In this document: positions 1-64,000 of the stretch, piece after piece | Layout: every line of letters starts with the position of its first letter | Numbering within the stretch: position 1 is the first letter of the stretch | DNA from: Bacteroidota bacterium | Lineage (GTDB): Bacteria > Bacteroidota > Bacteroidia > CAIKAF01 | Direction of reading: 5' to 3' | Length of the DNA: 64,000 nucleotides | Assembly: GCA_016866335.1 (NCBI GenBank) | Contig: VGMT01000003.1 | Location: forward strand, 1-64,000 | Position numbers and translations under genes: made by a program | Notes under the pieces: generated by a model | Database searches by the model: none | Seen by the model: only the letters and a program-made list of their open reading frames with translations | What the model was told of the DNA's origin: nothing

Positions 1-129
1 CAGCAGTCGCATAGCCGAAGGCGCATCGCTGGCCAACAAGAGTTCCCTGTGTTCGCCAGTACCCAAACGCTGCAATTGGGGTAATTGTTCAGTCTGACTG
101 CCCGTAAGTAGAATCCGAAGCATGGACAT
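1..129 (-). CDS. Partial hypothetical protein, N-terminal 43 residues
   Basis: An open frame on the minus strand starts at ATG 129 (a second ATG lies at 123) and runs off the left edge without a stop. The visible peptide begins MSMLRILLTGSQTEQLPQLQ. The hydrophobic strand followed by TGS could begin a nucleotide-binding fold, but 43 residues are too few to name a family. The start lies 34 bp downstream of tRNA-Thr on the same strand, so the two may be co-transcribed. That this is a real gene is inferred from the uninterrupted frame and its sensible N terminus. Confidence 0.5.
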   Translation of the reverse strand, partial: MSMLRILLTGSQTEQLPQLQRLGTGEHRELLLASDAPSAMRLL

Positions 130-162
130 AGTTGTACCTACATCTATTTAGTTAAAAAATAG

Positions 163-235
163 AGCCACCCAAGGGACTCGAACCCTCGGCCTACGCATTA
201 CGAATGCGTTGCTCTACCAGCTGAGCTAGGGTGGC
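163..235 (-). tRNA. tRNA-Thr (anticodon CGT)
   Basis: The minus strand folds as a standard 73-nt tRNA. The acceptor stem is GCCACCC/GGGTGGC, the D-stem GCTC/GAGC, and the anticodon stem ACGCA/TGCGT closes the loop TTCGTAA, giving anticodon CGT, which reads ACG (Thr). The T-arm carries GGTTCGAGTCC. CCA is not encoded. A 21-bp palindrome lies just upstream of its 5' end. Confidence 0.95.
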
Positions 236-240
236 GGCCG

Positions 241-261
241 GGAAAAAACCATGGTTTTTCC
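241..261. other. AT-rich palindrome upstream of tRNA-Thr
   Basis: GGAAAAA and TTTTTCC arms surround a CCATGG core, giving a near-perfect 21-bp palindrome 5 bp from the tRNA 5' end. It could be a terminator-like hairpin or a protein site. It has no T-run outside the stem, so its role is unresolved. Confidence 0.4.
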
Positions 262-333
262 GAGGGTAAAAATACGAGAAAAGGGGCAGAGTTGGGTTAA
301 GTTTGGAAGAGGCAACTAAATTTTAGAGCGGCC

Positions 334-478
334 TGCGGGCGGGATTGAAGCAGCTACCCCGCAAGGGTGCCGAAGCCTGGCCCGCTAGGTGCGGAGGCGA
401 GGTTAGGAGCCCCCGCAAACCAGCAGGGCCAGCCTTTCGGCAACCGCGGAGTAGCGCTGAAAGCCCGAAACCCGCCCC
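334..478 (-). repeat. 145-bp long-hairpin element, copy 1
   Basis: First of nine related elements. Strand is given so that the element reads away from the stop codon of the adjacent gene, here 6 bp away at 485. It is one long interrupted hairpin. Stems include CTGGCCC/GGGCCAG, TGCGG/CCGCA and GCCGAA/TTTCGGC. The end stem is GCGGG/CCCGC, where other copies have GCGGCAG/CTGCCGC, which is a compensated change. On the plus strand the apical loop is GAGGTTAGGA, the most divergent loop in the set. Apparent long ORFs crossing it are by-products of its GC-rich sequence. Nothing else is seen in 262-484. Confidence 0.85.
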
Positions 479-484
479 AAAAAA

Positions 485-1897
485 TCAATTTAATCGGCCA
501 ATCAGCTGTTGAATTTGTTCGGGGCTGTACCCTTCGGCTTCGGCCAGCCGGCGAAGTTCGGTGGGCGGCATTACGCTGCTCAGGAAAGATTCGACCGGGC
601 GGCGCTGAACCCAACTGGGGCGTGCCAGGCAGCGTAAAAAGTGGCGCACCGCCTTTTCGGGGCTATGCAGATACATGCCGGCCAGCCAAGGGCTTGATTT
701 CGGTTCGGCTTGCATGCCCCAGGTTTCGGCTTTTTGCACAGCCCAATTCCAGTACGAAGGGTTGCGCGACCAGCCGAAAAAGTGTTGGGCGCGCTCGGGA
801 ATGCTGTCGGTCCGCTGCAAAGCGGGCAGCATCCAGGTCCACAAACTGCCGCTGTTTGCGCTCAAAAAATCGGCCAAATCGGGAAAGCGTTCGGGGGGAG
901 CCAGGCACAGGGCCTGCAGCCACCAAAATGCCTGTTCAGACGGAGGTTGCTTGGCAATGCCTCGCTGCAGCACGGGCAAGGGCTTATGCACCAGCTTGCT
1001 CTGCAATTTCATGAAAAATTCGGCCTTTTCAGTTTGGAAAGGAAGGGTTTCGCCCAACCAAATCCGTTCAACAAATTCGGCCTTTTGAAGGTAATACCTG
1101 GCGCTATCGGGCCAAATACCGGCGGTAAGCCTGGCCCATTGCCTGCAGCCCCGCGCCGTATTTAGGTCGGGATAGCCCAGCGTTTTAGCCCAATGCAAAA
1201 GGGAATCGATTTGGCCAAGGTCGGCCAGGGTTTGCAGCAGAACGGGGTAGTCGGGCGCCTCGAAGGGTGGGCCAGACCGGCGCAAATACGTCCAAGCCAG
1301 GCTGGGATTCTTGTTGATTAAATGCAAGCGGGCAAGCATAAGGTATTCGGCGGTATCAGCAAATCCGGCCGATTCCATGAACGAAAAATCGCTGAGCGCC
1401 AAATTCAGGCAGCGGTAGCGAAAGCTGCTGTCGGTGCCTGCCCAGGGAGCAGGGTTGCCTTGGTATTGAGCGTGGCCATCGACCCAGGCTTGAAACAATC
1501 CATGGTTCAGCATTTCGTAGGCCATCAAGGCTCGACGGCCCAGCAATTCAGGGTAAGGTCCGAAGCGCAGAATGGCCGAATCAATGGCTTGCATTCCGGC
1601 TCGGCGTTGCCCATTTCGAAACAAGCACCAAGCGGCGACCTGCAGCCCCTGTGGGCAATCGGGTTCTCCGTTGCGTACCGACAAAGCGAACAGCAGCGCC
1701 TTTTCGCTTTCGTTTTGCTCTAAACTTTGAAGGGCAAACCTCAACTGAGCATCGCTCCAATCGGAACAGGAGGTCAGGGGCCGAAGCTCTAAACCCTGAA
1801 GGTCGGTTAGGGGAGAAAAAACAGGTTTTTGAGCCTTGAATTCAAGCAAAGTAAAGCAAGAACCCAACAGCAGCAAGGTTCGAAAAAGCAAACTCAT
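485..1897 (-). CDS. Secreted hypothetical protein, helical-repeat type
   Basis: A 470-residue protein with an N-terminal signal peptide (MSLLFRTLLLLGSCFTLLEF, cleavage probably near AQK), so it is exported. The rest is rich in Ala, Leu and Trp, with evenly spaced helices and phrases such as YLMLARLHLINKNPSLAWTY that resemble TPR-like helical hairpins. No catalytic motif is visible. Its start overlaps the stop of the preceding SDR gene by four bases (ATGA, 1894-1897), which implies translational coupling. I cannot assign a function; a periplasmic or surface scaffold is one guess. The gene is followed after 6 bp by hairpin element copy 1. Confidence 0.8.
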   Translation of the reverse strand: MSLLFRTLLLLGSCFTLLEFKAQKPVFSPLTDLQGLELRPLTSCSDWSDAQLRFALQSLEQNESEKALLFALSVRNGEPDCPQGLQVAAWCLFRNGQRRAGMQAIDSAILRFGPYPELLGRRALMAYEMLNHGLFQAWVDGHAQYQGNPAPWAGTDSSFRYRCLNLALSDFSFMESAGFADTAEYLMLARLHLINKNPSLAWTYLRRSGPPFEAPDYPVLLQTLADLGQIDSLLHWAKTLGYPDLNTARGCRQWARLTAGIWPDSARYYLQKAEFVERIWLGETLPFQTEKAEFFMKLQSKLVHKPLPVLQRGIAKQPPSEQAFWWLQALCLAPPERFPDLADFLSANSGSLWTWMLPALQRTDSIPERAQHFFGWSRNPSYWNWAVQKAETWGMQAEPKSSPWLAGMYLHSPEKAVRHFLRCLARPSWVQRRPVESFLSSVMPPTELRRLAEAEGYSPEQIQQLIGRLN

Positions 1898-2694
1898 GGC
1901 CTTTGATTTTCGCGCTGAAACACCTTAATAACTTGGTTGTTGACAAAGGCAGGCAGAAATTTGCCGAGCAGGTGGGTCAACTTTCCCTGGGTGGTAAGCA
2001 CCAATTTTGGTTTGCGTTGTTGAACCGCGTTTAGGGTGAAAACAGCCACCTGGGCTGCCGTCATCATTTTTTGCTCGTCGCGGGGCGATTCGCCCTGGGC
2101 ATTTCCTTGGGCATTTAGGGCGGTATTTCGGATGTTTGAAGCCGTAAAACCCGGGCAGCAAATCAATACATGCAATCCTGAATCGTGGTTTTCAAGACGA
2201 ATGGATTCAAGCAGTCCGTGCATGGCAAACTTAGAGGCACAATACCCGGTGCGGCCGGGGAGGCCCTGAAAGCCGGCCACCGAAGAAATGCCCACCAGAG
2301 ATCCTTGGCTTTTTAACAGCAAGGGCATAGCGTAGCGGGAGCAGAAAACCGTCCCCCAAAAATTCACATCCATAACCTGCTTGAGCACCTTTAAATCGAG
2401 TTCATGAAACAGGGCGCGCATGGAAATGCCGGCGTTGTTGATCAGCACATCAAGCCGCCCGTATTGGGCCTCGATGGCCTGAATAAATTGCCGGCATTCG
2501 GATTCTTGGCTCACATCGACGGTCAAGCATAGGCAAGGTTGGCCCAGGGCTTCTACTTCTAAGCGAAGAGATTCCAGTTGTGCGGCGTTTCGTCCGCAGG
2601 CGGCGATTCGTGCTCCGCGCCGCGCTCCCTCAATCGCTATAGCCCTTCCAATACCAGAAGTAGCTCCCGTAATTGCCAAAACCAAATTTTTCAT
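1894..2694 (-). CDS. Short-chain dehydrogenase/reductase
   Basis: A 266-residue classical SDR oxidoreductase, cytosolic and NAD(P)H-dependent. The N terminus carries the Rossmann motif TGATSGIG, followed by the NNAG motif (VLINNAGIS), the catalytic Ser in GISSVAG and the Tyr/Lys pair in TGYCASKFA. The start is placed at the ATG at 2694 because the glycine motif follows at once; the open frame continues about 120 codons upstream, but that stretch overlaps the divergent GNAT gene and has no SDR similarity. The C terminus has several basic and hydrophobic residues (KLTHLLGKFLP), as in membrane-associated SDRs of lipid metabolism. The substrate cannot be told. It is the first gene of a two-gene operon. 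Confidence 0.9.
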   Translation of the reverse strand: MKNLVLAITGATSGIGRAIAIEGARRGARIAACGRNAAQLESLRLEVEALGQPCLCLTVDVSQESECRQFIQAIEAQYGRLDVLINNAGISMRALFHELDLKVLKQVMDVNFWGTVFCSRYAMPLLLKSQGSLVGISSVAGFQGLPGRTGYCASKFAMHGLLESIRLENHDSGLHVLICCPGFTASNIRNTALNAQGNAQGESPRDEQKMMTAAQVAVFTLNAVQQRKPKLVLTTQGKLTHLLGKFLPAFVNNQVIKVFQRENQRP

Positions 2695-2715
2695 ATCAAC
2701 GCAAAGTACATTTTT

Positions 2716-2723
2716 TATCTTTG
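2716..2723 (+). promoter_or_regulatory. Promoter -7 box TATCTTTG
   Basis: Matches the Bacteroidota -7 consensus TAnnTTTG. Only 3 bp separate it from the ATG at 2727, so the GNAT transcript may be leaderless. Confidence 0.6.
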
Positions 2724-2726
2724 AGC

Positions 2727-3902
2727 ATGGCTTATGCGGTTGAAAAGGTAGAAAATAAAGCGCAAATTCGGAGGTTTCATGCCTTGCCCTTTGCGTTGTA
2801 TCAGAGCAATCCGCTGTGGATTCCGCATTTAAAGCAAGACGTAGAAAAGGTATTTGATGCACGCAAAAACAAAGCGTTTCGGGGTGGAGAAGCCCAACGT
2901 TGGCTTTTGCGCGATTCCCAGGGCAAAGATGTGGGTCGGGTGGCGGCTTTTTACAACCAAAAAACGGCCAAATCGTTTGATCAGCCAACAGGAGGCCTGG
3001 GTTTTTTTGAGTGCATAAACGATGCCGAGGCGGCCTTTGCCTTGTTTGACTGCTGCAAAGCATGGTTGCAAGAAAAAGGCATGCAGGCCATGGATGGCCC
3101 CATCAATTTTGGAGAAAAGAATGCCTTTTGGGGGTTGTTGACCGATGGATTTGAGCATGAGCCGGCCTATCAAATCAACTACAACCCGCCTTATTACCAA
3201 GCTTTTTTTGAATCGTATGGGTTTAAGACCTATTACGAGCAATATGTATTTTGGCGGCGCACCGACGCCCCGGCACAAGAGATTTTTGTGCGCAAGGCAG
3301 AAATGCTAAAGTTTGTTGATGGCTTTGAGGTGCGGAATGTGCGGGGGGTATCGGAAGATCAATTGGCTCGGGATTTTTTGGCGGTGTACAACGAAGCCTG
3401 GGGCAATCATGCCGGATTTAGTCCCATGAAACTGGCTCAAGCTCAAGCCATCATGAAAGCCATTAAGCCGGTGAAAGACCCCGACATCAGTTTGTTTGCC
3501 TTTTATAAAAACAAGCCCATTGGATTTTACATCAACCTGCCTGAACTAAACCAAATATTCAAGCATGTGAAGGGCAACCTAAATCTTTGGGGCAAATTGG
3601 TGTTTTTATGGCATAAATGGAGACGCACACCGCATACCATGTATGGAATTGTGTTTGGTATTGTGCCCGAATGGCAAGGCAGAGGGGTAGAAGGCGCCAT
3701 GATCAAGTTTGCCGAGGACCACATAGTACCTAAAGGGCAATATGTAGATACCATCATAACTTGGATAGGGGACTTTAACCTAAAGATGTTGCGGATTTGC
3801 GAGAACTTAAATGCGCAGAGGCAACGCACCCTTAAAACCTATCGGTACCTGTTTGATCGAGAAAAACCGTTTGAGCGCCACCCTTTTATTGGGAAAAAAT
3901 GA
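2727..3902 (+). CDS. GNAT-family N-acetyltransferase-like protein
   Basis: A 391-residue cytosolic protein. The C-terminal half has the acetyl-CoA-binding loop of GNAT enzymes (PEWQGRGVEGAMI, the Q-x-x-G-x-G type) after a hydrophobic strand (YGIVFGIV). The N-terminal half (NPLWIPHLKQDVEKVFD) matches my recollection of a long GNAT-like family common in Bacteroidota. The start at 2727 is preferred over an ATG at 2673 because the promoter box lies between them and because the earlier start would run into the divergent SDR gene. Its stop overlaps the glycosyltransferase start by four bases (ATGA). The substrate is unknown; the coupling suggests a shared role in making a cell-surface glycan or lipid. 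Confidence 0.75.
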   Translation: MAYAVEKVENKAQIRRFHALPFALYQSNPLWIPHLKQDVEKVFDARKNKAFRGGEAQRWLLRDSQGKDVGRVAAFYNQKTAKSFDQPTGGLGFFECINDAEAAFALFDCCKAWLQEKGMQAMDGPINFGEKNAFWGLLTDGFEHEPAYQINYNPPYYQAFFESYGFKTYYEQYVFWRRTDAPAQEIFVRKAEMLKFVDGFEVRNVRGVSEDQLARDFLAVYNEAWGNHAGFSPMKLAQAQAIMKAIKPVKDPDISLFAFYKNKPIGFYINLPELNQIFKHVKGNLNLWGKLVFLWHKWRRTPHTMYGIVFGIVPEWQGRGVEGAMIKFAEDHIVPKGQYVDTIITWIGDFNLKMLRICENLNAQRQRTLKTYRYLFDREKPFERHPFIGKK

Positions 3903-4999
3903 AAAGTGGCCGCAAAAAGCTCTTGGTTTTATGCCCTTATCCCAGGGGAACTGCGCCCAGCCAGCGGTTTAGATTTGAACAGTATTTGGGAATTTTAGAG
4001 GCCGAGGGTTGGGAAATTCAACAGGAGCCATTTTGGGATGAGCAGAGTTGGGAAATACTGTATCAAAAAGGACAGGTATTATCGAAGGTTTGGGCGTTAT
4101 TGCGTGGGTTTTGGCGCAGAAGCACCCTGGTTTTTCGTGTGGCTAAGGTTCAGGTGGTTTTGGTTCACCGAGAATTGGCTCCTATGGGATTTCCCTGGGT
4201 GGCGTGGTTTCTGACCCAGGTACTGAAAAAGCCCATGGTTTTTGATTTTGACGATGCCATTTGGATTCCCAACACCAGCCACAGCAACCGCAGGACCTTG
4301 GGCTTAAAATCGTATGGAAACACATCGAAGTTGATTCGAATGTCGAGTTTGGTGTTTGCCGGAAACGCCTTTTTAGCCGAATACGCGAAGAGCTGTGGGG
4401 GTAGGGCAGAGGTGAACATAATGCCCACAACCATTGACACCGAAGGTCACCACAATCGGCTGGGCAGTCCAAGCAAAGAAGCGTTTGTGGTGGGTTGGAC
4501 CGGTTCACACTCCACCCTCACGTACTTGAACGACCTAAAGCCAACCATGGAAGCCCTTGCTGCCGAGTTTCCCTTGCGCTGGGTAATTGTATCGGATGTT
4601 CGCCCCAACTTTGATTGCTCTTTTTTGGAATTCCGGCCTTGGTCAAAAGAAACCGAGGTGGAAAGCCTGTTGGATTTTCATGTGGGAGTTATGCCCTTGA
4701 GGGACGATGCTTGGGCCGAAGGGAAATGTGGGTTTAAAGCCCTGCAGTATTTGGCTTTAGGAATTCCGGCCTTGGTTTCGACGGTGGGGGTAAACAAAGA
4801 AATTGTGCAAGAAGGCGAAAACGGGTATTTGTGTTCAGAACCTGAGGACTGGTATGAGCGTTTGAAGCAACTGGCCTCGGATGCCGAACTTTTGGCCTTG
4901 CTATCAAAAAATACCCGCAAAGGAATACAGAGCAAATACTCGGTTTTGGCTTACAAGGAACGCTATTTGGAGGCATTAAATCGGCTGAGCAAACACTAA
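3899..4999 (+). CDS. GT4-type glycosyltransferase
   Basis: A 366-residue GT-B fold enzyme that probably transfers a sugar from a nucleotide-sugar donor to a surface polysaccharide or lipid precursor on the cytosolic face of the inner membrane. The N-terminal domain opens with [20 protein letters not shown], typical of bacterial GT1/GT4 enzymes. The C-terminal donor domain has the usual pattern [20 protein letters not shown] followed by [11 protein letters not shown]. The start overlaps the upstream GNAT stop by four bases, so the two genes are coupled. Donor and acceptor cannot be read from sequence. The gene could equally be called glycosyltransferase family 1. Confidence 0.85.
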
Positions 5000-5037
5000 A
5001 AAAAACGGGAAGGGTGAAAATGCACCAAATTTTCCTT

Positions 5038-5045
5038 TAATTTTG
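5038..5045 (+). promoter_or_regulatory. Promoter -7 box TAATTTTG (accB)
   Basis: Fits TAnnTTTG, 24 bp before the accB ATG at 5070. It marks the start of the accB-accC-plsC run. Confidence 0.6.
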
Positions 5046-5069
5046 AACCTTGCATTTAAACTACATGCG

Positions 5070-5570
5070 ATGGAATTAAAAGAAATTCAAGAGTTGATTA
5101 AATTCGTTTCTAAGGCTGGAGTAGCCGAGGTAGAATTGGAATCAAAAGGCTTTAAAATTGTGATTAAGACACAAAACAAAGCCCCAGAAAATACGGTAAC
5201 TTACGTACAAGCGGCCATGCCGCAAGCAGCCCCCGCAGCGGCGCCTCAGGCGGCCCCAGCCCCAGCCCCAGCCCCGGCAGCCGCTCAGCCTCAAGCAGCG
5301 CCTGCAGCGGCCAGCGAAGACCTGAGCAAATACATCACCGTAAAGGCTCCAATGGTAGGCACCTTTTACCGCCGTCCCTCGCCTGATAAGCCCATTTTCG
5401 CCAATGTGGGCGACGAAGTAAAGCCTGGAACAGTATTGTGCATCATCGAAGCCATGAAATTGTTCAACGAAATTGAATCGGAGGTTTCAGGTCGGATTGT
5501 TAAAATTTTGGTGGACGACGCTTCACCGGTTGAATTCGACCAACCCTTGTTCCTTATTGATCCCTCCTAA
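5070..5570 (+). CDS. accB: Biotin carboxyl carrier protein of acetyl-CoA carboxylase
   Basis: A 166-residue carrier subunit that holds biotin for acetyl-CoA carboxylase, the first committed step of fatty acid synthesis. Residues 1-45 form the N-terminal helix and strand region, residues 48-81 a Pro/Ala-rich flexible linker, and residues 88-164 the biotinyl domain. The biotinylation motif reads EAMKL with Lys130 as acceptor, where many family members have AMKM. The ATG at 5070 was chosen because [11 protein letters not shown] is the usual N terminus; an in-frame ATG at 5043 overlaps the promoter box. accC follows after 35 bp, the common accBC order. Confidence 0.96.
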
Positions 5571-5605
5571 AGTAGGGATTTAGGTTTCATCAAAAAGCAA
5601 CGATT

Positions 5606-6943
5606 TTGTTTAAAAAAATTCTCATTGCCAACCGGGGCGAAATCGCCCTTAGGGTAATACGTACTTGCCGTGAAATGGGTATAAAAACGGTGGCGGTTTA
5701 TTCTACCGCCGACCGAGAAAGCCTGCATGTTCGATTTGCCGACGAGGCCGTGTGCATTGGCCCGGCTCCCAGCAAAGAATCGTACCTGAATATGGCAGCC
5801 ATTATTTCGGCCGCTGAAATCACCAACTCGGACGGTATTCACCCCGGATATGGTTTCCTTTCAGAGAACGCCAAATTTTCGCGCATTTGCGAAGAGCATG
5901 GAATCAAATTTATTGGGCCCTCGCCCGAAATGATTTTGGCCATGGGCGACAAGGCCACGGCCAAGGCCACCATGATTAAGGCTGGCGTGCCAACCGTTCC
6001 AGGTAGCGAAGGACTTATTGATACGTTGTATGACGCAATAAAGGCGGCCAAAGAGGTGGGATACCCCGTTATGATTAAGGCTACGGCCGGAGGCGGCGGA
6101 AAAGGCATGCGCATTATTCGCAGCGACGAAGAATTAAAGGTGCAGTGGGACAAAGCCCGCGCCGAGGCCGGAGCCGCTTTTGGCAACGATGGCATGTACA
6201 TGGAGAAATTCATTGAAGAGCCCCGCCACATCGAAATACAAATTGCCGGCGACAATACAGGCAAAGCCTGCCATTTGTCAGAACGGGATTGCTCGGTTCA
6301 GCGCCGGCACCAAAAATTGGCCGAGGAAACACCTTCGCCCTTCATGGACGATCAGCTTAGAGAAGCCATGGGATTGGCGGCCATAAAAGCCGCCGAATCC
6401 ATTCGCTACGAAGGCGTAGGTACCGTAGAGTTCTTGGTGGACAAATACAAAAACTTCTACTTTATGGAGATGAACACCCGTATTCAGGTGGAGCATCCCA
6501 TTACCGAAGAGGTGATCAATTACGACTTAATTAAAGAGCAAATTAAAATTGCGGCCGGGCATCCGATTTCAGGTAAAAACTACTACCCAGAAAAGCATGC
6601 CATTGAGTGTCGAATCAACGCCGAAGACCCCTACAATGGATTCAGGCCAAGTCCGGGAAAAATCACCACCCTGCACGTTCCGGGTGGACATGGTGTTCGG
6701 GTTGACACCCACGTGTATGCCGGCTACACCATTCCTCCCCATTACGATTCCATGATCGCCAAATTGATTGTGGTGCATCAAACCCGCGAAGAAGCCATCG
6801 ACAAAATGCTAAGGGCATTGCAGGAATTTGTGATTGAAGGCATCAAAACTACGATTCCCTTCCACATTCAATTGATGCAAGACGAACGGTTCCGTAAGGG
6901 CGACTACACCACCAAATTCATGGATGATTTTGTGCTGAAATAA
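5606..6943 (+). CDS. accC: Biotin carboxylase, TTG start
   Basis: A 445-residue ATP-grasp enzyme that carboxylates the biotin on AccB using bicarbonate and ATP. It starts with the hallmark [13 protein letters not shown], has the glycine-rich ATP lid GGGGKGMR near residue 165, and the metal-binding and catalytic segment [14 protein letters not shown]. Length matches the family (about 450). The first codon is TTG at 5606-5608: no ATG or GTG lies between it and the in-frame stop at 5573-5575, and the family N terminus (M-x-K-I-hydrophobic-ANRGE) lines up exactly with it. The weak start may help set subunit ratio, which is inference. Confidence 0.95.
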
Positions 6944-6954
6944 GAGCGCAAAGC

Positions 6955-7722
6955 ATGAAAAAGGTATTGGTATTTATTGGCAGAATCATACAGGTTCCGT
7001 ACATGGTATGGGCTTTTGTCTGGTTTGTTGTGCTGATGTTGGCCGCGGCGGCTTGGGCGGCACCGGTGTATGCCTTGTTGGGAGCAAAGGGGCAAAAAAT
7101 TATGTTCCCGGCCTATAAATTATGGGCTCGGAGTTGGTTTTTGCTTTGCGGCATTCGTTTGGTGGTTGAAAACAGAAGGCACATCAACGAAGCCCAACCG
7201 GCCATTATTGCAGCCAACCATTCTTCGCATTTAGATGTGTTGAATGGAGCCTTGGCCTCACCACTCATGGTTCGGGCCTTAGCCAAAGTTGAACTGAAAA
7301 AAATACCGGTGCTGGGTTACATGTTTCAAACCAGCAGCGTGTTTGTAGATCGGTCTTCGCCCGAAAGCCGCAAGCGCAGCGTGGAACGTTTGCAGCGGAC
7401 TTTGAACGCCGGATTTTCGCTGTTTTTGTTTCCTGAAGGAACGCGCAATCGCAGCAGCAAGCCACTGACACCCTTTTACGACGGAGCGTTTCGAATTGCA
7501 ATTTTGTCGCAGCGGCCCATTGTTCCATTGGTGGTGCTGGGAGCCACCAAGGTGTTTCCCATGAAAGGCATTTCTTTGAAACCGGGCACCATACGTTGCC
7601 GGTACCTTCCCGGTATTCCAACCCTTGGTATGAACGATTCAGACCTGAACGGGCTGAAAGAACAGGTTTATGGGTTGATGGAAGCCGAATTGCTTCGGGA
7701 ACAAGCCGAACTCTATTCCTAA
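6955..7722 (+). CDS. plsC: 1-acyl-sn-glycerol-3-phosphate acyltransferase-like
   Basis: A 255-residue inner-membrane acyltransferase that would acylate lysophosphatidic acid to phosphatidic acid. Residues 15-43 form a hydrophobic anchor. The catalytic HX4D motif is NHSSHLD (His89, Asp94), and the acceptor-binding motif FPEGTRNRS lies at residues 159-167. Only 11 bp separate it from the accC stop, so it continues the lipid operon: acetyl-CoA carboxylase feeds acyl chains that this enzyme loads on glycerol. Related enzymes acylate other lysolipids such as ornithine lipid precursors, so the substrate is less sure than the family. Confidence 0.88.
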   Translation: MKKVLVFIGRIIQVPYMVWAFVWFVVLMLAAAAWAAPVYALLGAKGQKIMFPAYKLWARSWFLLCGIRLVVENRRHINEAQPAIIAANHSSHLDVLNGALASPLMVRALAKVELKKIPVLGYMFQTSSVFVDRSSPESRKRSVERLQRTLNAGFSLFLFPEGTRNRSSKPLTPFYDGAFRIAILSQRPIVPLVVLGATKVFPMKGISLKPGTIRCRYLPGIPTLGMNDSDLNGLKEQVYGLMEAELLREQAELYS

Positions 7723-7790
7723 GGCACTGTGCCAGGGTTTGGCTGTATCAATATTCTGTACCTTTAGGGCATGAACCTTTTGCCCGAAAA

Positions 7791-8303
7791 ATGAAGCGAA
7801 GAATCCGCATACATGGCCTGTTGGCTTTGCTGTGGCTGGGAATGCTGTTGGTTGGCTGCAAAGTAAGCTTATCGGGCATTTCAATTCCAGAGGCTGCACG
7901 GACTGTTTCGGTCGAGAACTTCGAAAACCAAGCGGCCCAAACCAACCCTGCTTTTCCGCAGCAGTTGACCGAAGAGGTTCGGCAGCGGTTTTTATCGCAA
8001 ACCCGCTTGCAGGTCATCAATTCGAATGGCGACCTGGGGTTTTCGGGCGTCATAACCCAATATCAGACTCAATCTTTGGCCTTAACGGGGAATGAAACGT
8101 CTGCCCTAACACGTTTAAACATATCTATCAAGGTAAAGTTTGACAACCGCCTGAATCCGGAGAAGAATTTTGAAAAGACCTTTAGCCGCTTTGCTGATTT
8201 TCAGGCGAATCAACCCTTATCGGCGGTAGAATCGGCTTTGCTGCAAGAGATATCGGAACAATTGGTTCAGGATATTTTTAACGAGGCGTTTTTGGATTGG
8301 TAA
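7791..8303 (+). CDS. LptE-like outer-membrane LPS assembly lipoprotein
   Basis: A 170-residue lipoprotein with signal peptide and lipobox LLVGC, giving the lipidated Cys. The mature part resembles the Bacteroidota LptE family: VSLSGISIPEAARTVSVENF, then LTEEVRQRFLSQTRLQVI and the strand GDLGFSGVITQY. LptE plugs the LptD barrel that inserts lipopolysaccharide in the outer membrane. The start at 7791 is the first one giving a proper signal peptide; the frame is open further upstream inside plsC but without a signal. It converges with the small membrane gene on the other strand. Naming rests on pattern recall, not a search. Confidence 0.8.
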   Translation: MKRRIRIHGLLALLWLGMLLVGCKVSLSGISIPEAARTVSVENFENQAAQTNPAFPQQLTEEVRQRFLSQTRLQVINSNGDLGFSGVITQYQTQSLALTGNETSALTRLNISIKVKFDNRLNPEKNFEKTFSRFADFQANQPLSAVESALLQEISEQLVQDIFNEAFLDW

Positions 8304-8312
8304 GTGGCTGGT

Positions 8313-8516
8313 TTAAGGTCCAAAGGTTTCTACATCGTTCCCCTCGGCATCTTTTTTTCGGCCTTTTGAACTTAGATCAATGGTGCTGTTTCGGTCGGGT
8401 GCTGGGGTTTGAGCCTCGGGGCGATTTCGCTGCTGATACCTTTTGGCCAACCAAGAAATCAGGCGAAAGACCAGATAGGCAATAAACGCAGTTCGAACAA
8501 TGGCCCAGAATTTCAT
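8313..8516 (-). CDS. Small membrane protein, DUF4834-like
   Basis: A 67-residue protein with one N-terminal membrane segment (about residues 5-24, IVRTAFIAYLVFRLISWLAK), then a basic, polar tail (RYQQRNRPEAQTPAPDRN). This layout matches DUF4834, a small Bacteroidota family of unknown function. Its ATG is only 4 bp downstream of the carB stop, so it is probably translated from the carB message. The overlapping plus-strand frame has no such features and was dropped. The link to pyrimidine or arginine synthesis is positional only. Confidence 0.7.
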   Translation of the reverse strand: MKFWAIVRTAFIAYLVFRLISWLAKRYQQRNRPEAQTPAPDRNSTIDLSSKGRKKDAEGNDVETFGP

Positions 8517-8520
8517 GGTT

Positions 8521-11331
8521 TTATCGGCTTAGATATAGGTTGCGTTCCGAGTAAATTTTGGTAAAAAACCGGTCGCGCAGGTTTTCAATGAAGTAAATTG
8601 CCTCGCCCGTGCTTTTCATTTCTGGGCCCAGTTCTTTGTTCACATTGGGGAATTTGTTGAACGAAAACACCGGAATCTTAATGGCATAGCCTTCTAGCTT
8701 GGGGGCGTAGGTGAAATCGGAAATCCGGTGCGTACCCAGCATCAATTTGGTTGCCCAATTTACGTAAGGCTGCTGGTAGGCTTTGCAGATAAAGGGAACG
8801 GTGCGCGAGGCCCGTGGGTTGGCTTCAATCACATAGACCTGGTCGTCTTTGATGGCGAACTGCACGTTGATGAGTCCCTTTACCCGCATGGTTTGGGCTA
8901 TTTTCTTAACGTATTCTTCCATTTTCTCCATCACCAGGGCGCCTAGGTTGTAGGGCGGTAAAACGGCGTAGGAATCGCCCGAGTGAATGCCGGCCGGCTC
9001 AATGTGTTGCATCATACCAATAATCATTACCTCTTCTCCGTCGCAAAGGGCATCGACTTCGGCCTCGATGGTACGCTCTAAAAAGTGGTCGAGCAGCACT
9101 TTGTTTCCGGGAATGTCGCGGAACAGTTCAATAAGATGGGATTCCAATTCTTCGTCGTTCAGAACGATTTTCATTTTTTGTCCGCCCAACACATACGAGG
9201 GGCGCACCAGCAGGGGGAATCCCAGTTCTTTAGAAAGAACCAGGGCCTGGTCAACGGTTTCAACGGTTCCAAATTTCGGGTAAGGAATGTCCAAGGATTT
9301 TAAGAGGTTCGAGAACCTGCCGCGGTCTTCGGCCCAATCGAGAGATTCGTAGGTAGTACCAAGGATAGGAATTCCGAATCGGTTTAATTTTTCGGCCAGT
9401 TTTAGGGCTGTTTGTCCACCCAACTGCACCACCACTCCAATGGGTTTTTCGTGCTCAATAATGTCGTTTAAATGCTCCCAAAATACGGGTTCAAAGTACA
9501 GTTTGTCGGCCGTATCGGGGTCGGTTGAAACCGTTTCGGGATTGCAGTTCACCATAATGGCTTCGAAGCCCATTTCGCGGGTGGCCAAAACGCCATGAAC
9601 GCAGCAGTAATCAAATTCAATGCCTTGGCCAATGCGGTTGGGGCCTGAACCCAAGATGATTACTTTGGGGCGATCGCTCAAAACCGATTCGTTTTCTTCA
9701 TCAAAGGTTGAATACAGGTAAGGGGTAAAGGCCTCGAATTCGGCGGCGCAGGTATCTACCTTTTTCCAGACTCTTTTAACACCCAAGGATTTTCGGTAGG
9801 CGCTGACCTCGCTTTCAAGTCGGCCGGTTACATGTGCAATTTGCCGGTCGGCAAATCCTTTTTGCTTTAAGATACGCAGGCTTGAGGCGTCGTAGGATTC
9901 AAGTTGGGTTTGCTGCATGGATTTTTCAAGCAGAGCAAGCTCTTGAATTTGGCTTAAAAACCAGGGATTTATTTGGGTAGCGCGGTGCACGGTTGACAAA
10001 GGCATACCGAGCAAAAAAGCGTCGTACACATGAAAAATGCGGTTCCAGCTTGGATTTTCAAGGCTGTGCAGAATTTCATCGCGGTTGGTTTTTCCTTTGC
10101 CGTCGGCTCCGAGTCCGTTTCGGGAAATTTCCAAGCTTTGGGCTGCCTTTTGAATGGCTTCTTGAAAAGAACGGCCAATGCCCATGACCTCGCCCACCGA
10201 TTTCATTTGCAAGCCCAGGCGGGTGTCGGCCCCTTTGAACTTATCAAAGTTCCAGCGGGGAATCTTAACAATTACGTAGTCAAGCGTGGGTTCAAACAGG
10301 GCCGTGGTGCCTGTAATGGGATTTTTTAATTCATCTAAGGTGTAGCCAATGGCCAATTTGGCGGCAATGCGAGCAATGGGGTAACCGGTGGCTTTGCTGG
10401 CCAGGGCGGAGGAGCGGCTTACGCGGGGGTTGATTTCAATGGCCATGATTTGGCCTGTTTCGGGCTGGGCGGCGAACTGCACGTTGCAGCCTCCCGAAAA
10501 ATTACCGATGGAGCGCATCATCAATATGGCCATGTTGCGCATGGTTTGGTACACGGAATCGGGCAAGGTCATGGCAGGGGCCACGGTAATGGAATCGCCG
10601 GTATGCACACCCATGGGATCCACGTTTTCGATGCTGCAAATAATAACCACATTGTCGTTGGCATCGCGGAGCAATTCCAGTTCAAATTCGCCCCATCCTG
10701 AGATGGATTTTTCAATAAGGACCTCGTGGATGGGGCTAGCGTGCAGGCCTCTATCCAGAAGCGATTCGAATTCAGAACGGTCTTTAACAAAAGCGCCCCC
10801 GGTGCCGCCTAAGGTAAAAGAGGGGCGAATAACCAAAGGGAAGCCGATGCGTTGGGCGATGTCTTTGCCTTCGAGCAGGGAGTTGGCGGTGGCCGAAGGC
10901 GCTACGGGAACGCCGATTTGGTGCATCAATTGCCGAAACTGTTCTCGGTCTTCGGTGCGGTCAATGGCCTCTACATCGACACCGATTAGGCGGACTCCAT
11001 ATTTTTCCCACATACCGGCATCGAAGCATTCCTTGCATAGGTTCAGGGCGGTTTGCCCGCCCATGGTAGGCAGAACGGCATCGATGTTTTCTTCTTGAAG
11101 AATGGATTCGATGGATTCGGGAGTCAGCGGTTTTAGGTAAATGCGGTCGGCCATGACCGGGTCGGTCATAATGGTTGCCGGGTTGCTGTTGATCAGCACA
11201 ACGCGTATGCCTTCTTCGCGCAGGGCGCGGGCGGCCTGGCTTCCGGAATAGTCGAATTCGCAGGCTTGGCCAATCACAATCGGGCCGCTGCCAATAATTA
11301 AAACCGAACGTAAAGAGGAGTCCAAAGGCAT
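8521..11331 (-). CDS. carB: Carbamoyl-phosphate synthase large subunit lacking the allosteric domain
   Basis: A 936-residue synthase subunit that makes carbamoyl phosphate from bicarbonate, ammonia and two ATP for pyrimidines and arginine. Two homologous ATP-grasp halves are seen, each opening with a dinucleotide-like motif: [17 protein letters not shown] near residue 11 and [15 protein letters not shown] near 555. In the E. coli enzyme (1073 residues) the MGS-type allosteric domain spans about 937-1073. This protein stops at 936, so that domain is absent and UMP/ornithine control through it is not expected. The start at 11331 fits the family; the open frame upstream is transposase debris. 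carA is not in the window. Confidence 0.95.
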
Positions 11332-11348
11332 AGAGTGCTTTTGGATTT

Positions 11349-11356
11349 CAAAGGTA
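11349..11356 (-). promoter_or_regulatory. Promoter -7 box TACCTTTG (carB)
   Basis: Fits TAnnTTTG, 17 bp before the carB ATG. It lies between carB and the transposase remnant, so carB keeps its own promoter. Confidence 0.6.
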
Positions 11357-11399
11357 GGAAACTTTCCTGAGCTGGGGGTTGGGTTTGGGGGGTAAAAAG

Positions 11400-11770
11400 G
11401 GGGAGCTTGAATAAAAGGCGAAGCAAGGATCTGGAGATGCTTTGGGGTTGTTCTTTCGTAAGTTGGCAATGGTGTTGTGGTCTGGTTGAAGTTCAGGCAT
11501 GAGCCACATGAGTTCCAGGTTGCGTTTTCATTCCTTTTCCAGTTTTCGGCTGGAGCGAATGCGGTTCAGGTAGCCGTAAATAAAAAGGCGGGGCAAAGCA
11601 CCGGGGTGGTATGCCGGCCGGCCATTTTCCTCGCAATCGACCTTAAACCCAAGTTCAGAAAGAATCAAGCTATCCACGAACAGGTCAATCAGACGAACTT
11701 CATTATCGGCATGCGCATCCAGGCAATACATCTCCCACTGATTTCGGGGTTTTCCTTGGATAAATTTCAT
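11400..11770 (-). pseudogene. Broken IS1182-type transposase, N-terminal part
   Basis: The frame from ATG 11770 reads MKFIQGKPRNQW, then NEVRLIDLFVDSLILSELGF, NGRPAYHPGALPRLFIYGYL and [12 protein letters not shown], the typical opening of IS1182/IS1380-like DDE transposases. It then meets TGA at 11528-11530, and the same frame continues with [20 protein letters not shown], which is again family sequence. So one codon, usually Cys in this family, has become a stop. After NNPKA (about 11420) similarity ends and the rest of the transposase, with its catalytic core, is gone. The 11528-11770 stretch alone could make an 80-residue peptide. No terminal inverted repeats were found. Confidence 0.82.
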
Positions 11771-11832
11771 AAATAAAAATGCCGATTATTAGGAAGAAAA
11801 AACCAATAAATGGCCTTGAAATTGCTAATAAT

Positions 11833-12030
11833 CTAATTGTTGAAGAACTTAAAATGTCTTTTTGCTCCTCTGAAAACTTCTGCATATTCGGGTATGTCGT
11901 GAATTTGTGAAGCAAGTTTCCTTTCCCAATCTCGTTTGAAAGCAGTTTCTTTACTCAAAACCTTCTCAATTTGTCTATCGCTAACTTTATTCTGTGTTGC
12001 TACTTTGTTTATCTCTTTTGGTTCAATCAT
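11833..12030 (-). pseudogene. Internally deleted AbiEii-type toxin
   Basis: A 65-residue frame. It begins MIEPKEINKVATQNKVSDRQ-IEK, matching the start of AbiEii nucleotidyltransferase toxins (normally about 250-300 residues), but jumps directly to ETAFKRDWERKLASQIHDIP and EVFRGAKRHFKFF, which resembles the C-terminal helix of the same family. The nucleotidyltransferase core that should lie between them is missing, apparently by an in-frame deletion. The gene begins 2 bp after the antitoxin stop, the normal AbiEi-AbiEii order. The product should lack toxin activity. The deletion is inferred from family knowledge. Confidence 0.72.
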
Positions 12031-12032
12031 AC

Positions 12033-12860
12033 TTAGCTGTAAATCGGTGAAAGAATTGAATTGCTGTCAAGGTTTTGTTGGATTGCCCAACGGAAAATAG
12101 TTTTTCCTTCTTTCGGATAAGACGGTTCTAATGCTACAAAAGAATTGGTTCGTAACTTTTGCAGTTTGTCAATGACAGGATTTTCAATTTCCAATAACTC
12201 TAACAAAAATCCTAAACGCTTTATAACGGCTTGCGAATTGAAGCGTTTGGCATAATCCAACAACTTCGGGTAATCAATTTTGTCTTTTGATTTGTGGATG
12301 GCTTTGGCAACTTCCGTAATTCCACCTGCGTATTGCGGTTTAAACAGACAATCAATAAATGTTTTTTCCAAATCGGAACATTGCACTTTATTGAAACTGT
12401 CCATCCACGTTTTTTTATTGCCGAAAAAATGTGCTTCGTTATGATAGATAAATTGAAAAGGAATATCTTTTATCAAAAGCGTTGAGGGTTTGATTTGTTT
12501 GTTTACTACAATTTGTTCTTTCAAATTCGGTTGAGTAGTCAAGCTGTGAATTTGCAAAGCGGAAAAGTAGCCGATATAATATTCTGCATCACCTACAAGA
12601 TACTGTGAAAGCCAATGCCAATCGGGCATAAAAGTTTCAGAGTCTTGCTCAAAAGGAATGACGTAATAAAGTCCGTCCTTCAATCGCATCAGCAAACCTC
12701 GCTTTGTCATATCGCTTAACAGGCGTTTTACGGCATCGGTATTTGAGTTTGGCAAAAGTTGATATGCCTTGTCAATGCCAAAACACAACTGCTTTGCCTC
12801 AATCAGCTTATTGAGCAAGTTTGTTGCCTGAAACGACATGTTTTTATTTCTTATAGCCAT
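12033..12860 (-). CDS. AbiEi-type antitoxin of a type IV toxin-antitoxin system
   Basis: A 275-residue protein resembling AbiEi antitoxins: an N-terminal winged helix-turn-helix (about residues 9-70: LNKLIEAKQLCFGIDKAYQL, then VKRLLSDMTKRGLLMRLKDG), followed by the AbiEi C-terminal domain with YYIGYFSALQIHSLT. In characterised systems AbiEi represses its own promoter and counters the AbiEii toxin. An alternative start at the Met eight residues in (12839) gives a more typical N terminus. A palindrome 3 bp upstream of the ATG could be its operator. The surrounding 1.1 kb is visibly more A+T-rich than its neighbours, suggesting transfer. The partner toxin is deleted. Confidence 0.85.
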   Translation of the reverse strand: MAIRNKNMSFQATNLLNKLIEAKQLCFGIDKAYQLLPNSNTDAVKRLLSDMTKRGLLMRLKDGLYYVIPFEQDSETFMPDWHWLSQYLVGDAEYYIGYFSALQIHSLTTQPNLKEQIVVNKQIKPSTLLIKDIPFQFIYHNEAHFFGNKKTWMDSFNKVQCSDLEKTFIDCLFKPQYAGGITEVAKAIHKSKDKIDYPKLLDYAKRFNSQAVIKRLGFLLELLEIENPVIDKLQKLRTNSFVALEPSYPKEGKTIFRWAIQQNLDSNSILSPIYS

Positions 12861-12863
12861 AAG

Positions 12864-12880
12864 GTGAGCTTATAACTCAC
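12864..12880. promoter_or_regulatory. Candidate AbiEi operator palindrome
   Basis: GTGAG and CTCAC arms enclose a 7-nt AT-rich spacer (CTTATAA) just before the antitoxin ATG at 12860. AbiEi proteins are known to bind inverted repeats in their own promoter, so an operator is plausible. Confidence 0.45.
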
Positions 12881-13163
12881 TAAAAAGATATGAAAAGTAA
12901 ATTTTCCAAGCAATAGTTTCTTGAAACTTATTGACTAATGGGTTGCTTTCGGCTTCACAGTATCCACCCCAGCAACTACACCTCCAATGTTCCTGGGAAC
13001 AAGTTTTGCCATCCAGTTCTCAACCTCGGAGAACATCTTTTCTTGTAAACTCATCGAACATATATTTGCCTACAAAACTCAGCAAGCTTTTGGGGCTAAA
13101 AAATACGTGGTTGCTCGGGGGGATACGCTGTTTTGAAATTAAATGGCTTGAACCATTGTGCCG
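12881..13163. other. Gene debris between AbiEi and hairpin copy 2
   Basis: No intact gene. On the minus strand a 39-codon frame (13054 to 12935) opens MSLQEKMFSEVENW, which recalls the short accessory proteins of IS66-type elements, then diverges. On the plus strand an overlapping frame ends KKYVVARGDTLF-stop at 13136, which resembles the beginning of a LysM repeat. At most one of these readings is real. The stretch is best read as remnants left by insertions and deletions. Confidence 0.35.
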
Positions 13164-13309
13164 CCCGCGGCAGGGATTGAACCGGGTTGCCCGCAAGGGT
13201 GCCGAAGCCTGGCCCGCTAGGTGCGGAGGCGACTTTAGGAGCCCCCGCAAACCAGCTGGGCCAGCCTTTCGGCAACCGCGGACAACCGGTGAAAGCCCGC
13301 AGCCGCCCA
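13164..13309 (-). repeat. 146-bp long-hairpin element, copy 2
   Basis: Lies 112 bp after the sprA stop and reads away from it on the minus strand. Inner arms are nearly identical to copies 1 and 5 (CTGGCCC/GGGCCAG, TGCGG/CCGCA), but the second stem is CCGGGTTG/CAACCGG instead of AGCTAC/GTAGCT, so both strands changed together. The plus-strand loop is GACTTTAGGA closed by GGC/GCC. Nothing is recognised in 13310-13420. Confidence 0.88.
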
Positions 13310-13420
13310 AAAACCTTCAGCCCCTTTTTAACCTATGCCGATGCGGTTCCAGTTCCCCGTAACGGATGGACGGCTTTTGTGCGGAAAACTCAACCGCCGA
13401 TTGCCGCAAGGGCTGCTGAG

Positions 13421-16400
13421 TTAAGGCTGCAAGGTAAAGCGGATGCTGATGCCCCCGTTGGTGGTGCTGTTGGGGAACTGATTTGACACAAATGGATTGG
13501 TGCCCATGTGGTCTATAAAGGCCCGGGCCGTAATGGCTTTGCTTAGCTCGTATTCGGCAAATACTTTGATGATTAGCTGCTGTTGACCTGCTGTGATTTG
13601 CTGTACCTCTTCCTGAATTTTCCGGATGATGGTGGAGTTGTCGCGCCAGCCTACATCGGCGCGAACGTTGAATCCATTTTCAAGGCGTTTGCCGTTGATT
13701 AAGAAGGGCAGTTTGAACTTGGCTACTTTGTAGCCGGCCCCCACACTCACCTCGAACGAATTGGTTTCGGTTAGCTGATTGTTGGGGAAATTTAGGCTGA
13801 TGTTTCGGCTGCTTTTTACCTCGACCGTGGTTTGAACTTCGTTTTTAAAGGTCATATCTACCTTGATTAGGGGCTGGAACTGCTCTTGAATGCTGACGGA
13901 GTTTAGGAAGAATCGGCTTACGTAATTGCCGTCTACGCCAAACTCGTTGTAACCGAACGGAGTGGCGTTCCAATAGGCCGAATTGAGGTTGTTGTACACG
14001 TTGTTGGATTGGAAGCCGGAGAGGCCTAAGGTTGATTTGTAGCTGTGGCTTATAACGATGTTTTTAAACCGGTCGGCAAAGAAGGGAATGTTTTTAAGTC
14101 CATCGAACTGCAGTCTCCAGTTGGGGATTGGGATTTGAGGGAACATGTTTAGTTCTTGCGAAGCGGGGTCGGTACCGGTGTAGGCGCTTATGAAAGAATA
14201 ATACAGTACATCGGTTTGGTTGCCGCCAAAACCTTGCTGGAAGGGGGCGTTTGGATTTACGGTGCTGTTTGGGTTTAGTTCGGCCAGGCGTTTTGAAATG
14301 GTGCTTCGCTGCTGCAGCATGCGGTTGAAGGTGGGTGAACTGAAATTGGGGCCTAGGCCATCAAAGAACGATCCCAGTGTCATGTACGACATGCTGAAAT
14401 TGCCCATGGTAAGGGGGTTTTGGGTCCTGAAATCGTTTTCGCTGGGTACGAATCGGTAGTTGGTTTGGTAGTTTTCAGAGAAGGTGCGTTCTGCATTGAA
14501 GGTTATGCGGAATCCACGGAAGGGTTCGTAGGTTGCATTGCCACTTAAGGAGGTGGAATGGGTTCGCATGAACATTTGGTTAAGGGTAGAATCTCTGACC
14601 ATCCAGGCATCTTGCACCGCTTTGCTTTGCAGGTCTTGGTCGTTGTATTGCCGGCCGAAGGCAAAATCAGGGCCGATTGAGGCTCCGCCCAAATTCAATC
14701 CCAGCAGGTCGGTACCGGCGGCATAGCCAGGGAGTACGGTTCCGTTGGTTTGGGTGTAGCTTAGGGAAATGTTTTTAAAACCAGTAATGACGCGAACAAT
14801 GGTGTTTGGCACCACACCCCAATCCATTTTTTTGCGGATTCGTTTTCCGGAAATGCTAACGGATGCCGATTTAACATCGGCGGCAGCGATGAACCGAATT
14901 CGTTGGTCGTCCACGATTTCGACTTTGCCTTTAACGGTATCGCCATTTAGAGCCAGCACAACTACATCGACGTCTTCGGTTCTTAGTTTGTGTTTAATGG
15001 TACGTTTACGGTCTTTTTTAAACGACAAGGGTTTTGGTGCCTTCCAAGAAACCAGTTTAATTTTCACCTTAGAGGAATCGGAAATAACTTCATCGTCGTC
15101 GTTGGTTTTTTTAGGAGGAGGGCTGGCGTGGAGTTTTTTAAGGTAATCGGATTTTCTGTACAGGGAATTCATATTGAGTTGACCGTTCAACTTAATGGAC
15201 TGATTGTTTTGCACCACATTACCCCATCGGCCAAGGGTAAATTGACCGGATTGGGGTGTTTGTTCTAGGTTGCTGGCTGTCCAAGAAAAGTCGCCTCCGT
15301 ATCCTGCGGTTAGGTTTACCCAGTCAAACCACGGGAATTTGTTGATGGGTAGGGAGTAATTTGCATCAAATTTATGGTTGTAACGGGTATTTCGGCCCAA
15401 GAAGGTGGTGCGTGGTCGCACCAAGGAGTCGAGGGGCATTTCAGGTTCGTCAATGCGGGAATTGTTGGTTGCCGAGAAGGTTAGGGTTAAAGCGCGGGTG
15501 GGGTTGTATTGGAATTCGTAATTCCGGGTCCAGGTAAAGTTTTTGCGGTAGGTAGTTTCAATCAGCAGGTCGTATCGGGTGGTATTTCTGAGTTTAAATT
15601 CATTCCAATCGCGCAGAACATTTGCGCTAAATCCAATGCGTTTGGGCATGTAACTCAGGTTGAAATCTTTGATGAATTTGAGCCAAGGCGACTTTAGTTT
15701 TTTGCTGCGTTTAAAGGGTTCCCAATAATTTACGGTGGGGCTAAAACCATAGGTTAAACTTGCCTTGTGTTGGAAGGTGTTGTTGAATTCGGTTTTGGTA
15801 TCGCGAAACAGTTCCTCGGTATATGAATACGAAGCAGAGAGGTTAGATATGTCGTAAATTTTGGGTTTTCCGGCGTCTTTTCCCCGTTGCTTGCGCATGT
15901 TGTTGATGATAAAGCTTTTTCGGTTGGTTACCTCTTCGACCAGACGGCTTAACGAATCGCGTGAAAAGTCGTTGGGCAATGCACCAAGGGCGTCGGTGAA
16001 CAAAATATCTGGGTCTAGGGTATTGAATTGAGGGCTAGCAACGGAGCCGGAGTAACCAAAGAAAACAGGGATGCTTACACCGGCTTCTTTGCCGAAGAAT
16101 TTGCCCAGTTCGAATTTGGTGGTAAGGTCAATGTTGGTGGTATTTTCACGGCTTCTATCTTGGGGGCGTTGTTCAATGGAACCAAACCCAAATCGGGTGG
16201 TACCGACGGATAGGCCTACCTGCCCAAAATCGGCCAAATCGAGGGTTGTGCGAGCGAGTGCGGCCCAGCCACCGGATTCAAAGTAATCGGTGGCCCGGAG
16301 TTCGTTCACCCAAACTTGAACGCACTTGGCCATTCCGTCGTCGGGTTGAGGTTGGCCTGTTTGCCAGGGGTTGTTTTTTTTAGATGGGTTTCTAATACCC

Positions 16401-19400
16401 ACCATCATGGTACGAACGTTGGCTAGGTTTGGGTTTCCTCTAACGGAAATTCGAGCACCATCGACAATGTCGCTGTAGATTAAATTTGGGTTTTCGCCCT
16501 CGGTGTTTCGTTTGAGTTTTAGGTCTGAAAGGAGTTTTAGTTCAATGCGAACTAGGTTTTCGGCGGGCCACACATTTTCTCGGTAGGCAAAATCTTTATT
16601 TGGGTCGCCCGAGGCGGCATTGGGCTGAATGGAGACATCGGAGGGCTTGAGAGGGATTTCGTATTCGTAGTAGTTTTCAGAAGCGTCCATGCCAAGGCGA
16701 ACAAAAACGGAAACGTCGTTGCTATCCAGAGGGGCATTGTCTCTGGCTTCCAGGTGGGTATTCATGCGTACGTAGCGGTATGCGCGTAGGTCAAGTTCGG
16801 TGTTTTTAAATACTGCCTTTCCTTCTCCGTCTTTTAAGTCGCAGGCATTTAGCACCAGGGATTGTTCGTTTAATTGTTGAAGTTGGGGGTTTGCGGGGTC
16901 GATTTCGCGCGTAATTCCAGGAGGCAGAACATAAGGGAAGGGAGCTTTTTGGGTATTTTCTTCGATGTTAACCGTGGTAGAATTGAAGTCGGCGCCTTCT
17001 TGCCAGATGTCGGCTACATCGGCAATTAGGCCTTGGTAAACGCGCCAATCTGAACGGACAAGTTGCATGGTTGCCATTCTGAGAAAAACGTCATCGTCAA
17101 ATTCTTTTAGAGCCATGCGCATAAAACGGATGGAACGAAAATCGTTGATGTTGCCAAAGCGTTCGCGTTGTTCTGAATAAATGGGTATTCGGAACTGGAT
17201 CCATTTTACGGGCTTGTTGATGGTGCCCCCCGAGGGACCAGGAACCGAAACGGTTGTTTCTAGGATATCGGTGATGAAATTTTCGCCGATGTCGTCTAGG
17301 TCGTTTTGCCGCATGCTGATGCGGTATTGGTAATAGCTTTCGGGTTGATCTAAGGTGTAATTGACGTTGATGTCTTCGCTGTTGGGCACAACCCCATACG
17401 CTTCGGTATTGTTTTGAGCTGGGCTGTTGCCGTCGGGGCCAAGAAAGTGCTTGTAGCGGTTGTGGATGTAGTTTTCGCCTGGAATGTTGGTGCTGTTGTT
17501 GTAGGAAGCTCCGGCATAGTGCCTGAAATTATCGCCAGCGGGGTCTTCGCGTAGGTCTTGGAGGACGGCAGGATTTCCGGCAAATTTCAGTTCTACATCG
17601 TTCATAAAGGCCTGGAAGAAATCGCTTTCTTCTTGGTCGTTTAATCCGTCGTAGCCTACATCTTGAAGGTCTCGATTGGCGGGCAGGTTGTCAAAATTTT
17701 GGTTTATGGGTTGCAGCAAAGGGATTTTGCCCCAGGCGGTTTCGATGGTGGGTCTGTTTTCTTCGGGAGTTGGGAGCCCGTTTTCATAGCTCATTCGGCC
17801 GTCGCGTAAAAAATCTTCGTTCAGGTTTCCTACCTGCAGAAGAAGATCGCCACCCGCACCGGGCAAAAGATTTTTGTTGGTAGTCCCTGGGGTGCCGACA
17901 TCCCATTCTTTAAGTTGATTTAGGTCGTTGGCTTGATAGGGGTCCATCATCCAAAATTCTATGTAGGCAATGTTGGCTGCGTCCCAGTTGGTGGTTTCCA
18001 TGCGGCGCATCAAAAGGCCAAAGTTGCTTTTCGGGTTTTTCAAACCAACCCGATCGCTAATGCTTTCGTCAAAATTGTTGATGTCGAAGTTGTAGGGGCC
18101 GCGTTCGCCTGGGTAGAAATGGATATCGAAAACCTGTTGGTTGATTTGTTGTTGGGTGTAGTTGGGCTGAAAACCCGGAAAGACTTCCATAGGTCGCACC
18201 TCACGTAGGTAATTGTTGGCCCTCATTAAGGGGTCGTTCGAGACGTTGGCAGGGGTTTGGGTGTTTTGTCTGAAAAAGAGAGGGTCTAAGGTGAACCAGG
18301 TTAATTTTGCTCGATTAAAGCCGTAACGCAGGTCGTCAAAGAACCCTGCATTTGGGAAAGAGGGATTGTCTTGAGGGACAGAGCCCAACTTCCATTGTAT
18401 GGGGCTTTTGATTTCGATGGCGGTTTCGGCGGCCTCAAAGTCGTCTATGTACGATACTCCATTTTCGCCGTTGGCATCGATTACTCCATTGAAGCCGGGG
18501 ATCAGATGGGCGAATTCTCCGTTAAAGGTGAGCAGGGAAGGGGCTTTGGTGTCGATGCCAGGAATTTTATCGACCAAGCGGGTAACAAAGGGTAGTTCTT
18601 TGGTGAAGTTTAAATCAAGCCCCCAAATGGTGTTGTTAACGGGCTCATTGCCAATATCAATTTTTTGAGTGAGTGGCAATTCGCTCAGGTTCATAATGGT
18701 GGCACCTGCCACTACGTTTTTGCTTAGTTTGTAATCTACATGGGTGCCCATCAGACGCTTTTGCTGAATGTTGAAGGTGGCGTTGTTTTCCATCGATATA
18801 TTGATGGGCAGGCCTGAGCTTAAAATGCCGTCGTCGATGATTCGAACTCGACCAATGGCGTAATCAACGGTATAATGGGTGTTTTCAAGAAGAGTTTGGC
18901 CTCCGGCGGTGACGGTAACAGAGCCTTGAGGTACATTAAAGGCGTTCAGGCTAATTTCAGAACCGCTGGCACCCTTGTAGTTTCCTCCTAAGTAAAAGCG
19001 GTTTTTTTCTTGGTTTAATTCGGCCAGTTCTTGGATGTTATCATAAAGTTGGTCAAAGGCATAGCGTTCGGTCATGGCCTGAATGTCTACACCTGGATTG
19101 GATTGGTTTGCTTTGGTGAAAATCTGGCTTAAATAGCGTGTTGAAAAGGGTTCGGCAACGGGGAAAATGATTCTGCCGTTTTGGGCAACGATGGTTTTAC
19201 CTTCCAAGAAGTCAAAAAATCCATCTTTCTGTTGGTCGCCTTGAGGGTTTAATCTGTCAAGATTAAAAAGTTGAAGCAAAGGAGTACCGCTTACCCCTGG
19301 TGCATTGGGGAAATAGTTCACCTTTACCCCTGTTTCCGTGTCTTGGTACAGAATGTTTAGGGTGAAGTCCTTTTGGCCAATGTTAAAACCGCCGATGGAA

Positions 19401-20809
19401 TAGATGTTTTTCATCATCCAGGGCCAGTTGGGCTCGTTGATGTCTAAGTTTGAGGATTTAAGCAATTTTACGACCAATGCAGAGGGGCTTGAAAGGTCTT
19501 GAGAGAATTCTCCGACCTTGTAGGTTTGCCCCCCGGCGGTGAACTCATACGACACAGCCAGAACCTCATCAGCGTTTAGTGCCTGATTTAGGGAAATGTA
19601 ACCCAACAATGGATTAAAGGTATATTCGTTTTGTGCGAGAAGGCGGGCGTTGGTTAGTTTTTCAATTTGGGTGCCGTTGTTGAGTTGACTGAACAGGTAT
19701 TGGGAGGTGATGTCTCGTACTTGGGGGGCCAATGCAGCGGGGTCAAAACCATTGACTCCGTTCGAGGGGTAAACAGAGGGGTTAGGAAAATTTTCCCCCA
19801 AAGGAAGAATGGCCACAATGTTTCGGATGTTTTCGGTGGCGTTAATCCGGTTGGTTACCCACACCTCTATACGGGTGATGTTTACGGGGGAGGTGATGTA
19901 GGGTAAGGTTTGATTGGCTTGGTCGTACTGGTTTTTGAAATAATCTCCTAAAAAGTAATGTCGATTGGCTTCGTATTTGGAAGCAGCCAAGTCGAATTCG
20001 GTGATTTGGGCGCCCCCTTGCACGGTGATGTTTTGGCGTTGCCCTTGTTGTTGGCTGAACACGCTGGTAATTTCCCAGCGGCCGAACTTAAGTTTGTTTT
20101 TTACTCCAAAAAGGGATGATGAGCCCTGAATCAGTTGTCCGGTAAGCCCCATGTTTACGTTACCGAATTCCAGCAACTGCAAAATATCATCTTCACCACC
20201 CTGGTATTTAAGGTCAAGTTGGTTTTCAAAGGCAAAAACGGCCTCGGTATTAAAATTCGTTCCAAGTTTAATTTTATCGCCGATGGATCCGGTTACATTC
20301 ACCTGAATATTTTGGTCGAATTGAAACGTAGTAATGGTTCGTTGGGCTAGGGGAATGCTTGGGTTTTGATTCGTATTGACCCGAATTCCCATAATGAGTT
20401 CGGCAGACCCGGTTGCCCGAATATCAATTTTGCCAAGGCCTGCAGGGATGTTTGCCAGGTTTATTTTTGGAATTAAAGAATTGGTTTCGGTTCCACTGGA
20501 CTTTTCTTTTTCTTTTTTCTTCCAGTAGTTCATGATTTCGCGGGCAGATTGCCGGGTGCGGTATTCTTTTTCTGATAAATACTGTCTAGACAGTTCGGCT
20601 CCCCCCACTTTTCTAATTACAATATACTGCTGCAGGTCTGGATCGTAAACCACTTCTTCTTCCACCTGTCCTTGAGCGCCCATTAGGTGGTGGTGGTTGG
20701 TGTCCACCTGCGCCATGGCTAACTCAGAACTTAGGAATAGCAGTAAGAGCAACATCCATTGTCTTGAAATCCAAGCGGGGTTCGACCTATGTATTAAAGA
20801 GAAGGGCAC
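13421..20809 (-). CDS. sprA: SprA/Sov-type T9SS outer-membrane translocon
   Basis: A 2462-residue protein, the length expected for SprA (about 2400), the giant beta-barrel pore of the type IX secretion system, also needed for gliding. It opens with a signal peptide (MLLLLLFLSSELAMAQ). The family N-terminal region follows near residues 125-260 (DIRATGSAELIMGIRVNTNQ, FDQNIQVNVTGSIGDKIKLG). The rest is a long run of amphipathic strands with Asn/Tyr-rich loops, ending in a strand with terminal aromatic residue (GGISIRFTLQP). It starts 7 bp after the ruvA stop, the order commonly seen in Bacteroidota. T9SS cargo proteins lie elsewhere in the window (42986, 54735, 56870). Confidence 0.96.
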   Translation of the reverse strand: MPFSLIHRSNPAWISRQWMLLLLLFLSSELAMAQVDTNHHHLMGAQGQVEEEVVYDPDLQQYIVIRKVGGAELSRQYLSEKEYRTRQSAREIMNYWKKKEKEKSSGTETNSLIPKINLANIPAGLGKIDIRATGSAELIMGIRVNTNQNPSIPLAQRTITTFQFDQNIQVNVTGSIGDKIKLGTNFNTEAVFAFENQLDLKYQGGEDDILQLLEFGNVNMGLTGQLIQGSSSLFGVKNKLKFGRWEITSVFSQQQGQRQNITVQGGAQITEFDLAASKYEANRHYFLGDYFKNQYDQANQTLPYITSPVNITRIEVWVTNRINATENIRNIVAILPLGENFPNPSVYPSNGVNGFDPAALAPQVRDITSQYLFSQLNNGTQIEKLTNARLLAQNEYTFNPLLGYISLNQALNADEVLAVSYEFTAGGQTYKVGEFSQDLSSPSALVVKLLKSSNLDINEPNWPWMMKNIYSIGGFNIGQKDFTLNILYQDTETGVKVNYFPNAPGVSGTPLLQLFNLDRLNPQGDQQKDGFFDFLEGKTIVAQNGRIIFPVAEPFSTRYLSQIFTKANQSNPGVDIQAMTERYAFDQLYDNIQELAELNQEKNRFYLGGNYKGASGSEISLNAFNVPQGSVTVTAGGQTLLENTHYTVDYAIGRVRIIDDGILSSGLPINISMENNATFNIQQKRLMGTHVDYKLSKNVVAGATIMNLSELPLTQKIDIGNEPVNNTIWGLDLNFTKELPFVTRLVDKIPGIDTKAPSLLTFNGEFAHLIPGFNGVIDANGENGVSYIDDFEAAETAIEIKSPIQWKLGSVPQDNPSFPNAGFFDDLRYGFNRAKLTWFTLDPLFFRQNTQTPANVSNDPLMRANNYLREVRPMEVFPGFQPNYTQQQINQQVFDIHFYPGERGPYNFDINNFDESISDRVGLKNPKSNFGLLMRRMETTNWDAANIAYIEFWMMDPYQANDLNQLKEWDVGTPGTTNKNLLPGAGGDLLLQVGNLNEDFLRDGRMSYENGLPTPEENRPTIETAWGKIPLLQPINQNFDNLPANRDLQDVGYDGLNDQEESDFFQAFMNDVELKFAGNPAVLQDLREDPAGDNFRHYAGASYNNSTNIPGENYIHNRYKHFLGPDGNSPAQNNTEAYGVVPNSEDINVNYTLDQPESYYQYRISMRQNDLDDIGENFITDILETTVSVPGPSGGTINKPVKWIQFRIPIYSEQRERFGNINDFRSIRFMRMALKEFDDDVFLRMATMQLVRSDWRVYQGLIADVADIWQEGADFNSTTVNIEENTQKAPFPYVLPPGITREIDPANPQLQQLNEQSLVLNACDLKDGEGKAVFKNTELDLRAYRYVRMNTHLEARDNAPLDSNDVSVFVRLGMDASENYYEYEIPLKPSDVSIQPNAASGDPNKDFAYRENVWPAENLVRIELKLLSDLKLKRNTEGENPNLIYSDIVDGARISVRGNPNLANVRTMMVGIRNPSKKNNPWQTGQPQPDDGMAKCVQVWVNELRATDYFESGGWAALARTTLDLADFGQVGLSVGTTRFGFGSIEQRPQDRSRENTTNIDLTTKFELGKFFGKEAGVSIPVFFGYSGSVASPQFNTLDPDILFTDALGALPNDFSRDSLSRLVEEVTNRKSFIINNMRKQRGKDAGKPKIYDISNLSASYSYTEELFRDTKTEFNNTFQHKASLTYGFSPTVNYWEPFKRSKKLKSPWLKFIKDFNLSYMPKRIGFSANVLRDWNEFKLRNTTRYDLLIETTYRKNFTWTRNYEFQYNPTRALTLTFSATNNSRIDEPEMPLDSLVRPRTTFLGRNTRYNHKFDANYSLPINKFPWFDWVNLTAGYGGDFSWTASNLEQTPQSGQFTLGRWGNVVQNNQSIKLNGQLNMNSLYRKSDYLKKLHASPPPKKTNDDDEVISDSSKVKIKLVSWKAPKPLSFKKDRKRTIKHKLRTEDVDVVVLALNGDTVKGKVEIVDDQRIRFIAAADVKSASVSISGKRIRKKMDWGVVPNTIVRVITGFKNISLSYTQTNGTVLPGYAAGTDLLGLNLGGASIGPDFAFGRQYNDQDLQSKAVQDAWMVRDSTLNQMFMRTHSTSLSGNATYEPFRGFRITFNAERTFSENYQTNYRFVPSENDFRTQNPLTMGNFSMSYMTLGSFFDGLGPNFSSPTFNRMLQQRSTISKRLAELNPNSTVNPNAPFQQGFGGNQTDVLYYSFISAYTGTDPASQELNMFPQIPIPNWRLQFDGLKNIPFFADRFKNIVISHSYKSTLGLSGFQSNNVYNNLNSAYWNATPFGYNEFGVDGNYVSRFFLNSVSIQEQFQPLIKVDMTFKNEVQTTVEVKSSRNISLNFPNNQLTETNSFEVSVGAGYKVAKFKLPFLINGKRLENGFNVRADVGWRDNSTIIRKIQEEVQQITAGQQQLIIKVFAEYELSKAITARAFIDHMGTNPFVSNQFPNSTTNGGISIRFTLQP

Positions 20810-20816
20810 TTGGAAT

Positions 20817-21407
20817 TTACAAATAATTTAGTGCTTTACGAATCCAGGTTTCTACAGGTTCATTCCCCGGCGATTCCTTGGCCACTCTGTCCAAGGACTT
20901 TTCTATGGCAGCCCGAGTAAATCCAAGGGCCAAAAGAGCGAGTGTTGCCTCTTGTCGTACGGGAGCATCAGCGGCTCCCATTGACCCTTCAATTGCTGAT
21001 GGAACTACTCTTCCGACCTTGTCTTTCAAATCAACAATGATGCGCTCGGCCGAACGGGCGCCAATTCCTTTGATGCGCTTAAGGGCAGCGACGTCTTCGC
21101 GCAAAATGGTATGCTGCAGGTCGGCCACCGAAGAGGCAGACAAAATCATGCGCGCCGTGGCTGCACCCACCCCAGAAACCCCCAACAACAGCCGAAACAT
21201 TTCTCTTTCGCTTTCTTGGGCAAAACCATAGAGCTGATGGGCATCTTCACGAATGATTTGATGCACCAATACTTTTCCTTGTTTCCAAGACTGAATTACA
21301 TCGTAGGTTTGAAGAGAAATAAAAACCTGATAACCTACGCCCTGACATTCTACCACGGCATGGGTTGGGGTTACTTCAATAAAAGAGCCATTCAAATGGT
21401 TAATCAT
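20817..21407 (-). CDS. ruvA: Holliday junction branch migration protein RuvA
   Basis: A 196-residue DNA-binding subunit of the RuvAB branch-migration complex. Domain I (residues 1-62) is an OB fold with GVGYQVFIS. Domain II carries two helix-hairpin-helix motifs, LLGVSGVGAATARMIL and LKRIKGIGARSAERII. Domain III (about 150-196) is the flexible RuvB-contacting part (EATLALLALGFTRAAIEKSL). Length is normal. The promoter box is only 4 bp from the ATG, suggesting a leaderless message. It leads the ruvA-sprA operon; the link is positional, not functional. Confidence 0.96.
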   Translation of the reverse strand: MINHLNGSFIEVTPTHAVVECQGVGYQVFISLQTYDVIQSWKQGKVLVHQIIREDAHQLYGFAQESEREMFRLLLGVSGVGAATARMILSASSVADLQHTILREDVAALKRIKGIGARSAERIIVDLKDKVGRVVPSAIEGSMGAADAPVRQEATLALLALGFTRAAIEKSLDRVAKESPGNEPVETWIRKALNYL

Positions 21408-21411
21408 CCGG

Positions 21412-21419
21412 CAAAAATA
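21412..21419 (-). promoter_or_regulatory. Promoter -7 box TATTTTTG (ruvA-sprA)
   Basis: Fits TAnnTTTG with 4 bp to the ruvA ATG. At the usual spacing, transcription would begin at or near the A of the start codon. Confidence 0.6.
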
Positions 21420-21593
21420 TCCTATACGTCAAACAAAACCCAAAAGGGCATTAAATACAACTGATTGGTGGGATATACGTGTTCTATAGGCCGGTCAATT
21501 TTCAAACAGGATACAAATATACACAACAGGATTGTTTTTTAGGACTTTTAACAAAATCAGGGTGTTCTGGGTTTATTCGACCTGATTTCTGTG

Positions 21594-21601
21594 TAGGTTT
21601 G
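21594..21601 (+). promoter_or_regulatory. Promoter -7 box TAGGTTTG (tatD)
   Basis: Fits TAnnTTTG, 4 bp before the tatD ATG at 21606. A leaderless message is likely. Confidence 0.6.
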
Positions 21602-21605
21602 CCGC

Positions 21606-22385
21606 ATGAAGCTTGGTATTATTGACACCCACGCCCATTTGAACGACAAGAGGTTTAATGAGGACTGGAGCGCGATGCGCACCCGTGCCGAAGCTCAAGG
21701 TGTGGTGGCATCGATATTGCCGAATGTTGAGGAAGATACCATAATGCCCATACTTGGTTTGTTACAGGAGCAATCGGATTGGTGTTTTGGAATGTTGGGA
21801 CTGCATCCTTGTTCTGTTCAACAGAACTGGCAAGAGCAGATCGCCCAATTGTGGAGGTATGAATCAGAGGCAAACTGGATAGCTGTTGGTGAAATTGGAC
21901 TTGATTTGTATTGGGATAAAACAACGTTAGACAGGCAGTTGATGGCCTTGCATGCTCAGTTTCAAAAGGCACAACAAATGGGGTTGCCCATTTGCTTGCA
22001 CACCCGCAATGCACACGCCGAAACGGTGAGTGCATTGAAGGAATTTCGGCCAGATTCTGGGGGCGTTTTTCATTGTTTTAGTGGCAATTATTTCGAAGCG
22101 GTTCAGGTGTTTGATTTGGATATGTTTATTGGCATTGGTGGAGTAGTTACCTACAAACAAACCGAATTAAGGGAAGTGTTGTCAAAGGTGGGTTTAAGCA
22201 GGGTGGTTTTGGAAACCGACAGCCCCTATTTGCCTCCGGTGCCTTACCGTGGAAAGTGCAATGAACCGGCCTATTTGTCTGAGGTGGTTCAAGTGATTGC
22301 TCAAGCATGTTCATGCCATCCTCAAGAGGTTATTGAAACCACCTTTGAAAATGCCTTGAGGGTTTATCCGAAATTATCTGCCTGA
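21606..22385 (+). CDS. tatD: TatD-family metal-dependent hydrolase/DNase
   Basis: A 259-residue TIM-barrel hydrolase. The metal-binding motif DTHAHLND opens the protein, the Glu ligand is in AVGEIGLDLYW, His ligands are in ICLHTRNAH and GVFHCFSG, and the Asp ligand is in LETDSPYLPPVPYRGK, all of them the standard TatD positions. TatD proteins are cytosolic 3'-5' exonucleases or D-aminoacyl-tRNA deacylase-like enzymes, and the exact substrate cannot be read here. Length is normal. Asparaginase follows after 79 bp in the same direction. Confidence 0.93.
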   Translation: MKLGIIDTHAHLNDKRFNEDWSAMRTRAEAQGVVASILPNVEEDTIMPILGLLQEQSDWCFGMLGLHPCSVQQNWQEQIAQLWRYESEANWIAVGEIGLDLYWDKTTLDRQLMALHAQFQKAQQMGLPICLHTRNAHAETVSALKEFRPDSGGVFHCFSGNYFEAVQVFDLDMFIGIGGVVTYKQTELREVLSKVGLSRVVLETDSPYLPPVPYRGKCNEPAYLSEVVQVIAQACSCHPQEVIETTFENALRVYPKLSA

Positions 22386-22464
22386 AATTTCTGATTAAGC
22401 GCTTGAAAATGCAGAACTTTGTTCCTGTAGATAGCCCGAATAGCCCGAATTAAACCCTAAGCTC

Positions 22465-23499
22465 ATGCCAAACAAACGCCCATTAATTCATTTGATGTAC
22501 ACTGGCGGAACCATTGGCAGCGTTGAGTTGCCACATGGGGGCGGCCTGCATCCCATTGATTTTGAACACCTTCATCAGCACATTCCTGAATTGGGAAGGT
22601 TGGATGTGGATATTGAAGTGGTGTCGGCGGGCCAGCCCAAAGACAGTTCAGACATGCGCCCTGCGGATTGGGCTGGAATGGCAAAGCATATATTTTCCAA
22701 CCATGGTTCTGTTGATGGATTTGTCATTTTGCACGGAACCGATACCATGGCCTACACCGCTTCGGCGCTCAGTTTTATGCTGCAAGGGCTCCGAAAACCC
22801 GTTGTGTTAACAGGCAGTCAATTGCCCATAGGTAAAATCCGAACCGATGGAAAGGAAAATGTTTTATCGGCCATTGAAGTGGCGGCGACCCAGCATGAGG
22901 GTGTGCCCTTATTGCAAGAGGTAGCAGTGTATTTTGAATACAAATTGTTTAGGGGCAACCGAATCCGGAAATACAGTACCGAGCATTTTCATGCCTATGT
23001 ATCGCCAAATTATCCGGTATTGGCAGAGGCGGGGGTTGACATTCAATTTAACGCCGCTGCACTTTGGAGGCCAAAGGCGGGGGAACTTCAGTCTCTTCCT
23101 GAAATGGATGCAGCCGTTTTGCCTTTGCGGTTGTTTCCTGGAATTCCGTCTAGCCTTTATGAGCAAATGGGTTTAAGCCGTTCTGTTCGGGCTGTGGTTC
23201 TCGAAACCTTTGGTTTTGGTAATGCCCCTTTTGATTCGGGGTTGATGGAACAAATTGAACGTTGGTTGCAGGCTGGTGTTTTTGTAATGCAAATCAGCCA
23301 ATGTTGGCATGGCAGTTTGTCGCCGGGCAAATACAAAACAGGGAAGGCCATGCAAGATTTGGGTGTTTTTAATGGCAGGGATTTGAGTTTTGAAGCGGCC
23401 TTGGTCAAGTGCATGCACGCATTGGGGCAGGCCGATGAGTTGAGTGGAGTTCGGGCCATAATGAATAGGAATATCGCCGGAGAATTTACGGAGTTTTAG
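22465..23499 (+). CDS. ansA: Type I L-asparaginase
   Basis: A 344-residue enzyme hydrolysing L-asparagine to aspartate and ammonia. The first catalytic motif is YTGGTIGS with Thr16 as nucleophile. The second is LHGTDTMAYTASALSFM, holding the Thr/Asp of the charge relay. There is no signal peptide, so this is the cytosolic type I form. A conserved C-terminal stretch (QISQCWHGSLSPGKYKTG) fits the family. A hairpin element starts 12 bp after the stop. Some family members act as glutaminases or in amidated tRNA turnover, but asparaginase is the best call. Confidence 0.93.
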   Translation: MPNKRPLIHLMYTGGTIGSVELPHGGGLHPIDFEHLHQHIPELGRLDVDIEVVSAGQPKDSSDMRPADWAGMAKHIFSNHGSVDGFVILHGTDTMAYTASALSFMLQGLRKPVVLTGSQLPIGKIRTDGKENVLSAIEVAATQHEGVPLLQEVAVYFEYKLFRGNRIRKYSTEHFHAYVSPNYPVLAEAGVDIQFNAAALWRPKAGELQSLPEMDAAVLPLRLFPGIPSSLYEQMGLSRSVRAVVLETFGFGNAPFDSGLMEQIERWLQAGVFVMQISQCWHGSLSPGKYKTGKAMQDLGVFNGRDLSFEAALVKCMHALGQADELSGVRAIMNRNIAGEFTEF

Positions 23500-23511
23500 G
23501 CTTTTTTATTT

Positions 23512-23654
23512 GGGCGGCAGCCGGGCTTTCCAGGCTAGTCCTCGCCTTTAGGCGGGGCAGTGCAGGCCCCAAAGTAGCTCCTAAAGTCGCTCTTTGGTGC
23601 GCTTGCTGCCAGCCGCCTTAAGTTCTGCGGGCTAGCCCTGTCAATCCCTGCCGC
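23512..23654 (+). repeat. 143-bp long-hairpin element, copy 3
   Basis: Starts 12 bp after the asparaginase stop and reads away from it. End stem GCGGCAG/CTGCCGC, second stem GGGCTAG/CTAGCCT, inner stem ACCAAAG/CTTTGGG. The minus-strand loop is GACTTTAGGA closed by AGC/GCT. Arms are unlike copies 1, 2 and 5 except at the ends and loop. Confidence 0.88.
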
Positions 23655-23732
23655 AGCCAACCCATGGCATTCAACGGAACCGCATTGTTGAAAAACCACC
23701 CAACATCCACCCGCAAGCATCGGACGCAGGCC

Positions 23733-23757
23733 AAAAAAAAGGCCGCAATTGCGGCCC
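23733..23757 (-). terminator. Intrinsic terminator of tRNA-Ser
   Basis: On the minus strand GGGCCGC-AATT-GCGGCC forms a 6-bp GC stem with a 4-nt loop followed by eight T. It lies 7 bp after the encoded CCA of tRNA-Ser. Confidence 0.88.
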
Positions 23758-23764
23758 TTAAGCT

Positions 23765-23855
<91 letters not shown>

Positions 23856-23966
23856 ATAAAAACCGCCCGGCACAAATCCCCAAGCGGGACGCGAAAATAC
23901 GAAAAATGCGTAGGCCCCAAAGTAGATACCTCAGGGCTTGAATTTAGAATTAGATGAATACGTGGC

Positions 23967-24653
23967 TTAGTCTACTTTACCGAGCGAGTTGCATTTGAAG
24001 TCGTCGGAAACGATCGGGTTCAGGCCTTGATTGGCGCCGGTAATGACCTCGAAATTGGTGATTTTGATGCCAAGCATGCCGCTGGCAGCCACCGAAGAGT
24101 CGAGGGTTCCGATGCGGAAGCCGACGCGGCTGGGCTGTGCTTTGTAAACGCGCTCGATAACCGCTGTATCAAAACCGCTGATGGATTTAACGGTAATCAT
24201 GTTTCCAGTGCGACGCACGTTGAAAACCCCCTTGTTCCCGTTGGTGTTTTTGAAAACGGTATCGGAAACAGTGGCCACCGCAAACAGTTTGCCGTTCATG
24301 ATTCCAGCCATAACAATGGAAGTATCAAGAATGGTATCGGGAACGGTGGGGTCATACAATACAAGGGCTGCATACGAAATGTCGTCGGTGAGGTTTGGCC
24401 GAGCGAAATTGCGGAAATCGATGCGGAAATTGAAGTCGCCGCTTACGGTACGCTGATAGGTTTCAGCGTCAACGCCCGAAGGGTTTTCCATTTGCATGGA
24501 AAGTTCGTCGTTCAGGGTGTCAATTTCAACGATAGCCGAAGGATTTCTAAGGCTGACATACCAATTTTTTTGGCATTCGCCTTCCCCGCTGTCGCAGGAG
24601 AAGAATAAGATAAAGCCAGTAAGAAGGCTTAAGTAACCGAAAATGCGTTTCAT
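23967..24653 (-). CDS. Hypothetical lipoprotein
   Basis: A 228-residue lipoprotein. The signal peptide MKRIFGYLSLLTGFILFFSC ends in a lipobox, so the mature protein begins with a lipidated Cys followed by DSGEGE, an acidic start usual for exported Bacteroidota lipoproteins. The rest is beta-rich with phrases such as DFNFRIDFRNFARP, FNVRRTGNMITVKSI and VGFRIGTLDSS, which look like a jelly-roll (concanavalin A-like) sandwich. No catalytic residues are evident. Function unknown; a surface sugar-binding role would fit the fold but is a guess. It has its own promoter and is not obviously part of an operon. Confidence 0.8.
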   Translation of the reverse strand: MKRIFGYLSLLTGFILFFSCDSGEGECQKNWYVSLRNPSAIVEIDTLNDELSMQMENPSGVDAETYQRTVSGDFNFRIDFRNFARPNLTDDISYAALVLYDPTVPDTILDTSIVMAGIMNGKLFAVATVSDTVFKNTNGNKGVFNVRRTGNMITVKSISGFDTAVIERVYKAQPSRVGFRIGTLDSSVAASGMLGIKITNFEVITGANQGLNPIVSDDFKCNSLGKVD

Positions 24654-24675
24654 ACGAAAACAGATTATATTAAAT

Positions 24676-24683
24676 CAAAGATA
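24676..24683 (-). promoter_or_regulatory. Promoter -7 box TATCTTTG (lipoprotein 23967)
   Basis: Fits TAnnTTTG, 22 bp before the ATG at 24653. A weak inverted repeat (ACAGAA/TTCTGT, 24686-24704) between it and the nadD stop could be a small terminator. Confidence 0.55.
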
Positions 24684-24705
24684 AGACAGAATTTTGAGTT
24701 CTGTA

Positions 24706-25290
24706 CTAACGAAAGAAATTCATTTCATCAAGGTATTCGAAGGCTTGGTCGGGCATGAAATGACGAATGTTTTTGCCTTGGGCAATGGAGTTTCTAATAA
24801 ACGTTGAGGATACCTCAATTTGAGGGGCATTCAGAGTTGTAACTGCGGAATGGTTTGCCCACTCACCTGGGGTGTATCCAGGGCGAGGCAGCATTAGAAT
24901 TCGGTGGTGGTTAAGAATGTAATCGGTGTTTTTCCATTTGTGGAAATTTTGAAGGTTGTCGGCGCCCATGACCAGCCAAAATCGGTGTTGAGGATAGGCT
25001 TCGGTGAGTTTCATCAGGGTGTAAGCCGTGTAGTTTGGTTTTGGCAATTTAAATTCCACATCAGAAACCCTGAATCGCAGGTCATCGCCCAGGGCTCGGC
25101 GAATCAATTCAAGCCGTTGGTAATCGGGCAGCAGTCCTGTGGAAGGTTTAAGCGGGTTTTGTGGGGTAACCACGAACCAAAGGAAAGGGGTAGGGCCTTC
25201 GTTAACGATAAAATTAGCCATGGCCATATGGCCAATATGAATGGGATTAAAGGTGCCGAAATAAAGAGCAATGTCGTTTGATGGGCTCAT
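24706..25290 (-). CDS. nadD: Nicotinate-nucleotide adenylyltransferase
   Basis: A 194-residue enzyme that joins nicotinate mononucleotide and ATP to form deamido-NAD, the penultimate step in NAD synthesis. The nucleotidyltransferase signature GTFNPIHIGH lies at residues 12-21 and the C-terminal ISSTFIR-type motif reads VSSTFIRNSI. Length is typical (about 190-215). The start codon overlaps the stop of the upstream SPOR gene by four bases (25287-25290), so translation is probably coupled. Confidence 0.95.
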   Translation of the reverse strand: MSPSNDIALYFGTFNPIHIGHMAMANFIVNEGPTPFLWFVVTPQNPLKPSTGLLPDYQRLELIRRALGDDLRFRVSDVEFKLPKPNYTAYTLMKLTEAYPQHRFWLVMGADNLQNFHKWKNTDYILNHHRILMLPRPGYTPGEWANHSAVTTLNAPQIEVSSTFIRNSIAQGKNIRHFMPDQAFEYLDEMNFFR

Positions 25291-25706
25291 CGTTTTGAGC
25301 GCTTGCGCAATTCTCCTTCAACAACATAAGCCCTTGGGAATTCTCCGATGAGGTATTGCCTATAAATGGCGGCATTAAATCGGCTTCTGAATTCGCCTAC
25401 CCGGAGTTTCCAGTTGGGAGCCTCCCAAATTTCATTGACGGGCACCGTAGGGTATTTCTGCAAAAACGTCTGTTTAAGGGCAGCGAGTTCTTGTAGGGCT
25501 GTGGGGCCGCTGGCACTTAGTATTTGAACGCTGTAACCTTTATAGAATTGGTTTCGTTGAATTTCTTTAAAGGCCCAGATTCGCGATTCTAGGTTGCCCG
25601 AGTACTGTACGTCCATACCCTTTTGCGTTGCCATGCTGCTGTCGCTCTGAGCCAACAGGTTCAGGGGAAGTAATACGATTAAAAACAGGAATAGTCGCAG
25701 GTACAT
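25287..25706 (-). CDS. SPOR-domain-like secreted protein
   Basis: A 139-residue exported protein. Starting at the ATG at 25706 gives a clean signal peptide (MYLRLFLFLIVLLPLNLLAQ); the ATG at 25730 would add eight residues that spoil it. The region FYKGYSVQILSASGPTALQE, then KYPTVPVNEIWEAPNWKLRV and GEFRSRFNAAIYRQYLIGEF, follows the SPOR pattern (Y-x-V-Q-hydrophobic, W/Y-K-V-R-hydrophobic-GxF), a fold that binds denuded peptidoglycan at division sites. It is translationally coupled to nadD downstream. A TACCTTCG box just upstream is a near-consensus promoter. Confidence 0.82.
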   Translation of the reverse strand: MYLRLFLFLIVLLPLNLLAQSDSSMATQKGMDVQYSGNLESRIWAFKEIQRNQFYKGYSVQILSASGPTALQELAALKQTFLQKYPTVPVNEIWEAPNWKLRVGEFRSRFNAAIYRQYLIGEFPRAYVVEGELRKRSKR

Positions 25707-25785
25707 ACTCGGCGAAGGTACAAAAATCATTCCAGGGCAGAAGGAGTTTTGTGTGGGAGGTCGCGTGGGGGGAATTCTCTAATGG

Positions 25786-28203
25786 TTAAGAGCCGCAGGC
25801 TTCGCAGCCTTCGGGGTTGTCGAGAGAGCAAGACAGCTGGCTAACCACTTCGGGGTTGATTTCTTCAGAAACGGTTTCGTTTTCGGAGGGTTCAGCCTGG
25901 GTGACCGGAATGGATGTGGCGTTTTTATCGACCGTAAATTGAACGGCATCGGCTCCTGCTTTTGACCGGAGGTAGTACATGCCGGTTTTAAGGCCCTTTT
26001 CCCAAGCGTAAAAATGCAGGGAGGTCATTCTAGCGAAGGTCGGGCTTTCCATGAAGATATTCAAGGATTGGCTTTGGTCGATGAAGGCTCCGCGGTCGGC
26101 CGCCATATCTATCAAATCTCTTTGTTTGATTTCCCAAACGGTTTTGTAGATGGCCTTTATGTTGTCGGGGATTTCGTCGATGTTTTGGATGGAGCCATTG
26201 TGCAGCATGATTTTGTTTTTCATGTCGTTACTCCAAAGGCCAAGTTGCACCAAGTCGCGCAGCAGGTATTTGTTTACGACGGGGAATTCGCCAGAGAGTA
26301 CCCTGCGCATGTACATGTTGCTGGTAAAGGGCTCAAAGCATTCGTTGTTGCCCAAGATTTGTGCTGTAGAGGCAGTTGGCATGGGAGCGAGCAGCAGGGA
26401 ATTGCGCAGTCCGTATTCTTGGATTTCTTCTTTTAGCACATCCCACTCCCAGCGGTTGCTGGGTTGAACCCCCCACATATCGTATTGCAAAATGCCTTGG
26501 CTTGCGGGTGATCCGGGGAAAGATTCATAGTGTCCTTCTGCCTTTGCCAGGTCTTTGGAGCAGGTAAGGGCGGCATAATAGATGGTTTCAAAAATTTCCT
26601 TGTTCAGTTTCTTTGCTTCATCTGAATCGAAGGGAATGCGCATCATCACGAAGGTGTCGGCCAGACCTTGAACCCCCAGGCCAATAGGTCGGTGGCGCAT
26701 GTTGGAGTTTCGTGCTTCCTTGATGGGGTAGTAATTCCGGTCAATGATGCGGTTTAGGTTACGGGTTGCTGTGTAGGTAATTTGGAACAGTCGTTCATGG
26801 TCGAAGGTTTTGTCTTCTTTCACGAATTTAGGAAGGGCGAAGGAGGCCAGATTGCAAACGGCTACCTCGTCGGGGGCGGTATATTCAATGATTTCGGTGC
26901 AGAGGTTTGAGGATTGGATGGTGCCCAGGTTTTTTTGGTTGCTTTTGCTGTTGGCTGCGTCCTTGTACAGCATGTAAGGGGTACCGGTTTCAACCTGCGA
27001 TTCAATAATTCGGGTCCACAGGGTACGGGCTTTAATTTTACGGCGGTATTTGCCGGCGGCTACGTAGGAGTGGTACAAATTTTCGAATTCTTCGCTGTGG
27101 GTTTCATTCAGGCCTGGGGCTTCGTTGGGGCAGAACAAATACCAATCGGAATCGTCTTTTACCTGTTTCATAAACAGGTCAGGAATCCATAGCGCCAAAA
27201 ACAGGTCTCGGGTACGGAGTTCTTCTTGCCCGGTGTTTTTTTTCAGTTCCAAGAAATCCATGATATCGTCGTGCCAGGGCTCAATGTACACAGCGAACGA
27301 GCCTTTTCGTTTGCCGCCGCCTTGGTCAACGTACCGGGCGGTATCGTTGAACACGCGCAGCATAGGAACTATGCCGTTTGATGTTCCGTTTGTCCCTTTG
27401 ATGTAGGAGCCTTTTGCCCGTATTTTATGGATGGCTAGGCCAATTCCGCCGGCCGATTGGGAAATTTTAGCCGTTTGTTTAATGGTATCGTAAATGCCAT
27501 CGATGCTATCGCCTTTCATTTGAAGAAGGAAGCAGCTTGACATTTGGGGTTTTGGGGTGCCTGAGTTAAACAGGGTAGGGGTGGCATGAGTAAACCAGCC
27601 TTCGCTTAACAGATGATAGGTTTCAATAGCGGCATGCAGGTCTTCTTTATGAATGCCAATGGCTACCCGCATGTACATGTGCTGGGGGCGTTCGGCCACT
27701 TTGCCTTTTAGGCGGAGCAGGTACGATTTTTCTAGGGTTTTAAATCCAAAGTAATCAAAGTGATAATCTCGGTCGTAAATTAGGGTAGAATCGAGCAGTT
27801 CTGCATTTTTTTGAATGATTTCCCATACATCTTGTGCAATCAAAGAGGCCGATTGCCCGGTCATCGGGTCGATGTATTGATACAGGGCATCGATGCTTTT
27901 CGAGAAGCTTTTTTCGGTGTCTTTGTGCAGGTTCGAAACAGCTATTCGGCTGGCAAGCAGGGCGTAATCGGGGTGAATCACCGACATCGCCGCGGCTTCT
28001 TGGGCAGCCAGGTTGTCGAGGTCAGAAGTAGTTATGCCGGTGTACATCCCGTTGATCACCTTCATAGCCACCTTGATGGGATCAACATAGGTTGGGTTTA
28101 AGCCGTAGCACAGTTTTATTATGCGTGCGGTGATTTTATCGAATTTAACGCTTTCACGACGGCCGTCGCGCTTAATCACGAACATTTCTTTCATGTCTTC
28201 CAT
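25786..28203 (-). CDS. nrdA: Ribonucleoside-diphosphate reductase alpha subunit, class I
   Basis: An 805-residue catalytic subunit reducing ribonucleotides to deoxyribonucleotides. The N-terminal ATP-cone (about residues 5-95, [20 protein letters not shown]) binds the allosteric effector dATP/ATP. Active-site pieces visible: MSSCFLLQ (first redox Cys), SSNLCTEI (thiyl Cys with Asn and Glu), [10 protein letters not shown] (second redox Cys) and the radical-transfer tyrosines in [10 protein letters not shown]. The C-terminal tail ends CEACGS, the CxxC shuttle that hands electrons from thioredoxin. Motif details resemble the eukaryote-like class I group. The beta subunit lies 59 bp upstream on the same strand. 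Confidence 0.96.
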
Positions 28204-28262
28204 ACGGGCAAAGCTGAATAATGCGGTTGGGTAAATGAATTAAACTTGGGTTGGAGTTGCCT

Positions 28263-29282
28263 TTAAAAGTCTTCGTCTAGGCTAAATCCAGTTGAAACAT
28301 CGGCTTTTTTGTATTCGCTCACGCGTTTTTCAAAGAAGTTGGTTTTCCCTTGCAAGGAAATAAACTCCATAAAGCTGAAGGGGTTTGTGGACTTGTATAG
28401 TTTTGGGCAACCTAGTGCTGAGAGCCAGTGATCGGCCACAAACTCGATGTACTGTTTCATTAGGTCGGCGTTCATGCCTATAAGTCGAACGGGCAGGCTT
28501 TCGGTAATGAATTCTTTTTCGATTTCAACGGCATCGGCAATGATTTCTTGGATGCGTTCTTGTGGAAGTTTATTAACAATATGTTTGGTGTACAGGTGGC
28601 AGGCGAATTCGCAGTGAAGACCTTCGTCGCGGCTAATGAATTCATTGCTTGAGGCCAAACCGGGCATCAATCCCTTTTGCTTTAGCCAGAAAATGGCGCA
28701 GAAGCTGCCCGAGAAGAAAATGCCTTCAACAGCGGCAAAGGCGATAAGCCGTTCGGCGAATTTGGGCGATTCAATCCATCGAAGGGCCCATTCTGCTTTC
28801 TTTTGGATGCAGGGCATAGTTTCAATGGCGCGAAACAACGATTTTTTCTCGTTGGGGTCGATTACATAGGTGTCAATCAACAAAGAATACATTTCCGAAT
28901 GGATGTTCTCCATCATGATTTGGAAGCCATAAAACATTTTGGCTTCGGTATATTGTACCTCGCGGACGAAGTTCTCGGCAAGGTTTTCGTTTACTATGCC
29001 ATCGGAGGCGGCGAAAAAAGCCAATACATATTTAAGGAAGTGTTTTTCGTCGGCCGACATTTTGCTCCAATCGCTCTTATCTTGAGCCAAATCTACTTCT
29101 TCGGCTCTCCAAAACAACGATTGTTGCTTTTTATACAGCTGCCAAATGTCGTTGTGCTCAATCGGAAACAAAACAAAACGATCTGGATTCTCTTCCAAAA
29201 TGGGTTCGTCAATAACCAACCTGGTTTTTAGAGCTTCCTCGACCTCCGACGCGTTCTTCACTTCAATAAAAGATTCCGACAT
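28263..29282 (-). CDS. nrdB: Ribonucleoside-diphosphate reductase beta subunit
   Basis: A 339-residue ferritin-like radical-generating subunit. Metal ligands appear in order: [11 protein letters not shown] (Asp), EIVNEN-type helix and [13 protein letters not shown] (Glu and His), [13 protein letters not shown] (Glu and His). The Tyr in HSEMYSLLI is in the position of the stable tyrosyl radical of class Ia enzymes, so a Tyr-dependent diiron subunit is expected rather than a radical-lacking variant. It precedes nrdA by 59 bp, the reverse of the E. coli order. A 450-bp region with palindromes lies upstream. Confidence 0.95.
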
Positions 29283-29493
29283 AAATATGTGGTTTTAATT
29301 TGTTAATGGCCTCAGCTTTAATTTTTTATGAATCTTCCTAATGGCTTTTCCCGTTCAGCGTATGACCATCACAAATTTTCAATAAAAAAACATGCAGAAC
29401 AACAAAAATGCCCCTCCAATTATTCACATTTTACCAATGTTATTAACAATTTTTTTGGCCGTTTTTGTCCTTGAAATTCTTAACATTGGCTCT

Positions 29494-29514
29494 ATTCCTT
29501 TGCATCAAAGGAAT
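29494..29514. promoter_or_regulatory. Perfect 9+3+9 inverted repeat upstream of nrdB
   Basis: ATTCCTTTG and CAAAGGAAT are exact reverse complements separated by CAT. The site is about 210 bp upstream of the nrdB start and is typical in shape for a dimeric regulator. Confidence 0.55.
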
Positions 29515-29529
29515 GCAATCGAAATCAAC

Positions 29530-29548
29530 AAGGAATTGTGAAATCCTT
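29530..29548. promoter_or_regulatory. Second related inverted repeat upstream of nrdB
   Basis: AAGGA and TCCTT arms with TT/AA inside them, centred 35 bp from the first repeat. It shares the AAGGA half-site, so both may bind one factor. Confidence 0.4.
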
Positions 29549-29732
29549 TGCAAAAAAAGGGGTATAGAAGTTTTGAAGTTTGGTTTTTTTTTGGTAAGAC
29601 AAAAAGGAAGCCCCGTTTTTTCTTAACATTGACCTTTCGGCCAACCATTGCTTAGAGTTTGTTCTTTCTGGCTTGAAGGTTTGCCCCATACCCTAGGACA
29701 CAAGACCCAAAAAACAAGTTAGACATTTAATA

Positions 29733-30311
29733 TTAATCTGAATTTTTTTGCTGCCATTCCGCCGCCAATTTTAATTTTTCATACCATTCCTCTCCATAAG
29801 CCCGCACCAACGCGGAACGGCAAAAGGCATATACTGCAATCTTATTTTGTGCCCCACAGGCGCAGGCTGGGCTGCATATTTTCCAGCGTTCGTAATTGAT
29901 CGCTTCAAACTGAGGGTATTTCTGTACTCGAATGGGATACAAATGGCAGCTTAATGGCTTTTGAAAAGAAACCGCCCCAGCTTTCCAAGCTTTTTCTATT
30001 CCGCACCAAGCCACCCCGTTTTCAAATACAGTATAGGCGCAATGTTTGCCATCTACCAACGGGGTTACGGCTTCTCCATCTATGGGGTCGGCCACCCAGA
30101 CTCCTTGTTCTTCAATTGCTTTTGCACCGTCTTCAGGTAAATAGGGTTTAACGTCTGTCCAAATTTGGGCCAGGATTTCTTTTTCGGAATCGGCTACAGG
30201 TGCCCCTGCATCGCCCTCAACACAACAGGCCCCTTTGCACTTGCTTAAATCGCAGGCAAAGTACTGGTCTAATACATCAAGCGATACAACTTTACCATCA
30301 ATTTCAATCAT
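29733..30311 (-). CDS. DUF3109 family cysteine-rich protein
   Basis: A 192-residue cytosolic protein with many conserved Cys: FACDLSKCKGACC near the N terminus, WCGIEKAW, SCHLYPIRV and CSPACACG in the middle, and FCRSALV near the C terminus. This arrangement matches DUF3109, a Bacteroidota family of unknown function that probably chelates zinc or an iron-sulfur cluster. EGDAGAPV after the first Cys group is characteristic. It diverges from trpS, with the two promoter boxes 12 bp apart. Function is not known. Confidence 0.88.
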   Translation of the reverse strand: MIEIDGKVVSLDVLDQYFACDLSKCKGACCVEGDAGAPVADSEKEILAQIWTDVKPYLPEDGAKAIEEQGVWVADPIDGEAVTPLVDGKHCAYTVFENGVAWCGIEKAWKAGAVSFQKPLSCHLYPIRVQKYPQFEAINYERWKICSPACACGAQNKIAVYAFCRSALVRAYGEEWYEKLKLAAEWQQKNSD

Positions 30312-30328
30312 GTAGGCCTACTTTATCG

Positions 30329-30336
30329 CAAAGGTA
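30329..30336 (-). promoter_or_regulatory. Promoter -7 box TACCTTTG (DUF3109 gene)
   Basis: Fits TAnnTTTG, 17 bp before the ATG at 30311. It is back-to-back with the trpS box. Confidence 0.6.
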
Positions 30337-30348
30337 GGAGGGAATTGG

Positions 30349-30356
30349 TAATTTTG
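30349..30356 (+). promoter_or_regulatory. Promoter -7 box TAATTTTG (trpS)
   Basis: Fits TAnnTTTG, 16 bp before the trpS ATG at 30373. Confidence 0.6.
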
Positions 30357-30372
30357 AGCCAAACTTAAGGAC

Positions 30373-31350
30373 ATGCAGCGCATTCTAACTGGCATTCAAA
30401 GTACAAACCAGCCCCATTTGGGCAATATTTTAGGAGCCATTGAGCCTATGGTTCAATTGAGTCAGGCTCCGAATATGGAGGCCTTCGCCTTTATAGCTGA
30501 CTTGCATGCCCTAACCACGGTAAAAGAAGGACAGGATCGCCGACACAAGGTTCGGCAAGTGGCTGCCACTTGGATTGCTTGTGGTTTTGATGTAGAAAAA
30601 AACAGATTGTATTGCCAGTCCGATTTACCCGAAGTTACCGAACTGACTTGGTATTTAAATTGCTTTACGCCTTTTCCCATGCTGGCCAATGCCCATTCGT
30701 TCAAAGATAAATCCAACCGGTTGAGCGACGTTAATGCTGGGCTGTTTACCTATCCCGTTCTCATGGCCGCCGATATTTTGGGCTACGACGCCCATTGGGT
30801 GCCCGTAGGGAAAGACCAACTTCAACATCTTGAAATGGCCCGCGATATTGCACACAGCATTAACCATAGGTACGGCGATGTTTTGGTGGTGCCCCAGGCA
30901 AAGGTGGCCGAAGAAACCATGCTAATTCCAGGTACCGATGGGCAAAAAATGAGCAAGAGCTATGGGAATTTTATTGACATCTTTCTGCCCGAAAAGGAAC
31001 TTAAAAAGGTGTTGATGGGCATTTTGACCGATTCAACTCCTTTGGAAGAACCCAAAGATGCCGATGCTTGTATTGTCTATCAACTGTTTAAATGCATAGG
31101 AAGTCCTGAGCAGGCCCTTGAAATGCGCAATAAATTGCAAGCCGGCGGCTACGGATACGGGCATGCCAAATCGGAATTGCTCGGAGCTCTTTTGCAACGG
31201 TTTGATAAGGCACGTGGTATTTACGCCGATTTGATGTCGAACCCTGATGAATTAGAGCGTATTTTGGCTAAAGGAGCAGAACGTACCCGCCCTATTCTGC
31301 ATGAAACCCTTCAACGCGTTCGGAATGCCCTTGGATTTTCCGTTTCCTGA
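30373..31350 (+). CDS. trpS: Tryptophanyl-tRNA synthetase
   Basis: A 325-residue class I synthetase charging tRNA-Trp. The HIGH-type motif appears as PHLGN in the opening TGIQSTNQPHLGNILG, and the KMSKS loop is exact (GQKMSKSYGN). The middle has the usual VPVGKDQLQHLEMARDIA. Length is normal for bacterial TrpS (about 325-335). Start at 30373 fits both the N-terminal pattern and the promoter. The next gene follows after 66 bp in the same direction. Confidence 0.96.
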   Translation: MQRILTGIQSTNQPHLGNILGAIEPMVQLSQAPNMEAFAFIADLHALTTVKEGQDRRHKVRQVAATWIACGFDVEKNRLYCQSDLPEVTELTWYLNCFTPFPMLANAHSFKDKSNRLSDVNAGLFTYPVLMAADILGYDAHWVPVGKDQLQHLEMARDIAHSINHRYGDVLVVPQAKVAEETMLIPGTDGQKMSKSYGNFIDIFLPEKELKKVLMGILTDSTPLEEPKDADACIVYQLFKCIGSPEQALEMRNKLQAGGYGYGHAKSELLGALLQRFDKARGIYADLMSNPDELERILAKGAERTRPILHETLQRVRNALGFSVS

Positions 31351-31416
31351 TTTTTCCCAGCTACTTTTGCTTCGTCCTACGTCTACTTTTTGTTCCTTTG
31401 TTTGAATTGTCTCTGA

Positions 31417-32331
31417 ATGTCTATCCAAGTTCAGTCCATTACCAAAACCTACAGCAGTCAAAAAGCCCTTGACCAGGTGAGTTTTTCTATTCAACAAGGT
31501 GAAATTGTAGGGTTTTTGGGGCCGAATGGCGCCGGAAAGAGCACCATGATGAAGATTTTAACGGGTTTTATTCCGGCCGATTCCGGTTTGGCTTCGGTGG
31601 CCGGATTTAATATTCAAACCCAACCCTTAGAGCTTAAGCGCAGGGTGGGGTATTTGCCTGAATCAAACCCCTTGTATCCAGACATGTATGTAAAGGAGTT
31701 TCTTCGGTTTATTGGACGTTTGCATGGATTCTCAGGAACCCTGCTTTCAAAGCGCGTGGCTGAAATGATCGAGGTTACGGGATTGGGCTTAGAACAACAC
31801 AAGCGCACGGGTGCCCTGTCAAAAGGCTATAAGCAGCGGGTCGGCTTGGCCGCGGCCTTAATCCATGATCCCGAGGTGGTTATTTTAGATGAGCCTACCA
31901 GCGGTTTTGACCCCAATCAATTGGTAGAAATTCGAAATTTAATTCGCGGGCTGGCAGGTAAAAAAACCGTTTTGCTCTCTTCTCATATTCTTCAAGAGGT
32001 TCAAGCCGTTTGCCAGCGTGTACTCATTCTAGACCGGGGGCGCTTGGTGGAAGATGCTCCCATTGATGCATTAGGTTCTAGAACATCGGGGGGAATTGTT
32101 TGGTTGGCCGAATTTGAAGAGGATTTGAAACAACAGCAGTTGCAAGGTATTCCTGGTATTACAAGGGTGCAAGCCCTGGACGGCAAGCGTTGGCATTTGC
32201 TTAGCGAAACCGAAAAGGGTGTGGCCATGGCCATCTCGCGCTGGGCCATGGAACAAGGAATTACCCTGAACGGTATCCAAAAAGAATCTAGAAGCCTGGA
32301 AGAAGTCTTCCGGGAAAAAACAGGCAATTGA
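31417..32331 (+). CDS. gldA: GldA-like ABC transporter ATP-binding protein
   Basis: A 304-residue ABC ATPase. Walker A is GPNGAGKST, the Q-loop region contains LPESNPLYPDMYV, the signature is LSKGYKQRVGLAAAL and Walker B is VVILDEPTSGFD, followed by the H-loop in LLSSHILQEV. The sequence around GYLPESNPLYPDMYVKEFL is close to GldA, the ATPase of the GldAFG transporter tied to gliding in Bacteroidota. No gldF or gldG permease lies beside it; GldA is often encoded apart, so the name is likely but not certain. The next gene begins 1 bp after its stop. Confidence 0.78.
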   Translation: MSIQVQSITKTYSSQKALDQVSFSIQQGEIVGFLGPNGAGKSTMMKILTGFIPADSGLASVAGFNIQTQPLELKRRVGYLPESNPLYPDMYVKEFLRFIGRLHGFSGTLLSKRVAEMIEVTGLGLEQHKRTGALSKGYKQRVGLAAALIHDPEVVILDEPTSGFDPNQLVEIRNLIRGLAGKKTVLLSSHILQEVQAVCQRVLILDRGRLVEDAPIDALGSRTSGGIVWLAEFEEDLKQQQLQGIPGITRVQALDGKRWHLLSETEKGVAMAISRWAMEQGITLNGIQKESRSLEEVFREKTGN

Positions 32332-32332
32332 T

Positions 32333-32764
32333 ATGGGAAATCCCAAGTATTCTATAATGACCCCCGTGCTGCTGCTTATGCTATTGGTGGCTTTAATTCC
32401 CATCTTTTTTGTGGTTTTCGCCGGAGTTGGCTCTGCCTTTGGCCTTATCAATAGAGCTGCCTCTCAGGGTAAAGCAAACATCAAAACCTTGACTCCCCAC
32501 TCGGCCCTAAAGCAAAACGACAAAGGCAACCACTTGATGCTGAATCTGGGTTTAATGGATAAAACACTGCTGAATCCGGTGGATAGCCTGGCTTATTCGG
32601 GCGAATTCGTTTTGGCTCAGGGCCGTGGAACCTGGTTGGTTTTAAGGGAGCGCAACGACAAGCCCAGCTTTTTAACGGCCAGCGATGTGCAGGGCTACCG
32701 GCAAATTCGACTTCAATTGGGCGTGCCCGAGGCGCTGGCCCTTCAGGCCATTGCCCAACCCTGA
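32333..32764 (+). CDS. Small membrane protein of unknown function after gldA
   Basis: A 143-residue protein with one strong membrane segment at about residues 10-33 (TPVLLLMLLVALIPIFFVVF) followed by a Gly/Ala-rich stretch and a soluble domain containing HSALKQNDKGNHLMLNLGLM and GEFVLAQGRGTWLVLRERND. It starts 1 bp after the gldA stop, so it is co-translated with it. It is too short and has too few membrane helices to be the missing permease. I do not recognise the family. It converges with the S9 peptidase gene. Confidence 0.7.
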   Translation: MGNPKYSIMTPVLLLMLLVALIPIFFVVFAGVGSAFGLINRAASQGKANIKTLTPHSALKQNDKGNHLMLNLGLMDKTLLNPVDSLAYSGEFVLAQGRGTWLVLRERNDKPSFLTASDVQGYRQIRLQLGVPEALALQAIAQP

Positions 32765-32766
32765 AT

Positions 32767-34893
32767 TTAAGGTTTTAAATGTTGGTTTAAGTACCGGGTG
32801 ATTTTGTCCATCAGGTGCACCCGGTCTTTGCCCGCCACATTGTGGGCATGGTTTGGGTACAAAAAGAAATCTACGGGAATGGATTTATCCACACAGGCTT
32901 TTATAAATTGCATGGAATGCTGAGGTACCACCACATCGTCTTGGTCGCCATGGATAATCAACAGGGGGGCCTTTAGGTTTTTGGCTCGTGCAGGCAGGTT
33001 GCTTAGGGCGTACCCTTCCGGGTTTTCCTGGGGTTGGTCCATGTACCGTTCCCCATACATCACTTCGTACAAACTCCAATCCATAACGGGACCTCCGGCA
33101 ACTCCCACCGCAAAATCATCGGGATTTCGTGTAAGCAGGTTGGTGGTCATAAATCCACCAAAACTCCAGCCATGCACTCCAATGCGAAACTTGTCCACAA
33201 AGGGGAGCGATTTAAGATAATTCAAACCTTGCAATTGGTCGGTAGCCTCCATTTCTCCCAATTGACGGTGAATGACTTCCTCAAAGATTTTTCCTCGGTG
33301 GGCCGAACCTCGGTTGTCAAGGGTGAACACCAGATATCCTTCTTGTGCCATATAGTAATCCCAAAGTCGAGCTCCCCAAAGCCAAGAGCGGCTAATCATT
33401 TGAGCATGCGGGCCACCATACACATATATAAGGACTGGGTATTTTTTTGAGGGGTCAAATTGGCCGGGATAAATGATGCGCGCATTTACCGCTGTTTTGC
33501 CATCGGCGGCGGTCAAGGTTATCTGTTCTGCTCTGGGCAGGGTAAATCCCTGTTCGCTATAGGGATTGGGTGCATCAAGCAGGCGTTGACGGCTGCGGGC
33601 ATCAACCCAATCTATGCGGTTGGGCAATAAAGGGTTAGATAGTTTGTCGACCCAAGCCGTGCCGCTGGGATTGGGAATGATGCTGTGCACACCATCGCCT
33701 TCGGTAAGCAGCCGGTATTTTCCCGAGTTTAGGTTGATGGCGTACGATTGCCGATCTAAACCGTTGTTTTCTGAACGGGTAATCCAAACTTCTTTCCCAA
33801 AAACACCATGGAAATCGGTGATGGGAAATGGCCCTGTGCTGAGTTGGCGAATGAGCTTTCCCTCTGTTGAATAAAGATAGGCATGGTCGTACCCGTCCCG
33901 TTCGCTGCGCCAAATAAATTGCTGGGGGTTTCCTGGAATAAAGCTAAGCCCATGTTCGGGTTCCACCCAATGTGGGTCGGTTTCTTGTAACAATTCCGCC
34001 TCTAACCTTCCATCTGAAATTCGATACCGGCACAGTTTTAAGCTGTCTTGACCTCGGTTCAGCAGGCCTACGTACATCGATTTTGAATCGGGCGACCAGG
34101 TTACGGCGGTTAGGTATTGTTCTTTTGGACCTTCTGTGTTTAGGGTTTGGGTGCTTCCTCCGTCCAGCTGCAGCACCTGAATGCTGACTTCTTCGCTTTT
34201 CATTCCAGCCATGGGATAGCGAACCGGGCGCTGGGCTGCAATTCGGGGACTGCTTTCCACCAATGGGTATTCGGTTACCATGCTTTCGTCTTTTCTGTAC
34301 CAAGCCAGTGCTGAGCCGTCGGGCGACCAAAACAGGCCTTCAGCAATACCGAATTCCTGCCGGTGTACGTAGCCTGAACCGTTCACTACACCGGGTTTTT
34401 CGTCTTTGGTAATGGCTCTTAATGCGCCGTTTTTCTCGGCCAGCCACACATTTTGCCCACGGGTAAAGGCTGTTTTTCCGCTGCCTAAATGCGGGTGGAT
34501 GTTCTCGGCATCTTCGGGCAGGGTGTAGTCCAATACTCGATTTTGCTGGCTAAGGTCAATTTGAATAATCCGCAAACCTTGTTGAAGCTGAAGCAGATTG
34601 GGGTTTACCCAAGCATACGAAAAGGGGAAGCCTTTTAGGCTATCGCCCAGGATTCGGTTTAATTGTTCCAATCCAAAAAGTTCAATGCGCTTGCCGTTGG
34701 GTTCAATCTTTTGTATGCCTGTGGCATCCCAGCAGGTTAGGGTGCCGGCATCTTTCCATTGTACGTTCATTAAATCTTTGGGCCCGAACTGCCTCCATTG
34801 GCCTAAGGTGGCTTGTTCTAAACTCAACTGAGCCTGTGCACACAAAGGCAACAGGCTTAATGCAATAAGGAAATTACGAAGACACATATGCAC
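32767..34893 (-). CDS. Secreted S9 family prolyl oligopeptidase/DPP IV-like
   Basis: A 708-residue exported serine peptidase. Residues 1-21 are a signal peptide (MCLRNFLIALSLLPLCAQAQ; the second Met at 34887 may be the true start). The N-terminal half is a beta-propeller (AWVNPNLLQLQQGLRI, SPDGSALAWYRK, SPDSKSMYVGLL). The C-terminal alpha/beta hydrolase has the nucleophile motif GWSFGG, the Asp in IHGDQDDVVVP and the His in PNHAHNV. The propeller Glu motif of DPP IV is not clearly placed, so DPP IV or a related acylaminoacyl peptidase are both possible. It acts in the periplasm, releasing dipeptides from peptides. Confidence 0.9.
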   Translation of the reverse strand: MHMCLRNFLIALSLLPLCAQAQLSLEQATLGQWRQFGPKDLMNVQWKDAGTLTCWDATGIQKIEPNGKRIELFGLEQLNRILGDSLKGFPFSYAWVNPNLLQLQQGLRIIQIDLSQQNRVLDYTLPEDAENIHPHLGSGKTAFTRGQNVWLAEKNGALRAITKDEKPGVVNGSGYVHRQEFGIAEGLFWSPDGSALAWYRKDESMVTEYPLVESSPRIAAQRPVRYPMAGMKSEEVSIQVLQLDGGSTQTLNTEGPKEQYLTAVTWSPDSKSMYVGLLNRGQDSLKLCRYRISDGRLEAELLQETDPHWVEPEHGLSFIPGNPQQFIWRSERDGYDHAYLYSTEGKLIRQLSTGPFPITDFHGVFGKEVWITRSENNGLDRQSYAINLNSGKYRLLTEGDGVHSIIPNPSGTAWVDKLSNPLLPNRIDWVDARSRQRLLDAPNPYSEQGFTLPRAEQITLTAADGKTAVNARIIYPGQFDPSKKYPVLIYVYGGPHAQMISRSWLWGARLWDYYMAQEGYLVFTLDNRGSAHRGKIFEEVIHRQLGEMEATDQLQGLNYLKSLPFVDKFRIGVHGWSFGGFMTTNLLTRNPDDFAVGVAGGPVMDWSLYEVMYGERYMDQPQENPEGYALSNLPARAKNLKAPLLIIHGDQDDVVVPQHSMQFIKACVDKSIPVDFFLYPNHAHNVAGKDRVHLMDKITRYLNQHLKP

Positions 34894-34928
34894 TAAAAAA
34901 AGAGATGTAATGGGGGAATTCCCATGTT

Positions 34929-34936
34929 CAAAGGTA
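34929..34936 (-). promoter_or_regulatory. Promoter -7 box TACCTTTG (S9 peptidase)
   Basis: Fits TAnnTTTG, 35 bp before the first possible ATG at 34893. Confidence 0.55.
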
Positions 34937-35014
34937 ACAATACGCTTGGTTTTAGGTAGAGCCTTTTACCTTGGTTCGCTGAGCGTTAAATTCAAAGGCC
35001 AGGTATTTAAACCG

Positions 35015-35401
35015 TTAAGGGTGATGCAGGCCTTCGGCTTGGCAGCAGGCAGGTAAGGCCTCAAAAGCCTTGGGCTCGGCAGGCACCGAATCGGCTCGGT
35101 AGCCTAAGCTGGCTATTTTTTCTCGAATGGAGTCGGGCTTAAGTCTATTGGTTTTGTACACCACCGTTAACACCTTGGTGTCAAGGTTCAGCGTGGCCGA
35201 TTTAATTCCCCTAAGAAAGCCCAATTCGGTTTCAAGACGGTTCTTGCACATGCCACAAATGGCCGAGGTTTCAATTTGAAGGGTGGCAATAGGTTGTTGC
35301 GCTTGTGCCGGATTTAAAAAGGCCAAAACAATGCAGCCCAAAACAACGATTAGGCTGAAGCGCAAGCGGCCAAGAGCCAAATTTGGAATGAAATTCTGCA
35401 T
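35015..35401 (-). CDS. Exported heavy-metal-associated (HMA) domain protein
   Basis: A 128-residue protein with a signal peptide (LRFSLIVVLGCIVLAFLNPAQAQ) and one HMA fold: strand IATLQIETSAICGMCKNRLE with the metal-binding CxxC (C-G-M-C), strand IKSATLNLDTKVLTVVY and a final helix IREKIASLGYRADSV. A second Cys pair near the C terminus (LPACCQAEG) may also bind metal. MerP-like periplasmic metal carriers have this layout; copper, mercury or zinc cannot be told apart. It is divergent from a small Cys-rich exported protein, with an 11-bp gap between the two promoter boxes, suggesting joint control. Confidence 0.85.
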   Translation of the reverse strand: MQNFIPNLALGRLRFSLIVVLGCIVLAFLNPAQAQQPIATLQIETSAICGMCKNRLETELGFLRGIKSATLNLDTKVLTVVYKTNRLKPDSIREKIASLGYRADSVPAEPKAFEALPACCQAEGLHHP

Positions 35402-35418
35402 TTTTTGTAGCTATGTTT

Positions 35419-35426
35419 CAAAGATA
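35419..35426 (-). promoter_or_regulatory. Promoter -7 box TATCTTTG (HMA gene)
   Basis: Fits TAnnTTTG, 17 bp before the ATG at 35401, back-to-back with the box at 35438. Confidence 0.6.
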
Positions 35427-35437
35427 CGGGTTTTTAG

Positions 35438-35445
35438 TACCTTTG
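35438..35445 (+). promoter_or_regulatory. Promoter -7 box TACCTTTG (Cys-rich gene)
   Basis: Fits TAnnTTTG, 32 bp before the ATG at 35478. The upstream elements of this promoter and the divergent one must overlap. Confidence 0.6.
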
Positions 35446-35477
35446 AAATGATAAAAAAGTTAAATACCCGAAATCAT

Positions 35478-35759
35478 ATGAAAACCATTTTAAGTTTAAT
35501 GATTGCTGCGGCCTTCGGATTGGCGGCTCAGGCTCAACAAGCCAATACGGTTCCTACCCCTGTTGATTCTAAGCCAGCTAAAGCCTGCTGCTCAAAAGGT
35601 TCGACCGCCGGTTGCCAATCGGCTGCTGCAAAAAGCGAAACGGCGGCTGCCGCTGCTCCTGCCGAAAAAGGCAAAGCCTGCTACAGCAAAGACCATGCAG
35701 CAGCTTCTTGCGAGAGCAAAGGAAAGTCCAAACCAAAAGCCCGCAAAGAAGACAACTAA
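35478..35759 (+). CDS. Small exported cysteine-rich protein
   Basis: A 93-residue protein starting with a signal peptide (MKTILSLMIAAAFGLAAQAQ). An earlier in-frame ATG at 35446 would directly abut the promoter box and give a poorer signal. The mature part has five Cys (AKACCSKG, AGCQSA, KACYSKD, ASCESKG) in an Ala/Lys-rich, low-complexity chain ending KPKARKEDN. No family recognised. The CC and spaced Cys, and the divergent HMA neighbour that also carries an ACC motif, suggest periplasmic metal binding, which is inference. A good terminator follows at 35816. Confidence 0.75.
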   Translation: MKTILSLMIAAAFGLAAQAQQANTVPTPVDSKPAKACCSKGSTAGCQSAAAKSETAAAAAPAEKGKACYSKDHAAASCESKGKSKPKARKEDN

Positions 35760-35815
35760 TTTCAAGCATCGGGCTGATTCTTGTCCGATTGTTGAACGTG
35801 TTTTTAGAAGTAGGT

Positions 35816-35842
35816 AAGGCGTTGATTTTTCAACGCCTTTTC
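35816..35842 (+). terminator. Intrinsic terminator after the Cys-rich gene
   Basis: AAGGCGTTGA and TCAACGCCTT pair perfectly around a short T-loop, followed by more T. It is 56 bp after the stop at 35759. Confidence 0.85.
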
Positions 35843-35865
35843 TATCTTAAATTCCAAGGTTTCGC

Positions 35866-36273
35866 ATGCAGTATAACATTGAAGAGCTTTTTCATTCGTC
35901 CGATGGCAGGGGTTTTACCTTTTTGCATTGGTTGATGTTCTGCGATCGGGGGCAGTTGGAGCAGGCTCGTGCCGAGGAGCTACACCGCCGTTCTATCGAT
36001 GCCTTTGTGAGCAACAATGTGCGGATTAGACCAAGCAAAGAGCGGCTTGGGGTGGTAGGTTTGGCCGAGGCAGCGAAGGGGTTCAAGGAGAAAGAAAATG
36101 AGCAAAAATCCGCTTGCCGCGTTTCAGAAACCTTGGCAACCGTTTACATAAAGCAAAAAAAATTGAATTTAGCTTTGTCGGTTTACCGGCAATTGAGTTT
36201 GGAAAATCCTGAAAAAAGCGCGTACTTTGCCAACCTGATTGCTAAAGTAACGCAAGAAGCAAATCAAATTTAA
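35866..36273 (+). CDS. Short TPR-like protein upstream of secG
   Basis: A 135-residue cytosolic protein. The C-terminal third (SETLATVYIKQKKLNLALSV, then YRQLSLENPEKSAYFANLI) is one clear TPR-like helical pair of a kind often found in Bacteroidota proteins encoded next to secG. The usual relatives I recall are longer, with two or three more repeats, so this may be a shortened version. The N-terminal part (FHSSDGRGFTFLHWLMFCDR) is not recognised. It is 10 bp upstream of secG and surely in the same operon. No catalytic motif. Confidence 0.72.
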   Translation: MQYNIEELFHSSDGRGFTFLHWLMFCDRGQLEQARAEELHRRSIDAFVSNNVRIRPSKERLGVVGLAEAAKGFKEKENEQKSACRVSETLATVYIKQKKLNLALSVYRQLSLENPEKSAYFANLIAKVTQEANQI

Positions 36274-36283
36274 TTCCAGAGCC

Positions 36284-36619
36284 ATGGACATTGTAATGAC
36301 CTTAGTGATATTGTTGGTAGCCGTGCTGTTGATTTTGGTAATTCTTATACAAAACTCGAAGGGAGGAGGCATTTCCTCGAACATCGGTGTGTCGAACCAA
36401 TTGTTTGGAGCGCGCAAAGAGACCGAATTGATTGAAAAACGGACCTGGCAGTTGATGGGATTGTTGGCAGTTTTGTGCATTAGCAGCGGCTTTTTCTTTA
36501 GCTACGAGGTGCAAACGGATGCTCCACAGGCGCGCAAGCCATTAACTACGCTTGAAAATCAAATGCCTGCGATGCCTGCTCCTGAGTCGCCCGCCGCCCC
36601 CGCAGCTCAGCCTGAATAA
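36284..36619 (+). CDS. secG: Preprotein translocase subunit SecG
   Basis: A 111-residue inner-membrane subunit of SecYEG. Two membrane segments are seen, residues 3-22 (IVMTLVILLVAVLLILVILI) and about 50-70 (WQLMGLLAVLCISSGFFFSY), joined by the conserved loop QNSKGGGISSNIG and LFGARKETE. The C-terminal tail is Pro/Ala-rich and cytosolic or disordered. Length is normal. Hairpin element copy 4 starts 36 bp after the stop. Confidence 0.93.
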   Translation: MDIVMTLVILLVAVLLILVILIQNSKGGGISSNIGVSNQLFGARKETELIEKRTWQLMGLLAVLCISSGFFFSYEVQTDAPQARKPLTTLENQMPAMPAPESPAAPAAQPE

Positions 36620-36655
36620 GGCAAATTTTCCTCTCAAATTCCTCCCTGTTATTTT

Positions 36656-36800
36656 GGGCGCCTATTCCCGCTTTCGGCTGTAGGTGCTTTGCCGCTGCCT
36701 AAGGGCCAAGCCCCTGCGGTGGCTCCCAAGGTCGTCTCCTCGGCGCGGGCCCTTGCAGGCAGCGTCGGCAGCCCCTGCCGCCTCAATCGGGGGTGCAGGC
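36656..36800 (+). repeat. 145-bp long-hairpin element, copy 4 (variant ends)
   Basis: Reads away from the secG stop. Stems GCTGCCT/AGGCAGC and AAGGGCC/GGCCCTT are perfect; the minus-strand loop is GACCTTGGGA. The ends differ from the common type and match copy 6 instead: the stop-proximal end is GGGCGCCTATTCCCGC and the far end has CAATCGGGGG. Nothing else is seen in 36801-36915. Confidence 0.82.
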
Positions 36801-36915
36801 CTTCTTAGGCTTGATTGGTTTCAAAACAATGAAGCTGGAAATTTTAGGTCCTTAAATTTAACCTGTTTGCTAACATTGTCTCTGATTTTGCTGCAAAAGA
36901 TTGCTTTTAGGGTGT

Positions 36916-36923
36916 TACATTTG
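36916..36923 (+). promoter_or_regulatory. Promoter -7 box TACATTTG (nuclease-like gene)
   Basis: Fits TAnnTTTG, 4 bp before the ATG at 36928. A leaderless message is likely. Confidence 0.6.
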
Positions 36924-36927
36924 AATT

Positions 36928-38034
36928 ATGAAACACATCTTCTTTCTGTTTGCTGCCCTTTTGGGAACATCGTGGACCTGTATGGGCCAGGAAATCCAAC
37001 CCGATTCAGACGATGAGCGGGTAGAAATGGCCGAGGTGGGCTCTGATTTAAGTAGGTTTGAGCGCAAATCGCCCAACGCATTGCGCTTGGCATTTTACAA
37101 CCTAGAAAACCTGTTTGATACCGAAGACGACACCCTGATTAACGATGAAGAATTTGTGGCCGGGGGAATGAAAGGCTGGTCAGAGACTAGGTTTAGGCAT
37201 AAAATAAATAACCACGCCAAAACATTGATTGCTTTAGGCGGCTGGGAGGCTCCGGCCATGGTTGGATTTTGCGAAGTAGAAAACAGGGGGGTAATTCACC
37301 GGCTTATCACCGAAACCTCGTTGAAAGACATGAACTATCAAATTATTCATGAGAACAGTCCAGACCGAAGGGGAATTGATGTGTGTTTGATTTACCGGCC
37401 CGACAAAATAAGGGTGTTGAACCATGAGTACAGGCGGGTTTTTGTTCCAGAGGATCCTGGCTTCAAAACACGCGACTTTCTGTATGTAAAAGGGCTGGTT
37501 TTTGACAAAGACACCATTCATGTTTTTTACAACCACTGGCCATCGAGAATGGGAGGACAACAAACCTCAGAACCCAAGCGGATTTTTGTAGCCGAATTGA
37601 TACGGGCTATGTGCGATAGTTTGTTGAAGGACAATCCCAATGCGAACATATTGATTTCGGGCGACTTCAACGACGAGCCAGGCGACAAAACCATGGCCCA
37701 GATTTTGCGAGGAAAACGAAGAGATGCCGAATTGAAATCGGGCGACTTTGTGAACTTTATGTACGAACTTTGGGAAAAAGGCCTGGGCACTGAAAAATAC
37801 CAAGACCATTGGGGCATGCTGGACCAGTGGTTGGTGAACGTTGCTTTGTTCAAAAGACAAAAAGGCTTGGTTGTGGATGGGGGCGATGCCGGCATATTTA
37901 ACGCCCCTTGGTTGATAGAAAGAGACGAGCGGTATTTGGGCGAAAAGCCCTACCGCACCTTTAATGGGCCTCAGTATTTGGGCGGCCACAGCGACCACTT
38001 TCCGGTGTACATCGATTTGGTCCGAAAAAAGTAG
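36928..38034 (+). CDS. Secreted endonuclease/exonuclease/phosphatase family protein
   Basis: A 368-residue exported protein of the DNase I-like fold. Signal peptide residues 1-21 (MKHIFFLFAALLGTSWTCMG). Catalytic pieces in order: LAFYNLENLFD (Asn), VGFCEVENRG (metal Glu), FYNHWPSRMGG (His), LISGDFNDEPGD (Asp and Asn) and GGHSDHFPVY (final Asp-His). All key residues are present, so it should be active on a phosphodiester, perhaps extracellular DNA as a nutrient, though phosphatase activity is possible. It stands alone between a hairpin element and a tRNA. Confidence 0.9.
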   Translation: MKHIFFLFAALLGTSWTCMGQEIQPDSDDERVEMAEVGSDLSRFERKSPNALRLAFYNLENLFDTEDDTLINDEEFVAGGMKGWSETRFRHKINNHAKTLIALGGWEAPAMVGFCEVENRGVIHRLITETSLKDMNYQIIHENSPDRRGIDVCLIYRPDKIRVLNHEYRRVFVPEDPGFKTRDFLYVKGLVFDKDTIHVFYNHWPSRMGGQQTSEPKRIFVAELIRAMCDSLLKDNPNANILISGDFNDEPGDKTMAQILRGKRRDAELKSGDFVNFMYELWEKGLGTEKYQDHWGMLDQWLVNVALFKRQKGLVVDGGDAGIFNAPWLIERDERYLGEKPYRTFNGPQYLGGHSDHFPVYIDLVRKK

Positions 38035-38057
38035 GCATTTACTCCACGAAAATTTGA

Positions 38058-38065
38058 TACCTTTG
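38058..38065 (+). promoter_or_regulatory. Promoter -7 box TACCTTTG (tRNA)
   Basis: Fits TAnnTTTG, 14 bp before the tRNA 5' end at 38080. Confidence 0.6.
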
Positions 38066-38079
38066 CCCTCCGCAAGGAA

Positions 38080-38153
38080 GGGCCCTTAGCTCAGTTGGTT
38101 AGAGCATCTGACTCATAATCAGAGGGTCGTTGGTTCAAGCCCAACAGGGCCCA
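38080..38153 (+). tRNA. tRNA with CAT anticodon, probably tRNA-Ile2
   Basis: A 74-nt cloverleaf: acceptor GGGCCCT/AGGGCCC with A73, D-arm GCTCAGTTGGTTAGAGC, anticodon stem TCTGA/TCAGA around CTCATAA. Anticodon CAT could be Met or, after lysidine modification by TilS, Ile2. The acceptor C4-G69 and C5-G68 pairs and the variable region GGTCG are like E. coli and Bacillus tRNA-Ile2 rather than elongator Met, so Ile2 is favoured. Confidence 0.85.
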
Positions 38154-38160
38154 CGTTTAA

Positions 38161-38187
38161 AGGCAGGCATTTGGCCTGCCTTTTTTT
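38161..38187 (+). terminator. Intrinsic terminator after the CAT tRNA
   Basis: AGGCAGGC and GCCTGCCT pair around a 5-nt loop, followed by a run of seven T, 7 bp after the tRNA. Confidence 0.92.
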
Positions 38188-38273
38188 GTTGGCATAAACC
38201 AAGCCCCCTCCATCCTTAACGATAATTTACCATTGGTTTATTCATCGTTTAAATTATATGCCTATATTTCAGC

Positions 38274-39560
38274 ATGTTAATTAGGATTTTCTGCTTTGTT
38301 TTTTCTTTTACCTTTTTGGCTTTTGGTCTGTCTGGACAAGGTGTGGTCATTAGTCCCAGCAACACACAGCCTGACAGCAGTGCAATTTTGGATTTGGTGG
38401 ACTCTACCCGCGGGTTTTTGCCGCCCCGCTTAACCTCTGTGCAAAGAAACGCTATTTTAAATCCTGCCCCAGGTTTGACCATCTTTAACACCGACATCCG
38501 ATGCCTTGAATTTTATCGGGGACCCCAAGAGGGTTGGTATTCTCCTTGCCCAGTTTTACCGCAAATCAGTACCGATTCTGTAAACCCGATTTTTGGGAGC
38601 TCTGCTACCGCTCATGCAACGCTCGTTCAAATGGGAAATCAACCCATTATTACCCAAGGAATTTGCTGGAGCACGCTTCCCAATCCCAGTATTTTAACCG
38701 ATACCGCAGGGCTGAGTCCAGGAATTGGGGCCTTTCAGGTTTCTATGAAAAACCTGAGTTTTCAAACTTTGTATTATTACCGTGCCTTTGTTGAAACCGC
38801 CATGGGCGTCGTTTATGGGGCTGTTGATACCTTTCGCACCACTGCCGGAACCGTAGTTCAGTTCACCTCGGTTGGCAGCCATCAATGGCAGGTCCCTCAA
38901 GGTCTAAATGCCATTGAACTTTTGGTGGTTGCAGGCGGCGGCGGCGGCGGGAACGGTCAAGGCTGTGGCTGGGAAGGCGGCGGCGGCGGCGCCGGTGGAG
39001 TTCTATATCATGCTCAATTTTTAGTGGTGGCAGGCAATACCATTTCAATCGCGGTTGGAGCCGGAGGCAGCGCAAACAACAATGGGCAAAACAGTCAGTT
39101 TGGAACCGTCGTGGCCATGGGCGGTGGAGCCGGTCGCAGCTGTTCCAACGGCTTAAATGGGGGGTCCGGAGGCGGAGGTGGGCATCCAGGAACGGCAGGT
39201 GGTTCAGGCCAAGCAGGCCAAGGAAATGCCGGGGGCAACGGGGGGACTTCTTCCGCTGGTGGCGGTGGCGGTGCAGGTGCACCGGGGAATTCAGGACCCG
39301 CCGGAGGAAAGGGTGGCGACGGCTTGGCTTTCGGCATAACCGGTTCACAGCAGTTTTATGGGGGCGGTGGTGCGGGTTGGTCAGGAGCCTGCAATGTTCC
39401 GCCTCAAGGTGGATTGGGTGGTGGCGGGAATGGAACCTGCATAACTCATGGGGTGGGCGGAGCCGGTCAGCCAAATACGGGTGGCGGAGGTGGCGGTTGC
39501 CAAGGTTCTCCTTGTACCGGTGGGGCGGGCGGTTCTGGCCTGGTTGTTCTTCGGTACTAA
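38274..39560 (+). CDS. Secreted glycine-rich repeat protein, paralogue 1
   Basis: A 428-residue exported protein. Signal peptide residues 1-22. Residues 25-80 (SSAILDLVDSTRGFLPPRLT, then SVQRNAI) are the opening typical of Bacteroidota surface proteins that resemble phage tail-fibre chaperone domains. A middle beta domain (ITQGICWS, LYYYRAFVETAMGVVYG) looks fibronectin-like. From residue 205 a glycine-rich domain runs to the end: ELLVVAGGGGGG, then many GGGGxGG tracts, closing SGLVVLRY. This glycine-rich fold also occurs in phage tail fibres and adhesins. No T9SS tail is visible. Probably surface adhesion; function unproven. A paralogue follows at 39915. Confidence 0.82.
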   Translation: MLIRIFCFVFSFTFLAFGLSGQGVVISPSNTQPDSSAILDLVDSTRGFLPPRLTSVQRNAILNPAPGLTIFNTDIRCLEFYRGPQEGWYSPCPVLPQISTDSVNPIFGSSATAHATLVQMGNQPIITQGICWSTLPNPSILTDTAGLSPGIGAFQVSMKNLSFQTLYYYRAFVETAMGVVYGAVDTFRTTAGTVVQFTSVGSHQWQVPQGLNAIELLVVAGGGGGGNGQGCGWEGGGGGAGGVLYHAQFLVVAGNTISIAVGAGGSANNNGQNSQFGTVVAMGGGAGRSCSNGLNGGSGGGGGHPGTAGGSGQAGQGNAGGNGGTSSAGGGGGAGAPGNSGPAGGKGGDGLAFGITGSQQFYGGGGAGWSGACNVPPQGGLGGGGNGTCITHGVGGAGQPNTGGGGGGCQGSPCTGGAGGSGLVVLRY

Positions 39561-39676
39561 TCTCTCACTTTGTTTTTGGCCCTTTTTTCGGTCTGAGCTC
39601 CATTCGTATTTTACCCGCAGCGAGGCAAAATTTTGCTTCTGCCGGCCGTAGGTTTGTTTTGAAAAAGATGGATTCT

Positions 39677-39821
39677 GGGCGGCAGACGGGCTTTCCGAGC
39701 TACTCCGCGGTTGCCGAAAGGCTGGCCCAGCTGGTTTGCGGGGGCTCCTGAAGTCGCCTCCGCACCTAGCGGGCCAGGCTTCGGCTTCCTTGCGGGGTAG
39801 CTTCGTCAATCCCTGCCGCGG
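39677..39821 (+). repeat. 145-bp long-hairpin element, copy 5
   Basis: Lies between the two glycine-rich paralogues, 117 bp after the first stop and reading away from it. End stem GCGGCAG/CTGCCGC, second stem AGCTAC/GTAGCT, inner stems CTGGCCC/GGGCCAG and TGCGG/CCGCA. The minus-strand loop is GACTTCAGGA closed by GGC/GCC. Inner arms nearly match copies 1 and 2. Confidence 0.9.
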
Positions 39822-39875
39822 CTCGGATAGCCTGCAGCCGCTCAAAAAATAATAGTATTGCCATTTAAACTGCTG

Positions 39876-39883
39876 TATATTTG
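39876..39883 (+). promoter_or_regulatory. Promoter -7 box TATATTTG (glycine-rich paralogue 2)
   Basis: Fits TAnnTTTG, 31 bp before the ATG at 39915. Confidence 0.55.
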
Positions 39884-39914
39884 CATGTTATTGCAGACTA
39901 ATCCTGAAGAAACC

Positions 39915-41603
39915 ATGAGACACATCTTGCCTTTAATGCTGATTGTAAGCACGTTAACCATAAAAAACCTGCATTCTCAGGGGGTTACCATTGGGTCAAA
40001 CAATCCGCCCGATGCCTCGGCGGTGCTCGATTTGCAATCTACTCAAAAGGGCTTGCTGCTGCCGCGGCTTACCACTGTTCAGCGCAACGCCATTCAGCTG
40101 CCTTCGCGGGCCTTGGTGATTTACAATACAGACAATGAGTGCATTGAAGGATATTTTCCTGGCGGATGGAAAGCCCTGCAATGCGACTGCAACAGCGCTC
40201 CGCCGAGTCCCGCTTTGATTTCGGGGCCAACCTTGGCCTGCCCTGCCGATACTGGCCTGCTGTTTTCCATTGCTCCGGTAACGGGCGCAACCTCTTACCT
40301 GTGGACCATTGGCAGTACCGATACGCTGATTTCGGGCAGCGGAACCGATTCGGTGCGCGTAAATTTGAGTGCCCTTACAGGTCAGCGCAGCATTGCAGTA
40401 AGCGCCGTGAATTATTGCGGAACTTCGGTTCCGGCCAGCCTAAGCCTGAGCGTTTCGGTGCCCGACAGCACCTTTACCGTTCAGCCGGGAACACCCATAA
40501 TCAACAATGCGGCTCAATTTAACGCCAACCAAGCCAATGCAACCTATGCCTGGACCTTTCCTTCGGGAAGCCCGGGCAGTTCAACGGCCCAGAACCCTTC
40601 GGTAACCTGGACCCAAACCGGAACCTATGCCGTGCAATTGACAGTAACCGATGCCAACGGCTGTCAAAGTCAAAAAACAGATTCCATAACAGTAACCAAC
40701 TGTTCTCCCGCTACCTGGACATTTAGCAATTGCGGTCAAACCGGGCGTACCGGCCCAAGCCAAGCCCAGTGCAATTCCACCTACGGGTCGGGCGTGGTAA
40801 CGGTTTCGAACGGTGTGCAGCTGTGGACCGTACCCGCTACGGGCAACTACACCATTCAAGCGGCAGGGGCCGAGGGCGGCGACAAGGGCGATTACCTGAA
40901 CCAATCGGGAAAGGGCCTCATTGTTTCAGTTAGCGTTTCTTTAACCGGGGGAACGGTGTTGGCCATTGTGGTAGGTCAGCGGGGCGGACAGTGTTTGTCA
41001 GCGAACAGCTCAGGCGGCGGTGGCGGAGGCGGGGGAAGTTATGTGTACAACAACCAAAGCAATGTGCTGTATGTGGCTGCCGGTGGGGGCGGAGGCATCG
41101 GAGCTGGAAACAGCACCCGCAAGCCGGGCCGGAATGCTTCTTCAGCCCAAAGTTCAGGAACAAACCAACAAGACAACAACAACGGGCCAAGCAGCTACAG
41201 CTATTTTGCCGTTACCGGAAATGGTGGGGGCAGTTATGGACAGGTTATAGGCCAAGGCGATTACGATTCGGGTGGAGGAGCCGGTTGGAATGGGAATGGA
41301 ATGAACGGAGTAATGTACCCCGGCACCGAAGGAGGGCGGTCGCGGGCCAATGGATTCTTGGGCGGGAATTACGACAACAGCAGAAATCCGTATGTAGCCG
41401 TAGGTGGTTTTGGCGGTGGCGGGGGCGCTTCTGATGGGGGCGGCGGTGGCGGGGGCTACACCGGCGGAAACGGCGGACGCTGGAACAGTTTGGCCACGGG
41501 CGGCGGCGGCGGAACCTGCTACGTGGTGGGCAACAACAACCCCTCTAGCCTAGGAAATCAGTCTGGCCACGGGCAGGTGGTAATCACCCGGACATGTCCT
41601 TGA
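39915..41603 (+). CDS. Secreted PKD plus glycine-rich protein, paralogue 2
   Basis: A 562-residue exported protein. The ATG at 39915 is chosen because it gives a signal peptide (MRHILPLMLIVSTLTIKNLH) and follows the promoter box; an ATG at 39858 precedes that box. Residues 28-75 (ASAVLDLQSTQKGLLLPRLT) match the N terminus of paralogue 1. Then come an Ig/PKD-like pair (about 95-270, with YAWTFPSGSPG and GTYAVQLTVTDANGC) and a glycine-rich domain (about 285-562) with YTIQAAGAEGGDKGD, AIVVGQRGG and long GGGGG tracts, resembling the ALK/LTK-type Gly-rich fold. It ends GQVVITRTCP. A cell-surface adhesin is plausible. Confidence 0.82.
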   Translation: MRHILPLMLIVSTLTIKNLHSQGVTIGSNNPPDASAVLDLQSTQKGLLLPRLTTVQRNAIQLPSRALVIYNTDNECIEGYFPGGWKALQCDCNSAPPSPALISGPTLACPADTGLLFSIAPVTGATSYLWTIGSTDTLISGSGTDSVRVNLSALTGQRSIAVSAVNYCGTSVPASLSLSVSVPDSTFTVQPGTPIINNAAQFNANQANATYAWTFPSGSPGSSTAQNPSVTWTQTGTYAVQLTVTDANGCQSQKTDSITVTNCSPATWTFSNCGQTGRTGPSQAQCNSTYGSGVVTVSNGVQLWTVPATGNYTIQAAGAEGGDKGDYLNQSGKGLIVSVSVSLTGGTVLAIVVGQRGGQCLSANSSGGGGGGGGSYVYNNQSNVLYVAAGGGGGIGAGNSTRKPGRNASSAQSSGTNQQDNNNGPSSYSYFAVTGNGGGSYGQVIGQGDYDSGGGAGWNGNGMNGVMYPGTEGGRSRANGFLGGNYDNSRNPYVAVGGFGGGGGASDGGGGGGGYTGGNGGRWNSLATGGGGGTCYVVGNNNPSSLGNQSGHGQVVITRTCP

Positions 41604-41638
41604 TGGGGCTTGGCCAAAAATTTACCGTAAAATTATTC

Positions 41639-41695
41639 CAACACCGCCTGCGGTGTTGCACCCTTGCGGGGTAGCTTCGTCAATCCCTGCCGCGG
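41639..41695 (+). repeat. Half hairpin element, copy 6a
   Basis: The far end of a common-type element (CCCTTGCGGGGTAGC, TCGTCAATCCCTGCCGCGG) is intact, but the other half is replaced by a perfect 9-bp hairpin, CAACACCGC-CT-GCGGTGTTG (41639-41658). It reads away from the stop at 41603. It is either a deletion product or a mini form. 41696-41792 holds nothing recognisable. Confidence 0.7.
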
Positions 41696-41792
41696 CGCCT
41701 GGCGGTTTATCCAGTTTGGAATTGGCAGCCAATTGGCCGCCTTTACTAAGGTGTTGTTAACCCTGAACATGTGCCGCTTTTTTGTGGGTTGG

Positions 41793-41937
41793 CCCGCGCC
41801 CCCGATGGAGCCGGCAGCGGGCGCCGACCTGCCCCCAAAGGGCCAGGCGCTAGGAGGCGACCTTGGGAGCCACCGCAGCGCCCAAGGCCCTTGGGGCAGG
41901 GCAAGCCCGCTACAGGTGACAGCGGGAAAAGGCGCCC
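41793..41937 (-). repeat. 145-bp long-hairpin element, copy 6b (variant ends)
   Basis: Reads away from the hldD stop, 25 bp away. Stems GCGGGC/GCCCGC, CCTGCCCC/GGGGCAGG and GGCGCT/AGCGCC; plus-strand loop GACCTTGGGA closed by GGC/GCC. Its ends (GCGCCCCCGATGGAG and GCGGGAAAAGGCGCCC) match copy 4, defining a second subtype. Confidence 0.82.
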
Positions 41938-41962
41938 AATTCCAACCCTTTTACTGCAAGAT

Positions 41963-42943
41963 TTAGGATATTTTATCCATGTTTAGCCGTTCCACGTAGG
42001 CTGCAATTCCGTCTTCCAAAGATTGAAATGCAAAGGGGAAGGAGGATGCCTCTAAAAACCGCGACATGTCTGCCTGGGTATGGTACTGGTAGCGTGCGCG
42101 AAGTGCCATGGGCATTTCTATGAATTCAACGTTGGTTTGCCGGTTCAAGGATTGAAATAGCCCCTGAGCCAAAGCCAAAAAGGGCCGAGCCTGCCCCGTG
42201 CCCAGGTTGTAAATGCCCGAGGCAAAGCGCTGCTGAAAACTATACCACAGCACCCGAACTACGTCGTTTACCGAAATGAAATCCCGTTCCTGTTCTCCGT
42301 CCGCATACGGTTCACGGTACGACCGAAACAGCCTTATTTTCCCCCTTTCTTGAATTTGATGGTAGCCATGCCAAACCACCGAGGCCATGTTGCCTTTGTG
42401 GTGTTCGCCGTAGCCGTACACATTAAAAAAGCGGTATCCGAACCAATTCGATGGAGCCTCTTTTTGTTCTGTAACCCAACGGTCAAAATCGAGCTTGCTT
42501 TGTCCGTATGGGTTTAGCGGTTGCAGTTTGGCAAGGTGCTGGTTTGTGTCGCTGTAGCCCCATTCCCCATCTCCATACACCGCTGCCGACGAAGCATACA
42601 TCAGCGGAATGCCACAGCGAATGGCTGCGTTCCAAAGGGTTTTTGAGTAGTTCAGGTTAAGCCTGTTCAGCAGATCGGTGTCTAGGCAATAGGTGTCGGT
42701 GCGGGCGCCCAAATGAAAAACGGCATCGGCTTTACTCAACCAAAAGTCGGGTTGCTTTTCAAAATCGTCGCGGTTTACCCGGGCCAGAAAGTCAATGGAT
42801 TTCCAGGCTTGGTGTTCCGGGCCCCGTTCAAAGTTATCGACTCCAATCACCTGGTAGCCCGCTTGTAGGGCGTACCGGGAAAGCGCTCCGCCAATAAAAC
42901 CTGCAGCTCCGGTAATGGCAACCGTTTTTTTCTGGATATCCAT
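41963..42943 (-). CDS. hldD: ADP-L-glycero-D-manno-heptose-6-epimerase
   Basis: A 326-residue extended SDR enzyme that epimerises ADP-D-glycero-D-manno-heptose to the L form used in the LPS inner core. NAD(P) motif GAAGFIGG near residue 12, Ser in YASSAAVYGDG, catalytic Tyr and Lys in NPYGQSKLDFD. The family-specific stretch FFNVYGYGEHHKGNMASVVW and DGEQERDFISVNDVV supports HldD over other epimerases. It is the only heptose gene in the window and has its own orientation group with the next upstream gene, 42 bp away. Expected role: outer-membrane LPS, together with the LptE-like protein. Confidence 0.93.
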   Translation of the reverse strand: MDIQKKTVAITGAAGFIGGALSRYALQAGYQVIGVDNFERGPEHQAWKSIDFLARVNRDDFEKQPDFWLSKADAVFHLGARTDTYCLDTDLLNRLNLNYSKTLWNAAIRCGIPLMYASSAAVYGDGEWGYSDTNQHLAKLQPLNPYGQSKLDFDRWVTEQKEAPSNWFGYRFFNVYGYGEHHKGNMASVVWHGYHQIQERGKIRLFRSYREPYADGEQERDFISVNDVVRVLWYSFQQRFASGIYNLGTGQARPFLALAQGLFQSLNRQTNVEFIEMPMALRARYQYHTQADMSRFLEASSFPFAFQSLEDGIAAYVERLNMDKIS

Positions 42944-42985
42944 TTCTACATTCCCAACCTACATTGTATTGGGGGAATTTGCTGT

Positions 42986-44548
42986 TTAAGGTGCAATGCT
43001 AAGTCGGCCCGACCAAGTGCTTCCTTGGTGAAGAAGCGTAATGGTGTAGATGCCTGGGCTTTCGGGCAATGGGCTTAAATGCAATTCGTTTTCAATACGA
43101 ATGTACGACAAGGGCAATACCCTACCTTGAGCGTCGGTAAGCCGAATCTCTGGATTTTCCCATTGCATAGGGATTTGCAAAACAGCCCGGTCGGAAGCTG
43201 GGTTTGGATACAGGTTTAACTTTTCAGCCCCAGGTTGTTCTGGATTGCTCAAAACCAAGCATTGGCCAATTCCAGGGGGAACGGTATCCGTATCGATAAC
43301 AATGTTGGCGTCAGAGGCGAACGAAGGAATCAAAAAGGAGAAATAGGCAATAAGCATCTCGTCGGTGGTGGCTTCGCCTGCTGTAACCAATTGCGGAGGG
43401 TTGCTTGGGTTGTTGGGGTTGTTGGCGGTGTTGTCGTACACCGCTTCTGCCTTAAGCAATGAATTTACAGGTAAAATTACGGGTTTTCGGAAGGAGTAGG
43501 TTCCCTGCCATGAAAAATCCCATTTGGGAACATCTACCAAACGAATGGTATCGCCTACCGGTGGTACGGCATAAATTTTAATCGATTTACCAATCAAGTG
43601 CATGTGAGGCATAACCGACAACAGGGTTGTGTTGTAGGGAATGGTGTATTCAGCGATAAAGCTGCGCACCGTATTGGCGGGGATAACCAAAGGTTGAGTA
43701 ATCGTGGTAACGTGGTTTAAAATGGGCATATTCATCACCTCTCGGGTGGTTCCGCTGGCAAATTTCAGGTTTACCCGGGTGCTGTCTAGCTTTCCTTGGG
43801 TATTGATGGGATAGTGCATTTGCAATACCAAAACCGAATTGGGTTCCAATTTCATGCCCATTCCCGGGGGGTAAACAATGGGGTCGCCGCCGGGAACCCA
43901 GCCACCCAAAAACTTAGAATCTTGAGAGCCAGTGCCGCCAAAATTGGTGTAGCCCGGAAGGGGGTCGTTGGCGTCAAGCTGAGCTGGAATACCTGTGTTG
44001 TCGGCATAAACCAAACAGTGGTGAACCATTTCTCGGTTTCCAGGAATCACTTCCATGGCCGACAAATAAACCGCTTGGGCATTGTTTAAAGGAACCACAA
44101 AGCAGCGGTAATCTTCTTGATTCAAGGGGTTTACATAATTGGCCATTTTCCCAGTCCAGCTTACGGTTCCGATTTGGCTGCCGGTGTTGATTGCTGGAGG
44201 GGCGGGGGCATTGGCCGGGTTGCCTTCTGGAGCCCCTGCATCGACCCAATTGGCAATTAGGTTAACTTCGGCTTGAGTAAGGTAGCGCTCCTTAGCGTGG
44301 GTGCGGTAGGCGGGATCGGCAGGCCATGGCGGCATGCGGCGAGCCTGAACCGCCGATTTCATGGAGTTGCGAACCAAAAATGCCTCTGAATAGGTTTTTA
44401 ATGAAAAGGGGGTAGGCCCGCCCTGGTAATGGCAAGAATAACATCTTTGATATACAATGCAGGCTACATTGTCTGACCAAGTTGGGGTTTGGGCGTTTGA
44501 GATTGCAGTTAAACCCAAGAAGGCGAGAAGAAGAATAATTGGCCTCAT
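42986..44548 (-). CDS. Cytochrome c/copper monooxygenase-like fusion with T9SS tail
   Basis: A 520-residue exported protein. Signal peptide residues 1-19 (MRPIILLLAFLGLTAISNA). Residues 28-110 form a c-type haem domain with CYSCH and the downstream Met in RRMPPWP. Then follows a copper type II ascorbate-dependent monooxygenase-like region with candidate copper ligands in MVHHCLVYA, VLQMHYPIN and MPHMHLIGK. Residues 440-520 are a T9SS type A sorting domain (KLNLYPNPASDRAVL), so it is secreted and surface-anchored or released. Substrate unknown; peptidylglycine-type hydroxylation is the reaction of known relatives. It would be exported by the SprA system. Confidence 0.88.
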   Translation of the reverse strand: MRPIILLLAFLGLTAISNAQTPTWSDNVACIVYQRCYSCHYQGGPTPFSLKTYSEAFLVRNSMKSAVQARRMPPWPADPAYRTHAKERYLTQAEVNLIANWVDAGAPEGNPANAPAPPAINTGSQIGTVSWTGKMANYVNPLNQEDYRCFVVPLNNAQAVYLSAMEVIPGNREMVHHCLVYADNTGIPAQLDANDPLPGYTNFGGTGSQDSKFLGGWVPGGDPIVYPPGMGMKLEPNSVLVLQMHYPINTQGKLDSTRVNLKFASGTTREVMNMPILNHVTTITQPLVIPANTVRSFIAEYTIPYNTTLLSVMPHMHLIGKSIKIYAVPPVGDTIRLVDVPKWDFSWQGTYSFRKPVILPVNSLLKAEAVYDNTANNPNNPSNPPQLVTAGEATTDEMLIAYFSFLIPSFASDANIVIDTDTVPPGIGQCLVLSNPEQPGAEKLNLYPNPASDRAVLQIPMQWENPEIRLTDAQGRVLPLSYIRIENELHLSPLPESPGIYTITLLHQGSTWSGRLSIAP

Positions 44549-44627
44549 ACTTCGAAATTTACCGAAAGGTAGGCTAAAAAGAGTGAAAATCAGGGCTACC
44601 TGCTGTTAATTTTAGCAAAGGAAAGGG

Positions 44628-45806
44628 TTAAATGCCAAATTCCACTTGGAATTGCCCGACCCATTGATTTCCAGTATGGTTTAAATCCCATCGGGTTCCA
44701 AGTTGCTCATAGCCAAAAAAGAGTTGGGATTTTATTCGGTGCCCTTGAAAATACCAATTGAAACCCAACCCACTTTGGCTGCGTTGGAGGTAAGCCAGCT
44801 TTACAGAAGAGTTGGGAACAAATTGGGCCCAGCGAAGTACCAGTTCGGTTTTATTGCCAAGCATTTTTCCCGCCTGAACAAGCAGACCCTGGCCAAAAAT
44901 GGGCAATACAGCGGATGCAGCAGGCAGGTTCCCGGTTTTATATATGGCCTCAGACATCAGAGACCAACCTTTGTATTTGAATGCGATATCGGCAAAAAGG
45001 GCTTGGAAGTCTGCAGCACTCTGCATCTCCATTCCATGGGTTCCAGCCTGCCGAATGGCCCACTGGTTAAAATGCCCACCCACAGCAATAGAAACCTTTG
45101 GTTTGTCTTCTCCTTCAAGGGCTCCTTCAGAATAATCGCCGTTGTTTTTAAAGGCCCCAAAGGGAAGCCATTCAGCACGTAGGGTATAGGCCAACCCAGC
45201 GTCGCGGGGAAGTGCATTTCTGCCTTCCCCAGAACTTATGGCCCCTTTAAGACGAAATACCTGCTGGCCCAAAGGCAGACTGGCATAAAAAAAGGCCCCA
45301 ACATCTCGGTCAAGGGTTAACAGGTTGTTTACCGGTGATCGTTCGGGCAATTGAAGGTTTCCAGAAGAAACCACCCTCTGCCGGTTGCCGGGGAGTTTTC
45401 CTTGGCCAAATCCGATGTAAAATTTGGGCGAAAAATGGTAGTATATCATGGCATCTCGGATGGGTTCAGCAACATCGCTGTTGGTTAATCCCAAGTCGTT
45501 GCGGCTAAACGAGAGTTGAATGTAGTAGGCAAGCCGAGGGTCGAAGAGAAAGCCGTCGAGGCGAAAACGCAACCTGCGGACCAAGAATCCAAGGCTAGAA
45601 GGTGTAAGGTTGGCCCCATCTTCACTCTCATAAAAAAAGCGGTTTTGCATGCGAAATCGCATGTTTATCGAATACAAAGAATCCTTTTGAAATCGAATTC
45701 CCTGGCTGGTTTTTAACAGGGGCGCTTCATCGCTTTCGGTTTCACGCTGAGCCTGAATGGCTAAGCTGGGCAATACCGCAAGCAGCATTAAAAAAAACCA
45801 TTTCAT
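44628..45806 (-). CDS. Phosphate-selective porin O/P family protein
   Basis: A 392-residue outer-membrane beta-barrel. Signal peptide residues 1-19 (MKWFFLMLLAVLPSLAIQA). The start of the mature part (GIRFQKDSLYSINMRFRMQN, then VRRLRFRLDGFLFDPRLAYY) and the repeated amphipathic strands (FYIGFGQGKLPGNRQRVVSS) match the OprO/OprP-like family. It ends QWVGQFQVEFGI, near the aromatic end expected of barrels. Selectivity for phosphate or polyphosphate is not provable from sequence; many Bacteroidota members carry unknown solutes. A TATCTTTA box lies 4 bp upstream. Confidence 0.87.
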   Translation of the reverse strand: MKWFFLMLLAVLPSLAIQAQRETESDEAPLLKTSQGIRFQKDSLYSINMRFRMQNRFFYESEDGANLTPSSLGFLVRRLRFRLDGFLFDPRLAYYIQLSFSRNDLGLTNSDVAEPIRDAMIYYHFSPKFYIGFGQGKLPGNRQRVVSSGNLQLPERSPVNNLLTLDRDVGAFFYASLPLGQQVFRLKGAISSGEGRNALPRDAGLAYTLRAEWLPFGAFKNNGDYSEGALEGEDKPKVSIAVGGHFNQWAIRQAGTHGMEMQSAADFQALFADIAFKYKGWSLMSEAIYKTGNLPAASAVLPIFGQGLLVQAGKMLGNKTELVLRWAQFVPNSSVKLAYLQRSQSGLGFNWYFQGHRIKSQLFFGYEQLGTRWDLNHTGNQWVGQFQVEFGI

Positions 45807-45810
45807 TGAT

Positions 45811-45818
45811 TAAAGATA
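45811..45818 (-). promoter_or_regulatory. Near-consensus promoter box TATCTTTA (porin)
   Basis: Matches TAnnTTTG except for the last base. Four bp separate it from the ATG at 45806. Confidence 0.45.
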
Positions 45819-45971
45819 CAACGGCTGGTTGGCATCGAAACCAATCAGGGTTTGCCTACGTGAAAGAAATGGGTTCATTTAGACGGCTATAAGCAAGGAA
45901 AATAGAACCCCTTCTTAAACAAGGCAGTCCAAAAATCAATACGCAAATTCTAAAAAGCCCTTGCCAGGGAA

Positions 45972-46901
45972 TCAATTACCCGGTTGGATGCTAAAATCCA
46001 CCAATCGAACAAACTGCCTAATCCGGTCGCTGAGTTCTTGAGGTTCTAGGTTGATTACCCGTTCAATCCCAAATTTTTCGACACAAAACGAGGCAATGGC
46101 CGAGCCATAAATGACGGCTTGTTTCATGGTTTCGAAGTTGATTTCGGATTGGGAGGCCAAAAATCCGATAAAGCCTCCAGCAAAACTATCGCCAGCTCCA
46201 GTTGGGTCGAATACTTCTTCCAGAGGTAGAGCAGGAGCGTAGAAAATTTCATTTTGATGAAACAGCAAGGCTCCGTTTTCTCCTTTTTTAATGACCAAAT
46301 AGCGGGGACCCATGCTTAGGATTTTTCGGGCGGCTTTTACCAAACTAAACTCTCCAGAAAGTTGACGGGCTTCCTCGTCGTTGATGGTCAATACATCTAC
46401 CATAGTAAGGGTGTCGATAAGGTCGTCCCAAGCGGAGTCCATCCAGAAGTTCATGGTATCCATTACCACCAGTTTTGGCCGGCGGTTCATTTGTTGAAGC
46501 ACACTGCGCTGAAGGCTAGGCATTAGGTTGCCAAGCATTAAAAAGTCGCATTCTTTTGCACTTTCGGGCAAAACCGGGTTGAAGTCGGCCAGAACGTTTA
46601 ATTGGGTTTCTAAGGTGTCGCGGGAGTTCATATCAGAGAGGTAACGACCTCGCCAAAAGAACGATTTTTCGCCGGCTTTGATTTGCAGTCCTTCGGTCGA
46701 TATGCCTCGGCGGTGAAAATGTTCAATCCCGCTTTCAGGGAAATCGTCTCCTACTACCGACACCAAATGAATGTCGCTTTTAAGAAAGTATGAGGCCGCC
46801 AACGATACGTAGGTTGCGGCTCCTCCAATAATTCGGCCAGAAGAGGCGAAGGGGGTTTCTACTTCGTCGAAGGCTACGGTTCCAATCACCAATAAACTCA
46901 T
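45972..46901 (-). CDS. PfkB family sugar or nucleoside kinase
   Basis: A 309-residue ribokinase-fold enzyme that phosphorylates a sugar or nucleoside with ATP. The N-terminal strand MSLLVIGTVAFDEVETP with GGAATYVSLAASY, and the C-terminal PfkB signature DPTGAGDSFAGGFIGFL (the catalytic Asp is in GAGD), are clear. Similar Bacteroidota genes are annotated only as sugar kinase or PfkB. No neighbouring gene gives the substrate: the nearest are the porin 165 bp downstream and a DUF3127 gene upstream. Cytosolic. Length is typical of the family. Confidence 0.9.
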   Translation of the reverse strand: MSLLVIGTVAFDEVETPFASSGRIIGGAATYVSLAASYFLKSDIHLVSVVGDDFPESGIEHFHRRGISTEGLQIKAGEKSFFWRGRYLSDMNSRDTLETQLNVLADFNPVLPESAKECDFLMLGNLMPSLQRSVLQQMNRRPKLVVMDTMNFWMDSAWDDLIDTLTMVDVLTINDEEARQLSGEFSLVKAARKILSMGPRYLVIKKGENGALLFHQNEIFYAPALPLEEVFDPTGAGDSFAGGFIGFLASQSEINFETMKQAVIYGSAIASFCVEKFGIERVINLEPQELSDRIRQFVRLVDFSIQPGN

Positions 46902-46920
46902 AGTGCAGTTGTTTTGAGGC

Positions 46921-46928
46921 CAAAGGTA
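46921..46928 (-). promoter_or_regulatory. Promoter -7 box TACCTTTG (PfkB)
   Basis: Fits TAnnTTTG, 19 bp before the ATG at 46901. Confidence 0.6.
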
Positions 46929-47153
46929 ATAAAAGCGCGGAGATGGGTTTTGAGCCTTGGGCGGAGCAGGAAGGAGCGGGAATTTTGTTTTGTAAGAAAA
47001 GGCGATCTAAGAACTGCAATGGAACGACTGGCCTATAAAATCATGGCTATTTTAAAGGCTGAATTCAAAGGTTATGCCTTAGGTTAAGTCAGGTTCAAAA
47101 AACCCGACCATAGAAAACGCGCAGATGAAAGGATTGGAATTTCCTTTTGTCAA

Positions 47154-47558
47154 TCAAAAGGGAAGATCGTCTTCAAAAGGTGCATTTAATGGAGGCGCTG
47201 GGGGGCTGGGTGCCGCTCCTGGCAAGGTTCCTCCCGAAAGAGGAGCGGAACCTGGTTCCATAGTTGGAGGCAAGGGCGCGCCGGCACCTGCAGCTCCATC
47301 AACGGTCAAATCCCACACTTTAATGTCGGTGTACCAACGGCCGTTGTATTCTCGGCTTTCTACGTCTACTTTCGCCCGCACTTGCATGCCGTCTTTTAAT
47401 GCGTATCGGTCTATTTTATCGCCCCAAAGGGTCATGCACACGTTTTTTGGATATTGTCCGGGTTGTTGAACCACAAATTCTTGCTTTCTCCACATCCCAC
47501 TTTTTCCTTGGCCATTTACTTCCTGCATGACCTGCACGACTTTACCTGAAATTTCCAT
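47154..47558 (-). CDS. DUF3127 family protein with SSB-like tail
   Basis: A 134-residue protein. Residues 1-85 match DUF3127 (MEISGKVVQVMQE, GMWRKQEFVVQQPGQYPKNV, WGDKIDRYALKDGMQVRAKV, GRWYTDIKVWDL), an OB-fold-like Bacteroidota family. Then a Pro/Ala/Gly-rich linker leads to the C-terminal EDDLPF. That layout, OB fold plus disordered linker plus acidic tip ending Pro-Phe, mirrors single-strand DNA-binding protein SSB, whose tip (DDDIPF) recruits repair enzymes. A nucleic-acid role is therefore likely but inferred. The ATG at 47558 is used because the promoter box lies between it and the earlier ATG at 47603. Confidence 0.85.
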   Translation of the reverse strand: MEISGKVVQVMQEVNGQGKSGMWRKQEFVVQQPGQYPKNVCMTLWGDKIDRYALKDGMQVRAKVDVESREYNGRWYTDIKVWDLTVDGAAGAGAPLPPTMEPGSAPLSGGTLPGAAPSPPAPPLNAPFEDDLPF

Positions 47559-47572
47559 TGCTCTATTTTTTT

Positions 47573-47580
47573 CAAAGGTA
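47573..47580 (-). promoter_or_regulatory. Promoter -7 box TACCTTTG (DUF3127)
   Basis: Fits TAnnTTTG, 14 bp before the ATG at 47558. Confidence 0.6.
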
Positions 47581-47710
47581 GGCAGATTGTCTCCCAAAAT
47601 CAACCCAAGTTTTCAACAATTCAAAAATCAAAATAAGGATATTTTTTTAGGGGTTTGTGCAATATATTGCGCGGCATTTCCTTTCCTTTGATAAAAAAGA
47701 ACCACCCGTT

Positions 47711-48454
47711 ATGTACAAACAAATTAAACCCCACGTAAATACGCTTCTTGTTTTTTTGGCCATTGTCGGTGCTTCGGCCATATTGGCGCGTGCCTACTTG
47801 AATCGCAACAAATCAACGGACCGAATTTACGTAACGGGTTCGGGCACGAAAGAGTTTAAATCGGATTTAGGGAACTGGGCTGGCTCTTATTCTGTGGAAC
47901 ATGCTGATCTTCAAGAAGGGTACAATCGGCTTCAAGAAAACCGAGCCGCGGTGTTGACTTTTTTGGTAAACAAAGGGTTTAAGAAAGAAGACATTACGTT
48001 TAGTTCGGTATCGACCGAAAAAAACTACAATTCCAAGTACGATCAGCATGGCAACCTGTTGAGCAGGACTTTTTTGAACCACACCTTGTCTCAAGAGGTA
48101 GAGGTTCAATCGGAGGATGTTGATTTGATTGCAAGAATTTCGAGAGAGGCCACCGAGTTGATCAATCAGGGAATCGAGATTAATTCCAATCCGCCTACCT
48201 ACTATTACAGCAATTTAGGTGCATTGAAAATTGAAATGGTTGCAGCTGCAACTCAAGATGGAAGGGTTCGGGCCGAACAAATTGCCGGCAATGCAAACGG
48301 CAGTTTGGGCGATTTGAAAAATGCCACCCTGGGCGTTTTTCAGATAACTTCTCAAAGCGGGGACGACGATTATTCTTGGGGAGGAACCTACAATACAAGT
48401 TCCATCAATAAAACGGCTTCCATTACCGTACGGTTGGAATTTGGGGTAAATTAA
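47711..48454 (+). CDS. SIMPL (DUF541) domain protein
   Basis: A 247-residue protein with one N-terminal membrane anchor or uncleaved signal (residues 8-28, NTLLVFLAIVGASAILARAY) and a periplasmic SIMPL domain (YVTGSGTKEFKSDLGNW, ALKIEMVAAATQDGRVRAEQ, NKTASITVRLEFGV). SIMPL proteins are a widespread family linked to signalling or oxidative stress, with no clear enzymatic role. The ATG at 47711 is used because the upstream ATG at 47657 would add a non-signal peptide. It converges with xseB, with only 7 bp between the stops. Confidence 0.85.
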   Translation: MYKQIKPHVNTLLVFLAIVGASAILARAYLNRNKSTDRIYVTGSGTKEFKSDLGNWAGSYSVEHADLQEGYNRLQENRAAVLTFLVNKGFKKEDITFSSVSTEKNYNSKYDQHGNLLSRTFLNHTLSQEVEVQSEDVDLIARISREATELINQGIEINSNPPTYYYSNLGALKIEMVAAATQDGRVRAEQIAGNANGSLGDLKNATLGVFQITSQSGDDDYSWGGTYNTSSINKTASITVRLEFGVN

Positions 48455-48461
48455 AGAAGAC

Positions 48462-48662
48462 TCAGGATTCGTCCAATCCATCTAAGATTTTTTGAACATC
48501 CACTTCGGTTTTGCTCAGAATTTCTTTGCATTTTTGAATTAAAACCGAGGCGCGTTTTACCTTGTCGGCCAATTCATCTACTCCAATTTCACCGCTTTCC
48601 ATTTCGGCCACAATTTTTTGCAGTTCGTCAAAGGAGGCTTTGTAGGTTTCTTTGGTGCTCAT
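48462..48662 (-). CDS. xseB: Exodeoxyribonuclease VII small subunit
   Basis: A 66-residue helical-hairpin protein matching XseB: YKASFDELQKIVAEMESGEI, then DELADKVKRASVLIQKCKEI and VDVQKILDGL. Several copies wrap one XseA chain to form exonuclease VII, which degrades single-strand DNA from both ends. Its start overlaps the xseA stop by four bases (48659-48662), so the subunits are translationally coupled, with xseA first. Confidence 0.93.
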   Translation of the reverse strand: MSTKETYKASFDELQKIVAEMESGEIGVDELADKVKRASVLIQKCKEILSKTEVDVQKILDGLDES

Positions 48663-50062
48663 ATAGGTTCATTTGAATGATGGATTTCAATGGGTTGTGC
48701 CGACAGTTCGCCACGGAACAATTGGATTTTAAGTTCCCGATTTAATTGAATGTCTTTGGTATTGTTCAAGGGTTTCCCTCCTTGGGTTACAATACTGAAT
48801 CCACGTTTTAATACCTGCTCTGGACTTAGATTTTGAACTTGGGTGTTTAAGAAATCCAAACGTTGCCGCTGGTTGCCAAGTGTTTGTTTAAATCCGGTAA
48901 GAAGTTGCCTAAAGGATTGGTCAAGGCTTAGGGTTTCTGAGCGGCTGCGCACGGCCATTCCCTGGGTTATTTGCTGTCGGTTTTGTTCTAAAAGGTTGTG
49001 GTGGTGCTTGGTAAGGTAGCGTGAAGAACTGCTTAATTGTTGAACCGTTTGCTGCCATTCCGCCCGGTGGCTGATTTGCCGGCTTCGTGCTGTGGCTACC
49101 AGAAGGCGAAGGGCATGTTGCAGGTCTTGTCGAGCATCTGCCACCACCTCTAGGCCACTTTTTGTTAAGGCCTCTTCGCATTTTTGAAGGGGAACGGATA
49201 GGTTGTGGAATTGCTGAACCAACCATTCGGCCAATTTGGTGGGGGTAATGGCGTTGTGCCAAGCAATTTGTTCGGCCACGGTTAAATTTGAGGCGTGGCC
49301 AATCCCGGTTAAAACGGGCAAAGAGAATGTGGTTAAGGCACGGTTTAATTCTAGGTTGTTGTAGCAAGCCATGCCGACTTCTCCTCCGCCACCCCGCACC
49401 AAGGCAACCACATCAAAATGGGTTTTGACCTTTTGAATTTTTTGAAGTTGTTCTTGGATGGTAACCACCGCTCTTTCTCCTTGAAGCACTGCAGGAAACA
49501 GGTGAAAATAAAAGGCATAACCCCATTGTTTGTTGGCCTCAGCCAAAACCTTGGTAAAATCGCCGTACCCTTTGCTGCTGGCATCAGAAATTAAGGCGAT
49601 GCGTTGCGGGAGCCAGGGTTTGGGAAGTGCCCGGTTTCGCGAAAGCAAGCCCTCTTCCTTAAGGGTTTGGATGCAGCGCTGTTTTTCTTGCTCCAGATCT
49701 CCCAACGAAAATGCCGGGTCCATATCCTGTATATTCAGGGAAAGTCCATAAACAGGGTGGAATTGGATTTCAACGAGCATTAGAACCTTGATGCCGTCGC
49801 GCAGGGGTTCTTTAAGAACATTTAAAAAGGTGGAATTAATGCGTTGATAATCGCCTTTCCAAAGGTTCGCCCGCATTTGAGCTACAATGCTTCCGTTTTG
49901 TTTTTCCACCAAATCTGGATAGCAATGCCCCGAGGCAGGGTAGAGGTTCAGGGTGTTTATTTCGGCCCGAACCCAGTAGGTTTGGGTGTAGGTTGAGCGC
50001 AGAACCCCTTTGATGTTCTCACACAATTCAAGCAGGGAATAACTGGGGCCTGAAACGGGCAT
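48659..50062 (-). CDS. xseA: Exodeoxyribonuclease VII large subunit
   Basis: A 467-residue catalytic subunit of exonuclease VII. The N-terminal OB fold (about residues 1-110: SLLELCENIKGVLRSTYTQT, GHCYPDLVEKQNG) binds single strands. The catalytic domain carries RIALISDASSKGYGDF, VVALVRGGGGEVG and VLTGIGHASNLTVAE. Then comes a long coiled-coil region rich in Gln, Leu and Arg (RQDLQHALRLLVATARSRQI) and the C-terminal strand EQVLKRGFSIVTQGGKPL. Length is normal. It starts 3 bp after the crotonase stop, so ech, xseA and xseB form one operon. Confidence 0.94.
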   Translation of the reverse strand: MPVSGPSYSLLELCENIKGVLRSTYTQTYWVRAEINTLNLYPASGHCYPDLVEKQNGSIVAQMRANLWKGDYQRINSTFLNVLKEPLRDGIKVLMLVEIQFHPVYGLSLNIQDMDPAFSLGDLEQEKQRCIQTLKEEGLLSRNRALPKPWLPQRIALISDASSKGYGDFTKVLAEANKQWGYAFYFHLFPAVLQGERAVVTIQEQLQKIQKVKTHFDVVALVRGGGGEVGMACYNNLELNRALTTFSLPVLTGIGHASNLTVAEQIAWHNAITPTKLAEWLVQQFHNLSVPLQKCEEALTKSGLEVVADARQDLQHALRLLVATARSRQISHRAEWQQTVQQLSSSSRYLTKHHHNLLEQNRQQITQGMAVRSRSETLSLDQSFRQLLTGFKQTLGNQRQRLDFLNTQVQNLSPEQVLKRGFSIVTQGGKPLNNTKDIQLNRELKIQLFRGELSAQPIEIHHSNEPI

Positions 50063-50065
50063 GGC

Positions 50066-50842
50066 TTAGTTGAAGTCGGGTTTCCGTTTTTCCATAAAGG
50101 CCCCCGTTCCTTCAATAAAATCGGGGGTTTGAAAGCATGCTCCAAACGCTTTTATTTCGGTTGAATAGCCTTTTTCGGTAGGCCTAAATCCAGCCTCAAC
50201 CGCTGCAATGGCTGCAGCACTTGCTTGGGTTGAATTTTTCAAGAACGAAGCGGCCATGGCCTTAGATTCAGCAAGAAGGTCTTCTTGGCTGCACACTTTG
50301 TTGACCAATCCCCAGCTCAAGGCGGTGTTGGCATCGACCATTTTGGCAGAAAAAAGCATTTCATAGGCTCTTCCACGGCCAATTAATTGCGGCAGGCGTT
50401 GGGTTCCTCCATATCCAGGAATTACACCAAGGCTTAATTCGGGCAGTCCCATTTTGGCATTGTCAGAGGCCAGGCGAACATGCGCGGCCATGGCCAATTC
50501 CAAACCTCCGCCCAAGGCAAATCCATTGATGGCAGCAATGACGGGTTTGGGGAAATGGGCAATTTTATCGAAAAGCAGGGCTTGGCCGTCGCGGGCCAAT
50601 GCCTCGCCTTGCTCAACAGGAAAGGCTGCAAATTCCGAAATGTCGGCGCCCGCCACAAAGGCCTTGCTGCCCGCCCCCGTTATAATGAGCGCCCGAACCA
50701 TAGAGTCGTTGGCCAGGTTTTCTAAGGCCTGGTTTAGTTCTAAAATGGTGGCTCGATTCAGGGCGTTTAATTTTTCGGGGCGGTTTATGGTTAGAGTGGC
50801 TAGACGCGTTTCAATTTCCAATATAAGGTTCTGATAGTCCAT
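50066..50842 (-). CDS. Enoyl-CoA hydratase/isomerase family protein
   Basis: A 258-residue crotonase. The oxyanion-hole segments are AGSKAFVAGADISEF and NGFALGGGLELAM. Both catalytic Glu of classical enoyl-CoA hydratase are present: one in GGGLE and one in GLPELSLGVIPGYGGTQRL. So it is likely to hydrate 2-enoyl-CoA to 3-hydroxyacyl-CoA in fatty acid or amino acid breakdown. It is the first gene of an operon with xseA and xseB, a pairing with no obvious functional logic. Confidence 0.92.
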   Translation of the reverse strand: MDYQNLILEIETRLATLTINRPEKLNALNRATILELNQALENLANDSMVRALIITGAGSKAFVAGADISEFAAFPVEQGEALARDGQALLFDKIAHFPKPVIAAINGFALGGGLELAMAAHVRLASDNAKMGLPELSLGVIPGYGGTQRLPQLIGRGRAYEMLFSAKMVDANTALSWGLVNKVCSQEDLLAESKAMAASFLKNSTQASAAAIAAVEAGFRPTEKGYSTEIKAFGACFQTPDFIEGTGAFMEKRKPDFN

Positions 50843-50858
50843 TTGCTTAGGTTTGAAA

Positions 50859-50866
50859 CAAAGGTA
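50859..50866 (-). promoter_or_regulatory. Promoter -7 box TACCTTTG (ech-xseA-xseB)
   Basis: Fits TAnnTTTG, 16 bp before the ech ATG at 50842. Confidence 0.6.
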
Positions 50867-50931
50867 GCAAGCAAAATGCAGATGCCATTCTACTTAAATT
50901 CAATAAGCTGAAATTTAGTTAAAGGGCGTTT

Positions 50932-50945
50932 GCCTTTGCAAAGGC
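50932..50945. promoter_or_regulatory. Palindrome GCCTTTGCAAAGGC
   Basis: A perfect 14-bp palindrome in the divergent region. It shares the CCTTTG/CAAAGG half-site with the inverted repeat upstream of nrdB, so a common regulator is conceivable. Confidence 0.35.
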
Positions 50946-51146
50946 CTTGACCTAAAGTAAAGCAAAAGTTCAAGACGGGGAGCCCTGCTGGATTGCGTAT
51001 TTTATTCAATTCTTTGACTTTGTTATTGCTTAAAACCTATGCTCTTTTAGCCTGTAAGCCCTGAACCCTGGCTTGAATCGGGGCTTGGTTTTCTTCTTTA
51101 TTCCTTAAATTTTAAAAATCAAAAACCTGAGCCTGTTTTGGTTTGT

Positions 51147-51154
51147 TACCTTTG
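51147..51154 (+). promoter_or_regulatory. Promoter -7 box TACCTTTG (thioredoxin)
   Basis: Fits TAnnTTTG, 17 bp before the ATG at 51172. Confidence 0.65.
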
Positions 51155-51171
51155 CGTAAAACATAATTAGT

Positions 51172-51489
51172 ATGGCCGTAGAAACATTAAACGATGCATC
51201 CTTCTCAGACTTGCTTAAAGAGGGGGGCTCAATTGCAATTAAGTTCTATGCCGATTGGTGTGGAAGTTGCAAGTTGTTTTCGCCCAAATTTCGGCGAATG
51301 AGCGAAGATGAGTCCAACTCAGGCATTCGCTTTGTAGAAATCAATGCGGAAGAAAATCCGGAAAGCCGCCGTTTGGCTGGGGTTGACAACCTGCCTTTTA
51401 TCGCTGTTTTTAAACAAGGGGTTTGCGTTCAAGGTTTGGCCACAAGCAAAGAAGAAAAAGTGTTGGAAATGCTTAAAGACATTGCCTGA
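51172..51489 (+). CDS. Thioredoxin-like protein
   Basis: A 105-residue cytosolic thioredoxin fold. The redox motif is ADWCGSCKLF, that is CGSC where classical thioredoxin has CGPC, so the potential may differ. The cis-Pro is in VDNLPFIAVFKQG. Length equals that of thioredoxin. The stop and the next gene's start share one base (TGATG, 51487-51491), so the two are coupled. A partner role in reducing a specific protein, or in supporting ribonucleotide reductase, is possible but not shown. Confidence 0.9.
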   Translation: MAVETLNDASFSDLLKEGGSIAIKFYADWCGSCKLFSPKFRRMSEDESNSGIRFVEINAEENPESRRLAGVDNLPFIAVFKQGVCVQGLATSKEEKVLEMLKDIA

Positions 51490-59912: not shown

Positions 59913-61466
59913 ATGACTTCTAGATTGGTCCGAATTCTGGTCATTTTTATGTTTTTCGCCATGACGGGTCTGGTGGGCATACAAATTATTTGGATTCAAC
60001 GGGCCGTTGAACAGCGCGAAGACCAGTTTGACCAAGGTGTTTTTGAAGCGCTGGCTCAAACCACCGTAACCTACCAAGAATCAAGTTGGCAGCGTGATTT
60101 TGACCAATCGTTTAATTGGAAAGCGTTTGAATTGTTGGTGCAAAATCACATGGATTCGCTGAGCCGCCTGGCTCGGTCGCAAAACCGTGGCAGCGGCTAC
60201 ACCATGAACCGCCAAAGCTCGTATCAAAATTCTCAAGAACGGCTGCAGTTTTCAATAAGCCCCTTTGGGGGAGCAGAAATGACGGTTAGCAATCCTGAAA
60301 CCGATTCGTCAAGGGCGGCCATACAGCAAGAAATGCATCAAACTTTTTTGATGTTGAACCAAAGTCGGACCTTAATTGGACAACTGTTTCGGCAAATGGT
60401 GGCCGATTTCTCTGTGGATTTGCCTACCGATATTGACACTTCATTGCTGCGCCATATTTTGGAGGCCGAGCTTAAGGAACATGGGGTTAAAACGGGCTGG
60501 ACCTACGGTTTGATACTGCCGAGCGAAAAAACGTTTAGTTTTCATGAAGCCCGCTACGCGACCCAGCTTGCTGCCTCAGAATACCGCAGCCCATTGATGG
60601 TAAATCCCGCCGCCGCCAGCCCTGAATTGGTGGTGTATTTTCCTCATAAAACCAGTTTTTTGCTTCGCAATTTGTATTTCTTGTTGGCGGCTTCGGCGGT
60701 TCTTATTCTGATCATCATCGCGGCCTTTTCTTCAACCATTATCATTATTGTTCGGCAAAAAAAGGTTCAAGAAATTAAGAACGACTTAATCAACAACATT
60801 ACCCACGAATTAAAAACCCCCATCAGCACCATTTCGTTGGCTTGTCAGGCCATAGCCGACCCCGATTTAGGAAGGTTGCCCAGCACCCGCGACAAGTACA
60901 TGAACATGATTGCCGAAGAAAACAAACGCCTTGGTATGCTGGTTGAAAACGTACTTCAGGCCGCGGTTTTTGAACGCGGCGAAGGGCAACTGAAGCTTCG
61001 CAAGGTTGACATGCATCAAAAAATAAGCAGTGTACTTCGAAGCTTGGATATTCAAATCGACAACCGAAAAATTTCAGTGGTGAAAAACCTCGACGCCCGT
61101 GATTTTGTAGTGGAAGCCGATGAGATTATGGTAACCAATTTGATTTTCAATTTGGTCGATAATGCTATAAAATACAGCCGAAAAACCGACGGAAACATCA
61201 CGGTTTCAACCTGGAACGAAGAAACCCATTTTTACATGGAGGTTGCCGATAACGGAATAGGCATTTCAAAAGAAAACATAAAGCGTATATTTGATAAACT
61301 ATATCGAGTTCCCACCGGCGACGTTCACGACGTGAAAGGCTACGGTTTGGGCTTGAGTTATGTTAAAAAAATCGTGGAAGCACATCAAGGCGACATCCAA
61401 GTTAAAAGCCAGCTGCAAGAAGGCAGCCGGTTTCAAGTACGCCTACCTTTAAAACAAGAAATCTAA
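59913..61466 (+). CDS. Membrane sensor histidine kinase
   Basis: A 517-residue inner-membrane kinase. TM1 lies at about residues 7-28 (ILVIFMFFAMTGLVGIQIIW), a periplasmic sensor of about 220 residues follows, and TM2 is at about 253-280 (YFLLAASAVLILIIIAAFSS). The HisKA domain holds the phosphorylated His298 in NITHELKTPIS. The ATP domain has the N box (LIFNLVDNAIKYS), G1 (VADNGIGISKENIKRIFDKL) and G2 (GYGLGLSYVKKI). The sensor has no recognised ligand fold. Architecture and partner resemble RprX-type kinases of Bacteroidota. The response regulator starts 5 bp after its stop. Confidence 0.93.
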   Translation: MTSRLVRILVIFMFFAMTGLVGIQIIWIQRAVEQREDQFDQGVFEALAQTTVTYQESSWQRDFDQSFNWKAFELLVQNHMDSLSRLARSQNRGSGYTMNRQSSYQNSQERLQFSISPFGGAEMTVSNPETDSSRAAIQQEMHQTFLMLNQSRTLIGQLFRQMVADFSVDLPTDIDTSLLRHILEAELKEHGVKTGWTYGLILPSEKTFSFHEARYATQLAASEYRSPLMVNPAAASPELVVYFPHKTSFLLRNLYFLLAASAVLILIIIAAFSSTIIIIVRQKKVQEIKNDLINNITHELKTPISTISLACQAIADPDLGRLPSTRDKYMNMIAEENKRLGMLVENVLQAAVFERGEGQLKLRKVDMHQKISSVLRSLDIQIDNRKISVVKNLDARDFVVEADEIMVTNLIFNLVDNAIKYSRKTDGNITVSTWNEETHFYMEVADNGIGISKENIKRIFDKLYRVPTGDVHDVKGYGLGLSYVKKIVEAHQGDIQVKSQLQEGSRFQVRLPLKQEI

Positions 61467-61471
61467 GCCAC

Positions 61472-62176
61472 ATGGAAGACATTAAGCCCAAAATTTTACT
61501 GGTTGAAGACGAAGCCAATCTTGGCAACCTGTTGAAAGACTACCTGATAGCCAAGGGGTTTGACTCGGTTTTGGCCACAGATGGCCAGGAAGGATTCGAC
61601 GTTTTTTCAAGGCATCGGTTTGACATTTGCATTTTAGACATCATGCTTCCGGTGAAAGATGGGCATACCCTAGCCAAAGAAATTCGGCAGGCCAACCCAA
61701 ACATGCCCATTATTTTTTTGACAGCCAAAAGCCTGCCCGACGATCGGATTGAAGGTTTTAAAAGCGGGGCAGACGATTATTTGACCAAGCCGTTTAACGT
61801 GGAAGAGCTTTTGCTGCGCATCCAAGCCGTATTGAAGCGTTCGGCCGCAATCCCTGCAATGCACGCCAACGAAACGTTTTTCAGCCTGAGCCGGTACACC
61901 TTCGATTCGCAAAAACAATGGCTGACCTTCGAGGGGTGCGAAGCCCAAAAGCTGACCTCCAAAGAATCGGATTTGCTCCGCTTGTTGGCCTTGAATTTAA
62001 ATAAAACATTGGACCGCGGCTTTGCGCTCAAAACCATTTGGGGCGACGACAGTTATTTCAATGCGCGAAGCATGGATGTTTACATCACCAAACTGCGCAA
62101 ATACTTAAAAGAAGACACGAAAATTGAAATTTTAAACGTCCACGGCAAGGGCTTTAAAATGCTGATTTCGGAGTAG
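61472..62176 (+). CDS. OmpR/PhoB-type response regulator
   Basis: A 234-residue transcription factor. The receiver domain (residues 6-122) has the acidic pocket VEDE, the phosphoacceptor Asp56 in CILDIMLP, the switch Thr in IFLTAKS and the Lys in DDYLTKPFNVEELL. The C-terminal winged helix (about 130-234) contains LTSKESDLLRLLALNLNKTL and SMDVYITKLRKYLKED, with the recognition helix in ARSMDVYITKLR. It is paired with the upstream kinase and resembles RprY. Target genes are not evident from the window. Confidence 0.94.
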   Translation: MEDIKPKILLVEDEANLGNLLKDYLIAKGFDSVLATDGQEGFDVFSRHRFDICILDIMLPVKDGHTLAKEIRQANPNMPIIFLTAKSLPDDRIEGFKSGADDYLTKPFNVEELLLRIQAVLKRSAAIPAMHANETFFSLSRYTFDSQKQWLTFEGCEAQKLTSKESDLLRLLALNLNKTLDRGFALKTIWGDDSYFNARSMDVYITKLRKYLKEDTKIEILNVHGKGFKMLISE

Positions 62177-62282
62177 TTGTTAACGGGCTAAATTGGCGGT
62201 TGCCCGGCCCCTTTTAGTTGGGAATGGGGCATCAAAACAACATGTTCATGGTTTGGCATGGCCATTCAAGGGTGAATAGGGT

Positions 62283-62425
62283 GGGCGGCAGCCGGGCTTT
62301 CAGGGGTTGTCCGCTGTCAGCGGGCTGGGCTGCAGCGGGCGGCAGGTAGCTCCCAAGGTCGCTCCTGCCGCCGCGCGCAGCCCCGCCCGCTGCCATTGCG
62401 GGCAACTCCCTTCAATCCCTGCCGC
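62283..62425 (+). repeat. 143-bp long-hairpin element, copy 8
   Basis: Lies between convergent genes, 107 bp after the response-regulator stop and reading away from it. End GCGGCAG/CTGCCGC, then GTTG/CAAC, GCAGCGGGC/GCCCGCTG and GCGGCAGG/CCTGCCGC. The minus-strand loop is GACCTTGGGA closed by AGC/GCT. 62177-62282 and 62426-62480 hold nothing recognisable. Confidence 0.88.
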
Positions 62426-62480
62426 AGGGCCAACGCATAAAAAAAGGTTGATAGTGCATTCCAGGTAGGTTCTGTAGAAC

Positions 62481-63815
62481 CTAATTCCCAGATTTAAGTT
62501 CCTGGGCCAATTCAAGGTGGCTTCGGTACAATTCTGCCCAAGACCGGTTTGGGGATTCTTGGCAAAATGAACGGTCATGCCAAACGCTAATGAACCGCCC
62601 ACCGTATTTATGCACTCTGCGCATCAGCAGTTCGATTTTTGAAAGAGCCAATTCGGGCGAATCGTGGCTGTAAAATCGGAAAACGGTTTCCATTACCGCA
62701 AATGGATGAATGGTTAAAGGCAGCTGTCGGTTCCGTTCTAGGTCAAAGAAAGGGTATGCAACCGATATTCCAGCTCTAAAACCTATGGCGTCTGAATATC
62801 CCATGGAATGTTCATGCCTAAATCCTACTTCGTAAGCTTGGCGAAAACTATGAGGAAGGTTGAACCTCAAAAAATGCCTCCGAACATGGAGCATTCTTTG
62901 GCGTTTCAATTTGCTTTGCAGGCCTGTTTTTTCCGAAATAAGACGGCCAGGTTCGTCCAAACACAGGTAGGAAGGGTGCAGCCCGACTCGGCCTACTTTC
63001 TTCACTTTTTGAAGCAGTTCGGTGTATGCGGGGTGCTGAGGTTCAACAGCATGGTCGAATTTTCCTTTTTTAGAGTGCAAAACAAAAAGGCGAACGCTTA
63101 CCTTATTTCGTTTGGCTTGACGTCGAATCCAACGGTAGTTGTCGTAGGGGTCTGGTTTATTTAAAAAGAGCAGCCGAAAGCGGTGTCGAACGGCATCGCC
63201 CCGTAATTTAATGCAGTCCAGGCAAAGGCCAATCAGGTTTCGCCACAGTGGTTTTCCCCGGTATTTGAAGCCATTGTCAATATCCATGGTACTTAGAAAA
63301 TCGAATTTTTTCTTGGGTTTTTTTAAGGAAGGGAACGTTTGAAGCAGCAATTGAAGCAGTTGGTCGGCCCAAATGTGGGCAATAGGCCAGTCTAGGAACT
63401 GGTATTGAGATGCCAACGAGTTTGCCGACCTGAATCGTCCGTGCTTGTCGGGAGCATGGTGGTTGTATTCTTCGTATCGGCTGGCTAAATAAAAGACCGC
63501 GGCGGGCAAATCATAGTTTAAATCGGCCTGCTGGTCTATTGGAAAAAGAATGGTATTTTCACCTTGACCTTTTATTTCGGGCACAAAATCCCTAAAGCTG
63601 GTTTCATCTAAAAATCCACAGTTGGGAATGAACAAGGCAGAATCGGCACCCGCTTTACCGTACGATATTTTTGGGCCTTTAAAAGCTAGAAACACCTTCC
63701 AGTTCGAAACCAAGTGAAGGCTAAATGAATCGGCAAGTAGGCAAGAAAAAATGAGTTTAAATGAATAAACAGACCTGGGACTTTTTTTGGGTACAAAGAT
63801 GTACAGGTCCTGCAT
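62481..63815 (-). CDS. Polysaccharide deacetylase-like protein
   Basis: A 444-residue protein resembling the CE4-type deacetylase family common in Bacteroidota. Residues 1-150 are an N-terminal domain (FIPNCGFLDETSFRDFVPEI and PAAVFYLASRYEEYN) typical of this group. The catalytic NodB-like part begins with FLSTMDIDNGFKYRGKP (metal Asp) and continues with LHPSYLC (His) and RQAYEVGFRHEHSMGYSDAI. It ends RFISVWHDRSFC. The metal triad Asp-His-His is only partly placed, so activity is likely but not certain. Role: trimming N-acetyl groups of a surface glycan. The partial gene upstream ends 8 bp before its start. Confidence 0.82.
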   Translation of the reverse strand: MQDLYIFVPKKSPRSVYSFKLIFSCLLADSFSLHLVSNWKVFLAFKGPKISYGKAGADSALFIPNCGFLDETSFRDFVPEIKGQGENTILFPIDQQADLNYDLPAAVFYLASRYEEYNHHAPDKHGRFRSANSLASQYQFLDWPIAHIWADQLLQLLLQTFPSLKKPKKKFDFLSTMDIDNGFKYRGKPLWRNLIGLCLDCIKLRGDAVRHRFRLLFLNKPDPYDNYRWIRRQAKRNKVSVRLFVLHSKKGKFDHAVEPQHPAYTELLQKVKKVGRVGLHPSYLCLDEPGRLISEKTGLQSKLKRQRMLHVRRHFLRFNLPHSFRQAYEVGFRHEHSMGYSDAIGFRAGISVAYPFFDLERNRQLPLTIHPFAVMETVFRFYSHDSPELALSKIELLMRRVHKYGGRFISVWHDRSFCQESPNRSWAELYRSHLELAQELKSGN

Positions 63816-63823
63816 GGTTTAGC

Positions 63824-64000
63824 TTATTCGTTTTCAGGCAACAGTTCGTCTTCCTCGGTGCTTTGGTCTGCTTCAAGGGCGTCTGGAATTTTGAAGCCAG
63901 GAGAAAGAATGGAGCGGTAGCGTTTTTCGTCTTGCAGAATTTCTATTGCCTGCAAAACGATGGGGTCGTCCAGCAGGGAGGAACGAATTCTGGCCCGGCG
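63824..64000 (-). CDS. Partial hypothetical protein, C-terminal 58 residues
   Basis: An open frame enters from the right edge and ends with TAA at 63824-63826. The visible tail reads RRARIRSSLLDDPIVLQAIE, then ILQDEKRYRSILSPGF, and finishes in an acidic stretch (EADQSTEEDELLPENE). The helical, charged end has no motif that names a family; the DDPIVLQAIEIL phrase resembles ends of processing peptidases but this is weak. It is 8 bp from the deacetylase start, so it probably shares its operon. Confidence 0.5.
   Translation of the reverse strand, partial: RRARIRSSLLDDPIVLQAIEILQDEKRYRSILSPGFKIPDALEADQSTEEDELLPENE

What the first reader, a model, noticed from the sequence alone, without database searches (positions are those of the whole stretch)
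334..62425. A dispersed family of ~145-bp long-hairpin elements with a conserved apical loop
Eight full copies (334, 13164, 23512, 36656, 39677, 41793, 59662, 62283) and one half copy (41639) lie only between genes. Length is nearly constant (143-146 bp) although stem sequences differ greatly. Each forms one long interrupted hairpin topped by a ten-base loop, GACYTTNGGA in seven copies and GAGGTTAGGA in the eighth, closed by a 3-4 bp stem. Constant length, conserved loop and ends, and variable paired arms are the marks of selection on a fold. I know of no named family with these features. REP/BIME-like elements moved by a RAYT enzyme, MITEs, or structured 3'UTR RNAs are the candidates.
Basis: partly seen in the sequence, partly recalled or inferred. 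Interest (0 to 1): 0.85.

Follow-up and report, generated by a model that had tools for sequence, protein, structure and literature searches.

The report
Long intergenic hairpins akin to Flavo-1
An uncultured Flavobacteriales bacterium carries roughly 250 copies of a 145-base hairpin between its genes; they look like stretched relatives of Flavo-1, a catalogued "RNA" of unknown function, and their pattern of change suggests that this kind of element may act as folded DNA rather than as RNA.

Summary
A covariance model finds all eight copies (E 7e-34 to 4e-6), 86 copies in the 856 kb of this genome that I examined (about 246 per genome), and many in all five sampled congeners. Copies are intergenic, point both ways, and 156 of 158 are 146-151 bp by the model's ends. 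Half of the consensus pairs show compensatory change.

No Rfam family matches the window copies. A chain of models (window model, short forms in other families, second model) leads to Flavo-1 RNA (RF01705): an extended relative, not a member by Rfam's cut-off.

New: (1) 18 of 18 testable sites are occupied in a second species (elements 90%, flanks 66% identical). (2) At several sites the outer arms stay while the inner hairpin is replaced; at one, an outgroup shows that a core common elsewhere in this genome overwrote the old one. (3) In the variable arms G.U is no commoner than A.C (tRNA control 19 to 0), yet G.A far exceeds T.C on one strand. Best reading: a strand-specific DNA hairpin, spread long ago, now homogenised by conversion. 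An RNA is not excluded: some fixed A.C mismatches would be G.U on the other strand. The recogniser is unknown; no Y1/RAYT transposase was found here.

The parts
330..478 (+). copy 1 (strand A on +); loop variant GAGGTTAGGA; carries the common inner core
   Evidence: CM R1 149.8 bits; same site occupied in G001 and G003, inner hairpin differs in G003
13162..13309 (+). copy 2; common inner core
   Evidence: CM R1 155.6 bits; the G001 copy beside the same downstream gene (one flank syntenic) shares the outer arms but not all of the inner arms
23511..23659 (-). copy 3; lies beside a tRNA segment that is inverted together with it in G001
   Evidence: CM R1 115.6 bits
36655..36801 (-). copy 4, diverged subtype with base GCACCCCCGATTGA / GAAAGCGGG..GGCGCC
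   Evidence: CM R1 44.1 bits; site occupied in G001 and G003
39676..39824 (-). copy 5; common inner core, loop GACTTCAGGA
   Evidence: CM R1 161.5 bits; the G001 copy beside the same (there inverted) gene has the same outer arms and a different inner hairpin
41662..41696 (-). half copy: one outer arm, identical to 35 bases of copy 5
   Evidence: repeat family D2
41791..41938 (+). copy 6, diverged subtype
   Evidence: CM R1 36.1 bits; G003 has at this site a hairpin-like sequence that the model does not find and that I read as decayed
59658..59806 (+). copy 7
   Evidence: CM R1 122.1 bits
62282..62430 (-). copy 8
   Evidence: CM R1 135.2 bits

Best explanation
The elements are a high-copy family of dispersed DNA palindromes, an elongated relative of Flavo-1 (RF01705). 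Shown: copies form one long interrupted hairpin of nearly fixed length; most share a basal internal loop (GGGATTGA opposite GAAAGCCC), a less conserved middle block (CCCGC opposite GCGGAC) and a tip in which a tandem G.A pair carries a six-base cap (GA-CYUUNG-GA). The helices between are almost free in sequence. Sites are old and stable between species, while at some sites the inner part of the hairpin, loop included, is replaced by the inner part of other copies. Inferred: when the locus is single-stranded or extruded, one strand (A) folds and is recognised by a protein that reads the fixed mismatches and the length; this spread the elements long ago. Today they are kept by selection on the folded DNA and by conversion between copies. 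The protein is not identified.
For: Size and spread. Link to Flavo-1: R1 finds short forms in other genera; R2, built from short forms, hits 49 of 119 Bacteroidia genomes and also long copies of this genome; loci found in these ways match RF01705, L273 (found by R2) just above its gathering score (42.7 against 42) and L044 (found by R1, a 150-nt form of the window's own family) at 33.7 bits, E 0.0019; 11 matches on 16 loci in all. Old fixed sites: 18 of 18 with G001, 8 of 10 with G003; reciprocally 18 of 18, 7 of 7 and 1 of 1. Element identity 0.90 against 0.66 in 42-bp flanks. Core replacement: G000:C6:64202, outer identity 0.98, inner about 0.6 to both G001 and G003, whose cores resemble each other by eye, while the G000 core is the one common elsewhere in G000; also sites 330 (against G003), 13162 and 39676 (against G001). 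DNA rather than RNA: cluster-weighted G.U 16.6 against A.C 14.7 in the variable arms; 9 against 9 one-sided changes between orthologues; Flavo-1 of other genera 6 against 5 beside 745 Watson-Crick pairs; tRNA control 19 against 0; no shift with the strand of the flanking genes. One special strand: G.A 50.2 against T.C 10.1, G.G 26.0 against C.C 5.0. Published: in F. psychrophilum Flavo-1 hits seemed indistinctly in sense or antisense of transcripts and many were not in them (PMC9723704, passages).
Against: Over the whole element and all 166 copies, unweighted, strand A has 264 A.C and 106 G.T mismatches; the excess sits mainly at a few fixed positions (28, 57, 65), but on strand B these would be G.U, as a strand-B RNA would like. 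Unweighted counts in the variable arms are 45 G.U and 57 A.C. Among the more similar orthologue pairs the one-sided changes are 9 G.T to 5 A.C. Strand B is more often and more closely behind the nearest upstream stop codon (76 to 46). G.A mismatches are typical of RNA loops too. 13 loci of the window's genus gave no RF01705 match even at E<=10. No protein candidate, no insertion event and no target duplication was seen, so past mobility rests on copy number. Conversion can make elements look conserved without selection.
Confidence: 0.5

Rival explanations
1. A structured RNA family (non-coding or 3'UTR hairpin), as Flavo-1 was catalogued in 2010: the transcript folds and is bound or protected.
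For: Covariation; RNA-like tandem G.A motifs on strand A; fixed A.C mismatches on strand A that would be G.U on strand B; strand B follows the nearest upstream gene's stop codon more often and more closely (76 to 46); Weinberg et al. list Flavo-1 as 'RNA? y' (PMC2864571, table passage).
Against: No G.U excess in the variable arms, weighted by cluster, on either strand or in either transcription sense, nor in Flavo-1 of other genera, against 19 to 0 in tRNAs; all gene contexts, 27 of 149 between divergent genes; reported as indifferent to transcript strand in F. psychrophilum.
Confidence: 0.25
2. A currently mobile, non-autonomous element (MITE- or REP-like) moved in trans by a transposase.
For: About 246 copies, intergenic, both orientations; a core shared by many copies with different outer arms; an A-rich run at one end.
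Against: No empty site among 18 G001 and 10 G003 comparisons (two G003 sites have no model hit: one holds what looks like a decayed hairpin, the other I did not inspect); no Y1 transposase in G000 or G001; no exact match of one pattern in viral contigs.
Confidence: 0.15
3. Neutral palindromes whose arms are kept complementary by template switching between arms, without function.
For: Quasi-palindromes can be corrected in this way (established knowledge, recalled); some changes are clustered on both arms.
Against: Fixed mismatches and loop persist in diverged copies although correction would erase them; length is held within a few bases; the element is far more conserved than its flanks.
Confidence: 0.1

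Closest known systems
Flavo-1 RNA (Rfam RF01705; Weinberg et al. 2010, PMC2864571)
   Same: Hairpin with conserved basal loop GAUNGNAGC / GCGGANAGC, variable inner arms, many copies in Bacteroidia; joined to the window family through models R1 and R2.
   Different: Flavo-1's model has 76 positions; here nearly fixed at about 145-150 with a middle block and a conserved G.A-capped tip; window copies give no RF01705 match at E<=1; the three G000 matches at E<=0.001 (28-30 bits) are short elements elsewhere in the genome.
REP/BIME elements with RAYT (TnpA-REP)
   Same: Intergenic, dispersed, both orientations, imperfect palindromes with fixed mismatches (general features recalled).
   Different: Several times longer, no GTAG/CGTC tag in the end profile, no Y1 transposase found in this genome, sites stable between species.
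MITEs
   Same: Short, non-coding, high copy.
   Different: The whole element is one hairpin; no duplication or empty site seen.
Integron attC sites (recalled, not tested)
   Same: Variable-arm hairpins read as one folded DNA strand through unpaired bases.
   Different: Dispersed between ordinary genes; recalled attC boxes were not searched for.

Membership tests
Flavo-1 RNA, RF01705 | Score at or above Rfam's gathering score of 42 bits | tested here: not met
   No RF01705 match in the window at gathering or E<=1; none over the cut-off in G000, G001, G002, G005, G009, G014; none at E<=10 on 13 loci of the window's genus
Flavo-1 RNA, RF01705 | Homology of architecture (basal loop and closing motifs) | tested here: met
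   Indirect, through R1, R2 and RF01705; L044, a 150-nt form in the window's own family, matches RF01705 over positions 1-76 at E 0.0019
REP/RAYT | Y1 (RAYT) transposase encoded in the genome | tested here: not met
   0 matches in G000, G001, G013 and G014, while 5 of 14 control genomes ring; G002, G003, G004, G005 do have Y1 matches
REP/RAYT | GTAG or CGTC tag at one end of a 20-40 bp palindrome | tested here: not met
   End profile shows no such tag; element about 145 bp; definition from the title and start of the abstract of PMC3733652
MITE | Empty sites or target-site duplication | tested here: inconclusive
   No empty site found; flanks show no consensus except an A-rich run; duplications were not searched site by site
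Structured cis-acting or small RNA | G.U pairs tolerated above A.C on the RNA strand | tested here: not met
   Variable arms, cluster-weighted; Flavo-1 of other genera; tRNA control. Unweighted whole-element counts lean to A.C on strand A (264 to 106), that is G.U on strand B, at a few fixed positions
Structured cis-acting or small RNA | Transcribed from a consistent strand | not testable with these tools
   No RNA-seq for this organism; published counter-evidence for Flavo-1 in F. psychrophilum (passages)

The most novel reading that the evidence does not exclude
Flavo-1, filed as a non-coding RNA since 2010, and its long relative here are not RNAs at all: they are a Bacteroidia-wide class of DNA hairpins read on one strand by an unknown hairpin-binding protein, in which the inner hairpin spreads from site to site by conversion while the outer arms stay with the site. 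They may be tolerated because many of these genomes lack the hairpin nuclease SbcCD.
Probability: 0.33. Interest if true: 0.78.

Novelty: new variant of a known kind. Interest (0 to 1): 0.6.

Why it matters
Flavo-1 is widespread in Bacteroidia (47 of 119 sampled genomes at E<=0.001, 29 over Rfam's cut-off) and its function has been open since 2010. The wobble test, applied here to the window family and to Flavo-1 itself, and the indifference to gene context point towards DNA, which makes the question testable. The two-tier evolution, with stable outer arms and an exchangeable inner hairpin that stays paired, is an unusual mode of concerted evolution; I saw no description of it in the listings of the searches that I made (open-licence PMC only, four papers opened at passages).

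Tried and rejected
Rfam at gathering and at E<=1 on the window: tRNAs and weak matches that overlap tRNA genes, none on an element. Y1/RAYT transposase: not found in G000 and G001. A strict DNA pattern for short forms over 295 Bacteroidia genomes: 4 with a match, too narrow to count distribution; replaced by model R2. Orientation against local GC skew: 63 leading to 50 lagging among the G000 and G001 copies with enough flank and a clear skew, no clear bias. An early thought that SbcCD cuts the hairpin tip and so drives conversion was dropped: SbcD (TIGR00619) gives nothing over the cut-off in G000, G001, G003, G005, G014 or G079 (weak matches of 24.8 and 19.1 bits in G001 and G014), while 13 of 14 control genomes ring, 8 of them over the cut-off. 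Following that, SbcD against element presence over 119 genomes: elements in 2 of 24 SbcD+ and 55 of 95 SbcD- genomes, Fisher p 7.5e-6, but not significant when permuted within families (p 0.15), at family level (p 0.25) or for genomes with 10 or more Flavo-1 matches (p 0.3), and G036 has SbcD and 26 Flavo-1 matches (family labels typed, and genomes not printed as hits taken as lacking). It stays a lead.

Rows set aside. Of 203 R1 matches, I kept 166 and dropped 33 opposite-strand shadows of kept copies and 4 cut off by a stretch or contig end. In one search, of 157 copies in G000, G001 and G003, three overlapping gene edges were set apart and five without a neighbour on both sides were left out, leaving 149. 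In one search, 14 of 60 Flavo-1 stretches were dropped because my motif search did not place them (7 of the 8 from G036). In some searches (lengths) and 83, 8 of 166 copies without the apical motif were left out; the tip letters are therefore conserved partly by construction. In one search at E<=1, 5 of 14 control genomes also ring with RF01705 (none over the cut-off), so its weak matches mean little.

Mended. A first gene caller missed many genes and was replaced. A first tRNA control was mis-parsed and redone. An earlier count said 20 of 20 shared sites; one search lists 18 of 18, corrected. On checking this report against the calls I added the unweighted counts and therefore lowered the best explanation from 0.55 to 0.50 and the novel case from 0.35 to 0.33, and raised the RNA rival from 0.20 to 0.25.
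Full report
What was checked. The eight reported copies are present and fold as one long interrupted hairpin each. I call strand A the one reading GCGGCAGGGATTGA ... GCGACYTTNGGAGC ... GAAAGCCCG..GCCGCCC. Copies at 330, 13162, 41791 and 59658 are A on the + strand; those at 23511, 36655, 39676 and 62282 are A on the - strand. An alignment of six copies gives 50 consensus pairs, 25 with a two-sided change; the named structure pairs 91.2% of cells against 27.7-47.8% for slid partners. The covariance model R1 finds all eight in the window.

Genome-wide. R1 scored 150 candidates in the window's genome (2.45 Mb in 62 contigs), all 150 were matches at E<=7e-17, and 150 is the number that the tool scores. 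In 855,783 bases examined there are 86 copies, or about 246 per genome. Of 40 genomes (own included), 13 have a match at E<=0.001: the own genome, all five others of the genus (48 to 77, where 77 is the number scored), one of another genus of the family with 72, and six with one to three. A pattern scan named some hosts: contig lengths identify G001 with Flavobacteriales MAG ErkenSummer_bin-6618 and G003 with LaPlata_bin-1703, and probably G004 with casp15-mb.160. So the window comes from an uncultured Flavobacteriales genus; the MAG names suggest inland waters, which is inference.

Anatomy. Of 158 copies with a recognisable tip, 156 are 146-151 bases long by the model's ends, one is 143 and one 135. 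Weighted by 54 clusters of inner sequence, the best conserved letters are the foot GCGGC, the basal GGATTGA, the tip GCGAC..T..GGAGC (in part by construction, since I chose copies with that motif) and the end GCCGCCC; 64 of 84 such G000 copies have the loop GACYTTNGGA. The pairs between change freely. The 3' end of strand A is followed by an A-rich run of about 6-9 bases.

Gene context. With a hexamer-based gene caller of my own, 149 copies in three genomes lie between genes: 44 convergent, 78 co-directional (44 with strand B in the sense of the genes, 34 with strand A) and 27 divergent; three more overlap gene edges. So the elements avoid genes but are not tied to 3' ends. Strand B is found more often behind the nearest upstream stop codon (76 to 46), and closer to it.

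Stability and core replacement. Of the 86 G000 copies, 18 have both flanks syntenic in the G001 stretches that I held, and all 18 sites are occupied there; in G003 it is 8 of 10; the reverse comparison gives 18 of 18, 7 of 7 and 1 of 1. Of the two G003 sites without a model hit, one holds what looks like a decayed hairpin, at the site of copy 6; I did not inspect the other. Elements are 90% identical and their 42-bp flanks 66%. In 14 of the 18 G001 pairs the inner arms are 0.81 or more identical; in four they fall to 0.61-0.72 while the outer arms stay at 0.90-0.98. Examples where the inner hairpin looks replaced while still paired: 330 against G003 (outer 0.95, inner 0.43), 64202 of contig 6 against G001 and G003 (outer 0.98, inner 0.61 and 0.60), 45463 of contig 6 against G001 (0.90, 0.61), and 13162 and 39676 against G001 by inspection. 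At 64202 the G001 and G003 cores resemble each other and the G000 core is the one found in many other G000 copies with different outer arms, so the G000 copy was overwritten. Nested replacement is visible by eye.

RNA or DNA. On dsDNA, G.T and A.C mismatches should arise equally; selection on an RNA strand would favour G.U. In the variable arms, weighted by 61 clusters of 166 copies, there are 16.6 G.U and 14.7 A.C (unweighted 45 and 57). Among one-sided changes between orthologues there are 9 and 9 (9 and 5 in the pairs at least 0.86 identical). Split by transcription sense, weighted: A in sense 5.6 and 3.1, B in sense 3.7 and 2.3, convergent 5.1 and 4.9, divergent 8.3 and 7.3, so no reversal between the first two. 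In 46 of 60 fetched Flavo-1 stretches from other genera there are 6 and 5 beside 745 Watson-Crick pairs. In 20 tRNAs from the fetched stretches, counted at fixed stem positions, there are 19 and 0. Against this, over the whole element and unweighted, strand A has 106 G.T and 264 A.C, mainly through fixed A.C at positions 28, 57 and 65, which on strand B would read G.U. Mismatches are otherwise clearly asymmetric: G.A 50.2 against T.C 10.1 and G.G 26.0 against C.C 5.0 in the variable arms, the former in all four gene contexts. That suggests recognition of one folded strand, not through transcription. This is inference, since G.A mismatches would also suit an RNA.

Relation to Flavo-1. R1 found short, diverged hits in other genera and families. 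A model of these (R2) hits 49 of 119 Bacteroidia genomes, 34 of 83 genera, and eight places in this genome, most of them long copies. Loci found by R1 or R2 match Rfam's Flavo-1: 11 matches on 16 loci, L273 at 42.7 bits (cut-off 42), the others at 27-37, among them L044, a 150-nt form from the window's own family. On a second set of 16 loci only L056, again from the window's family, matches (27.6 bits, E 0.087), and none of 13 loci of the window's genus does at E<=10. RF01705 itself is found in 47 of 119 genomes and in 0 of 14 controls at E<=0.001. The window copies fall below any Rfam threshold, so by Rfam's rule they are not members. I file them as a new, extended variant of this kind. Weinberg et al. 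2010 list Flavo-1 as a likely RNA, not cis-regulatory (PMC2864571; table passage). A transcriptome study of F. [quoted passage not shown] passages).

Mobiliser and tolerance. No Y1 transposase in G000 and G001. No SbcD match over the cut-off in six element-bearing genomes, against 8 of 14 controls over it and 13 of 14 ringing. Across 119 genomes, elements go with the absence of SbcD (2 of 24 against 55 of 95), but the association is not significant within families. That long palindromes are destabilised by SbcCD is established knowledge, recalled.

Judgement. The feature is real, large and not in Rfam at any accepted score; its nearest kin is a catalogued family of unknown function. The most useful results are the evidence that this kind of element may act as DNA, and the core-swapping mode of evolution. 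Without RNA data or a bound protein the mechanism stays inferred.

Noticed in passing
39858-41603: A PKD-domain protein gene between copy 5 and the half copy is inverted in G001 relative to G000 and G003; in G001 a full element with copy 5's outer arms sits about where G000 has the half copy.
   Followed up: partly
23511-23916: Copy 3 and the neighbouring tRNA segment appear inverted as one unit in G001; the tRNA segment is also inverted in G003.
   Followed up: partly
G000 genome: SbcD (TIGR00619) not found here nor, over the cut-off, in five other element-bearing genomes, while 13 of 14 controls ring, 8 over the cut-off.
   Followed up: partly
G000:C42:2210-2271, C26:13804-13872, C3:110193-110255: Short elements close to classical Flavo-1 (28-30 bits) coexist with the long family.
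   Followed up: no
L087:11330-11668, L156:13077-13422, G000:C16:45367-45699, L119:7093-7455: Pairs of elements in opposite orientation lie about 37-58 bp apart.
   Followed up: no
G001:C44:1-137, C35:1-140, C55:1-99: Assembly contigs of the MAG end inside elements, as expected of repeats that break assemblies.
   Followed up: no
L344, L347, L354, L361: Some Flavo-1 copies of other genera carry some 20-40 nt of other sequence between short inner arms (by eye).
   Followed up: no
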